Source of the DNA: Branchiostoma floridae
Taxonomy: Eukaryota > Chordata > Leptocardii > Amphioxiformes > Branchiostomatidae
Length of the DNA stretch: 64,000 bases
Reading direction: 5' to 3'
Assembly: GCF_000003815.2 (NCBI RefSeq)
Contig: NC_049992.1
Location: 7,402,493-7,466,492, forward strand
Shown: positions 1-64,000 of the stretch, piece by piece
How positions within the stretch are numbered: position 1 is the stretch's first letter
Layout of the letters: each line of letters opens with the position of its first letter
Program-made: the position numbers and the translations under genes
Notes under the pieces: generated by a model
Database searches by the model: none
What the model saw: the letters and a program-made list of their open reading frames with translations, nothing else
Told to the model about the DNA's origin: nothing

Positions 1-285
1 CGGCTGCCATCATAGTGTGACCACTTGCACTGAGAAGGATCCTGCAATTTCAATAAGTGTCAGTGGTCTTTACTAGTAATGTGCTTGAGGTGGAAATGCA
101 GGACCTCCATTTAATGTCCAATAGAAGGGACAGCCCCAGCCAAAGCAATAGCTACTTATTTTTGCCCAAGTAAAGTGAGGAAAGTCTTTCCCCAAGGCCA
201 CAAGATCGATGTCTTGACAAGATTTTTACTGCCACAAATGTTTCAACACTTGCAGTGTATTGAAATTTGCCTTCACAAGAAAAAG

Positions 286-489
286 TACTGTAAATGCAGA
301 AACTTTCACGGTGGATTAATGTTCATGGTTTTTGTGGTGGGCGCTTCACCGCGAATTTAAATCCACCGCGAACATTATTCCATAGCAGTAAGAGACTACA
401 GTGCATGTTGCTACCGCGAACTTCAAACCACCGCGAAAAGTTGTTTTTCCTTCTACTGCGAAATTAAATCCCTGTGTCATGCATTCAGA
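286..489. repeat. Interspersed MITE-like repeat with 'ccgcgaac' blocks, copy 1
   Basis: The repeat opens with tactgtaaatgcag and holds several inverted copies of 'accgcgaac' and 'gttcgcggt'-like blocks separated by 'ttaaatcc'. A better copy lies at about 31857-32041, where both ends carry the tactgtaaatgca / tgcatttacagta inverted repeat. No coding capacity is seen. The rest of 1-857 holds nothing I can support. Confidence 0.6.
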
Positions 490-857
490 CCTTCTTTGCT
501 CCTGACCACTCCCCAACTAATGTCAGCACTAGGTTGGGAATCGCCTGAAATCCATCCAATTGTAGCCCCAGTTTGCTCCACTGATCACATTCAAAAATAC
601 AGTTGTCTTGTGCATGCAATCAACTTTTATAAACTAGTAGGCAATCCCCCAACCATGTTCTGGAGAGGGTCAAGAGACCATGGATGGCTATGTGTGACAG
701 GCTTAAAAGCAAAAGTGATTTCATGTGCATTTTAAGGGAGTTATCAGTAACATTTTGGTGACCTTGAATTCTTGAGATAATACTTTGACAGCTGTATGAA
801 AATTTACAGTAAAAATATTCCTATGTTCATAAATCATAATGAAATTTTCTATTCCAG

Positions 858-3800
858 CTCCTGGTGCGAAGCGTCCTTGCCAATGATTTTGCAGCTCCCA
901 GCTACAGACTGCTGGGATGGTTGTCAGCGGTACAGTTAGGGTTCAGTCTACTGCAACATGTGCACAGGACATTCTCTGGGGGCAGGTCGGGGCAAGGCCT
1001 TGACAGAGAGACAACCTCAGAACACAGGTATGCATGTATGTCTATCTGTTAGTTAGTTACCTTCACCATGCAGAATTTCCTTTTGGTTGTCTGTGTGTGC
1101 CTGTGTGTGTGCGTATGGGTGTGTCTGTGTGTGTGTGTGTGTGTGTGTGCATATGTGTGTGTCTGTCTGTGTGTGCCTGTGTGTGTGCATATGTGTGTGT
1201 CTGTGTGTGTCTGTGTGTGTGTGTGTGTGACTGTGTGTGTGTGTGTGACTCTGTGTGTGTGTGTGTGTGTCTGTGTGTGTGTCTGTGCCTGTGTGTGTGT
1301 GTGTGTCTGTGTGTGTGTGTGTGTGTGTCAAGAATCTATTCACAGAATTACATGTAATTCAAGGCTGAAATTTATTGCAATTAAAAGGAAATGGACAAAA
1401 AATGATAAACGCACGGATGTCAGCCATCTTATCAAATCAATATGGCCATACTTTAGTATACTTTTCTCTTGAAAAGTTGAAAAATCACATTGTTCTACTT
1501 ATTTGACAGTAACAACTATGAACAAGTCATCATAAATCACCAAGTTTCCATCTTACATTCTACAAAATTATCATCTTTTATGATGTGACCTCCTGTCATT
1601 TCATGGTTCTCCTAGAAACTAGATCAATTAGTTGAAGAGGTTCATCAGTCATGTATGCAAACAGTTACAACAAATTTTCTCAATCAATGACTGTTTTTGA
1701 AAAGGTACAGGACATACCTCCCACATTTTCGATGTCGACCAGTACAACCGCGTGACGGGGAAGACAAAATCTCAGTTCTCGCGAGAGAACACGAGACTAG
1801 GTCAGGCTTGCGTNNNNNNNNNNNNNNNNNNNNNNNNNNNNNNNNNNNNNNNNNNNNNNNNNNNNNNNNNNNNNNNNNNNNNNNNNNNNNNNNNNNNNNN
1901 NNNNNNNNNNNNNAGAACCAGGTAGAGCAGTCCCACAGTCATTGATTGATGAAATTTGTTGTAACTAGATCAATTAGGAATTTTCATTTCTCTGTTTTAG
2001 TTCTTCCAAATCTTCTTTGGCTGGTAAATCTTTGTCGGCGCCGTCACACTTTTCTGAGTCTTCTGTGATCTCTTCTTCAATAGTATCAAGTGTAACAACA
2101 CCAGATGTCCCAGGTTTACACCTGTTTGTGCTAGTTGACACGCCTGCACAGCCAATCATTTCATAAGCAGTCTGCTCTTGATGGACAGACTCTATGGTAG
2201 GCGAACTCTTGATTTTAGACCCAACACAATCCACTGTCTCTTGACCTCTCTTGTAAAGTGAAGTATTTCTTCTAACATTTCTACTTATGGGCAGATGTAC
2301 TTCAGCTCTTGTGGTATGAAATTTTGAGGAGTACTTGTTCCTGTCTTCACATCTTTTGTTTTGTGATCCCTGCCCACAAGTATTTGCAATGCCTTTGTCG
2401 TTTGTTCCTCTGTGTGGAGGTGCACAAAGTGCATTTGACGTTGGTTTACCTTTGGTGTCTTCTTCTTTTATTTCACTGTAGTGGTTACCAGATGGAACAT
2501 ACACTTCATCCTCGTTTATTTGATTGTAGACGTTGTCGTTTTTTTGACCCGTGTTTAACACTAAGTCTTGTTCCTGTTTGCCACAGGCATGCTCGTCTTT
2601 TATTTTGCAGTAGTGGTGACCAGATGGGATGTACACTTCATCCTCCTTTATTTGATCGTAGTTGTTGTCGTTTGTTCGACCTCTGTTTGATACCTGTTCC
2701 TCTTTATCACAGCCATGCTCATCTTTTATTTCGTAGTAGTGGTGCCCAGATGGAACGTACACTTCAGCCTCATTTATTTCATCATAGGCAATTCCTCTCC
2801 GTTGCACTGCTGCATCATTATCATAGTTGCTTTCATGATTGTTATCATTTCCACTGTTCTCACCGAGGCAAAAGAAAGCGACACGTACACAACATATAAT
2901 GATAACTTGGACTGCCACTACGGAGCCTACTATCAGAGGTATCCTTAGATTTGTATTTGTTTTTTCAGTAGTGGCATTGATGAGAGAAAAAGACATTGGG
3001 TTCTGTATCAACGAGGTTGTTTTTTCTGGTGTCTCTGCTTTACCATCTATGTTGTCAGCACTAGTAAGAGAGTCGTTGTTATACACTGCAGTTTTTTCTA
3101 CCCCATTCCTAACCCTATCCTTCAGAAAACAATTTGTTTCCTCTGCTTGCTTTGGTGTCGATGCATTAATATAGAAAATGTGTTTATGATCATAGATGAC
3201 ATAAAAGCAGGCCACCCTGGACACATTAGGATTCCTACCATGATCCTCGACCTTGTCTGTAGTACTTTGAAATTCTGCTGTTTTATTTTTCGTAGTAGTG
3301 GCTACGATACTAAAAGCGTCCACTTTTGAGGAACCTGGGTTACTACTGTTTCCTAGTCCAAAGACTCGCAGGTTAGATGCACCCTTTAAGGGAAAAGTGA
3401 TACCCTCAGAGTCTTCCCATGACTCGAAACATTGAGTCGAAAATGACCTGTCCTGAGGGCTTTTGCTATGCTTTGCTATAACGACGAAGGGAGAGTAAGA
3501 CATAAAATGACCCAAACGATAAATCTCTTGGAGTGGATTACAAGAATCCAGATTAATTGGGACTTTTGCCTTGAATTTTGCCATGCTGTACCAATCAACA
3601 GAGAATAAGTCCGTGGAGGGTTCATAGTTGATGTGAAAGACCATACCGTCAACCTCCAATCGTATCCACTGGTGATTACTCTGTTCAGTGTTGTACCAAG
3701 GAGTTTCGATCAAATCTTCGTTAAGGCCACAATTTTCTACCACAACGTGCCATGCCATTTCATGCACAGTATCTGACTTTAAGGCAACAAGCTTGTTTCC

Positions 3801-6800
3801 ACCAAGAATAACTGTGATGAGGTTTTTAAGGGTGAGAAATGTTTCTTTTTGCAGACACACTAATTCGTTGTCACTTAAGTCCAGAAACTGCAGGTGGTAC
3901 AAGGAATCGAACGCATGAGGGAAAATCGTTTTGATTTTGTTTTTGCTAAGAATTAATGTATTTAGACTGTCCATCCCAATGAGCCAGTGATTGCGTACTT
4001 CTCGCAAGTCATTACGGTGTAGATCTAACGACTGGAGGTAAGGCAGGTTTTCAAAACACCCTGGATCTAAACTGGAGATGTGATTGTTTGAAATTGATAG
4101 GTAATGCGGGGAATGCCTATTTCTGGTATACCAGTTTCGAGGGATATGCGTTAACATGTTATCATCTAAAGTCAGACTTAGCAGCCACAAAAAGTCTCTG
4201 AATGTTCCGTTGTCCAATTCAGTTATCCCTGCATCAATGAGATAAAGATGGGTGAGGGAAGAAGGGTCGATGGCGGAGAGTTTTTGCGACGATAATATCC
4301 CATATCGATAGCCCCTTATTCCGAGCATACTGACACCCGGGAAGCACTTTCCTGTGGGCAAACTAATGATTTCATCCGCATGTTTGTGATCGACGTCACA
4401 CGAAACACACTCCACCTTAGTATATCGAACATGCATGGTGGGAAAAAGTTTGTTGTACCTAGTCTTAATGTCAGCAGGCACACAGGAGGAAAATTCTTTC
4501 CTTTCGCATGTTGGAAAGCAACTCTGATCTGCTGCAGAATTGTACGTCATCCACGATGCACAAATGTTCAGAATGAGGAATTCAAACAGAAGTCTTGAAT
4601 TCATAGTGAAAAGAGTCATCCTCAGCCAATTTGTTCAACTCACTGCAGATTGACTATTTTTTGTTGTTGGACTACTTTTGTAGCCTCATGTCTTGTAACT
4701 CAAAGTCTTGTTGCTTGGTGAATAGTTACTAGTACTACTAGATCACCTTAAGCAGAGGATTATATCTATTTTTATAATTTTATTAAGAATTATATTGATA
4801 ACCCTGAAGAGTAAGGTGTCCTTGGCAAAAGAAAAGTGAGTGGTAGCTATATCGCACTGCAGTATCTGAGGAGTTATGGAAAAAGGATTGTCTCAAGCAA
4901 TACGCTTCAAAGTTGACAAAAGTAGTAGCATTTGCCTAGACGTGGTTTTGGTTGCTTTTACAGTGACGTAGCTAATGCTGATGTAGCCAGATGGGTGCAT
5001 GCACACCAAGGAGTCAATGAAACGTATACCTGAAGAATAGTTTTTGACTGTAGGTGTTGGATGTCCCAAAGTACTGGTGGAATGCTGGAGTTGTTGCCCT
5101 CAGAGTTTGCACTTGTCGGGGCTAAAGCTGGACCGATGCGGTGCAGTTGATGAAACAACGTCAAGCTGAAGAGTGAATTTTCAGGCGGCCCCTTTTTTTT
5201 CAGTTGATGAAATTAGTTTAGGATGTTCTTTTAAGTTTTTTGGTTTACTTGGGTGTATGGAATGGTGCTATTTTCGAAAAAGAAGAAACAAGAAATGGCC
5301 TGCCCTTCTCATAAATTGTATGTGGGCTCCAAATGATGTAGAGTGAATCGAGTTGTGGCGTGAAGTGTCTTCAGACCAGTCCATTTATTCCCATGACCAG
5401 ACCAATTACTTATATAACTATATATTTACTACAAGGACTTCCTGCATGTTTCAGCAATGTCCTTGGCTGAAGTAGGCCGTGCGTTACCAAGGAACATGAC
5501 TATTCAATCGGAAGGAAATTGTCTTGGATTGGTCCTGTGGCAAACGTGTCCAAACATGTGTTATGAATTTTTTTTAATGACCATTGTGGAATCCTGCTTA
5601 TATCAAAGTTTCTGACTTGGAATCATGTTCATAATATTGTAACAGAACCATGTACATGTATCAAAAACAGCCCTTTTCATACATTTCTACTACAAAAATA
5701 AAGCCCTTGACACATTTTCATAATGTTTAACATATCTGGCTGCTCTCCACAAAATCATGATGTTCAAAAGGAAAAAGGTCTGTTTCAGATTCTCCTTCAG
5801 GAAGACTTTTGTCATTCACTCGATTTCTTGACAGAGGAAAAAGTGTTACCAATTGTTCTTACGGTAAACTCAAAGCTCCTCTTTTTAGTTTTCACTTTCA
5901 CATCTTTATTTCTAATTAAGTCATAATTATAAGGGAGAATGTCCTAATTCATGGTGTCAGTTATCCTCGTTTGCAGACATTCTAGGGTTATTTTGGGGGA
6001 AGTGCAACTGAAATTGTTATTTTCAGCAGGTTTTCTAATGCTGGAGGATATCCAAAATGTCACGTCTGTTCATTGATCTAAAGTTGAAAAGTTCTGTCTA
6101 AGTACCTTTGATTGAATTCGTTGACCAGGATCTTTACTGGTGGAATCTCCAATTCTTCCATCAGAGATCTGGATCTCTGTCAACAGAGATTCTACCAGAT
6201 TGACTCATCCTGATATATTATACTATATAAGCTGGTTTATGTCATACCTGGGCCGCGAAAACATTCGATACAGGTGTTCCAGACCGTGTGATAACTTTCT
6301 TCGAGTAAATCGAACTATTTCGAACGGACCGAATACGGCATGGTTGAAAATTCGAATACCGAATTTGGACGTTAGAATTGCTGTTGTTACAATCTTTTGT
6401 TCGAGGACACAACATTTTCTCAACTTTTGGTGCATTTCGCATCGAAACATGTGTTTTCTCAGGTGGGTATAACATAGGTAAGATACAACACGTTGTATTC
6501 TGCATCACCCTCGGTCCCAGCCCTCCCGCGGGTGGGATCGCCCTCTGGCCGTCGGGCGATCCTTCCCACGGTCAGGCTTGTACCTCGGGTAATATGCAAT
6601 ACACCATGTTGTATTCTATATGTACAGTTGCAAATCCTGTATTCTCTATATACTGTATCTAAAACTTTTGCTCTTTATTTTGCAGTGCTAATGCTGTGGC
6701 CTCGACCTCGTCGTCTGAAGTCCACCCCAAGTCGCGATGTTCTCTGTGCCTGGAGACCAGAAGGCACCCCACAGCCACGCCCTGTGGTCACCTCTTCTGC

Positions 6801-7806
6801 TGGGGGTGCATCATGGAATGGGGTAGTGAAAAGGTAATTTGACTTTTTTGTACAGTCATTATTGAATGTGGTAGTGAGATATATAAAACCATTATCTCTG
6901 TATCATTGAATTGGAAAGATAGGCATTTTTCATCTTGAAATTGAGTACATGTAATATGAAAGATGATTTTTGTTTGAATACTTGAAAGTGTGGCTGCTTG
7001 TGGTGTCATAATAATAAACTGTTATATTTACATGGTGTCAAGGTCTTCACACTCTGCCACGTGCTTGCCCCATCTGGTTGAAATTCCGTGCAGCCAGTGG
7101 CGCAAGTTTGCACCCTGGTCTAAACACGACTGGGAAATAGTCGCATTGTCCTTTTGTTGGGGTGGGGGCTGGCAAAGCCGACAACCCCATGTATGAGAGA
7201 GCTTTATTTATTAACCTCAAGCATAAAAGAACCCAACGCACTCGTAGAAGAGAGGGGGAACCTATTGTGTTTGCCAGAAAATGCAAGCCGCTACGAATGA
7301 AGTTGCTCGCACTACCACCAGTCTGCCTAAATGTCCTCAAACGGCTCTAAAATGGGACAACAACCTTGTAAGGCGCTCTGGATACATTGTTTATGCATCT
7401 ATGAATAAAAAATGCAGCAAGTCCTAAGTATTTACAATTTCTTTCGAGTTAATCTGCTGGTTTCAAGATAAAAGCAATTTCTGGTCACCACATTGAATCG
7501 TCTGTGTAAGGAGTGTGTAAGGAGTGTTTATTATTCATAAATGCATAAGCTATGTATCCAGAGCGCCACACAAGGTCATTGCCCTATGTACACTGCATAT
7601 TGGAGATGTTGGAGCTCATTTGAGGTGTTTAAGCAGACTGCGCTACCATTAGGTTCTTGAAAAAGGTGTAATGCTTCACCTCAATTGACGATGACTGCTT
7701 TTATCTTAATGTTTCTTCTGTTATCTTTCAGCCGGAGTGCCCATTGTGCAGAGAGCCATTCCAACTATCCAGACTTGTCTACCTGCAGAACTATCAACCA
7801 AGTTGA
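858..7806 (+). CDS. PEX10: Peroxisome biogenesis factor 10 (RING E3 ligase), last three coding exons, 5' partial
   Basis: Coding exons are 858-1027, 6686-6833 and 7732-7806. All introns are GT-AG and the phases join (2, then 0). The joined C-terminus is a C3HC4 RING: CSLC, then CGHLFCWGC, then CPLC, closing with [10 protein letters not shown] and TGA at 7804. The [10 protein letters not shown] core and the ECPLCRE motif just before the end are those of PEX10. In the family, PEX10 forms the peroxisomal membrane ubiquitin ligase with PEX2 and PEX12 that monoubiquitinates the receptor PEX5 for recycling. Exon 858-1027 encodes part of the membrane domain ([17 protein letters not shown]). Earlier exons should precede 858 in phase 0; I could not find one in bases 1-857. 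The intron 1028-6685 contains a whole gene on the other strand. A possible poly(A) signal ATTAAA is at 7928. I am confident of the identity and of the three exons. Confidence 0.93.
1085..1330. repeat. GT/TG microsatellite with interspersed CT
   Basis: About 245 bp of (GT)n broken by CTGT and ATAT steps. It starts just inside the intron, some 60 bp after the PEX10 donor at 1028. Long open frames across it are low-complexity artefacts. Confidence 0.95.
1814..1913. other. Assembly gap (100 N)
   Basis: Exactly 100 N, the usual placeholder for a gap of unknown size. The sequences beside it share 'aactagatcaattag' (about 1617 and 1962), so a repeat probably caused the break. Confidence 0.99.
1974..4619 (-). 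CDS. Leucine-rich-repeat transmembrane receptor with triplicated tyrosine-rich cytoplasmic tail, single exon
   Basis: This is an intact 881-codon frame. A hydrophobic N-terminus (about residues 8-25) reads as a signal peptide and is followed by a cysteine-containing cap. Roughly residues 125-290 hold about six LRRs of the LxxLxLxxN type ([56 protein letters not shown]). A long ectodomain with several NxS/T sites follows, then one membrane helix (about 560-585: [18 protein letters not shown]) and a cytoplasmic tail of about 296 residues. In the tail, a block of about 24 residues occurs three times (near 611, 653 and 697): YDEI/YDQI/YNQI, then EVY[VI]PSG, then HYxxIK. These are candidate phosphotyrosine and SH2-docking sites. 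The family is that of LRR transmembrane receptors, numerous in amphioxus; I do not recognise an orthologue. The gene lies wholly inside a PEX10 intron on the opposite strand. Lack of introns could mean retroposition. Ligand and pathway are unknown. Confidence 0.9.
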   Translation of the reverse strand: MTLFTMNSRLLFEFLILNICASWMTYNSAADQSCFPTCERKEFSSCVPADIKTRYNKLFPTMHVRYTKVECVSCDVDHKHADEIISLPTGKCFPGVSMLGIRGYRYGILSSQKLSAIDPSSLTHLYLIDAGITELDNGTFRDFLWLLSLTLDDNMLTHIPRNWYTRNRHSPHYLSISNNHISSLDPGCFENLPYLQSLDLHRNDLREVRNHWLIGMDSLNTLILSKNKIKTIFPHAFDSLYHLQFLDLSDNELVCLQKETFLTLKNLITVILGGNKLVALKSDTVHEMAWHVVVENCGLNEDLIETPWYNTEQSNHQWIRLEVDGMVFHINYEPSTDLFSVDWYSMAKFKAKVPINLDSCNPLQEIYRLGHFMSYSPFVVIAKHSKSPQDRSFSTQCFESWEDSEGITFPLKGASNLRVFGLGNSSNPGSSKVDAFSIVATTTKNKTAEFQSTTDKVEDHGRNPNVSRVACFYVIYDHKHIFYINASTPKQAEETNCFLKDRVRNGVEKTAVYNNDSLTSADNIDGKAETPEKTTSLIQNPMSFSLINATTEKTNTNLRIPLIVGSVVAVQVIIICCVRVAFFCLGENSGNDNNHESNYDNDAAVQRRGIAYDEINEAEVYVPSGHHYYEIKDEHGCDKEEQVSNRGRTNDNNYDQIKEDEVYIPSGHHYCKIKDEHACGKQEQDLVLNTGQKNDNVYNQINEDEVYVPSGNHYSEIKEEDTKGKPTSNALCAPPHRGTNDKGIANTCGQGSQNKRCEDRNKYSSKFHTTRAEVHLPISRNVRRNTSLYKRGQETVDCVGSKIKSSPTIESVHQEQTAYEMIGCAGVSTSTNRCKPGTSGVVTLDTIEEEITEDSEKCDGADKDLPAKEDLEELKQRNENS
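4620..6235. other. PEX10 intron / LRR gene upstream region, nothing coding seen
   Basis: AT-rich sequence between the start of the LRR gene and a repeat at 6236. The LRR gene promoter should lie here, but I see no clear element. Open frames are short and look random. Confidence 0.6.
6236..6480. repeat. Interspersed repeat, family with copies at about 53711 and 28863
   Basis: The block runs from 'gtcatacctgggccgcga' to 'tctcaggtgggtataacat' and includes TTCG-containing inverted motifs. A diverged copy in the same orientation is at 53711-53985 and an inverted partial copy at about 28863-29015. No protein is encoded. Confidence 0.75.
7300..7655. mobile_element. Foldback (MITE-like) element in the last PEX10 intron
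   Basis: Left arm about 7305-7415 (gtctgcctaaatgtcctcaa ... ggcgctctggatacattg) is repeated inverted at about 7537-7650 (ctatgtatccagagcgcc ... aagcagactgcgct). It is noncoding and lies in intron 6834-7731. Confidence 0.7.
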
Positions 7807-8585
7807 CCACGCTTTTAAAACACAGATAATATACACTGTCTGTATATACATTTATGTATATAGACAAAAAATGCTAAGAGAAGCAAAGCTAAATTTATTT
7901 TGCATCATGAAAACTGACAGATGCCATATTAAAAGTTAATTATACAAAAAATTGCTGTCTTCAGTATGTACTGTTTTATTCAGATTATGTATTAGATTTC
8001 TCCATTCACAGAAGATAAACTCTAGGTATTTTATCTTCCGAGTTGTCATTATTTTCCTCATTCTCCCTTGCTGCGCGAAAGTGTCCTCTTTTGTGGGTAT
8101 GTCCTCTAACCAGCTGTCAGACAATCATGTAAATGAATTTTAAGTGAATGTTTTTTTATGATTGATTGACAGCTTGTCAGAGGCAGTGCCCACAAAAGTG
8201 GAAACCTCAGACCATTTACCATTTAGCAGAGCCCCCCAAGGTTTATTGTGTAGGCCCCAGGTCCAAAACGATAAAAAGTTGACTAACCAGGTCATAAGGC
8301 CACGTGAACTATGTCCTATGGGTGTTCTATGACATATGCTGACCCAAATTTGAGTGAGAGGGTAAGAAATTACGATCATTTGCATTAAAACATTTTGCAG
8401 TTTTGAGTTTTATTACAACTATGACATTCATAGTAATTTTATGAAAAGTAACTAGTTGCATATATCAGCAAAAAGCACAAGTATTTTTCTCCTCTAGGGA
8501 AATGTAAAAATCAAATGTGCATGTACTTCTCATACATAAAGTTAATGGCTTACTAAAATAACAGTTATTGTTACTATATACATCG

Positions 8586-8665
8586 CTATGGATGCCTCCT
8601 CGTTTGGGCTCCTTCTTGCCATCTGTGTTGATGACCTGTGTGTTGTCCGACCTTTTCAACTTCAG
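8586..8665 (-). CDS. Gene A probable terminal exon
   Basis: The acceptor ctttctgcag precedes 8665. Read in phase 1, as the exon ending at 9177 requires, it adds about 26 residues (AEVEKVGQHTGHQH...) and stops at TAG 8588-8586. AATAAA on the minus strand near 8407-8413 would end the transcript. The same exon in phase 0 is open for 67 codons (LKLKRSDNTQVINTDGKK...) and looks like a cytoplasmic tail, but that needs an unseen phase-shifting exon. The terminus is therefore tentative. Confidence 0.45.
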
Positions 8666-11600
8666 CTGCAGAAAGAAAAAAAGTTTAAAGCAATATGGCG
8701 GAGGAGCATTTGCGACAATCTTGTGTTTGGATGTCAGCCTTGATCGAATTTCAAAGTTAGATGTTGGCATATTCATTTGGAAATGATGTCTCTTTTTGTG
8801 AGTGTTTCAATATTCTTGAATTGTAAAATTCCGTATAAAATCTTCAGGCTTATATTAATGTAATGTAAAACCTGATTAAATCTTGTGCCCCCAACAATGT
8901 TTTCTAAAACTGCAGTATTCTGAAGCTGTTCAAGCGTCTATAGAGCGATTTAAGAATGGGGGTTTGGAGTTGAATCCCACCTCTGACACCATGTTGTACA
9001 ATGTATCTCGCTGAGACACAGTAACTTTTTTACGCAACTTCTTGGAGCACACCATGTTGGATTATTCATGATAGACTGTACTAAGTTGTATAGTTTGTAA
9101 GAGATTCTATCGGATATCTTATCACTTCCTGTAACAACCCCTTACTGTAAAGTGTGTAACACAGACAAGCCTTTACCTGTGCAGGCCTCCACCATACAGG
9201 GCTGCTGCTCTACACTCTCTCCGGAACAAGCCTGTCCGTCGCGTCTACCGCACTGTCGCCGGCGGTACCTCTTGCCGACACCACACGTGTTGCTACACTC
9301 ACTCCACTCACTCCACTCTCCCCACACACTGTTAACAGCTCCTGAAGATAAAAGGGTTAAATGTACATGATAATTTTTTTCATTGTTCAAGGTCTCATAA
9401 CACAGTATTTATGGGCGAGTAGTTCAGGCACAAAATAGTGCGTCACAGTTCTTGAAAGAGCCATTGAAATTTTGGTTGGGTAGAATTTTGTGCATGAGTC
9501 TTGAAGCATGGTGACCTCTGCTGGAGGTCAAATAAAAGTGTTTTTTTTATAAGACAATGAGCAGGCAAACTTCAGCTCATTTACACATATTTTGTAGATT
9601 CTATCCTGAATTTCAACATAATCAATTCTTGTTCATTACTTTTGCACCGTGCACTTTGGGGTCCTTAACAATGTAAATCCCCATAGGCGAAATACTGTGG
9701 GGGATCCGCAGGTCAATCCGCCATGCAAATTGATGGTGGTCGATTATAGTTCAGGGCCTAAAACTTCAAGATTTTTTTCCTGGTCAAATGGGTAGAAATC
9801 CTGGCAGTTTTGAGGTGGGTGTGACAGGGGAGGGTTTCAACTTTGTGATTAGGGCCAAAAAGCTGAGTTTGTGTGGTTTTTAGGGGGTATAAAGTTGGGA
9901 CTTTTTTGTCCTAGCACATGGCCTCCTCACTGGGTTGTGGTGCGGTTTTGAGGTCATGGGTCAATCTTTCAGTTTCCCGGAAGTTCTCGCCGTTAGATTC
10001 ATGCCGAAATGTGGTTTGTCGGATAGCTGAGATGTCGGGCTTTCATATGAGGGTATGTTTGTGTGCCAGTAACGTCAGATAGTTGAGTTACTAACAGTTG
10101 CTTTCTCCTCTTTTTTGTATAGGAACCCATTGTTTAGAGGCTGCAAATTGAATCACCTGCGGATACCCTGAAGTGTTCCAGGTATCACCCTGCCCTCCCC
10201 CTTTTTAGCTATTTTGGGGCTGAATACACCTCCATATGTGTGAAAGATGGTCCCAGGGGACATGCCATGCTAAATTTGTTGAGAATTTCCTATATTTTAG
10301 CTGTTTTGGGTTCACTGGCGTGCTAATGGGCACTGCTTACAATGAAAATTGCCATTGGTGTAAAATGACTTGAGAGGGAGGATGGACTCTAGAGTCTATC
10401 ACTCTTTCATTTGACCTGCATTTTATTGGCAATTGCAAAAGTAAATTATGAATAGTCCAAAAGAGTTAGGTTGGACGTGAACCACGTTATTTGGCAACGT
10501 CCCAGGGGAGGAGCCGCGAAAGCGGTCGAGCTCATGGATACAGGAGGTGTGTTACTAAGCCCCATTATCCTGTGTTTTGCTAACTTTTTGGGGATGTTAG
10601 CATGATGTTAGCATGTGGCAGGTATCATGACAGCATACCAGAGTCTGTCAGTGCCATTTTCATAACAAAAAATGAAGAAAGTGGTGTGTGCATTGAGTGA
10701 AATTGGCTTTGACCTACTTTATTAAGTGCCCAGCACACACCTTCTGAAAGTCCCTACAAAGCCTCTGAAACAACACTTCATGACCAAATTTCAGGTCTCT
10801 GTCACTGTAGAGGCAGTCTCTGTGTGTCAGAGTGACTAGCTTTTGGCATTTCTTGGCCTACATATGCCAGGTTTCTTGAAAACAGCTCTTGGTATATATG
10901 CCCTGCCCCCCCCCCCCCCCTTCAGACTCTGATGGCAGCCATGATACCTGTAATAAAAGTGAGTCCCAGGGGAGTATAAATCATTGAAATTCTTTCATAC
11001 TTAGGATAATATGTAACAACCCCTGTCTCCATTGTATGATAAAACTTTTTTTGTAAAATTCTGAACTTGGGCTCTGTGAAGGGGATCCGCAGGTCAATCC
11101 GCCATGCAAATTGATGGTGGTCGATTATAGTTCAGGGCCTAAAACTTCAAGATTTTTTTCCTGGTCAAATGGGTAGAAATCCTGGCAGTTTTGAGGTGGG
11201 TGTGACAGGGGAGGGTTTCAACTTTGTGATTAGGGCCAAAAAGCTGAGTTTGTGTGGTTTTTAGGGGGTATAAAGTTGGGACTTTTTTGTCCTAGCACAT
11301 GGCCTCCTCACTGGGTTGTGGTGCGGTTTTGAGGTCATGGGTCAATCTTTCAGTTTCCCGGAAGTTCTCGCCGTTAGATTCATGCCGAAATGTGGTTTGT
11401 CGGATAGCTGAGATGTCGGGCTTTCATATGAGGGTATGTTTGTGTGCCAGTAACGTCAGATAGTTGAGTTACTAACAGTTGCTTTCTCCTCTTTTTTGTA
11501 TAGGAACCCATTGTTTAGAGGCTGCAAATTGAATCACCTGCGGATACCCTGTGCTCTTCTACCTCAAACTGCACATGCACAGCGAGATGCATCATGGGTA

Positions 11601-14600
11601 ATAAGTTGAAGGCCTTTGAGACAAACAAAATACGTCTGAACAAGGATAGTGTGAACAGGAACAAAATATGCATATGGTTTAGACAAGAACTATTTACTTC
11701 AGTGTTCTAACCAGCATGATTTTTTTCCGTTCCCTCTGATTTTGAATATGGAAATCCTGCCGGGCGCCAAAGGTGCGACGATTCTATGGAATTTGGGGGC
11801 ATGCTCCTCTGGAAAATTGTGAAAGCTAGACCCTCTGAAACGCTATTTCCTACATTCTTTGTAGATTTTGGGCAGATTTTGTTTGCAGACTCTGCTTGGT
11901 TCAATGGCACCTGTTTTAATATCTTAACATGCTGATTTTTGTCCACCATAGAGGACAAAATGGGCAAAATATTTGTCCATCACTAGCAGCAAAATTCTGT
12001 CAAAAGAGGGAAGGACGGACGCTGTTATGGGCCTTCATCTTTGACTACAACCAAACCATTTATACGTCCCTACTTACTTATCCTCTTCATCCCTTGCGAG
12101 ACATATTAGATCTCCTGGATTGCTTAGTTGACCCTGGCATTAAGAACCCTGTCAAAAGTGGCCACCTACATATGTATCTACTGTAGAATGAGGGCGCACT
12201 GACGAAGGCAGGTATTTTTATTTATTCATTGAATTTTCAGACAAATTAGGGGTCCATTCGATTTTCCCAAATTGATTTTCAATGAGGCCCAGCCAAGAAC
12301 ACAAAACAATAAAAATCATCAACATCACAAAGAAAATGAATAAAAAAATTATTACAACTTGTACATTAAGTACACCTGTACATGTAACACAGGATGTTGT
12401 AGTTATAACATGAGTAGTATAAGCAACAGAAGGCACATATTGAAAATGTGTTTAATACACATTATATAAACGAAAACCAAAGAAAAATCAAAAGAAATCC
12501 TTACTCATGAGTCAAGTCCAGGTAACATTTTAAAAGTGGGGATTTTTTTGGAAAGTTAGAGGTCTTAAACGATGCGTAAACGTTGCATGTTTTTCAAAGC
12601 AGGTTTAAAACAGATTAAGGAGAAAATTTTAGACTGGCTGATCGTAGGACATGAAAAAACACAATAAAAATCATCAATGCCACAAAGTAAATACATTTTG
12701 TAAATAAAAAAGATTTAACAATTTGCAAATTAGGTACACAGATTGAAAAGAAAATTTAAACTGACTGACCGAGGGACTCCTTATCGGCCCCGTAACACTC
12801 CGGGTTGTGTTCCCCGCACTTCTGCTGCTCTGCGTCGGCACCTGCACATTGCCGCCCGCTGTACCGGGGTGCGGGGTTGGTGCACGACCGTCTTCGGACT
12901 CTCCTTCCCACCGAACATGTCACGGAACAAGCTGACCAAGCACCCCACTGTGTCCAGCCACCATCAACTATCGTTAATCATGGAAAAATTAAACAATTAT
13001 TGGAATTGGATGCAGTCAAACCTGTTCAAGTGACCACATCTACATGTATATAGCGACAACCCTTTGGAGAATTAACGTGGAAAGAATACGTTTATGTTAC
13101 TATTTTTATGTTACTAAGTCTTTGATTGTCTGACACTTGGTTAGAGACCACATCCACAAACCTCAGCCCAGTTTAGCAGAGCCTATCCAAGGTATATCGT
13201 ATAAAGGCCCTGGGCCAGGCTGTATGTAGGAGTGTATGTATGACAGTAGTGATTTACCTAATCTCCAAGCAGATCCTACTGTAGCATAAGCTAGCATCAA
13301 AGGCTGGCAGAGGAGTGAAGCCGGCCTGGGAGTGTGTATGCTACCGGAGCCCGTCTGACTCCCATTGGCTGGCTATACTCTTTGCTTTGATACTATCTTA
13401 TGGCACCGTAGGATCTGCTTGGATTTGAATACCTGCACATGCTGGTCGTTGCTTGCACATCTCGCTCTGGTAGAGGTTTCCCTCGCAGAAGCGGCCGCCG
13501 TGCGCCGGGGCGGGGTTGTCGCACGTGCGGGCCCGCTGCCTGGTGCCCCCGCAGGGCGCGGTGCAGGGCGCCCAGGGAGACCACACCGTCCACTCTCCGT
13601 TCACTGCAAAAACAGTGATTATCAATTAACCAACCAACCAATGGTTTATACAGATCAAAGATTAGATGTCGGTGGCGTATGCAGCTTTAAACTAGCGCTA
13701 AACCAGATTTGACCAGATTCGACCAATACCGTATTTTCTAACTACAGTCAAACCTGCCCAAGCGACCACCTCTTCATATCAGGACTGTCAAATCAGGACT
13801 GAATAAACATAGATTAAGTAAATCAGGCCAATATATTTTAGTTGATATACATAGATTATGTAAATCAGGTCATGCCTTCCCTAGGTGATGAGGAAAAAAT
13901 GTTTGGCGAAAGTATGAGGTCACGTCGTTTGAGATATTTCGTGTCTTTGTTTTTTCATTTCACAACAATTGTACATGTGCATGGGAAAATTGAATACGAA
14001 AAAAAATGAATCGAGTAGCTGGGGCAATGATCGCAAGGAAAAACGCAATGTACAGCGTGTACAATTCAGTACATTACGTTTTTCCTTAATCTTCAAGCAG
14101 ATGCTACGATGCCGCATAAGTTAGTATTAAAGCTGGCGAAGGAGTATAGCCGGGCCCGTTTGACTCCCTTTGGCCGGCAATACTCCTTGGCCAGCTTTGA
14201 TACTATCTCTAAGGTACCATAGGATCTGCTTTGAGACTAGTTTTTCCTTGCGATCGTTGCCCCAGTTGAGTTAGGATCGAGCAGTTCTAAAACCCACCTG
14301 GACACGGCGGAAGTCCCGTACAGGTCCCTTGTTCCACGGAGGGCCCGTCACACCTCATACCGCTCTCCGGGTGTGTGCAGACCCGGACCCGTGTGTTGGT
14401 TGGGTGTCCGCACGTTTCCATACACTGGGACCACGGCGACCACAGCGACCACGCACTGATGGCTGGGAGAATCGTGAAAACTGTTACATTACTCATTTAC
14501 AAGTTCTTTATCTGTATCTGCATCTGTACTATATCTATAAACCCTGCGTAACTGCCGTTCGCCGTAACACACCAGCTTCGCAGGCCCGCGGCGCGGCAGC

Positions 14601-17600
14601 AACTGGTTATATTACATAGAACGACAGGTCACACCTAACTTTTGCACACCTATCTGCAACTTTCCAGCAATGATTCCCCTACTGTGCATGGTGATGATAT
14701 ATTGCACTCTCTGATAGTCATGGGAAAATATGAATTTTGAACACATCATCGTTGTAGTATATTGTGACGTTACATGTTCCAGAATACGTCGAAAACACAT
14801 GCATTTCTGTACACTTCGAATTCCACCGTGCACTCATGGCAAAAAGAGGTAAAAAAATGACTACAATATGACGTTGTAGTTATTTATAGAATATGTTTTG
14901 AAAAGCTTACGTTCCCTTATGTTCCAAAGAAAGCCGGGTACTAAAGGCTAAGTGCCTGGTTTCTAAAAGACATGTTCCGGGTGCTGAAACGCCATCCGCT
15001 CCCTCACATAACTACCAGTTATGTGAACACTAGCTCAGAAATGTAAGTACCTAGGATCGTGGTGCCTTGAAAAGTCAAACATTCATGTTTTTCGGAGACC
15101 TATCGTATAGAGTGGGCCTCATTGTTATCAGGTAGATATATAGCTTCCAGTAATGTTTGTATCTGGATAAGCTGTGCATGACTTAGGTATAACAGGCCGG
15201 TCAATGTACTGCAATGCCTCAGTCACATTTGTTTTATGGATGACCCGTATACGTTATGAGTGAAGACGGCCGATCTCGGTCGGGCTCTGAAGTAGGTGTA
15301 CATCTTTCCAAACCAATGCCTTACCAGGTAGCTTACAGGTCGTTTTTTGTCGTAAGCTTATCCTAGGTCAAAGGGTGTCAATAAAAAGCTAAACAAACAT
15401 ATCCAAAAACCTGATTATCAATGTGAATTATTGCTCTGTCGATGGGTTATTCCTCACCCAAACAGTCCTTGCCGTCCCCCATGTACCCCGCTTTGCACTC
15501 GCACAGGAACGACCCCAACGTGTTGGCACACTCTGCGTCGTCATGGCAACTGGTTACGTCTTCATCTTCTTCTGCGCATTCATCAATATCTGGGAGGTAA
15601 ACGATAGCAACAACAATAACGTTACCTATTTTATCGTTATGTACTTCATGTTGAAAAATCCAGACTCACCTTCTGTCTTCAAAAATATAGCTGTTATGTC
15701 TGAGGGGAACGCAACTGTAACTTCATAAGCGTCAACATTCAATCGCATTCCAGGAAGTTCGTTCTCAGAACGCGTTTAAATATTGACGGTTATGACGTAA
15801 CTTACATTCCCTTCTGACGAAGCAGTTTTTGTTAATCAAATATTTCATTTCAGGTAGAGCATTTGAAAATGTCAAATGTTTAACAAAACAATGCAGTTCC
15901 CTCTGTCTGTGATAACGCTATAATGTACATTCTTATCATTTGCAATGTGGTAGAAGACTGTTGGTGGACTGTTCCATTTCAAGATGGCTTTGAAAACCTT
16001 AATTTTAAAATTAAGTTCTGTCCACAATCAAATCACTTTTATTCTGCTCCAAGGCCTACCCAAACAGCGACAATTCAAAATACTTTTAGCTATCTTTACA
16101 ACGTTAACATAATAAAAACAGTTGACAGAAAAAAACTCTTGCGAGGAATGATAAAGAAGAAAATGGTCACCTTCGCAGCTTGTCCGCCCGTCACCCCTGT
16201 ACCCTGTGGGGCACTCACACTGGTACGAACCTTCCGTGTTGCGGCACGAGGCGTTCGGTAGGCAGTCTGCTAACTCCGCCGAGCACTCGTCAATGTCCGC
16301 GCAGTGTTCGCCGTTACCAAGGAAACCCGGGTTACACCTGCAGTGACCTGCGCTTCGAGTGCCGTTACAGGTTTTGCTGATGTCTGTCGTGAAATTTTGA
16401 GTTTTTCTTTTTACAATTAAAATGGCAAAACGTTTTTGTCTTGTTGAAATATTATTCAATATAGAAAGAGGGAAAGGGGAGGGAAAGAGAGAAAGACGGA
16501 AAGAAAGAGAATCGCGACACACCTTAAAAGATATACACACACGCATGTGCGCGCGCGCACACAAACGCACGCTGAGAAGGAAAGAGAGAGAAACAAGATC
16601 TCACTATGAATATTAAGATGATTCTAGCATCTAAATCCGTGTATCATCTTGAGAGTCTACTTAAACAGTAACATACCCATGTGACGTTAAAGTTTACCTT
16701 TCTTTACGTGGAAGCGTCTTGTTGCTATCAGCTCCATACCGGGTACCCCTTCTTTCCTTCCAAACATCTCTGCTCGGTATACTCCAAAGTCTTTCTCCTT
16801 CATGTGACTCAAGGATAGGGTGGGACCTGTAGTTTCTGGATAAAGAAAGGCATTATCTAAGTTCGCAATTCTGTCGGTATTAAAGATGTTTCATTTGACG
16901 AATATTCTCAATAACCCACTTTAAAATCAACGAATAAAGGTTACACAACAAAAAAGATCATAGTGATGGAATACCTAGCAGTTGTTCGTGTTGTCTAGTG
17001 AAGGCTGTCAGGTTTCCTTCTTTCTTCCAGCGGACATGGTGAAGTTTGTGTGGTTTGGGTATATAGTTCTGTAGTTTTATAATCATAGAATCTCCGGGCA
17101 AAAAGGCTCCAACAACTGGAATAAAGAGAGTACGTCGATGAAGGTTAGACATTCTGGTGATAAGATACGCCAAACAGAAGTTACTCAAGCAACAGGATGT
17201 GGTTTTGGAAACGGTCAGGCGTTTCAGATAACATCCGTTATCTGAAGCTTAGCATTTCAATTTATTTGCGTAAAGAAGAGAGTAGAAAACCATGATTTGC
17301 AGATGTATACCTCCAAAGAACTGCTAGTGATCCCCCAGTTTTCTACTCATGAAATTTAACATTACTAAGAACGTATCCTGTAATGAAATGTTGTAGAACA
17401 ACGCGTACGTTTGTGGCTGAAGAAAGTTGTCCATGATCAAAAGAATAATGTTCCATAGAACGAGACTTTCGTTTTTTCTTTCTCAGCTGTCTTGAACATT
17501 TTTGCTTGTTTCGCAATAATTGTTTCTTTCTACCACTGTTATTATCGAGTAAACAATCTCACAACTAATTCAATTCGATTGAGTTCTCACCTATAAGGTT

Positions 17601-20222
17601 TGTCTCCAGTCCAAAGTAAACCCGGGTAGGAGAAGGATTTAGTCGCTCGTCTTCGGCGAGATCAAAGGCTACCACGGGGCTCGTTCCCAACGTACTTTGC
17701 TCTGTCGGTTGTACTTCTGCCCAGTATAAATTTTCGTAAAAATCGTCCTCCTCTATGTGAGGAATGGTGAGCGTTCCGCCTTCTGGGATAGGACGGTCCT
17801 CTGGTTCTTCTTTTTGTGGAGGTTTTAGCAGCTTTCGATAACTAACAGAGAAAAGGGAAGTTACCATTCATTTGAATATTCACAGACGTAGTTTTCCCCT
17901 CAAATTTCCAAAATGAAAACGTAACTTTACGTTTGCTATTGAATATACGCCAATTTCTTGTAAGCAATTGGTAGGCATTTTGCCATGTTTGGAAATATAT
18001 TTGACATAAAAAAATTATCAGAAATGTCAACTTTCTTCCATCTTTCTCAAGATTTTTCTAATACTTACAGAATAGCCCGGTGCTGTATAGAATGCACGAA
18101 ATGAATGTTGTGCTTACTTCTCAAGTCTTAAAGTGCGATTTACTATTCTGAATTTTCCCTCAGAAACTCGTACTTTGATACAGTTCACGGAATTGGTTTT
18201 CTCCGTGGTGCTGAAACTGTTATCACACGTTATGTTACCGTGGTTTTACATTTTGTTAGTCGAACAGAGGCTGCTTTGTACGATCTATAGTATGGTCGAC
18301 ATTTTTGGAACGGCCAAAAATGCGCGCGGGTGTCTTCCAATAATAAAAAAAATCATTAGCTATATATTATTTGACAGTATATATATGGTGCTGTACCTGT
18401 ACGACGTTAAAAAAGAAATGCTTAGCTGCTAACCCCCCCCCCCCCCCCCCAAAAAAAAAACACGTACCTGTTGAAATTTGGAGGTTCTCCTACGTAAAAC
18501 TTAAACCATTGGATGGGGACGTTTGGCGCTCCTGGCGATTTGACTTGGAACTGCACCTCTTGTCCGGGCAGTTTGTTCATAAAACATGACTGAGCCCCCG
18601 TCTCGTTACATCTGCTTGGATGCGCAACAGCCAGGACAATGGGAGGGACTACAGATGAAAATGACAAGAAAACAGATACCTATAAAGAAAGAACTTAGCC
18701 GGTACAATATCATCTTGGTAGTCGTGATCTGTATTGATCTGTACGTGATCTGTACCTACAGAATTGATAAATCAGTTATGTTTTTACCCACGCAGCTGTT
18801 GCAACCCATACATATCTGTACGTACCTACTAAGTTGCTGCAACTCATATCTACCTATTCGTGTCTACATTTCATGTAATTCACGCCTATCTGTACGTACC
18901 TACTCAGTTGTTGTAACTCAGTCCTAAATTCATGTATCTACACGGTAGCTGCAACTCATGCCTATTCGTACGTGTTCCTACTCAGTTGTTATAGCTCACT
19001 CCCATCTGCACGTACCTACAGAGTTGTTGTAACTCACTTCTATCTGTACGTACCTACTCAGTTGTTGTAACTCACGCCTATCTGTACGTACCTACTCAGT
19101 TGTTGTAACTCACACCTACCTGTACGTACCTACTCAGTTGTTGTAACTCACACCTATCTGCACGTACCTACTCAGCTGTTGCACCTTACGCCTATCTGTA
19201 CGTACCTACTCAGTTGTTGTAACTCACGCCTATCCGTATGTACCTTCACAGTTGTTGTAACTCACCCCTCCTGTACGTGCCTTCATGGTTGTTGTAACTC
19301 ACTCCTACCTGTACGTACCTACTCAGTTGTTGTAACACACTCCCACCCGACGTACCTACTCAGTTTTTGTAACACACTCATACCTGTACGTACCTTCACA
19401 GTTGTTGATCCCGTCGCCCTGCCATCCCGGCAGACAGCGGCAGTAGTACGCCTGTTCCGTGCCGGGTGGGTAGACCGGGTCCCGCGCGCACACCGCCGAC
19501 TCGTGACACTCCAGCCCCACAGCTAGACATCGCTGCGCATCGGGGTCTGTGGAAAGTTTACATACATGTGCTTAAGGTCAAAAACATAAAACAGACAATA
19601 GCCAAATTCAAAGTCGCAAATGGGTCCGACACCGACTGTTGTACTGTGTGCGTTTTCCAGACGTTTGGCCACCTAGACGTTTTCCCCTAATCCTAGCCCC
19701 TAATATAAGAACATGCGACAGTCCTTAGAAGTTACGCTACAAATATAGGAATTTGTAGGAACTTCATAGACCAAAGAATTCTGCAGGGGAAGGTGAATCA
19801 TTCTAACGTCGATGGCGACAGGCGTACCTCTTAGCGGCGAAATATCATGATCCTATACATTAACATGTAACTTATATAACCGTACGTACCGCCTGGGGGT
19901 TTTGCTACGTCTCATAGAAGAACAGCTTTAAATTCAGCTGGCTTGGATCGAGATATGTGCCCAGTTTGACAGCCAGGAACGAATTATTTCTAGTAAAAGT
20001 TACTCACTAGCGAATAAACGTCACAACAACACCACAACAATAAACAATCAACAACTGTTGCCGTCCCGACATTCCCTTGTTCTAGTCCACCCAACCAAAA
20101 ATAAAGCGTCGTTTAAAACAATTTCTAACGCTTTTAACAACAACAACATTCTTACCGTTCTTTAGGCCCACAGATAAACCGACCGAGAAAAATGTAATGT
20201 AAGCCAGCGTCAAAACGTGCAT
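8586..20222 (-). CDS. Gene A: secreted EGF / Ig-like / cbEGF / TSP1x4 multidomain protein, 13 exons
   Basis: Exons in transcript order: 20222-20156 (ATG and signal peptide, MHVLTLAYITFFSVG), 19546-19394 (EGF), 18648-18468 and 17841-17591 (Ig-like 1), 17115-16975 and 16835-16698 (Ig-like 2, with VRWKKEG and DFGVYRA), 16383-16171 (part EGF plus cbEGF), 15589-15458 (cbEGF, DIDEC), 14462-14298, 13603-13433, 12967-12770 and 9341-9177 (four TSP1 domains with WxxW and six Cys), and 8665-8586 (probable end). All junctions are GT-AG. Every intron is phase 1 except the phase-2 intron inside Ig-like 1, and all split codons join without a stop, giving about 684 residues. The neat one-domain-per-exon, symmetric 1-1 pattern is the signature of exon shuffling. 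The make-up resembles hemicentin/fibulin-like matrix proteins, but I recognise no orthologue. The Ig-like domains lack the usual cysteine pair. A matrix or adhesion role is inferred. It shares a promoter region with gene B. Confidence 0.85.
9700..10167. repeat. Left 468-bp terminal direct repeat
   Basis: Identical by eye to 11081-11548. Contains gggtataaag near 9885, a possible core promoter. Confidence 0.8.
11081..11548. repeat. Right 468-bp terminal direct repeat
   Basis: Second copy of the 9700-10167 repeat. Preceded by gctctgtgaa, only weakly like a polypurine tract. Confidence 0.8.
11554..12769. repeat. Gene A intron with an internally duplicated AT-rich stretch
   Basis: The block at about 12296-12380 (aacaataaaaatcatcaaca ... 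aagtacac) recurs diverged at about 12655-12745. Next to it, at about 12610-12650, 'gattaaggagaaaatttta' then 'gactggctgatcg' resembles the exon 12967-12770 donor flank (gattgaaaagaaaattta, then actgactgaccg). This suggests an old duplication that included the splice junction. No gene is seen in the rest. Confidence 0.45.
13262..13423. mobile_element. MITE, family 'ctccaagcagatcct', copy 1
   Basis: Inverted ends: tctccaagcagatcctac ... gtaggatctgcttgga. Subterminal inverted blocks are gcataagctagcatcaaa and tttgatactatcttatg. It ends about 10 bp from the donor of gene A exon 13603-13433. Other copies lie at about 14090-14235 and 29098-29256. Confidence 0.8.
14090..14235. mobile_element. MITE, same family, copy 2
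   Basis: Begins tcttcaagcagatgctac and ends ggatctgctttgaga, with the same internal inverted blocks ('agtattaaagctggc' / 'gccagctttgatact'). Lies in the gene A intron downstream of exon 14462-14298. Confidence 0.75.
18430..18460. repeat. Homopolymer pair C(n)A(n)
   Basis: A run of about 18 C followed by 10 A, a few bases past the donor of gene A exon 18648-18468. Confidence 0.9.
18790..19385. repeat. Minisatellite of about 38 bp derived from the gene A exon 2 donor junction
   Basis: About 16 copies of a unit of about 38 bp (gtacgtacctactcagttg plus a variable 'taactcacgcctatct' part). On the coding strand each unit reads caacaactgagtag|gtacgtac. The true exon 2 end just beside the array (19394) reads caacaactgtgaag|gtacgtac. 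The array therefore multiplies the exon end together with its donor. Some units keep the exon-like 'cttcacagttgttg'. Confidence 0.85.
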
Positions 20223-20665
20223 CGTCCGTTACTTGTTTTCCATTTCTTGCCGTCGATACAGTCGTAGCAGGCGATTTCAGACGAGAAATGTAGTTGCTAC
20301 GGTACATACGCCGTTGCTAGGATACGCTTTGGAAGCGTTCTATTCGATAAACGGTTCTGGAACGAGGCATCCGAGTACAAAACTTCATTTGCAAGTTGTG
20401 AAATTTTAGCCAATGTTTTTTTTCTATAATAGTTACGTTTACGATTCACAAAGCGAAGACAAAACCTCGTACTTAGTCAAGATTACGTTTTCGCTCCGCT
20501 CTTTAACTGTGAGTAGCCAGATTCCGCATCTCAGCTTTGTTACGCCACAGCCGTTTGAATTTCTTGATGGAACGCCATTGACCGAATTTGGTTCCAGAAC
20601 GAGTGATGTTCCCTTGACTACCGCTAGAAACTGTGTGTGGGATGGATATGTAACACGCAGTTACT
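20223..20665. promoter_or_regulatory. Shared head-to-head promoter region of genes A and B
   Basis: 443 bp separate the start codon of gene A (20222, -) from that of gene B (20666, +). Both genes begin with a signal-peptide exon ending in phase 1. No TATA box stands out, so a TATA-less bidirectional promoter is inferred from spacing only. Confidence 0.5.
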
Positions 20666-23600
20666 ATGAAACTTTACCTGAGAACTGTTGCGGCGGCTTT
20701 GCTGGTGATTTTGCAGGTCAACTGTAGATATGTCCAGACGGCAGGAGGTATGGACTTAAAAACGTTTTCAGCAGTCAGTTTGCTCTATTCAATTTTCATG
20801 TTGCTTTCTCAAATCAACGTCTTCAAAACTGGTTCATCGTGAAATTTTCTTCTACTTCACCACAGATATAAACGTTTATGATTTTTACTATCACTGATAC
20901 ATTGATTTAATCTTGTAGAAATGTTAGTGACAATATAGATGCCTCTGTACTTTTTATTGTCGTCCGTTGCAGTACCGTTAGTCTGTGCTGTTGTTTGTTT
21001 GCTGTTGTTCAGAAAGATATTTTCTATTGTAACTCTATGAATCATAACAACAGTCTTCACCTCTTTTCACCTACGTATACAAAACGGAGGTATTTTTTCG
21101 CCGTGTCTGTTTCCGTTTCTGATATATATTGGCAATAACATAGACAGACTTTCAACCACCTTTAAGTTGTTGCTCACTTTCATTACATAACCATTTTAGG
21201 TGTACGTACTACGTAGGGTTCTCTCACAACTTATTTTCACAACGTCACTAGGAGTCGTCACTAGGAGTCTATATCTTATTTTTTCAGACAACGTTAACGT
21301 TAACTTGGATCCCCTTGCTGAAAAATACAAGACGGAAAATACGAACCACGTCATCAACCCAAGGGATGTTGCTGGTACAAACAGCAGACCAGTACGCCAC
21401 GGAAAAATAAAGCCAAGGTCACGTGAGCATTCAAAACTTCATCACAGAAGTAAGACAAGGAGAGGAACTCCACTTGAGGGCTCTCATTATGGACTGACGT
21501 CACCAGAGACGCAGGAATCACGTGACCACAAGAACCTAGAAGCACTTCTGACCATGATGAAAAGTAAGCGAGGAAGATTTGTTGAAAATTTGATAGAACA
21601 AAATTGCATGGTGGAAAAATAGTGGCGATTGGAATAGTATCTCCTTTCTGATTTTCAAGTATTGTAACTATAGATACAAGTCACAACAAAGACAAAACAT
21701 ACATGTGAAAGTAGAAGTTCGGCTTTTTCTCGCTTCTTGGTACAGTATTGTTATAAAAAGCCGTTTAATTGCACAACACATCTGCCAGCATATTTCGTGC
21801 AATTTATTGAACGCAAAACGAAGCAACTCAATTCCATCCTCAGATAAACCATCGCTTATGTCATTGGAATTGTATCTGAAATCTAATCACTAAACTGGTA
21901 TTCTGAACCACGCCTGAGATGAACAGAGAGAATGGGCCGCTGCAAAGACGTAATAATCATATATAACGTTATATCAAACGCTGCAAAAAGGCGTGAAAAA
22001 CAAGTCGGATTCAAGATCTACTTGGGCGTATCTTACGTTCAGGTGGGGATGTAGCTCAGAGGTAGAGCGCTCGCTTCGCATGTGAGAGGCCCCGGGTTCA
22101 ATCCCCGGCATCTCTAGAATTTCTCTTTTGCTTTTCACCGAAACCGCTGGACAACCAAGTCCAGTGTTAATCTATTTGTGAGGAAAAACACACTGGTAGC
22201 GTTGAAAAACGACAGACAACCAAGAACTTAATTGCTCAAGCGTTGATTTAATTGATGATGACAGTTTGTTCCCGAGACGTTTTAGTTTTCGGATGGCGGC
22301 TTTTATTTCGTCAAAGTTTCTTAGTATGTTCAGAGACATCATTTGCATGGTTGAATATTCGAATATATATCGGGTGTTGCACTGAGTATTTTCACTTTCC
22401 ATGTAAATCTAGATAGATCCACGTATATTGGCTGTCATGTGTCATCTCAGTACATGTGCGTAAAAATGCGTTGTGAGTCTTTGTGACTTAAATTTAAACG
22501 TATGTACTTTTGTACAGGTAACTTCATCAAAGACTCAAATAAACTTTACAATCTGAAGCTGAAGACCGCCCATTTCCGCTCGATTTGGAAGGCTGAATAG
22601 CACCTGCTTGTTGGGCAGCCTTGTCTTAGGCTACCAGTGTGTTTTTCCTCACAAATAGATTAACACTGGACTTGGTTGTCCAGCGGTTTCGGTGAAAACT
22701 AAAAGAGAAAATCTGGAGATGCCGGGGATTGAACCCGGGGCCTCTCACATGCGAAGCGAGCGCTCTACCTCTGAGCTACATCCCCACCTGGGTAAAACAA
22801 AACGTCGCCAAATGCTAGATGTTTTCTCTTACCTGTTTTGCACGCCTTTCATGTGGCGTTTGAATGTAACGTTATATCTTAAGTGTTACTGACGAAAGAT
22901 ACCGGATGGCTGTCTGAAACGCCTGACCGTTTCAAGATCATATTCAGTTGCTTGAGTAACTGCTTTCTGGTGTACTTAACTTGGTTGGGCACAAATGTAC
23001 AATGAATATCTTTACCAGTCTTCACTCTTTCATTTATTTCCCAGCGTATGGGGGAGACAACAGCGACAAGCAACTGGGTGGAGACTTCGAGGAGTGGACC
23101 ACGTGGGGCTCGTGGGGCGCATGCTCCAAGACGTGCGGACCGGGAATAACCGTCCGGATCCGAACCTGCTCCGGAGGGAAGTGCAGGGAAACGTCTGAGC
23201 TGGCGCAGCAGGAGTGCCGCCTAGCGGATTGTGGTAAGTCTGCACCAGCGTAACAGAAGCGCCTTCTAGCGGACTACTGTAAGTCTTGAAATCTTGAAAA
23301 ATGCCGCTCAGGCCGAATGAAAGCTCCTTGGATGTATCAAGGCTAAATCCTAAATAAAGGTCGAAAAAAAAAATTGCCAAGCTACCTAGCGGATTGTGGC
23401 AAGTTGGTCTGTCACTTGAATGGGCAGATTATATGGTATCTAAAGGTTGACAACGATGATAAGGATACTATATTAGGAAAAGCACACTGTTTCGGACAGT
23501 AAGCCATATCATATGGCAGGTTCTCGAATGGAATGACTCTCTAGACATTCATAAAATGGCCAGATGATTGAACAAACTTCTGCACACGAAAAGTGCTGCA

Positions 23601-24999
23601 GAAATTATCCATACTTAGTATTTTCAGAAACAAAATGTGCACAAACTGTTTTTCTAAATCTTTTTCAAACTGTCTTTTGTTGAAGTACCGATCTATTGGT
23701 ACCACATGGCTTTATTATAACAAGGATATTATGAATACCAAGTAGTCTCATTCTCATACTAGTGTACAGAGCCTCGCCTACAGCCTATTTATTGCAGATT
23801 TGGGGACTCTGCTACACCAAGCTGGGGTTTCCACTCTTGTGGATGTGGCCAATTAGAGAATGCAATGCCTAAATGTTTTCTTCAATAGGTAAGGCCTTAT
23901 CTGATTGACTTAACGTTAGTTCACCTTTATCCACGGTGTAAGAAAACACAACGGATTTAGGTTGCCCCGTGGATAAAGGTGAACTAGCGGTACAGCTGGT
24001 TAGAGGACGGGCACTCCAAAGTGGAAATCTCAGCCTACCAAGGTTTAGGCCCAGCGGGCTCTGCATAGAGGAATGAGTAGTCCAGAAGCTCATCTTGCCT
24101 AGAGTTGTCTGTATTTGCTTTTGCAGCGACCACTGCCAAACCATCCCAACCAGCAACAACCGAGGCACCATGTGAATATGGCATCCTTTGTGAGCAGGAG
24201 AGAATGTACAAATATCTGAAGAAGGAGGTGAAAGGTACATATGTAGTGAACACCTGAACACATTAATTGAATTTATCCAGCAATAGTATCATTTTGTATT
24301 TGTGAACTGTATCTTTTCAACCTGTCTTGTTGTGACCTGTACTTAGCCCGGTGTGGCAAAAGTGTGCAATAAAGGTCTTCATTCATTCATTCATTCATAT
24401 TTTTTTGTATCCGTTAAATGGTTGGGTATCTTTTCAACGTGTTTTGTTGTGACCTGTTCTTAGCCCGGTGTGGCAAAAATGTGCAAGAAAGGTCTTCATT
24501 CATTAATATTGGCCTTAAGTCTGCAGCATTATGCTTTCTCTGTCCATATCTGAGAATGATTATAAGAAAGTCTGACTGAGGACTGAAATCCAAGCTTACT
24601 TCCTGAGAATACTACAAGTAATTCCATTCTGATTTATGTTTTCAAGGTACACCCTTGATTTGCTTTTGATCTTCTTTTGACTAAACAAAGGTTCAAACAA
24701 ACAAAAGCACATACAGGTGAAAATCCCAAACTGACATAAAAAATTCATGTCTTGCAGAACTCCTTGAGGAAGATAGGAAGCTGCTCCAGACGACTAAAGG
24801 CGCTAATACCGAGCTCGCTGTGATCCTGGGTGGTACGGTCATCCTCATCCTGGGCATCATCTTGCTCTGTATCATCAGATGTGTCGACAGGAAGATGGAG
24901 GAAAACAAGAGAATCAAGAGGGAAGCCAAACGGAAACAAAAAGAGAAGGACCAAGTTGGCGTACCCTCAACTTCAAGGTCCTTTACATCTATGAAATAG
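20666..24999 (+). CDS. Gene B: single-TSP1 type I transmembrane protein, 5 exons
   Basis: Exons: 20666-20747, 21288-21563, 23045-23233, 24127-24234 and 24758-24999 (stop TAG 24997). All introns are GT-AG and phase 1, giving 298 codons. Order: signal peptide (LRTVAAALLVILQVNC), a basic linker of about 90 residues rich in R/K/H, one TSP1 domain (WTTWGSWGACSKTCG with six Cys), a T/P-rich stem with a CEYGILC loop, a short charged helix, one membrane helix (LAVILGGTVILILGIILLCI) and a basic tail rich in K and R (RKQKEKDQ), ending SRSFTSMK. No orthologue recognised. It is divergent to gene A, which has four TSP1 domains, so co-expression is plausible. A poly(A) signal AATAAA is at 25587. The exon-2 frame would also read through to a stop near 21620 if unspliced, but the donor gtaagc at 21564 fits the phase. 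Confidence 0.85.
22045..22116 (+). tRNA. tRNA-Ala (anticodon CGC)
   Basis: 72 nt fold into a cloverleaf: acceptor GGGGATG/CATCTCT (two G-T pairs), D stem GCTC/GAGC, anticodon stem CTCGC/GTGAG with loop TTCGCAT (anticodon CGC), T stem CCGGG/CCCGG with loop TTCAATC, discriminator A. The A box (TAGCTCAGAGG) and B box (GGTTCAATCC) are intact. No intron. A T-run follows within the flank. Confidence 0.95.
22714..22785 (-). tRNA. tRNA-Ala (anticodon CGC), inverted second copy
   Basis: Same 72-nt cloverleaf on the minus strand. It differs from the first copy at the acceptor 3' strand (CATCTCC rather than CATCTCT), which gives a stronger first pair. Both promoter boxes are intact. Confidence 0.95.
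24290..24515 (+). mobile_element. Tandem copies of a non-LTR retrotransposon 3' tail
   Basis: 'tgacctgtacttagcccggt' then 'gtggcaaaagtgtgcaataa' ends in (ATTC)n. A second copy about 105 bp later ends in attcattaat. A simple-repeat tail after a conserved 3' end fits a CR1/L2-type LINE or a SINE using that tail. It lies in the last intron of gene B. Confidence 0.6.
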
Positions 25000-27386
25000 G
25001 GGGGAGGAAAATCTTCATTTTAAATTTTTTTTTTGCTGAGGAATATACATGTCAAGTGCTCTGGGCATGTAAGGCCACACATATTTAATTTGTTGATTCT
25101 CAGATTGAAAAAAGATACATTGTATGCTAAAGGCCATGCTGATTTGATTAAATGGATAACATCCATGCATGCATCTCCCGAAAAGTTTTTCTGTAAATCG
25201 TACAAAGCAGCTGTAAAATCATAACATATATGCCATAAAAGTTGAAAGAATATTGGAAAAGCAAATGCTAATGTTACAGAGTTTTAAAGTAAATTCCAAA
25301 GTGAAGGATCAACAATAATGAATCTACCGTTCATGACTAGTATTCCATACTCTGTGTGTTAAGGAATTTGTTAAGTCTTCTGACCACTTAGATTCATTAT
25401 GAAGGCAACTTTTTGGGGGAGGGGGGCACCTTTTTTTCACTCTCGCCTCAGTTTTGGGGTTCCCTAAGGATATCATCCATGTAATTAAATCAACATGGCT
25501 TAACTGGAAAAACATATGCATGATAATAACAAAGCCTTAGGACCAGGTTTATGCCTTGGTTCCATTATACTCAGTTTTATGAAGTGAATAAAGTCATTCA
25601 AGTTTTTTCCCATGCCCTATTCTTTTATGATGTCGACTAGTCATGTTATATTTTCACGTTAAAACCTCTGAGGTCGATGGAAATCAACTGTTTTGGCCTA
25701 TTGACATAAAAAAAGGTAGCGGTTCATTATCAAACATTTCGGAAAAAAATCTCTTACATATCTTGCAGTGATTTCCCCACCAAGTCCATATGTTTATTAT
25801 CCAGAGTATTATACCGTGTGAACGTATCAACCCCAAGCTGGCATAATAAGCCTGTTCTTGGTTTAAACTGCACATGCAATAGGTCAAAGGTGAAGAAAAC
25901 CTTCAACCTTCAACAGGAACCTTCAACTTTGACATATTACCCACAGTACACCACACTGCTCATGCACAGTCCAAACCTTGAAATGGCTTATTCAACTCTT
26001 TTGTCCTTTTAATTATACTACATAAAGAAATCATCTCCTGTATTCAACATACATGCATGTACAAACAAGAATGTTTAAACCATTTCCACATGTGAGCTAA
26101 CAGTTACACAAGTACATACATTTCGTAAACATTGCAGCTTTTATCAACGAAGTCTTTCCAGAGGCAAGTGTTGAGTTCATAAGCTGAGTCAAGGAGCTTT
26201 ATCTGCTAAAAGCTCCTTGGCTGAGTTGAGGCACCAATTTTTGTAGCTAAACTACACATTTACAGTACATTAACATAATCACCAATGGAAGCCGTCTGTT
26301 ACAGTACTCTTTTAGGGCTTTAATGATTTAGTCTATTTATCTTATACTAGTTTCTTTTCTTCATTACAATGTGGTGCTTACAACTTTGGTCTTGCTTGTG
26401 CGTTTTTTTTCTTTTGGTTCTTCTACATTTTGAAATACCCAACCACTTTAAATCTAATACCATAACAACATTTTTGTTTATGAAATAAGAATAACACTTA
26501 CATATGGAATAAAATATACATATCCTTGCACATATGCAGGAAACTAATACAAACGAATATTGCTGTATCCTTATGCCATCACATATTTTCTACTTTCTAC
26601 TGTAACACGAAAAAATCCAAATTTCTGTTTAACTATATTACGTTAGGTAAGTAGGTATATTCATAAATCCACAATTATACATACAGCACCCATCCAAAGT
26701 GGAATTTGCCCCTGCTGTAGTGCTTGCATTACTGTGTGGACCAAGGGCTATAAACATGAAGATGGGAACCACCCTATAACTGAATGGTACAGGAAGGATT
26801 TACTCAACACCCAAGGGTCACCAGATAAACCTAGGGATATTTGTACAACTTTAAAAGCATCATTTGTTATTCTGAAAAATGAATTGAGTAAAAGACAACA
26901 CATAGTATATAGTGTAACCTCAAGGATTATAAAAATCTGGTTGTTTCTTGTCACTTTAAATTTGTTGCAAAAGAAGTATGCAAGAATTCGAAGACAATAC
27001 ATCACTTTTTCCCTGCAAAAGAACTCAATAACTATCATATACATGTACTTATACATTCGAGACATCTCATTGTAACAGAAAATACACCTTGAGGGCTACA
27101 CATGGAATAGATACTACAGTTACCTTAATATTCAAGTAAAACAATATTCAATTCAAACTCTACAACTGGATGAAAATGAGACATTTAGTTTGGAACATTT
27201 TGAGAGACATACATTACTCTTCTTCAGTTTTTTTTCAGAATAACTTAAAAAGTTTAAGAAAAAATAAAAAGCATTTGTGACGGACTACAATGAAGCTGAA
27301 GCACTGGATGCAACAACAAAAAATAAATTATGCAGCACTAAGGACTCTTACAACAAAAGTGTACACACACAACAAATGGACAATTG
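25000..27386. other. Gene B 3' region and intergenic DNA
   Basis: Contains the AATAAA at 25587-25592 and AT-rich sequence. At about 25130-25170 and 25455-25500 there are short related repeats ('ataacatccatgcatg', 'atatcatccatgtaatt') also seen near 28800. No gene is supported. Confidence 0.6.
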
Positions 27387-27394
27387 TATACAGG

Positions 27395-27750
27395 CAGGGC
27401 TCGAAATTCATTTTGGGGATTAGGTGCACTGGTGCACCCAGCTAAAAAAATTGGGTGCACCAAAAAATTTTTGGGTGCACCACTTAGATTTAAATAGAAT
27501 GTCAGAAAAACCTAATAACAAAACTAAGTTACAAACTTTCAAATTCAAACTACCATGATGGACATTTTTATTATCTTTCTAACACTTAGATGTCAAGACT
27601 ATGATGTATACTAGCATACTTGATATCTTTACATACATAAACCTAAGAAAATATTTGGGTGCACCCTGTGCACCCACTGAATAAAATTGGGTGCACAGTT
27701 CCAATTTTGGGTGCACCTGGGTGCACATGCACCCAGTATTTTGAGCCCTG
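27395..27750. mobile_element. hAT-type MITE with exact 8-bp target duplication
   Basis: 356 bp with inverted ends CAGGGCTCGAAATT ... ATTTTGAGCCCTG. It is flanked by TATACAGG at 27387-27394 and 27751-27758. An 8-bp duplication and CAG-type ends indicate the hAT superfamily. The interior is built of gggtgcacc/ggtgcaccc palindromic blocks and has no transposase. Related copies: 47464-49356 (interrupted) and 55105-55507. Confidence 0.9.
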
Positions 27751-28604
27751 TATACAGGTATACACATGTACATACATCTTACTTAGTATATATTTTTGCC
27801 ACTTTGTTATGGTTGCAATTACTAATTGTGTTTGAACATATCCATCCTACACTTGCTCCTCTGATCGCTTCCTTGCTGAATAAAAGGTAGTCTAGCACCC
27901 ATCCCCATTTAAACGTTTGGACCTTACATGTATGTTTGTGCGTAGGGCTTTTCCTTTGATGTCATCTGCACCATGTTGGATAGAATACAACACGGTGTAT
28001 TCCATATCGGAATCCATCAGCCAAATTAGGGCCTTATTTACATAATCAAGGGTAAAAGTAAAAGAGGTTAATATCATCTAATTTACTTCATCATATGGAC
28101 TGGTACTTATAATTTTATAAGCACTTTATAGCTTTCAGAAACAAATCTACGGCTCGACCCATGGTATCCAGACCAAGGAGACCCACAAGTATTTACAAGG
28201 CCTGAACTTGATCCTAAAACCTGACATATATTTCCATAACAAGGGATTTCAGTTCAGCTTATCAAGAGAACCTTGCTCACCATAGACGTCCTCTAATTTA
28301 CTGCGACCAATGAAATCTTTTCATCATAATGATATGTGTAGTAGTTCAGCCAATAGTAGACAAGCTACACCACTGTCTAAGTTTTCATTCCTAACTAAGA
28401 GTATGCTTTATCGAACACATTCATATTTTCACGTTGAGACAGATGTACGTTGTGCGATGGGATAGGTCTACTATGGGCACTTTCACAAATGGAATCCTTG
28501 TCTATGATCATAAGTACTTCTTATAAGTTCTCATAAGTAGTAATAATCTTCTCCGTAGTAAGAATCTTCTCCTAAGATTGACTGTGAGTCTAAGACAGCC
28601 AACA

Positions 28605-31600
28605 TCACACCGAGATGGCCCCATCTGCAGTCTGCAGGATAGGAGTGGTGTCTCCATTGTCCTTTTCTTCGTCTTCAGCTCCGTAAACAAAGAACTGTAG
28701 AAATAACTGGGATAGAGTTAAGGATGGAAACGTATGGTGGAAGATGTTGTAGATATTATAGTTTCTTACGAATGTTTTCATAGGGCTATGTTAATTCAAT
28801 TGCATGGATGACATCCACATGTGTCTAGATGTGGGGCTGCCCACCCTCCGCGGGAAGGATCGTCTGACGGCCGAAGGCCATATTCGGCCCGTTTGAAATA
28901 GTTCGATTTACTCGAAGGAAGCCTGTGTGATACAACTAAGAACCTGTGTGATACGGGAAGTTATCACACGGTCCAAACACCTGTATCGAACGTTTTTGCG
29001 TCACAGGTATGACATAAAACAAGTTATCACCCAGTCCCAAACACCTGTGTTGACCTTTAGCGAGGTATGGCACAAGGTAATCTCTAGGCAAATTTACCAG
29101 ATGTACCAGTGGCATAAGATAGTATTAAAGCTGGCTAAGGAGTATAGCTGGCCAAAGGGAGTCATCAGCCTTCGATAGCCAAACACACTCCTAGACTGGC
29201 TTCACTCCTTTAGCAGCTTTTGATACTATCTTATGCTATGGTAGGATCTGCTTGGAGATTAGGCATGAGGAAGGATACAGTTGCGTCAAAGGTCATGGTG
29301 CCGAGACTGCCGACCAGCCAGGGGAGGTGGCGGATGATGAAGTATCCCTTGGTGCTTTGCAGCAGGATCTGGAGTCCATACAGCAGGTTCCCCAGGATGG
29401 CTAGAGAGAACATCCAGATAGACAGGCCTTCTGTCGACTTACGCTTCCACTGGGGGGAGGGGGGTAGGAGGCAAAAGGAAAAATAAACAGTTCAATTCAT
29501 GATACAGTATAAGTAAATAAAGAGAGGGCTTGAGCGCAGTACATAGATACATAGCTGATAGAATTATGGATGGCCAGAGAGAACATCCAGATAGGCTTCT
29601 GTTGACTTACGCTTCCACTGGGGAGGGGGGCAAAAGGAAAAATAAACAGTAAAATTCATGATATAAGTAAAAAAAGGGAGGGTTTGAGTGCATTACATAC
29701 AGCGAGAATACAGTGCTGATAAAATTATGGATGACTAGGGAGAACATCCAGATAGACATGTACAGGTGGGGAGGGGGGCGATTGGGGTAGAAGGAAAGAT
29801 TAAAGCTGAAAACATTTCCGTGTGACATAAGATGGACACCAATATGGAACCAAGCAAGCAACTGTCACATCAGACAAAAGACAGTGTTTGTATGTAAGCA
29901 AGTCTAAATTCAGCAAAGAGGAATTTAGCATGTGATGTGTCTTGACATATTGCAAGAAAGAATTGCAATTCCGAGCCCCATGCAGCTTTTTTCAGTACTG
30001 CAGCAAAAATTACGGCTTTTGTTTTGTCTTAGGGACTTACTACGGTCTTAGATTGCTCTAAAAGAATTACCATAAAAGCGTGCCCCCAAGCAGCTACCCT
30101 TCAACACTGCAGGGGTGTCTTTGTCAAAGACTTTGAACAGGATAACTGAAGTGTTCTTTTTGATTTGCATCAAGATATATACAAATGGAAGCTGTTATGC
30201 TTCATCTTACAAAATGTTGTGCTACGTTAAGAAGAATGTTTGATGAGGAAAGTACATTTGCACACTTACATTTTTGTAGATTTGAGGCATACGAGACCCG
30301 AGATACAGCACAGAGGAGCCGATACCGACGGCATAGCCAGCATCACTCTCGGCATCCTGTGACATTAATAAACCGTCATATTCAAAATGCATTTTTCAGA
30401 CATTTGAACTTCGAAAAAAGTAGTACACACACACACACAAAAAAAAGTAAACATATAATGATTATTCACCAAATTAAAGAACTTACCCATCTTGATGATA
30501 TAATTGGAGGAAGTAAATATTGCAGCAAAAGTTTTTAAGTTGGTAAATAATAAAATATGGCTTTAACTGTATATCATCTTCCAAAGTTCAACCTACAACC
30601 CTGTGATAAAACAATGAACGCTGCGCTTATCAATTTGTCTTTTTCAAGTTTCAAATCTTCCCATACTATCAAATTTTTGACTGTGCTAAAAATAACGATC
30701 CAGATTGTCCATTACAAATTTTTGACCAATGATAGCGTGTCAATGACAAAAAAAATACACAGTTTGACCAATGAGAGGATGGCTGCATATTTACATTTTG
30801 TGTGTTTATTTTGTATCTGTCTATATTTTACCAGGATGGGACTACAGTATTAGTCTATTGTGTCTCAATAATAAAAGGTATCAATTACAAAGAAAAGACT
30901 TACAGGAAAGAGAGGGTGGTTGAGAAGGGATCGTCCGGAGGCGTGTTTGACGGTTGCCATGGCGGCGTCCCGTTGCCATGGGAACAGGCCGAAGACGAGG
31001 CCGTTCAGTGACAGCATCAGACAGCACGAGAGGACAGCATTGTTGACAGAAAAATCGTCACCGCCAGGAACAGCTAAACTCAAACTTTTATCTGTGAGGA
31101 AAAAGAGGAAAACTATTTCTGACAATTAAAATTTATTCACAGAATTCCACCCGCCACACATATCCTACTGTCTAAAGCCTATGTCACATTTCCAAACCGG
31201 GGTCCAGCAGGGCTGTTTGCAGAAACGAAAGATTTAAGTTTATGCCAATAAATTTGCACAAGGCATGCTGTTGGATCATTTTTAATTCGTTTTGTGTGCT
31301 TTTATCAGTCATGATTAAAAAAATGTATCAAGAGATCAAATCCAGAAATGAAGAAATTGTGTTATACACTGTGAAGAGCTGGCTGTGTAGTCATTTGATC
31401 AACCTTCCTGATCACTTAGATTTCAAATAAAAATGAAAGTACAAATGTAACTTTTTTTTTTACCAAACAAATTGTTATTTGCACACTCGCATCGGTTCTG
31501 GGGTTCTCAGAAGATATTATTCAAATAATCGAATCAACGTGGCCTATCTTATACAACAAAGTATCAAAACCAGACTTACTTTTTCTCCTGTTCTTTATTA

Positions 31601-34195
31601 GACAGTAGAACCACTGTGAGATCATCAGGCAGTCCATGAACACATAGTATATTGCAGTGTATAGCTGTATGGGAGGAGCAAGGAAATGTTTCATTAGTTA
31701 TTATATAAAACAAGCAAGGTTAAACTCACATCACTGTAAAAATGAAATTTCATCATTCCAACAGGTGCACTAAGACAGGCTGGGATTTTGTGGGCATAAA
31801 AAATTTGCATGGGAAAAACTTGTGTGTGAAAAATCTGTGTATGACAACATGCACAGTATACTGTAAATGCAGAAATGTTCGCGGTGGATTAATGTTCGAA
31901 CTTAAAACCACCGCGAACATTTGTCTGTTATTATATTAGACTGCAGTCCATGGTGTTACCGCGAACTTAAATCCACCGCAAAGTCCATTTACCCTGCTAA
32001 CGCGAAATTAAATCCCCGCGAACTTAAATGCATTTACAGTAGTTGATTCCCAAGGGTTCTACGATCTTTTTACAGCTTCAAACTTAAACGCTTCAAATTT
32101 TCAAAAGAGATGACAAAAATGGATTAAATATGATATTGCCGCATGATAGAGGTCAAAGTCCTGTTCTGTCAATATTCTGGTGATTTTACAGTGATTTTTA
32201 AATGTTTAGTTTTTGGTGGCAAAAAAAGTTGAAACTTGTGTATTCCCTTCAGGAGAGAACAATGCTGCTATCTTTCTAGGAAATCATCATCAAATGATAT
32301 TTCATACATGGTTAATTTTCTATAATTCTGGAGCTGACCTGTATGGGCAGTTGACCCGTGAGAAGACAGCCTATGAGGTTTGCCGTGTCTCCGAACAGCC
32401 ACAGTAGCAGGAACGGTAACGACAGCGCCGTGTCAGCGTTTCCGCTCTTCCAACCTTTGTACAGCTGACTGGAAAAAATTGGATCCATGTCATTACAGTT
32501 ACACCTCAGAGGATTTAGTTTATGTAAGTGATTCTCAGATTTAAAGAAAAGAAAAATTTTAGACATAGGAAAAGGAGAAAAATTATAGCCTCGTATCCAG
32601 CCGTATTACATTATTTTTTTTTATAGGTCCAGAGTCTCTTCTGTCCTCTCCACTATTTGCAGAGAGGACAGAAGAGACTCAGGAGCTATAATACGGCTAG
32701 ATACCAGGCTAAAAAAATTAGACGGGGCTAAGAAAAAACAGATATTATATGATAAAGAGAAGAAAGCAAATAAATGCTATATTAAACACAATACTTACAT
32801 GTACAAAGTGTTGCCCTAAAAATACATTGCACAGAACTTTTTATCTAACCCAGTGGTAGAAATACTTTTTTTCAGTCTTCTGCAATCTTGAAAATCTATC
32901 TGCAAATTGCAGATTGCAGACGGGTATTTTGAACACTGTAACCCTTCCTGGTGTATCACTAACATAGTTGGGAATATCCCTTTTTCAAAATTTGTTCAAT
33001 GTTTCTGTGTTTCTAATAAATGTAGTAGATAAGTTTGAATTGCAAGATGGGGACAATGGACGATAAACTGGACAGTACATGTGGGTGTACATGTAGCACA
33101 TGGCATGTTGTGCAACCAATGTAAACATACAGTTAATCAACAACCACATTATATAAACATTGTTGGCCTACAATGTATTTAAACCAACAACTTTGATACA
33201 CTGAAAAATGGCAAAACTTATAGCCATTTGACACAGAGGGCCTAAATGCTCTTTTCCTTTTTTTAGTCTTTTGTGAGCCACCCAAAATCAACGTAATTCC
33301 TAAATTACCTAATAAGCCGTAACTTGTGATAGGTCACTTCCATCTTATGCAAAGGTCACAAATAAACTCCGGTCTATTGGAACAGGTGGTTCCATAGACA
33401 GGACTTTTCATCATTATGTCAGTGGGAAAAATTATATAACAGGCCACAAAAAAGTGGTTCTTATGAAGCAGTGGTCACTTGTACAGGTTTGACTGTGACA
33501 ATGTATTTTTTAAAAGCTTGATGTTATGTTGTATTTTATAGAGGTATATTATTTATTTTCCCCCTGGTCATAGTAAAGGTTAGGATATTTGGAAGTAGGT
33601 CATGACTCAGGAATGTCACATGATAGTAACATGACTGGTCAGTACTCTCCAAGCAGATGTTACAAGGCAATGAAACATTTTTCAAGCTCCCCTTTCTTTT
33701 ACAAAATAATACAGTGTATAAAATATAAAGGTAAAAGGAAGGTAAAAGGAAGGTAAAAGGCAGTGGAAGGAGAGGGATGGGCTATGCCTACCGAATACCA
33801 TGCCCTAGACAGAGAGGATAACAACCCAAAGCGAATACTTTGAATCAAGGAGGTTGAAAAAAAATTTTTTTTCAACCTCCTTGTTTGAAAGGAAGTACAA
33901 AAATGTCAACAATCAGAGAAAGCACCAATCGACAAACACAAATGAAGAGGAACCAAAAAACGAGAAGATCACTTTATACTTACGGTAAACTGACTACAAT
34001 CCAGCACAGTATAGACACCAGACCCAAGATGAAACCTGTGTATTCCTTTGGACCAACCACGCACTGGTGGAACGTGTGCCATATCCACTCCACACCGCCG
34101 TGTTCCGAGCAGTTCACGGGAAAGTCCGGGTCCATGGTGGGATACACTGCGCTCCACTCGCGGGAGTCATTGTAGGACAGTTGGAGGTAGTGCAT
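28605..34195 (-). CDS. SLC66A1: Lysosomal cationic amino-acid transporter (PQ-loop protein SLC66A1/PQLC2), 7 coding exons
   Basis: Exons: 34195-33984 (ATG), 32468-32339, 31664-31580, 31091-30904, 30356-30270, 29449-29279 and 28706-28605. The phases join throughout, giving 324 codons. The family's two PQ motifs are seen: one forms across the first junction (LP|Q, then LYKGWKSGN), the other is SRMPQIYKN. Segments match the human protein closely, e.g. ALSLPFLLLWLFGDTANLIG and LPWLVGSLG. Seven hydrophobic segments fit the fold. In the family, this protein exports arginine, lysine and histidine from lysosomes. The C-terminus holds DTTPIL, placed like the acidic dileucine lysosomal signal ELEPLL of the human protein. 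The last donor (ACT|gtatcc at 29278) is weak, but joining there restores exact spacing to the conserved QFxVY. Exons upstream of the ATG are probably noncoding. Confidence 0.93.
29098..29256. mobile_element. MITE, family 'ctccaagcagatcct', copy 3, in the last SLC66A1 intron
   Basis: The right end ggtaggatctgcttggaga and inner block gcataagatagtattaaag match the copies near 13.3 and 14.1 kb. It begins about 20 bp past the exon 29449-29279 donor. If that donor were skipped, read-through would meet a TAA inside the element after LQADPTIA. Confidence 0.8.
29395..29770. repeat. Tandem copies of the SLC66A1 exon 6 acceptor junction
   Basis: A unit starting ggatggctagagagaaca occurs at about 29395 (the true exon), 29568 and 29729, with periods of about 173 and 161 bp. 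The 29568 copy retains exon-like sequence, the AG acceptor and the G-rich (C-rich on the sense strand) tract. The 29729 copy is degraded after the first 30 bp. Confidence 0.85.
31857..32041. mobile_element. MITE-like 'accgcgaac' element, copy 2
   Basis: Ends tactgtaaatgcagaaatg ... aaatgcatttacagta form terminal inverted repeats. The interior carries several gttcgcggtgg / accgcgaac blocks able to pair. The first copy is at 286-489. Confidence 0.75.
32586..32711. mobile_element. 126-bp foldback MITE
   Basis: Outer arms TAGCCTCGTATCCAGCCGTA / TACGGCTAGATACCAGGCTA and inner arms AGTCTCTTCTGTCCTCTC / GAGAGGACAGAAGAGACT (32633-32650 and 32662-32679, perfect) form almost one continuous hairpin with an 11-nt loop. 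It lies in the first intron of the SLC66A1 coding region. Confidence 0.88.
33846..33883. repeat. Perfect 38-bp palindrome
   Basis: Two 19-base arms, caaggaggttgaaaaaaaa and its exact reverse complement, with no spacer. It lies just beyond the donor of SLC66A1 exon 1 (33984). Function unknown. Confidence 0.95.
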
Positions 34196-35823
34196 GGTTT
34201 CTTAAATGTCTTGCAGAGGTCACAGAAAATCTTTGTCCATTCAACAGCTCCAGACAACTACTTGTTCTTTGACCCTGTTGACCCAGTTGTTGACAGTTTA
34301 CTCCAATCCAGGGCCTTGCCCCCTTCCTGGATAAGCAAGAATAAAAACAATATGTAAATAAGGCCAAATGAATTAAAAAACTTGTTCAACAGGTTTTTCT
34401 GCCTTGGAAAAATACTTTTATTCTACTAAAGTGAGATAGAAATATACAATTTTCAATTTGTAACTGAGACAGAAAAATATCATTTATGCAAATTAAAATC
34501 TAACTTGCACACCAATAAATGGCTCAAATTTAGTTCTTGCTGCCTTTTGACATCAGGAAAATGTGGACGTAAATCATGCAAATGAGGGACAAACTTTACA
34601 TAATTTATGAGGAAAAGATACAATAACCTTTCTTGCTTATACATGTATATGACTTTCATTACTTTTTTTTTGCTTTGGGTGAAGAAGGCAATAAACTGAT
34701 ACAATTTATGCAAATGGGGGACCATATTCATCAGTGACAAACAATTATGAAACATCATCTGAAAAATATTGTTTGGTCAAATTGGTGACAGTATGAGTTC
34801 ATTGAACTCCAGTTCAATTTTGATCTAATCCAGGCCTCAGCTTTCTCAAGCCCAACACAAACACAGATACAGTTATCAAAACAGACCTGGGAAGGATGAG
34901 CCTCATCAGTCATAAAAACACAGCTCAGTTGGTGGTATCCAAACAAGTGGTTTGTAATCTGCTGACCCTGGTTTGATTTCCGGGTGTCGACATGTTTTTT
35001 TTTTTTCTGTTCCTACTCGCCCCTCTGAATTGTTACGTTGGTTCCCACACCGGCCCTGTTAGGAACAGGCTAGAAATGTGCCACACAGTGAGTAACAGGC
35101 TAGCGGATGTGCCACACTGTGAGTAACAGGCTAAGATGTGCCACACAGGGATGTCGATCTCGGGGATTCAAGGACGAATCTTGCAAAGAAATGGGGGAGT
35201 TGTGTATTAGAGGCGGACTCAAGTAGCGTCAAACTTAAACCGGAATCGGCTGATCAGCCTTTTCTAGCGCAGTGGTCTTGCTGCTGGGTTGTAATCTGTA
35301 TGTTTGGGTGTCGGCATGTTTGTTTGTTTCTGTTCTTACTTCTTCTTCTTCTCCATCTTACTCACCCCTCTAAATTCTTACAAATTGGAAGGACGAAAGC
35401 TTTTTATTGTGTCTTGTCACAAAGTTGCCATACCCAGTTTTTAAGAAACAACAATCGAAATGAAACAAAAATTGTTACCATGACAAAAACATTTACAAAA
35501 CCATGATTATGGAAAGTACATTTGAGGATTTTACAGTAGTTTCCTTAGATGTAGAACAAGTAATTGAACTGGGTAGGCCTTGCTCCACATTCACCACTAT
35601 GTCCAGCAATTTGCAATTCTTTGATAAGCAAGATACAACTTCACAAGTGGACATGCCTGCATAATCATGAATACTTAATTAATTACAGAACCTCCCTGGT
35701 GTAAACAAGAATGGTGCTAATCTGCCACATAATTGGTCAACAAACTTGTTTTTCCCATCAATTATGACATTGAACAAAATGGCCAAAACGTCATCTAAAA
35801 TTGTCACAAATTATATTTATACT

Positions 35824-36034
35824 TACAGAAAATCATACATTTTGATAGCCCTCTTGATCTCAGCCCTCTGCTTATAATTTCGGAACGGAAGTCGAAAAAT
35901 ATTTGATAACTTTTTGGGGAACAGCTGAAAAACAACACAGCAAAGCAAGCAAAAACGCCGGCTTTCTTACCTGACAAACAACGCCGACGATCGCCAACAG
36001 TTCCAACTGTCCGAAACAACCTGACTGTAGTCAT
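35824..36034 (-). other. Probable noncoding 5' exons of SLC66A1
   Basis: On the minus strand a donor gtaagaaag follows about 35970, an acceptor tgtttttcag precedes about 35925, and a strong donor gtaagtata follows about 35824. A plausible acceptor (cctctgcaag) lies a few bases before the SLC66A1 ATG at 34195. No conserved protein is seen; an ATG at 36034 opens a short frame into the first donor. Confidence 0.45.
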
Positions 36035-36126
36035 AAAAACATTATTGATCTACTATTTTACGATTTAAAGCATATCTTGTGACCTTTGAAGGTGTCAGTG
36101 GTGATGAACATCCGCCATTACTGATT

Positions 36127-36165
36127 GTCACATGACTGTGTGTGCAACGTGCCGGTCAGAGGTCA
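36127..36165. promoter_or_regulatory. CLEAR-like E-box and DR1 motif between SLC66A1 and eIF4G
   Basis: GTCACATGAC (36127-36136) differs by one base from the CLEAR element GTCACGTGAC bound by TFEB/MITF factors. CGGTCA-G-AGGTCA (36153-36165) is a direct repeat with one-base spacing, a nuclear-receptor half-site pair. CCGCCAT (near 36111) resembles a YY1 site. All lie in the presumed bidirectional promoter. Confidence 0.5.
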
Positions 36166-36309
36166 CAACTTTTGCTTGACAACCATAGAATTATTTCCAA
36201 TTCACGATTCTTCCGATATTTTGTATGAATCTTGATATAATATTTTGAAATAATACTCGAGATTATATTTTTGAATAGAATTAGACGACAGCGACCTCAT
36301 TATGTATCC

Positions 36310-36451
36310 ATGACATCATCCGATTCGACCCGAAACTTTCCGGAAATTGCCGATTGTCTCCTTGCGGGCTATCGCAAGAAGGTACGCCATATTGATAAGT
36401 TGCTCTCGAGATCGTTGCCATCTAGCCTAAAATACATCATCTATTCCAAAT
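36310..36451 (+). other. Upstream ORF in the probable eIF4G leader exon
   Basis: ATG 36310 opens a 47-codon frame (MTSSDSTRNFPEIADCLLAG...) up to the donor T|gtgagt at 36452. The next acceptor (ttccacag, exon from 36520) joins T to GA, so the splice itself makes a TGA stop. The eIF4G ATG at 36618 follows 97 bp later. It could be a uORF or an unrelated small protein. Confidence 0.45.
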
Positions 36452-36617
36452 GTGAGTACATATTTATGTAGAAGAAGAATCGATCTTTCTAAATGTGTGG
36501 ATATTTTTGTGTTCCACAGGAGATTCCCCTCATAGGAGACAAGCCTATAGGGGTCCTTCGTGGAAGGACTTCCATGCGATCTTGGTCAACCATTCATCGT
36601 GATCTGGACGTTTTGCA

Positions 36618-39600
36618 ATGAGTTTAAAGCAAGGGAAGAACTCAACTGTCTCTCCAGGCCCTCAACAGATACAAGTACAAGCACAGAGTGGAGGACCTAA
36701 TTCCAGAACGTATCCTTGTCGTACAAAAGTCGTGAGTAAACGGGGGAAGGGGGAGGTGGGGTTACAGTTTCAGCCATACCGGCCTGTGTGTGAGAGAGAG
36801 GCCCGGAAAATATGGGTTGGGTCTTTCGTGACTTCTCGTCTGTTTTTTGCCTACGTAGCGGAATGTGTGAGATGCTAGCTTAACAGTTGTCATGTGTCGC
36901 CTGTAAAAACTTGTGAAGTTAAGTGTGTAAGAGTAAAGCAGAAGTTTTGTTGTGTGAGTTCGTGTTGCGTCACGTTTAAGTGACACGTTTCCTTTACCAC
37001 ACCGGCAAGCCGGCCATGTGACAAGATGGCCGCTCACGTTTGTAGCTTGCTCCACCCAGTAGGATAAAGAATATACCCCGAAATTGTCACGTCTTTCTCA
37101 AAATTCTCACTTAAACTAACCTCAGAAGGCGTGTTTGAGTCAGGGGTTTGTTGTCGGTCACCTGAAGAGCGGGTCACCAGACGACCCTTTTCTCCATATT
37201 GTTAGGCAAATTTTGCCACTGTTGAAAGGAACTACGACCTTGCCATTTTTACACAAAATGTGCCAGAACGTCACTCAAATTTTTTGTCAAATCCCTACAT
37301 TTTCCTTGAGACGATTTCTGTGGGAATGCAGCCATTGTACTGCCAGGAATGTTGTATAATGATATTAGCCAAGTGTTGATTTAAATCAAGCAGGTATACT
37401 CCACAGTAATTTCTGTCATAATTTGTTACTTCTGCTTATATTTTCATACACAATTGGCTACAGGTAAAAGTGTTATGTTCTATGAGATAGAAATTTCAGA
37501 CTTATGCGCATCTATATCTTAAGATACACTAGTATTCAGGATGGAGAAATGTACTGCGAGTAAAAAAATTGTGCTCCGTACCTTAGTTGAATATTGTTTG
37601 AAACAATGACTACAATAGATGTGTAGCACACATAGAAATTTACCTTATGTTTTAGAAACACAGGTTTCATTACTCTAATTACTGTAGATCATTGTGAGAT
37701 AACATATTTGAATTTTAGTTTACCCTGTTAAACAATCTGTACACGATGAAGAACTACTGGTTTTTCAGCAGCTAAGACTACTAGCAAATTTGCATTTTTT
37801 TCAGAGCTACAGGATATTCCTTTGTTTTTGCGTATGCATGGTTTGGTTCGGTTTACCTTGGAACCAGGAAACAACAATAAACAGATCCGTTATTATCTTG
37901 CCCACCCCTTTTCCTATGGGAAAGTCACATGTGTTCGATATCTAATGATATTCAGATTAGAATTCATTGAAGAAAAATGCATCAATAATTATAATACCTC
38001 AACATGGCTCTGTGTGATCATACATAACTGAACATTGAGTCATAACTGATATAAGAGGGTTTTTATGTGTATTTAGTTGTTATCATTCTAGGCCAGGCAT
38101 GAAAGCGTAGGCGGCTCCTCCTTTGCTCTTTTTTATTTCATTTGTCAGGAAGTCGAGTGAAGAGGTGACCTTGTTTGGGCCAGGGTGCGATAATCTGTTT
38201 TGCTGGAGAGACCTTTGCATTAACGTGAGTTATTACCTGTGACAGATGTGTTGCCCTTTCGGCCAGACAGTCTATATTTGGACTCTAAATCCTAAACAAC
38301 AAGAATTCTCTTACAATGATGCAGAAAGCAGAAGTGAAACCAGTCCTTTTTTTTTCCCAAGCTTTAAGTGATAATGTTAAAGAAAAGAGGGAACAGATTA
38401 GTGAATAACTCTACTTTGATTTTGCCTAAATTGTTTCTTTATAGTTGGATGTCTTTGTGTATTATCTGTGATCAGACAGGTTGACCTCTGACCTTTAGGC
38501 GGGCACAGGTGTGTGAGGATACCGCTCTTCTTTGTTGAACTGTCTCGCAGCCATTCGCTGATGATAAACGCTTTCTCTCGGGAACGACGGTAAATACAAA
38601 CAAAGGGTTGGTCGTGTGGCAGCTGGCTTGGAATGAAAGGAAGGTGAATCCTTATGTCTCTGGGGGTATGATTGTTTTAAAGCTTGGATGATTTTGTTAT
38701 CCAGGTCCTCAAAGAGATATCCCCTCTATCCCATTTCATTCACACACTTAGCCTATATCAATAACAAAATGAACCTGGTTTATAGAGAGAGTTATACATA
38801 GTCCTTTGTGATGAGTTGAAGGATCAACAGTAAAAAAATCCCTGTATAAAACAGCACCTTTTTGTAGTGGTCTTTCATGTTTTTCTTTGTTTAGTGAGGG
38901 AAATAGAATATTGTCAGCATATTTCCTATTTGTGGCCCAGGTCGGAAATATGGGGTGTTTCATGGTTTCCATCTTTTTTTTTTTTGTGAGCCAAGTTACA
39001 GACGTGCAAGAGTGCATGTGTCTGGTACAGTGTGGTATGTTGGCCATGTTTAATTTAGCTGCATGCGGTGCACCAGTGACTCATGGACCTTAGGTGGGGT
39101 CAGAGACAACAAGTGCACATACAGCTGCTCATTTGCATAAAGGTTAGGTCTCAGTGTTGTGTATTTCACAACTGAGAAAAATGAAGTATGAAAGATACAT
39201 TGTACTTGTTCAGTTGTTAGGAGTTTTCTGTCACATTGTTTACTTAAAAAGCATATGTAGCCAAAGGTGTTGTACACTTATTTCTATAGCATCTCTTTGT
39301 GTATTGTTTGGTTTGTAGATTTTTGTGGGTCAGAAAATTGTCAAAGTACAGCAAATTCTACAATTCAAGTTGTTACCATTGTTAGATATGTAGGCTGCAG
39401 AGGTATGGGGATATCCCTGTGAAGAAATAGCTTTCTATTTTTGGTGCTACATGGCTGTATTTGGACCAGGGGCATTTACAATGGACTCTAGCAGTTAATG
39501 TGCACATTGAATAGACAAAGGTGGGCCATTGGCATGGTTTTTGAGGGCAGTTAGGGAAGTGAAATTGGAAAAAAGTAAGTGAAAACATCTTACCCAATAG

Positions 39601-42600
39601 AAAATAGTTCCAACAATGTGAACACAAGAACAGTTCTTTTTAGCTCTTTTCCAATTTTCTTCCTTACTTTGTACTATTTGCTTAGTATGTGTGGTAAATA
39701 AACCTCAAGATTTTTATTACTGAAGGCTTTGTAGTATTTAGGTAGATACAAATGTCACGGATGTATTTATTACAACAAATGTTGCTTTGTGCGTGTATGC
39801 CCCAGCCCAAATGTGGATGGCATGTTGTGGGATCTCACCAGTTGGTACAACAGTGTCTTACCTGTTTACACGTTGAAATACCAAACCTTTGTGTCGCTCC
39901 CAAAATAGTAACTGACTGCTGTAACATGCTTACAAGGCCGATGACTCGGCAGTTTGCGGACAGTGCCCTCGACTGTGCCACAAAGGGTTCAGGTGTTAGA
40001 GACTAGGATAGGTGAAGGGCCTGTGGTTAAGTACGATAAATCGTGAAATTTTCACCTTGGTGTTATGACTGTGTTGTTCGCTCTGCGAAGCTACTTTCTG
40101 TCTTGAAATGTTATTATAGATGCTTTGACTGTGGACCTAGAATACTGAATACCTTTTTTTTCATTCTGCAAATTAAGTCCCCACAAATATGAGTTTTACA
40201 GTATACTTACGTTTTTTTTTTTTGCAGTAGGGGGATGGAGATAGGAAAAAATCTGTGCATTTTTGTTGTATTTTTTGTAAGTTTTTGTCTTCTCATTGTG
40301 TATTCTTTCATGACGTTTTTTTCTCTAAACCTGTTATGCAAACTTTTTTGTTCCTTCAGACATTTTTTCCCCTCAAACGTTTCTTAATACCCACCTTGTG
40401 TAAATACCTATGCAGGAGACTTGACCACCTTTTGTAAACAACCACACATACCTTACAGACAACCCCTTCTTCATGGTTGGGGGGAAATGTATGGGTGAAA
40501 AGGATCATGGGACGGCAGTGATGCAATCAAAACAAAGGCCATGTTTTTGTCTGGGTCTGGCAACAGGAGAAGGTCTAACTAAAGGTTAAAAGTCAAGGTC
40601 CGCAAGTCACTTTCTCCCACGATGTCTTTGTGGTGAAAATCGCTGTGAATATTGGTAAATTCTTCTTGTTTATTTGTGATATATCTTTTTGTTTTGCTAG
40701 ATGCAAGGTCAGTTCATTAACCATTTAACATATGGAAGCATATTTGACTGAAGTAGTTTCTGTAATTAATTCTAAGCCAGGTGTGCAAATCATTATCTTT
40801 GCTGGTTTCTTTGTGGTGAAAAAACTGTTAAGATGAAGAAAAACTACCGTCAATATGAAATTATCATTGTGATATTTGTAGTCCATGTTATGTTTTTATT
40901 GTGTGTGATATTTCTGGGTAGATTATTATGATAGCCAGAAGAAAATCTGTCAGATTGATATTGATTGCAAAATAATATTTGACTTGGTACATGTAAGCTT
41001 TGGATTGCCGTCCATTGTATGATGTATAGCAGTGGAATTTCCCTTGCACAACGGACCAAGATATTCGTTGATATTATAGTCTTTTGCTGCAACCATTGAG
41101 AAAAGTAGATTTCTGTATAGTTAAGTCTTGATCTCGATATTCTACCATTTTTTCCCTAGAACGATGACTTCACTTTATGAAAATGCTGATGTGTGCCTGT
41201 GGGAAAGGCGACAATTGATGGGTGGCGGGGGCAGTGAGTTCAAGGTTTTCCCTGTAATGTGTATTTGTGTTTGCTTTAACAGATGTTGCACACAGGAAAA
41301 GAACCCATAGTAGGAAATATTACCCTTCTTTACTTGTTAACTTAACTGTCCCAAAGGGTTCCAGTTTAGATGACGATAATTGCAATGATAGGGGACTAAA
41401 TACGAGAAGATTTGGTGATGATTTTATTTGTTAAGTCAACACTGAATCCCTTGTCCCAGAATTAGGTTAATGTATGGAGTTTAAACACCCTCTGCGCTTG
41501 CCTACTGGCTTTACTTCACAGCATTTCCCATAGCAGTAAAGTCCTAAAGATGCTTAGGGTATAGATAGGAGCTGATATCAAAAGCAAGGCAGGTCTTGCT
41601 TTGATAGATCTGTTGTAGCTTCTAGATTGTGTGTCTACCTGTGAACACTTGGCTGCATAATGTTTTAAAAAGCGGCAAAATATGATAGGATCAAATAGAA
41701 AACCCGATCTTTTTTTATCTATATGTTGTTGCCTCTTGTCAAAAGAAGGAGGCTAGCTGTTTGTATAGTTTCAAGAAAAGAAAAGTCTGTTAGTATCATT
41801 TTCCTTCTTGATAAATGCCCGACTTGACCATGCTTACTTTTGCATATGCTGTTTTTGGGAATGTCTGATTTCAGTTTGTGCCTTGCATTATGAGACAAAT
41901 TTAGCAGCAAAGCATTATTAGTCTTGCAATTTTCAAGATTGGTTTATTTTTGCAGTAACCAATCATTTTACCAGGAATCCGTGGCATAGCGTATATGCTT
42001 TTCCTATGTATTACTACTGCACAACAGGGTTGTTACAACGCCCCTACTAAAAATTTAAAACCACTGAAAGCTATCACTGAAAGTCTTTACTTGGCATGTA
42101 CTTGCTCGTGTTGTTGGTTACCTCATTTTGTTGTTGGTTACTTCAAGGTTTCGTATTTATAAAAAAATGTCATCCCCAACATTTTTTGTTGCCGTCACTG
42201 AGCATTTCCTGGTCACCCAAAACTGCTACCCTTTCTACCTTCCTTGGATTGTGAATTATGTGTAATCATGTTGAGTAAGTCTTTTTTTCCTGGTATTGTG
42301 GTGCTGGTACCACCATCCGGAAGTAATGACAGGGCAAATGCTGTGTGTGATTATACTTAATTGTCACTTGTCATAATGACAAGGCAGAAGTAAAAGGCCA
42401 TACTTACTGACTGAATTGACAAAATCCAGGAAGGGAAGTTGTTAGATTTAAAAAAAAACCTGCAATCTGTAGCTAAGGTTTCAAAAAACATTGTTATTAA
42501 TTTCTAAAACTTACACCGTATGTCCTTTTCCTTACTGATAAGTTGAGTGTTTGAAAAGCTGTTGATACTATAAAAACCTATGACCATGACCCGAGAACTA

Positions 42601-45600
42601 GAATACAGAATAGCGATGTTTCACTCTCAGCTCTTGTTGTACCAAGGTCAACCAGCAATAACCTGTACCTCAGTCAAGGTTGGCATGTTGATTTCGAGTA
42701 TCTCTTATCTCTGACTCTGACATCTTCTAGTGCTAGAAACGTATCGTAAAATGTTTAAAAAGTTAACGTCAACTAACACCATAAACCTAGATTAGAAATT
42801 GCTTTTATAAAGTAATTCCACATCTAAAAATATGGTACACTTGCAAGAGGTTGAATTTAGTCATTATGCTGAGGAATTCAATATATATTTTTACCATAAC
42901 GTAAGCAGGTATGATTCTTGTTAGCTGAAGGAATGGTACTTCTTTCTGGATGGCTTCAACAAAATAGCATCACTATAGCACAAACTTACAAAACTACAGC
43001 ATCAAATACTTTTATAATCGAGATAATCTTGACACGTAGCATATAAAAGAAATTTGTAAGAATATTAAGTTATTACAGAAATAATGTGATTTGTATCAGA
43101 GACAAGAAACCTCAAGGATATCACTAGGGAGGGCTGTACTGATATGAAAAATTATGATATTTAAAAAGGAAGAAAGAAAAATGCTACATGTTGTGGTGTA
43201 ATGCATTCGGGACTATGTCGGTATGAAAACGAGTGGTTTAATGTGCCCCGTGCGGCGAGTCCTCGCCCCGTGGGATCCACTCCGATGCGCCACTATCTGC
43301 ACCATTTCGGATGCAGGATGGAGGTTTGGAAAATTAGAAGATCCATCAAAGTACGCCGACATCTAAACGCTACGTCCGCAGAATGCCAAACGGCCCCTTC
43401 GGACCCTGCTTACATTCCAGCAATGCGCGGTAAACTGATTTTCTGTCCTTGCTTTTTTATTTGGTGAAAAATTACTGATTCTGATCGTGATGTAGTTTTC
43501 ATGTGGTGAGTGACATGCGCTGAGATGTCGACTGAATATCAAATAGGTTTTTCTACCCTTTCGTCGCAGCATGTGGTAAAAGCATGCATTATGCATTTTC
43601 TTCCAGATTTCCTATACGGTGATATTTGGTGATATATGTAGTAGGAACGGTGCTGTCGCTTGTTTTTGATGATGGTTGTCCTAAATGTGTTATTTTGCAA
43701 GTAGAGGGCTGTGCGTTTGTTATACATGTAGTGTCAATATTTGCCAGTGATAATATCTGATAGTGTAGAAACTGACGCAGTGTGTGTGTTGCGTGGAAGA
43801 AGGTCAGGTGTAATTGTCCGGAGACGGTTCACGACATTGAGGTTTTGTCGGAACGTGGGGTTCGTTACACCGTTTTAGCATTTGTGGCACGCCATACACC
43901 CTCGGATAACCCTTGCTTTGCGGCCTAACCTGTAACCAATGCAGATTTGAGCCAGAAGGTTTTTGTCAATGCTATTGGTGTTCCCATCTTCGTAGTTATA
44001 CATGGATATCCTAGAGAGATTACTGCTTTAAAGGCCATTTCAAATAATGATTTTGTTCATACAAATTTCTCTAGCTCACAGATGTTCTCTCTCCTTTTGA
44101 CTACATGGGTTATTCTGTTTCAGACAATATTTGGTCGCTTTTCAAATACGGTTTCAGCAACACAGTTAAGGTAGTTTGGAAATACTGCTTGATTGATCCT
44201 CCTCCCTGCTACATAAACTCCCCAACAAATACATATTTGGTGCCAGAACGTTTTCCTTTGTAGGTTAGGGAAAAGTTAGGGAAAGGTTAGGTTGGCAAGT
44301 GGTGTAGGTTTTCAGTTAGCTTTCTGGATGGCCCCTACCTTAAACTTGTAAAGTGAAACCCATCCATGACCGAAAAGTCCAGACCTTGTACCTAGCTGTG
44401 GGTAGTATTACCCTGCATAAACAAAGACTGTCTCAACTGGCGAATTCATCGTGAAACTGTTGAGTTACGAAAATCTCCAGCAGTTAAAATTGGTATCATT
44501 TATTTTCAAATACCAGACCTGTTAGAATTAGTATAGCCTGTAATATTTCTCGTATGTTCCTTTCCACATTCATTACACGATAGATTTATGACGGTGCAAA
44601 TGGAAAGCATTTTGGGACATTAATGGATATGTCATGCAAAATTTGGCTGTCTTTTTACAGGAATTGTGGTCCTAAATCCTTGGTACCAGGAAAAAAATTA
44701 TAGGAGGTATGCAGCTGCCGTGTCAGTAAAAGAAAAATGCTCTGCCCCAGAACGAGTTTGTACGCAGCTGTTGAGGTCTAACACACACCTGCACACGGCT
44801 GATATGTCCGTAATAATGCCGCGAATTATTCATGTAATCTGGGCCCTCTGAACCCAGACTGATGAATCGATCGGCGGCGCTGTTTGACTGATGCTCCCGC
44901 CAAATTAGTGTCACTAGAATGGCACATGCACGCCTGTCTTCAGCTTGCTTAACCCGTGCTCTAACTTCGTTATGCAGATCCAATCAAATCTGCTTAGGTT
45001 TAATTTTTGTAACGTATTGCAGAGATGAACATATCATAAAGTAAGGAACTCGAGGAAGTCAGTGAGTTTTCAGAAGCATTGAAATTTAACACGGTTGATT
45101 TAAATATTCAAACACATTAGCAGCCAATGACCCAAGAGAGGATAGCTCATCACAGCTGTCAGAATGGATAAGATATCTTTTGCGGGGAAGTGTAGTATGA
45201 AAGGTCATGTATTATTTTTCTCCTAAGAAAAATTATTTTGAGAAGGAATCAAAGGTGTTTCACTTTATTTGATTTTCGCTTATTCTGGCGTCTAGCCAGA
45301 ATGTCACTAATTTTCTATATCTTTATATATTTTCCTTAAAATTATTTTAGAATTCCTGCCATCTAGGTCCTTTCACATGACTAATAAAATTGATGAACAA
45401 AATGGTATCGACATCAAAGGTTTGTACATCATAGTAATAAACGTTTTTTTCAACCGTACTTAAGAGAGCCTTTTATCGATGCATGTACTCAATCTTCCTT
45501 TTGAAGTAAGACTTTGAAGTTGAGAAGTTGCTCTCATACAAAGCTATCAACTGTTTTTACAGGGTAGCTCCTAGTTACACAGCATCCAAGGTCAAATACA

Positions 45601-48600
45601 TCTGCTTCCTGAAGGTCAAATGTTATTACACTAAGCTGAGCGGAGCATAAAGCAGTGACCACTACCATTCATTTTGCTTCAAAACCAGGTGCTAGAAATA
45701 AAGGATGTTAGAAATGACTTGCTGTATTGTTACAGTAATAGTGCATAATGTTGTGGAATACGTAGCATACTTTTGCTTCAAAAGAGCGCTAGAAATAAAG
45801 GATTTGCTAGAAATGACTTGAGCTGTTTTGTTACAGTAATAGTACATAATCTTGTACAATATGTAGTATATGTTTGCTTCAAAACTGGGTGCTAGAAATA
45901 AAGAATTTGTTAGAAATAACTCGCTTTATCATTACAGTAATAGTATATTCTTGTGCAGCATCGTTTGGTTTTTAATAAATGCACAGGAGAGGTAAGAATC
46001 ATGAAAATTTTGCCATCAGGAATAGAAAAGGGATAACTGAGATTGGAACATCTGTGCTGGTGCCAAGAGACAATGGTCCAAGTCCGCAATGCTCCATTGA
46101 CCAAACTTCCTCTCCTCAAAGCTTTCTTGAATGATTAATGAAGTTGTGGCAGGCAGCTGCTGCTGTCCTACTGTCTGGGCCTGGTGACTGATGACCTCTC
46201 AACTTTGACCTATAATCAATCTTCCTGATTATTCAGTCCCCTGCAGTGTTGAAAGTCATTAGTGTTTTTTTTTTCATATGACAATTGTTACAAAAAATTA
46301 ACAGATGGTAATATTTGTAGGCTTGAAAATCAAAAGGGACTCGCAAGTTTCAAACATGAACTGAACGTATGTAATGTCTGAGGAATTCCTTTGGGGTGAC
46401 CCAGTGTGCTTTGTCAAATTCTTGGGCACAATATTGTAAATGTTGGCATTTTTCCTGTGGTTAAATGCAAGTTTTTTCAGTAACCTCTTCACGTACCTTC
46501 TGTTCGCTTACCTCCTTGTTTCAGCCGCGATCTAAAAATCACCAAGAACACTTCGTTTTCTCCCTGGCCTTTACAGTTCAGGCTCCTGCTTTCTGTTATT
46601 GAGTGACCAAAATAAGGAATGACTCAGTAAAATATGTAGACGTTTCTATTGATGTTTTCCAGTATGCAGTCCTAGCTAAGGCCAGAAGAGTGTTTCACAT
46701 TTCATTTTTTATTGAAACAAAAATCGACGTAAAAGTGTGATATTTTGCCGCAACGATTTTGATATGGTCATTTGTATTCATTGGTAGGCGAGGCTACGTG
46801 TATCTCATCACGGGGCATCTCCAGGAGAGAGAAATGCGAAGCGATCGCAGATAATTGTTTTCCCAGCGGGGCCAAGACCGGCGTTCTATTCATCTTTACT
46901 GCTTTTGTGATACGTGTGGATTTTATATTTTGCAGTCAAACTGTTAGTCTAGTCATGCATTTTATTTGCTGGAGATGCTATGTGTTCTCTTAAAGGGTAA
47001 TGTGATGATATTTTGTGGTTTCCATTTTTCATGTCAGTGAATGAGGTTTATGACTCTTGGCGATAGGGTCATTCAAAATAATTCAAATTCGATGTCTCTT
47101 ACAGTTACAATTAACATGTGGTGTATATTTTTTAATGATAGTATTTGACATCCTTTTGTGAGCTAATTTTTTGTGGGGAAAGTTTGAGGAATTGGGATAT
47201 CGTAGAGATTTTGTTCTGTACGCTACAATGCGATGGAACGTAGATAGTGCCAGCGCCTGGCAGTGAAGGAATGACATGTGGCCTCGCTGTTTGGTGAGCC
47301 GTTGAGAGCCCGGCTCGTTATATGAAATATAATTTTCTGGTTGAATGAGCAGCGTAGGACAACTGCTAAGAGGTTTGATAGCATTGCAAATAAGGCATCA
47401 CATATGCAGGCTTGCCTGTGTCTATGCTGATTAACCTTCGCCAGAAGTTTATGTTTTGAGCATCAGGGCTCGAAATACTGGGTGCAGGTGCACCCAGGTG
47501 CACCCAAAATTGGAGCTGTGCACCCAATTTTTTTCTGTGGGTGTACAGGGTGCACCCAAATGTGCACCCAAATATTTTCTTACGTTTATGTATGTGAAGA
47601 TATCAAAGTACAGTGAAACTTGTCTAAGAAGACCACCCTGGGGACCAGTGCAAAGTGGTCGTTTTAGACACGTGGTCTTCTTGTGCAAAGAAAGAAAATG
47701 TGACAAGATAGGACAGACACAATGACTTCAAAGTTAATGGTCTTTAAAATAGTTTAATTCCACGAACCTGTACATTTGCGCATGAGAAACATTATCACTG
47801 TTGAACGGTCTTCCTGTATGATTCATATAGTATTGTTATACCAACTGATGTAAAATTGAAACGTTTCCAAAATTTAGGGCTATTCTTTCAAATTTTCGTA
47901 GCTTTTTGTTGCCGGAGCAGCGTCATTTTTCCCGCCGGCATTGTCTGTCAAAAACTTGTGAATGGGCGACACCGTCAAGACAATGGTCCATATTGCTACA
48001 AAAACATCGCTGTTTTCAGTGGAGAATACGACGCCCCACGAGCGTTTTATAATGCAATTTTCGTGTTAACAACGCTAATTCAAGTAATTGCCTATCTTTT
48101 TACTTTGTGAATCACAGCCAACGGGTCAGAAATAAGTTGGGGAGCTTACCGCCATAACAAAAAAGCACGCGCACACACGCCCGACAAGACGGGAACCTTC
48201 TTTCAAATCGGCAGCACGGCAGAAAAATAAATGGTTCATTTCAACGCTGTTACCCATGAAAATAATGTGGGTGAGTTTGTTTCTCTTCTGGCGCGGGTCT
48301 TAAAGTCTCAACGCTGCCAAGAAGACGAAAATTTGCCGAGAAAAACAAGTTTAACCCCACCGACGCTTCTAATCATGGAGATGTTGACAAATCGACGCTT
48401 CACTAGAAGCAGGGGTGAGCAGCTTCTCAAAAAGACACACATACACCTTTTATTCTCTAATGAAATGTGTTATAAAGTTATAAAGATATCTTATATCTGT
48501 TACCTTTACTTTAAACAAGTTTTATGAAAATAAATTTGCATTTTGTATGGTTTAAATGTAGAGTACAATAACAACACACGCAACATTTCTACCTACACTC

Positions 48601-51600
48601 CAGTGGACTTTCCCAATGACACCGTTTGACCTCTTGGGCGCCATGTTTGATTTTGGCTCGGCGTGATAACAGAACCCAAACACACAGATTTTGCCGTTAT
48701 TTCCCGGCAGTTATGATAAAAAATCGATGATGTTATACCCTTGAAAATAACGCAGTGGTTTCGGTAACATTTTAGTTGCCAAAACACAAGCCAATTTTAG
48801 CGATATTTCTCGCGAGTTATCATCAAATATCGACAGTTGCTACAGTCTTGAAAATGACGCAGTCGTTTCGGCAAGTTTACTTCGCCAAAACACAAGCCGA
48901 TTTTAGCGGATTTCCCGCCAGATATCATCAAAAATCGAGGCCACTACACACTTGAAAATGACGCGGTCGTCTTCGGCAACATTTCGGTCGCGGGCGGACC
49001 GGATTCGGGGTGGTCGCGGTCACAGAAGACAAGTGGTCGCTTTGGCCACGTTGCTTAATGCTTGTGTCTATGGGGAGGAAAATCGGGACCGGCCAAAAGC
49101 GGTCGTAATAGGCCGATGGTCGTCTTACAGACGTGGTCGCTTATACAAGTTTCACTGTATACTAGTATACATCATATTCTTGACATCTAAGTTTTAGAAA
49201 GATAATAAAAATGTCTGTCATGGTACTTGTTTAAGAATTTGATAGCTTGCAACTAAGTTTTATTATTAGGTTATTACTAAAGTTTTTTTGGTGCACCCAA
49301 TTTTTCAGGCTGGGTGCACCAGTGCACCTAATCCCAAAAATGAATTTCGAGCCCCGAGCATGTTTGTCTGTCTGTGTGTTCACAGCTTAACTCGAGAAGA
49401 CTTTGATGGATCCTGATAGTATTTGGTAGAAGGGTAGGGGTCAGAAAAACAAAGGTCAAGTTCGATTATGGGCCCCCTAGCAGAAGTTACATTTTTAATT
49501 TCTTGTGTTCTGGACATGCTGTAGTTGTTTTTTTTTGTAGTAGATAGCCCTTGTTTCTACTAATCTGAACAGAGAACAGATACATTTTTCAGTTATGAAT
49601 ATTGATGTTCTGATTTTAGACCATAGCAATTCAATTTATTGCTTTTAAAGAGAAAAAATTGTGGAGTAGAAGATAAAGAAAGTTAAACATCCTTTTACTC
49701 ACTGCCCAGGCAACAGGCCCACCTCTAACGTGGTCGTGCTCTGTGTTCAGGCGGTGGGAGATAAATACTTTTGTTTGGTGCTACAGCCTCGAGTGACGTT
49801 ACCAGACTTCAGAGGCTCATGGTCCAATCATACATCATCATCATCATGTTTGCTAACCCTATGCAAAAAAAAAAAATGAAAACCACTTACTTTCTTAAAC
49901 TGGAACTGAAAGAAATTTTGTTGTCTTTCTGGCTTTTGATACCATTTAGTATATCATTTTTCATAACTTTGGTATGGAATCAAACGCACAAGGATCACAA
50001 ATCTGGTACTGCTTTACGATCAGTGACTGGTTAAGAGGGGTTCTTGGCTCTTGGTTCTTAGCTGAGTAGTGGATCCAAAGTCGTCCTCTGTTCTCAAGGT
50101 CAGAGATTGGTTCTCAAGGTCACGTTGGTGGAGGACACGTCTGGCATGTGATATCAAGTTTGTGTAGATTGTGAGAGGGGGCTTCATGTCAAAATGGGCA
50201 AGATGAAGAGTTTGAGCTTTTAGAAAGATTTAGGAGACTGTGATTGGTTATATTTAAATGTGATTCAATGAAGCCCACACATCTACGTGCAAGCATATCT
50301 AAACATATGCAGAGCAACAGACGATAAACTGGATAGGGACATATGATTCAGTTACATAAGAATAAGAAGTATTTTTTTTACCATCTTACTGATTCTTAGA
50401 TGCTAAGGATTGTTCTCATTTAATGAAAATGATTTTCTCTCTAAGAATATTTGCCTTAACCCAGACCAACACAGACTAAGAGGTGGCCCACCTCCAAGTA
50501 AGTATCCTGCATTTTCTTACTATCTCAAATGTATGTAGTTATGTGTACATCTTTAATAACAGTTTCAATATATTAAGTATAGAAGTCAACACACATTTTA
50601 TTAAATGCATTTAGGTTACCGAGCACACAAAATAGTAATAAAAGCCACAAGAGTGCAAAACACAAGGTTATTGTACAAAGAAGAGGAACAAAAATAGCAA
50701 AACCTCATTAGGTACCTATGACATGTCTGCATTTCCTTCCTGTCCTTTGAGGAAGTAAAACTAAATAAATTCAGGAAACAGTGAGTTGACTTCCTGTCTT
50801 AGAGAAATACCTTGAAATACATGTAGTAACAACTTCCTTTTATGTAGTAGACCAAGAACATTGCTCTCCAGTTGAAATAAGATATAAGAAATGCATTTTA
50901 AAGGGAAATGAGACTGTGCAGGAGTTAGCTAGCTGTACTTCCTGTAGCTCAAATAGATCCACTTCCTGTGTGTGCTTTTATTAAATACGATTTCCTGGGA
51001 TGGGGTTATGTCAGGACAGGTGTTGTAGCTGAAGAGAACGTGGGCGTCTCTCAAGCATATAGCTGTGGAAAACAGGCACAAAATTCTATTAGCATCTGCA
51101 AGCTGCTGTTGGTATTGTAGTGATTTCAGTTAAGCTTGAAATGTTACCATTGACAACGCTGTAGAAAAAGATAGCTTGATACCTTCAAGAAGGAAGTTCA
51201 CATCTGACTGGGGCACTGTTTCTCTGTATGTTCACACCTATAACACTAGATCCTTCTGATGAATTTGTTTGAATTTTGGCATGTGGGTAGTGGTTGAGAT
51301 GTTGAAAATACATGGCGATTTTGGGCACCGTAGCAGTATTGTTTATACGTTTTCTTCTGTTTTTCCCTCTCCAGGACCAGAAGACTATCACCAGCCCAGA
51401 GCAATCCCAGCATACACCCATCCTGGATCGGCAGCTCAGCAGCAGGTCTGTTTCTTACCTCCCAGAAGAATGGAGGTGTTGTTTTCACCTCATCAGTTCC
51501 GTTTGTCTGTATTTGTATGTGTTCCCGCTGCAATAACTGAAGAACAACTGTGGTGATATTAAGTTTGTAGATAGGTGTCGTGAACAGAAGGTCAAGTCGA

Positions 51601-54600
51601 GTTTGGGCCTCCTGGTGGGTAACCTTGGTACTGCAGCAGAACCAGTGTTATATAAATGCAGGACATGTTGTGGTCTTCATTTTTCAGTGGCAGATAGATC
51701 TTATTACTGTCACATTTTCAGTAGTATTTGTTATGTATGCATGTTTGTGTCTTAATGTTTAATTGTGTAACAGCTTTGATTGCCATGAGATTTGGTCTTG
51801 TCTTATGAAAGAAAGTATAAGATTTTTCGGCCCCCTGGCAGCTTTCCTTTCTACTACAACAGAACATTTAATTTTTTTCTGTCTCGTCTTCTGGACAAGC
51901 TTAGAATAAGGCAAGCTATTTTCTGAACAGTTAAAAGTAGTACAGAATTGAGAGAAAAGTGTAACACTTGCTATCTAATCCAATCTGTTCTAATGTTTTC
52001 TTCCAGAAAACTTAGAACTTGATTTGTTGAAGAATATAATTGACACGAAACTATTGAAAAGTAGTCAGCAGTCATGTCCCAAAACATTCCATCATAAAAT
52101 TAAAACTATTTTTGTTGACTTTTGTGGAAAGCAACTCTATGTTTGCAAAGTTCTTGACAGAAACTCTTGTGAAGCTGACAGCTTTCCTTTCTACTACAAC
52201 AGAACATTTAATTTTTTTCTGTCTCGTCTTCTGGACAAGCTTGGAATAAGGCAAGCTATTTTCTGAACAGTTAAAAGTACTACAAAATTGAGAGAAAAGT
52301 ATAGCACTTGCTATCTAATCCAATCTGTTCTAATGTGCAAATGAATGGCTTTCAAAATGAACCTTGTCACTCAAGTTTTACTTCAGAAAACCCAAGATAG
52401 TAACTAGTATCAATGTCAGCACAGCTGCTAATGATGAGGTGTGGTCACAGCATAGATAAAAAAAATGATCTTAAGAAAGTCGTGGTAGTTCCCAAGATAG
52501 CTTGGTACGAATATAATCTGCTAAATATATTACAGCTTGGAATGTCAGGTAGATGTTAATTTGAACAGTGTGTGATGGTCTTTGATCTTTGTGAAGAACT
52601 CAAGGTGTGCACGGCTGAATGGATGCTATCATTAGGTATTAGTGGATGGTAACTTGTCTGAAGGAATCAGGTCCAATTTGGTGGAAGGAATCCGGTCCAA
52701 TTAGAAAAGATGTTGCCCACAATGAGTAGAAAATGGGTCCAAATGTGGAAAGGTTCTATTTTTAAGCACACACGACACACTGTAGCTCACTATACTGTGT
52801 AGTGTGGATAATGTGATACATTATCCATCAAGTCCATCTCTCTCTCTCTCTGATTGCTGGGCTGGGATTTGAACAGGTGATGTTAGTTGAAGACAATCAA
52901 AGACATGTTCAAAATTTTTGCACCAGAAAGGGTTGTCATTGATCTTTGTCGTTTCTGGTATAACCTTGCAAGTAATGGTGAAACGCAATGGAAATTGCAG
53001 TTTAAAACATGTTGTCAAAACTTGATCAGTGGTCAAAAGTGAGGTTGCCCCATCAGAATTTCTGGTTGCCCCACTTCCAAGTTATTACCTTTTTCAAATC
53101 AGCTACTTATCCGTTATCTTTTCTTCCAGTTACATGTAAAAACTTGTGTTTTATCTTATGAAGAAATAGATAAAAAAAGCTGATGCATGTTGGTGAGGAA
53201 AAGCGGTGTTCCAAAACTTCAGGTTTAACATTAAGTTACGCCATTAAGTTACGCCATTAAGTTACGCCAAGCAAAATGTGGTTGTGTTTGCAGTTGTGCA
53301 AGTGGGTATTTCCAGCACTGTTGAGTGTTGAGCGATTTCTTTCTTTGTGTTTTTCCTTCTGTAGATACAGTGTATACAGAATGTAATGCTGTCTAAACCA
53401 GAACTTTGTCTGTCATTTTTCTGCAGGGCTTGCCAATCCAGCAGGGGAGGCACCCCCACACTGCCCCCTCCCCTCATGACATGAACAAAGGCCAAGTCAG
53501 CAGCCAGGGCCCCCCTCCCGTGGTGGGCACCCCCCCTACAGGCCCCTCCCCGGGTCCGCAAATGTCCCAACAGACTCAGATGTATGCTTCAGTATCCATG
53601 TCACAAGGCCACAGGTCGTCCCAGGTAAGGATAGGAACATTGGTTCAGGCATTTATGAACTATTAGGCATCGGTTATTATGTTCTACTTTGTTATATATG
53701 CATATATATTTATGTCATACCTGGGCCGCGATAACGTTCAACACAGGTGTTCTGGACTAGATGATAAAAAGCCGTATCACACTGGCTTCGAAGTTGTATC
53801 GCATAAAAAGTTTGAACGTAGTTCGCATTTGCCAAGTGCACCGCGGTCAAAAATTCGAATACCTGATTCGGACTTCGGAATTCATTGCTCCCGTTACAAT
53901 TTTGTTTCGAGGACTCCAAGTTTACTCAACTTATGGCGCATTTTGCATCGAAAGTTGTTTTCTCGGGTGGGTATGACATAAATAAAATGTAACGTGGTGT
54001 ATTCAGCATCACTTTCAGGAGCTAACCTAATAGTTTTCATTAGAAACAAAATCCATACATTGTAGCTAGTACTATGAAAAGGGGTTGTAAGAAAGGGTGG
54101 ACAGCTTTCAAGTAAGGTAAGTTGACAAAGTGTTAATACACAGTATAGGTGGGGATCTGCTTTCCTCTGACTATCTCGCATAATTGCATGAAAAATTGTA
54201 CTCTTCTTATAACATTACCTAATCATCGTAATGAATGATAAGATTTCAAATTCAAACAGATTGTGTATAATGTGTACCAATGCTTCCCTTGGGGATGGAA
54301 TATGACAAGTTGAAATTGCTATGCTGTGAATGTAACAGGTTGACTTTGCAGTTTTTCCCATTTTGTAAATTATAGAGCATATTAGAAAGAATATATTTTG
54401 CATTCATGTTTTCTTCTGGAAAACTTAGAACTTTATTTGTTGAAGAATATAATTGACATGAGACTATTGAAAAGTAGTTGGCAGTCATGTCCCAAAACAT
54501 CCTATCATAAAATTAAAACTACTTTTGTTGACTTTTGTGGAAAGCAACTCGATGTTTGACAGAAACTCTTGTGAAGCTGGCAAAACAGAGCAACAAGTCT

Positions 54601-57600
54601 GCGAGCTCCTATGGACATTATTAGATGAAATACTACACAATTTTTAGGAATGTTCGCAGGTAAATGAGTCCCGTGTAATGGTCTTGTGGATTCTCACCTA
54701 AAAATGTAGACTTGCTAGTGATTATGGAGTTCTGACAATCAACATATTTAGCAGAAAGTTGCAACACCTGACTTGTAGAAAGATAAGATGGGAAAGTCCT
54801 GCAAAGTCAAGCCTTCCGTGGGAGGATTGGTTGGTGTCCCACGTTGTGGGTGGTGTTGGGTGGTACGTCCTTGTGACTGTGTGTACTGTTTGTGTGCCCC
54901 TCTTATGCATGACAGCCGGGAATGGGCAGACACATGCAGGTAGCTCTCTTCATATATTTGCACACTCACTGGCTCACTCCTCACACTATTGCCTTATTTT
55001 ATACACACACAAAACAACTATAGTTAGACCCGGCTCGAAATACATGTCTGTTAGCTGCAATGCGCGGGACGAAAATTTAAAGATTGCATGTTACAATTAG
55101 ATACCAGGGCTTGAAATTCATTTTTGGGAATTTTTGGGTGCACCACATAAAATAGAGTAGAATATCAGAATAACCTAACTGCAAACCTACTAGTCTGTGT
55201 AACACAAACTCCGCTGTCCAGGGCTCTAACTCGGCGGATGTTTGGCGGGCTGCTATAAGCGAGATTTAATCAGGCTACAAACCTACTAAATTAGTAATTT
55301 GAACGGCGCTCTTTAGAAAACGGAAGTACTATGACAGTCATTTTATTATCTTTCTAACACATAGATATGGTGTTTACTTAGTATACTGACATCTTAACAT
55401 ACATAAGCCTCTGAAAATATTTGGGTGTACCCACTGAAAAAAATTGGGTGCACAGCTCCAATTTTGGGTGCACCTGGGTGCACAAAACCCCAGTATTTCG
55501 AGCCCTGGATATGTAGAATAAATTGTGCAACATGATTTTCATTCTTCGAAATGGTTCAGGCTGCAAAGTTGCAAGGAGTTACAAAGTCATATAGGATGAT
55601 GCCGTAAATCGTGGTAATTTTTTTTCAGTGTTTGTGTGCTATGGTATTGTTTAGACTGCCAGCGTAGAACACTGAAAATCTCCTTTCCACTTTTACTGCG
55701 ATATTAAATGTCTGTGAAAAATGATTATTTGGTATTTGGAAAAGTTGTTAATATTACAAGTGAATATTTTAGATAACTGACAAATATTGCAGTTAACAGA
55801 CAAAAAATTTTTTGAGCCCTGAAGACATGAACATGCATATAACATTGCATTTTTTGGCATCCATTTTAGAATGCTAGATAGTCCATCTTTTCAAGGAAAC
55901 ATGTACTTTCTAGGTAGTTTCTAGGTAGTTTGCCTTAGAACATACAGGCATTTGAATTACTACTACTAGTACTACATGCTGTATCTGATCAGATTGTAAC
56001 CAAAATCCCCTTGCTTTTAACCCACTGCACCACAAGGGAGGTCCGAGACAGGTAAACATGAAATTTACGCATCTTTTTACGCTCGTTTCACTACAACCTA
56101 CCACCTTACTCTAGCTCCCTTCCAATGAATCGCATCAGTTTTTCTCCTTTGTTCTAAGACTCCTTTAAGAATAATCAGAAAAATGTCTTTTCTAGAATCG
56201 TTGATCTATTATTATGTTTTGGCTCTGTTTTGAAATTGGAGAGTGTTGGAACCAAGGAAATCAATCGGTGTGTCCTTAATTGTCATCTGGACCATGATTG
56301 GTTCTGATGGAAGAATCATTACTCACACCCATGCAATGTAACTAATCACAATTCATCTTACATCAACAACTGTTACCCTTATATGCCAACTGTTTGATTT
56401 CCAGTATGTAATTTGAATTGATTCTTAAAAATTCTTTGCTCTTTTTTTCTCTCTTCTGATTCCAAAGCACCAAGGTCCGAGACAAGGCCACCAGGTAAGC
56501 TGCGTCTTGTTTAAAACAGTTTCTCTCTATTTTTACTCTGTCACAAGCCAGAAACAATCTTACAACAAATAAGATGCAGGAAGATGTATTTCTTAGAAAA
56601 GCTTTTAGTCAATGCCTCAGGAGTGGATCCTTCTCGTATTGTTGTTGTGTTGCAATTGTGTGTTGACATATTCATGTCAGAAACCTACTAGAAAAATGTT
56701 TATGACGGTTAGACATCCAGGTAAACAATATTCGAATACAATTCAATCTCCACAACTGAAAAAAAGCGGAGATGTACTTCTGGACATTCTGAGTGACATC
56801 CATCACTCTTCTTCAGCGTCACTAGAATGAAATGGCAAAAACAGTTGAATACAAGTACATCTTACTAGAAAATGTTCAACCCTGCAACCATTTTTTCTAG
56901 TAAGATTTACTTGTAAGTTGAATTGTTTCTGCCATTTCATCCTAGTGATGCTGAAGAAGAGTGATGGATGTCAGTCGAAACGCCCGGAAATATATCTCCA
57001 TTTTTATCCACTTATAGAGGTTGAATTGTATTTGAACACAGGACTGTGTATTACTTTTAGGCCTCATCATCTTTAACTGGGACCTGCTAGAAGCTAATGA
57101 GAGAAGGCCATGGCCTGGCTGTGGTACTGGTGCGGAACGATATGATGATGATGATGATTTGAACACTGAAAAGATTGTTTTTTTATGTCTGTGAAATGAA
57201 GGTCTTAACGTTCGTAAATTTTCCCCCTCCCCAGCCCTACTACAGAAGTTCGGGTCCCACAGCCAATGGCAGAGTGCCGTACCAAACGGGGCCGAGATAT
57301 AGCGCTCCCCAGACGGTCACGTCGGCGCCGCCCCCTCAGATGTTCCAGCACCCGAACCAGATGATTCCTGGCCATGTCCCGCAGCAAGCGTACCCACAAC
57401 CCACGCTGTTCATACCCCAACAGGTAAGGCACGGTTGTTTCTTGTAAGGCCATGTTGATTGGATACACTAGAAGCCTGTTAATTGCACAACGGATAACCG
57501 CACACTTCTGTTTATGGCACGGAAATCCCAAAATCCGAAACCAGTGCAGTCCAGCTGGATAACTTCGTATTATTGCACAATCTGGATAATTGCATGAAAT

Positions 57601-60600
57601 ACTCTGGCAAATGGGGTGTGCAATTAAACAGCTTCTACTGTATATGGATGACATCCTCTTGTAATCCCAAAACTGATGATGCAAACGTGGGCAGAAACAA
57701 AAGGTTGGCAAAGAAAGAAGTTGCAAACACAGAATATGGTATAGGTAACAATACAATTCTTCGTTTTTATTCTTTTACTTATCTTCTTGACTTTGGCATT
57801 GACTTTGGCTTTCTGATACAAGTCTGTTTGCCAATATTTTTACCAACGTGTGGCATATATTTGCTCATTTTGCTGCTGCTTTGCATGATTTACACTATGG
57901 TGAAAAACATTTCTTTTGGAAATGTGCGAATGTCATCCAGTCCATATAATGGAATCACCAAGGCCTGAAGTAGCGGTGGTTAGTTGAGTTCTCCATTGGG
58001 TGGCTTGGGAAACCCATGTCACTCAGATATGTCTGAAAGCGATCAAAAATTTTCATGAGAAAGTTTCATTATTTTTTTTCAAAGAATTGCAACAGGAGAT
58101 ACAAACTTCTGTATTAAAAGAAATTACATTTTTAGGAGTTTCCATGCAATTTTGATTGTCAGGATTTTGGAATTTTGTGTTTTGTCATCAAAAAGAGTAT
58201 TTTGATAGGGTGAGATATTTTTCCATCCATTTCAAATCTTTCCCTTTTTCAAAGGAGAACCTAAGACTGCATGTACAGGTATAATTGTGCATTGTTTGTA
58301 GCATGGCTGTGTTCTTTGTTACTTGTCTTTCTTACTTTGCTGCTCTAATGTCCATGTCTGTCACTGTGTGCTTCCTTAGACAATAACGGCTCATTTAAAC
58401 TTAGGACCAGATCACAAAATATTTCACTCGCTTTTAAGATTCAGATTCAGTTTTATTTCAGTTGGCCAGGCATGTGACATATTCAATATTCACATGAAAT
58501 GCACCAAGATTTACAACATTCAAAGAAGACTTAGCTAAAATATAAGTACACATATAGTTTTAAAAACTTGATGCATGCCGCTCATAATTTAGAGTGACGA
58601 CAGTAGGTGAAACGTAGCTTACTCCAGCTAACACACTACAAAACATTTGACTAGTTGGCTGAAATGGTGTACTAAAACTTGCAAGTCCTACACAAGTATT
58701 TTTCCTGGCAATGGTCCTCATACAGTCATAAGAGCCCTTCAGAAACCTGTACTTGAAAAATGTTGGGGCAAAAGAGCATGGTCTGGTTGCAAAATGGCAT
58801 CTAGAATGATGATTCAATTGGTGAATTCTGTATGACACGTTGTGTGTGAATACACTATTTCCAACTGACTAGAACAAGCCATTCCAGTTTTCATACACAC
58901 ACCTACCTCTAATATAATAATACAGTTTGAATCTTGACCGAACCTCCATAAAAAGTGCATGGTGAGTGAGACAGAACTAGAGTGTGAATTCTGCTTTGTT
59001 GCCACCTTTGCAGACTCTGTGAATCTTGAGTTAATGTCAACGTTAGTCCAACATGTTTGCAGAGCTAATTGCCTGACAGTGTGAGTGTTCCTACCTGTGT
59101 GTTGCTATGCTGTGTGCTCTGCTATGCTTTGCTCTCGCCTGTCCGCTGTACTAACTCCCAAACTCCGTACTCAGTACCCCCCTGTATTGCAGTATCGTCC
59201 GCAAGCCATCCCCCATTTCCAACCACCACAGCCGACCATCCAGAGCGCCACGGCGTACTTCCAGCCGGCGCCACAGGGCCCTGGACCGGGCGGCACCCAG
59301 GCCACCTACAGGACAGGCGGGGAACAGCTACAATGTAGGCACCAATACTGCTTATATGTGGTGTATTATTACCTCTAGTTTAGAAGGTTGTGTTTTTGTG
59401 TTTTTTCTAAGGACCGGGGAACAGCTACAATCAGGCTTTTAGCTAGGATTTTATTATAGGGAGTCCAAATTTATTGTTGAGTCGCGGTAAGTAACTGTTG
59501 TAGGGGGGTCCGGGGACATCCACCTTCCATGGTGCAGAGTTTTTGATGATTTTAAGTTTAAAAAGTGCATTCTAAGGTATCCTAAGAGGTAAAAGTACTG
59601 TTACAGAGGTCTCAGAAGAAGACTGTGACCACAGATGACCTGGTAGCATCCCTGGTCAATCAGAATTTCATGCCTGTCAGAGGATTTTTTTCCCAGTGTA
59701 AGGGGGTCCAGAGCGTCAAATTTCTTGTTATTCTAAGAAAAGTGCGTCCAGATGAAACGTTGACGCATGCCTGGCTAAAAGCCTGACTACAATGTAGGCA
59801 CCAATACTTAGTCTATTTATCTGCAGTGTGTTATCACCTCTAGTTTAGAAGGTTGTGTTTTGTGTTTGTTATAAGGATAACTTTTAAAACTTTTTATGCA
59901 ATATTGATAATCAGATACAATATTTAGGCAACAGTGCAGTATCTTGGTGGAACAGTATCTTTTGCAGTTTAAAGTTTTTGGTTGAGTCTGGAAGTTATTT
60001 GCTTCCTTTTTTTCTCTGCCATGTATTTGTTTTGTTCAGTTGTAAGTATGTCACGAGGTGACAGCGTGTTAAGTCACTGTTAACCCCTGGTGTGGGGAGT
60101 GTCACCCGAGTAATTGGGAGCAGATGTACAGGGGTTTGAGAAGGGACACGTATCAGGGTGGGGGATTCCAGGAGAGACACCGACAGGGTAGGACGTGTCC
60201 ACTTGATCTCTGAATAAAGTCATCATCTCCGCCACATCATGCCTCTGTCCTGATCCTTGACTTGACTCACTCCCTGCCACCGTGACATCTGGTAGTACGG
60301 CTGGGGTGAGTCAAGTTCAACGGACGGGACAGGGGCAGACGAGAGCCGTTCAGAGACGTAGGACAGAGTGCCGATCCGGAGTACCGAGCCCGCGGGGTTG
60401 ACCAGCAAGTCCAGCAAGGGGCAGGCGACAGGCGAGCGTCGGTGGCCGAGGCGAGCGAGAGGGAGCAGCAGAGGAGGCGTCGTCCGAGAGATGCAGGCCG
60501 ACTTCTACTCTGACAGAGAGCCGGCCCGGAGTGCCTGCGGCAGTAACGACCTGCGGTAGCGGCAAAGAGAGCGGCAGTGGCCGGGGCAAGGCTGGACAGC

Positions 60601-63530
60601 CACGCGGCGGGCGGGATGGTGACCGGAGAAAGAGCAGGCCCGGGCAGAGAGTCTATACAGAGAGAGACACAGGAGGAAGGTCGGTGGGCTCGCATAGTAT
60701 CATTGGCGCACCGTGCACACCGGCCTAGTTCTGTTACTTACTTTGTTCAGCTTTGTTGTAGTAGTTTTAGACTTGTTAGAATGTAGGCAACCAATGTTAG
60801 ATAAATTATGTCAGTGCTATCAGGAATACAGTATAGATTAGCTGAGCAGCGAGTATCATGCGGACGTGGCGGAAGTCAGTGGGGGGGAGTCACCAGATAG
60901 GTCAGTTTAGATGTAAGATAGACATATAGAGATAGAATTATAGATATACATGTGGGTTTTACTCCCCGGGATAGTAATGTGTAGTTCGTATGATGTTACC
61001 ATATAGCAGGTCAGGGGTGTCCGGCGTTTCATGTAGTTGTCTGAAGGTCTATTTGTTGTGTTTATGTGTTGAGGAGATATTAATGTTTAAGTCGAGAGGT
61101 AGAGGAGAGAGCAGCGGAGTTGAGTTGAGACGTAGATGAGGTGTCGAGGTTAGAAGTCCGGTGTTATGTGTATGTGCGTCAGTGGTTGCTTTGCGTTGTC
61201 CTGTCCGACCCCAACCTCTACAGGCGTGATCCCACAGCACGACTCGGCAGACAACGATGCCCCGAGGGCCCGACGTCGTATAGGAGTCGCCGTCGTGGGA
61301 GCATCTAGCAGGGAGGCCTCTGTTGACAAGACAAGCCTCTTCCCGACGGGCAGAGGAGTTCCTGTCGTTTCCTGTGGTTCCGGGACACACCCGGAAGTGC
61401 GCAAGCCGGCCGCCGAGGAGGAAGTTGGCGCGGGACACCTGGCAACCATTTGATGAACTTTTGTTGTTGTAAATTGTTATGTTTTTGTTGTTGTTTTGTA
61501 AATGTCGGAATGTCGCTGACCTGCATTGTAGAAGAATTAGTAGTATTGTATAGAAGTATGTAAAAGAAAAGCGGTGATGATCTTCCTGATAATATGTCCC
61601 GGTAATCAATAATTGATAACAGCTGTCAACAATGTGGAAATTGTTTTAAAAAATGAGGGGTGAGGTGTCACGAGGGTGTCACGAAGTGACAGCGTGTTAA
61701 GTCACTGTTAACCCCTGGTGTGGGGAATGTCACCGGACTAAGTGGGACCAGATGTAGAGGGGTCGGGAGAAGTGACACGTATGAGGGTACGGGGATTCCA
61801 GCGAGAGAAGCCGACAGAGAAAGACGTGTCTACCAGAGCTCCGAATAAAGTCTATCATATCCGCAACATCATGCCTCTGTCCTGATCCTTGACTTGACTC
61901 ACTACCATGCCACCGTGACAAGTACACCCCCTAGGCCAAGCCCATGTAGACAACCTAGCAGCAGAGAGGTTATATCAGGACCTGTTCCCCAGATTTCCAG
62001 AGTTACGGGTACAGACACCTCAACCGTTCCATCCGGTTCCCCAGATTTCCAGAGTTACGGGTACAGACACCTTAACCGTTCCATCCCGTTCCCCAGATTT
62101 CCAAAGTTACGGGTACAGACAACACAGCAGCAAAGAGAAACCTTAACCGTTCCATCCCGTTGCCCAGATTTCCAGAGTTACGGGTACAGACACCTTAACC
62201 GTTCCATCCCGTTCCCCAGATTTCCAGAGTTACGGGTACAGACACCTTAACCGTTCCATCCCGTTCCCCAGATTTCCAGAGTTACGGGTACAGACACCTT
62301 AACCGTTCCATCCCGTTGCCCAGATTTCCAGAGTTACGGGTACAGACACCTTAACCGTTCCATCCCGTTGCCCAGATTTCCAGAGTTATGGGTACAGACA
62401 CCTTAACCGTTCTATCCTGTTCCCCAGATTTCCAGAGTTACGGGTACAGACACCTTTACCCTTTTATCCCGTTCCCCAGATTTCCAGAGTTACAGGTACA
62501 GACAACGCAGCAGAGAGAAACCTTAACCATTCTTTCCCGTTCCCCAGATTTCCAGAGTTATGGGTACGCGCCCCAGGCCCAGCCCATGCAGACGACCCAG
62601 CAGCAGAGGCCGCCCTCGATGCCCACAGGACAGATCACCATGATCCCTTCCCAGCAGCCCCCACAGCCGCCTCAGCAGGTAACCCCGCCTCTCGTGAGTC
62701 ACCGTTTTCCTTGTTTTATCTTTTGTTTTTTATTTTAGAGTAGAAATTTTGGACATTATTCTTTGTTGACCTTTCTTTCTGGTTTTGGTTGTCACAGACT
62801 GGTTTTATGACAGAATTCAGTTTGATTTAAAGAAGGAAAGACATGATTTTCATTGTTAGATTCCAACAATATTTTCAGATGCATGTTCCATAAGTTTTTT
62901 TTTGAGGATTTTTCAAAATCAACTTTCCTGTTGAAGACTTTTCTTTGAAAGTGACCTGTCCCTGACCCAATTTATACTCGTTATCTGAAAAGTCGAGAGT
63001 TGGATATGATTATACATTTTTACGAGTTTCTGTACTAATAGAAGTTACAAGATATGGTCCATGCATACAAAACTGCCCCCTGGCATCAAGGTAATGAACT
63101 GCAACCATTGGTTGACTGAGATACACAATGCATCCTTGACAAGACAGTTGTACTTTTTGTTGTCTAAATTTGACTGAAGGAAGAAACGCAAATTGGGGGG
63201 GGGGGGGGCGTGGATAGTGTTAAAGATTTGCATTTGTATGTTTTGTTCTGCCTTCCTGAGTTATGACAAATGTAGTCTTGGGCTATAACAGGCTCATAAC
63301 CATGACATTTCTTTACAAGTGAATTTTGTTTCTGTTTTTCTCCATCACAGCAACAACAGACTCAGCAGCAGCAACAGCAGCTGCCCCAGAAGAGGGAGAG
63401 GAAGATCATCAAGATCACAGACAACACGGGGCGGGACGTGACAGAGGAGATCCTGAGCGGGGGCAGTGGGAGCAGTAACCCCACCCCACCCAACTCGGGC
63501 AGGTCAAGTGCCACAGCCACACCGCCGCAG
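36618..63530 (+). CDS. EIF4G: Eukaryotic translation initiation factor 4 gamma, N-terminal part, 3' partial
   Basis: Proposed exons: 36618-36735 (MSLKQGKNSTVSPGPQQIQV...), 51375-51445, 53427-53624, 56468-56494 (27-bp microexon), 57235-57423, 59193-59334, 62548-62678 and 63351-63530. The gene continues past the window. From 51375 on, all phases join; the first junction fits if the donor is A|gtaaac at 36736. The protein is Q/P-rich. The diagnostic segment is in the last exon: LPQKRERKIIKITDNTGRDV followed by TEEILSGG, the stretch after the PABP-binding region in animal eIF4G1/3. APPPQMFQHPNQMIPG recalls the PABP-binding region. In the family, eIF4G scaffolds eIF4E, eIF4A, eIF3 and PABP in cap-dependent initiation; the eIF4E-binding and MIF4G domains should lie downstream. 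Intron 1 is about 14.6 kb. Eight 3-18 kb stretches of repeats and three junction duplications lie in its introns. Confidence 0.9.
43230..43429 (+). other. Candidate alternative first exon/promoter of eIF4G
   Basis: A local GC- and CpG-rich patch in an AT-rich intron, with an open frame from 43201 ending AATGCGCG|gtaaac (donor at 43430). It leaves phase 1, exactly as the exon at 51375 needs. An ATG at 43423 would give a start MRGPEDYHQP. eIF4G genes of other animals do use several promoters. The evidence is composition and phase only. Confidence 0.35.
45676..45965. repeat. Tandem repeat, about 100 bp x 3
   Basis: Units start 'gcttcaaaac' at 45676, 45775 and 45876. Each contains gctagaaataaag and ttacagtaatagt; they are about 80-85% alike by eye. 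Confidence 0.85.
47464..49356. mobile_element. hAT-type MITE interrupted by a nested element
   Basis: The ends cagggctcgaaat (47464) and atttcgagccccg (49356) belong to the 27395-27750 family, inverted in order. The family interior resumes on both sides of 47611-49158. Confidence 0.85.
47611..49158. mobile_element. 1548-bp nested DNA element with TA target duplication
   Basis: Terminal inverted repeats CAGTGAAACTTGTCTAAG ... CTTATACAAGTTTCACTG. TA is on both sides (47609-47610, 49159-49160), as for Tc/mariner-like insertions. Subterminal blocks of about 125 bp repeat about three times (48650-48990: 'aaaacacaagcc', 'cgatatttc', 'gaaaatgacgcagt'). Two short frames (47856-48110, 48231-48527) do not resemble a transposase, so it is probably non-autonomous. 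Shorter copies of the same end (cagtcaaacctg) occur near 13013 and 13744. Confidence 0.8.
51830..52340 (+). pseudogene. Duplicated exon-like ORF of unknown origin in an eIF4G intron
   Basis: After tttcttccag at 52005, a frame runs to TGA at about 52266 (NLELDLLKNIIDTKLLKSSQ ... LLDKLGIRQAIF). Its 3' half plus flank (about 160 bp) is also at about 51830-51995. Its 5' half is at about 54405-54580 with the frame broken. The amino-acid pattern looks coding, but I cannot name a family. It may be an exon of a domesticated or old mobile gene; splicing into eIF4G would truncate that protein. Confidence 0.4.
53711..53985. repeat. Interspersed repeat, second copy of the 6236-6480 family
   Basis: Runs from 'tatgtcatacctgggccgcg' to 'ctcgggtgggtatgacat', collinear with the copy in the PEX10 intron but diverged. 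Confidence 0.75.
55105..55507. mobile_element. hAT-type MITE, third copy
   Basis: Ends cagggcttgaaattca ... gtatttcgagccctg and ggtgcacc blocks match the 27395 element. About 100 bp of other sequence lies in the middle, and no clear 8-bp duplication remains. Confidence 0.8.
56725..57040. mobile_element. Long foldback element
   Basis: Arms of about 140-150 bp around a centre near 56884: 'catccatcactcttcttcag' and 'ctgaagaagagtgatggatg', 'atcttactagaaaa' and 'ttttctagtaaga'. The ends read ttcgaatacaattcaa / ttgaattgtatttgaa. A related arm is at about 27130-27235. It is noncoding. Confidence 0.85.
59335..59875. repeat. Duplicated eIF4G exon end with an inserted MITE
   Basis: The exon 59193-59334 end and its donor (ggggaacagctacaat|gtaggcaccaatac) plus about 65 bp of intron are repeated directly after. 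The second copy is split by a MITE at 59431-59786 and resumes with tgtaggcaccaatactta at 59793. Confidence 0.85.
59431..59786. mobile_element. 356-bp MITE with 6-bp target duplication
   Basis: Inverted ends TCAGGCTTTTAGCTAGG ... CCTGGCTAAAAGCCTGA. CTACAA flanks it at 59425-59430 and 59787-59792. No ORF of note. Confidence 0.85.
60049..60287 (+). repeat. 5' LTR
   Basis: 239 bp, TGTCACG ... CGTGACA, contains tgaataaagtc. Confidence 0.85.
61677..61920 (+). repeat. 3' LTR
   Basis: 244 bp, collinear with 60049-60287 with scattered substitutions and small indels. Confidence 0.85.
61925..62547 (+). repeat. 52-bp tandem array of an eIF4G exon acceptor junction
   Basis: 'cag|atttccagagtta' recurs with the exon-like start at 61993, 62045, 62097, 62168, 62220, 62272, 62324, 62376, 62428 and 62480, before the true exon at 62548. 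The step is 52 bp except for 71 and 68 where longer units retain 'acagcagc'-type exon sequence. Each unit keeps a pyrimidine tract and AG. The first 40 bp (ccctaggccaagcccatg...) are a decayed copy of the inner exon. Confidence 0.95.
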
Positions 63531-63599
63531 GTAGGAACTCAGTCATTCACTCTAGTGTCTTAAACTTGTATCTGTATGAAGTTCATGTGTTTAATGCCA

Positions 63600-63760
63600 G
63601 TTTTAAGAGCCCAACTCGGGCAGGTCAAGTGCCACAGCCACACCGCCGCATGTCCGAACTGCAACTACATTCCTGATTTGGTCATCCTCTCTAATGTCTA
63701 GAAATTGTATCTGTATGAAGCTCGTTTGTTTCAAGCCAGTTTCAATATTCTTCATGTTAT
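63600..63760. repeat. Partial copy of eIF4G exon 63351-63530 end and intron start
   Basis: 'cccaactcgggcaggtcaag' through 'cacaccgccgca' recurs at 63609-63650. The GT of the true donor (gtaggaac) appears as tgtccgaac, so the copied donor is weakened. The following intron is also repeated (attgtatctgtatgaag ... gccagttt). Confidence 0.9.
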
Positions 63761-63955
63761 AGACTCTCGGTAGAACCAATGTGCTGTAAATTTATTTGTT
63801 ATGAGGGGGACTTCATTTTACAGTAGGAGGGGAAGTACAATTTTAGCAGCATTTTAAGTGCATGGTGAAACTTAACTATGGTATGCAGGGGTACATCATA
63901 CAGTACCGATTACGTTTATGGTCCGGTCCCACGCGGTTTACACGCGATTTAATCT

Positions 63956-64000
63956 CGATTAAAAGTCGTGCAAGTCGCGATTAAAAGTCGTGCAAGTCGC
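63956..64000. repeat. 22-bp tandem repeat at the window edge
   Basis: gattaaaagtcgtgcaagtcgc occurs twice in a row and is cut by the window end. Confidence 0.85.

Follow-up and report, generated by a model that had tools for sequence, protein, structure and literature searches.

Does the tandem copying of exon-intron junctions at this locus of Branchiostoma floridae come from a process directed at exon edges, or from repeats that happen to cross such edges? The stretch of DNA analysed, called the window below, is 64,000 nt long (C14:7402493-7466492; NC_049992.1, assembly GCF_000003815.2). Among its genes are eIF4G, identified from PDB matches, SLC66A1, identified from a PQ-loop match (Pfam), and gene A, which shows TSP1 and EGF matches. 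Five exon edges in the window, three donors and two acceptors, are repeated in tandem together with their splice site. We consider it probable that these arrays are amphioxus mirages, a name for minisatellites in which every unit extends across a splice junction. The exons concerned and the repeats at their edges are listed here.

19394..19546, minus strand: EGF-like exon 2 of gene A, with the donor and the 3' end of the exon in repeated form (match to Pfam EGF_3 at E 0.00097, short of the family's cut-off)
18785..19407, minus strand: probable mirage array at the donor of gene A exon 2, 16.4 copies of 38 bp (TRF), 16 pieces of about 38 bp when split
29234..29449, minus strand: coding part of the last SLC66A1 (PQ-loop) exon (Pfam PQ-loop, E 1.6e-9)
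29395..29755, minus strand: probable mirage array at the acceptor of the last SLC66A1 exon, period about 161, 2.2 copies (TRF)
59193..59334, plus strand: eIF4G exon, with a second genomic copy in L004
59318..59877, plus strand: 97-bp unit containing the exon 59193-59334 donor (eIF4G), in two copies, the second interrupted by a MITE-like insert
62548..62678, plus strand: eIF4G exon with repeated acceptor, with copies in L004
61984..62566, plus strand: probable mirage array at the acceptor of eIF4G exon 62548-62678, 11 copies of 52-71 bp
63351..63530, plus strand: eIF4G exon with the KRERKIIKI..EEILSG peptide (PDB 1lj2_C, E 0.0084)
63489..63745, plus strand: unit of about 121 bp containing the exon 63351-63530 donor (eIF4G), in two copies

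The gene A exon and the first two eIF4G exons were read from the sequence. No Pfam match was found for the three eIF4G exons, and no PDB match for the last SLC66A1 exon.

The units contain an exon end, its splice site and intron sequence, and donors and acceptors are both hit. The sequence-only reading had proposed about 16 copies of 38 bp at the donor of gene A exon 2, and 16 pieces were indeed recovered at 18785-19407; by reading, an exon-end-like piece is present in every unit (16/16) and is followed by GT in 13 of the 16. For the SLC66A1 acceptor, three copies had been announced: two do contain the exon start, while the third is only partial (by reading). The three eIF4G edges named there were all found multiplied. 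The donor of exon 59193-59334 lies in the 97-bp duplication with its split second copy, the acceptor of exon 62548-62678 occurs in the eleven copies expected, with CAG kept in 11/11 (by reading), and the end of exon 63351-63530 stands in two copies 121 bp apart, the donor of the second, at 63610, being decayed. The involvement of donors and acceptors in several unrelated genes (gene A, SLC66A1 and eIF4G) was likewise borne out. A weaker case at gene A exon 11 was not upheld, as the repeat search in 4700-18700 yielded three families tied to no exon edge, two of which lie in an intron next to a TSP1 exon (12303-12739) and the third at 13803-13872.

Other repeats and inserts were seen in the window. 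The array at 2464-2787 (minus strand) falls within a long LRR-protein ORF and not at an exon edge; it is an in-frame 126-bp repeat with a tyrosine motif in the tail of this protein. By reading, no clear exon adjoins the arrays at 35064, 45672 and 48699. A stretch of about 490 bp (9693-10179) recurs 1381 bp downstream with >90% identity. The MITE-like insert inside the eIF4G donor duplication (59432-59786) terminates in inverted sequences of 17 bp, is flanked by a short repeat and is presumably hAT-like. An LTR-bearing insert at 60049-61920, in the eIF4G intron directly upstream of the acceptor array, has LTRs of 239 and 244 bp and AGTA on both sides. The window arrays alone are insufficient to decide on chance.

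The eIF4G gene continues downstream of the window into L011 and L012, where two further acceptors are repeated, one in 2 copies and the other in 7. At C14:7353-7384 kb (L004-L008) are found a second eIF4G copy, rearranged and inverted, and a partial third copy. The copy number of exon-edge repeats differs between paralogous edges, paralogs being the level at which the variation was compared. The same eIF4G exon edge is present in 8 copies in L008 and in a single one in both L007 and L012, and the L012 acceptor with 7 copies has only 1 in its L004 counterpart. The 11 copies of the acceptor at 62548 compare with 6 in paralogous sequence (spread over two exon copies), and the one intact and one split copy of the donor at 59334 with 6. 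With paralogous edges of 1 and 8 copies, the skipping of decoy sites and intron gain become directly testable.

At the scale of the genome, we counted 15134 occurrences of the donor word CAGGTRAGT vs. 7039 of its reversal, and 1900 cases of three spaced copies vs. none reversed. Since 67 of the 100 rows among the matches listed for these triples belong to one dispersed family of about 51 bp (by reading), the counts of CAGGTRAGTB (next base not A) were used instead. This word gives 144 + 83 = 227 spaced triples vs. 0 + 0 for its reversal, with 21 unit types in the 100 matches listed (by reading). The one-base control CAGCTRAGT, with 6584 single sites, gives 188 triples, which represent four unit types in the 100 matches listed, one of them dispersed. 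For the acceptor word, 21 + 18 = 39 triples were found vs. 1 + 2 = 3 reversed, corresponding to 5 arrays. The tandem excess of AAG/GTRAGT donors is much weaker than that of CAG/GTRAGT donors, with 34 triples vs. 11 reversed and 11396 single sites vs. 12407 reversed; fewer of these sites may be real donors, because the word is no commoner than its reversal. Two dispersed families were seen along the way. In L050 (C1:29239500-29241700), a foldback-like element has inverted arms that are arrays of the 51-bp unit, with donor- and acceptor-like words, and a 47-bp unit (CAGCTGAGTGGGTA..) forms another dispersed tandem family in the genome.

A word was taken as clustered if it recurred on the same strand no more than 200 bp away; the places considered were the first 100 of each listing, on one chromosome. 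CAGGTRAGT was clustered at 9 of 55 listed loci (two of the nine are probably one array), in a listing that is not an even sample because 90 of its 100 rows are forward. Clusters were fewer for CAGCTRAGT (3/96; Fisher P = 0.009 vs. CAGGTRAGT) and absent for the control TGARTGGAC (0/100, by reading; P = 6e-5 vs. CAGGTRAGT), and AAGGTRAGT was clustered at 3 of 94 listed loci (by reading).

Similar arrays adjoin coding-like sequence at many other places in the genome. Twenty of the 21 CAGGTRAGTB unit types were fetched (the C7 family was left out) and one was masked, leaving 19 readable arrays. Up to the first exact donor, 13 of these 19 reach a coding score of at least 8, a threshold chosen after the scores were seen, compared with 4.8% of random positions (n = 18504) and 7.5% of AGGT sites (n = 2219); six of the 19 score below 4. 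Single CAGGTRAGT sites are the better background and none of them passes (0/4), but with only four such sites the exon test shows arrays at donors and not a preference for donors. Seven of the 13 passing exons could be named by Pfam or PDB (TALPID3, PDCD7, Na_Ca_ex, ribophorin I, dynein heavy chain and, weakly, BAR and BACK), while seven have no Pfam match; three of the six unnamed exons (L038, L039 and L041) have no PDB match either, and in L038 the exon apparently ends one copy earlier. For the acceptor-word arrays (n = 5), an open exon-like frame follows the array in three and precedes it in two, by reading and without a control; one corresponds to STT3A and the other four have no Pfam match. 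Among 12 arbitrary stretches (L013-L024), one, L024, has an NDK exon whose donor is repeated over about 2.2 kb. A search for a kinase family as the source of exons was dropped, the matches listed being mostly single-frame whole domains.

The direct test of exon-edge overlap gave a mixed result. The sample covered 274 kb and included the eIF4G neighbourhood, a region not randomly chosen. Of its 35 arrays, 7 coincide with a crudely called exon edge, against an expectation of 6.1 if array length is used (P = 0.40) and of 2.7 if unit length is used (P = 0.011). Of the seven, L008:5932 looks like a coding repeat and the one in L004 is a paralog; two arrays, one in L024 and one at 61984, also escaped the crude exon calls. 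The 12 arbitrary loci contain 14 arrays, none of which overlaps an edge, for 1.3 and 0.5 expected. The sequence-only reading had suggested either a local process starting at exon edges or a genome-wide source of decoy splice sites and new exons. In favour of the former, CAG/GTRAGT is more often in tandem than two control words, but AAG/GTRAGT is much less so and the edge test is equivocal: a mutational process with exon edges as its specific target is unproven. As for the latter, the word counts for donors and acceptors and the fetched arrays support a genome-wide supply of decoy splice sites, from which new exons might arise.

The structure of the units suggests how such arrays could form. 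The exonic part of the repeat measures 12-85 bp in all 13 passing exons, and 8 of 21 array periods are multiples of 3, i.e. there is no frame bias. Donors of the form CAG/GTGAGT are affected more often than others. A longer exon-end copy lies beyond the far end of the array in two of the eight fetched (L053 and L054), and a longer copy is also present upstream of the eIF4G acceptor array; a long duplication therefore seems to come first, with a shorter unit expanding inside it. Under the proposed mechanism, a tandem duplication would cross an exon edge, and slippage or unequal exchange would then expand a shorter unit within it. Splicing would still take place at the copy joined to the complete exon, the remaining copies being intronic decoys, and for this reason the array would be tolerated, while duplications within exons would be eliminated by selection. 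An unusual overall folding of the units was considered and rejected, the fold z-scores of the 21 units not differing from those of other arrays (P = 0.62).

Ordinary minisatellites, spread everywhere in a repeat-rich genome, might cross some exon edges by chance, the exonic ones being hidden by selection, with no process aimed at edges. We regard this explanation as possible, although somewhat doubtful: the CAGGTRAGT clustering at listed loci (9/55 vs. 3/96 and 0/100 for the two controls) and the 227 CAGGTRAGTB triples against none reversed oppose it, whereas the array-length null of the edge test (7 overlaps vs. 6.1), the many arrays away from visible exons and the weak excess of AAG donors fit it. 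The excess might also be a property of the word CAGGTGAGT, possibly in combination with CACCTG close by, and not of exon edges as such, which we judge rather unlikely. GTGAGT occurs in 18 of the 21 donor-array units (by reading), and 9 of the 21 contain CACCTG, whereas of 157 CAGGTG sites outside arrays only 2 have it within the next 40 bp. The combination CAGGTGAGT..CACCTG gives 154 + 147 vs. 7 + 2 reversed in the genome and is in tandem at 10 of 37 listed loci, C1-C3 (by reading). Against this, all three window donors differ from CAGGTGAGT, a word-only reading is at odds with the existence of acceptor mirages, and folding does not set the 21 units apart. Moreover, CACCTG lies at the repeat joint in several arrays (by reading), and may therefore be a result of the array and not its cause. 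A stronger version, in which the amphioxus 5' splice site is a hotspot of minisatellite birth, with CAG/GTGAGT donors, above all those with a nearby CACCTG, tandem-duplicated far more than other sequence and giving a standing supply of decoy sites for new exons and introns, is put forward here only tentatively.

An assembly artefact is very improbable. Although PMC3087553 mentions a mirage aberrantly assembled in the draft used there, its globin cases are backed by trace data and by RT-PCR of splicing; here, the copies are not identical (matches of 77, 80 and 85% for the three arrays measured by TRF) and one repeated unit contains the MITE-like insert. Even less credible is a transposable element carrying splice-like words. 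The dispersed 51-bp family, which forms the foldback-like arms in L050, would account for its 67 of 100 listed CAGGTRAGT triples, but when a following A is excluded, 227 vs. 0 triples remain, with 21 unit types in 100 listed. The reading of the arrays as mirages, with units that span a splice junction, is the one retained.

Mirages are known in the amphioxus genes Adh3 and TnC, the globins BflGb6 and BflGb9, and PGBD5, and passages of PMC3087553 and PMC3902484 describe them as tandem repeats over a donor or acceptor and part of the exon, with AG/GT kept in many copies and a variable copy number. Lengths that are unstable between haplotypes or cells, and splicing that stays normal, are further traits of the kind. 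PMC3087553 suggests that mirages may be more widespread and that new introns could arise through them; PMC2632668 counts tandem repeats per scaffold and mentions that VCBP3 introns contain incomplete exons together with splice sites. Our literature search found no genome-wide survey of exon-edge repeats in amphioxus. The kind is thus already in print, and what is added here is more member genes and the frequency of splice-site words across a single genome. Should mirages prove common, amphioxus would be a test bed for the disregard of intact decoy strings by splicing, and would also suit the study of intron gain via tandem duplication.

Models of intron gain through tandem duplication have reportedly been put forward by Rogers and by Gao and Lynch in 2009, as cited in PMC3087553. 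Such models have in common with our arrays a duplicated segment that carries splice signals, but no new intron is seen here. Like the known mirages, the window repeats span exon-intron boundaries, 5' and 3' alike, and keep the AG/GT signals in many copies (13/16 in gene A and 11/11 in eIF4G). Unlike those published, they concern other genes (eIF4G, SLC66A1 and the EGF/TSP1 gene), with several arrays per gene and a genome-wide word count.
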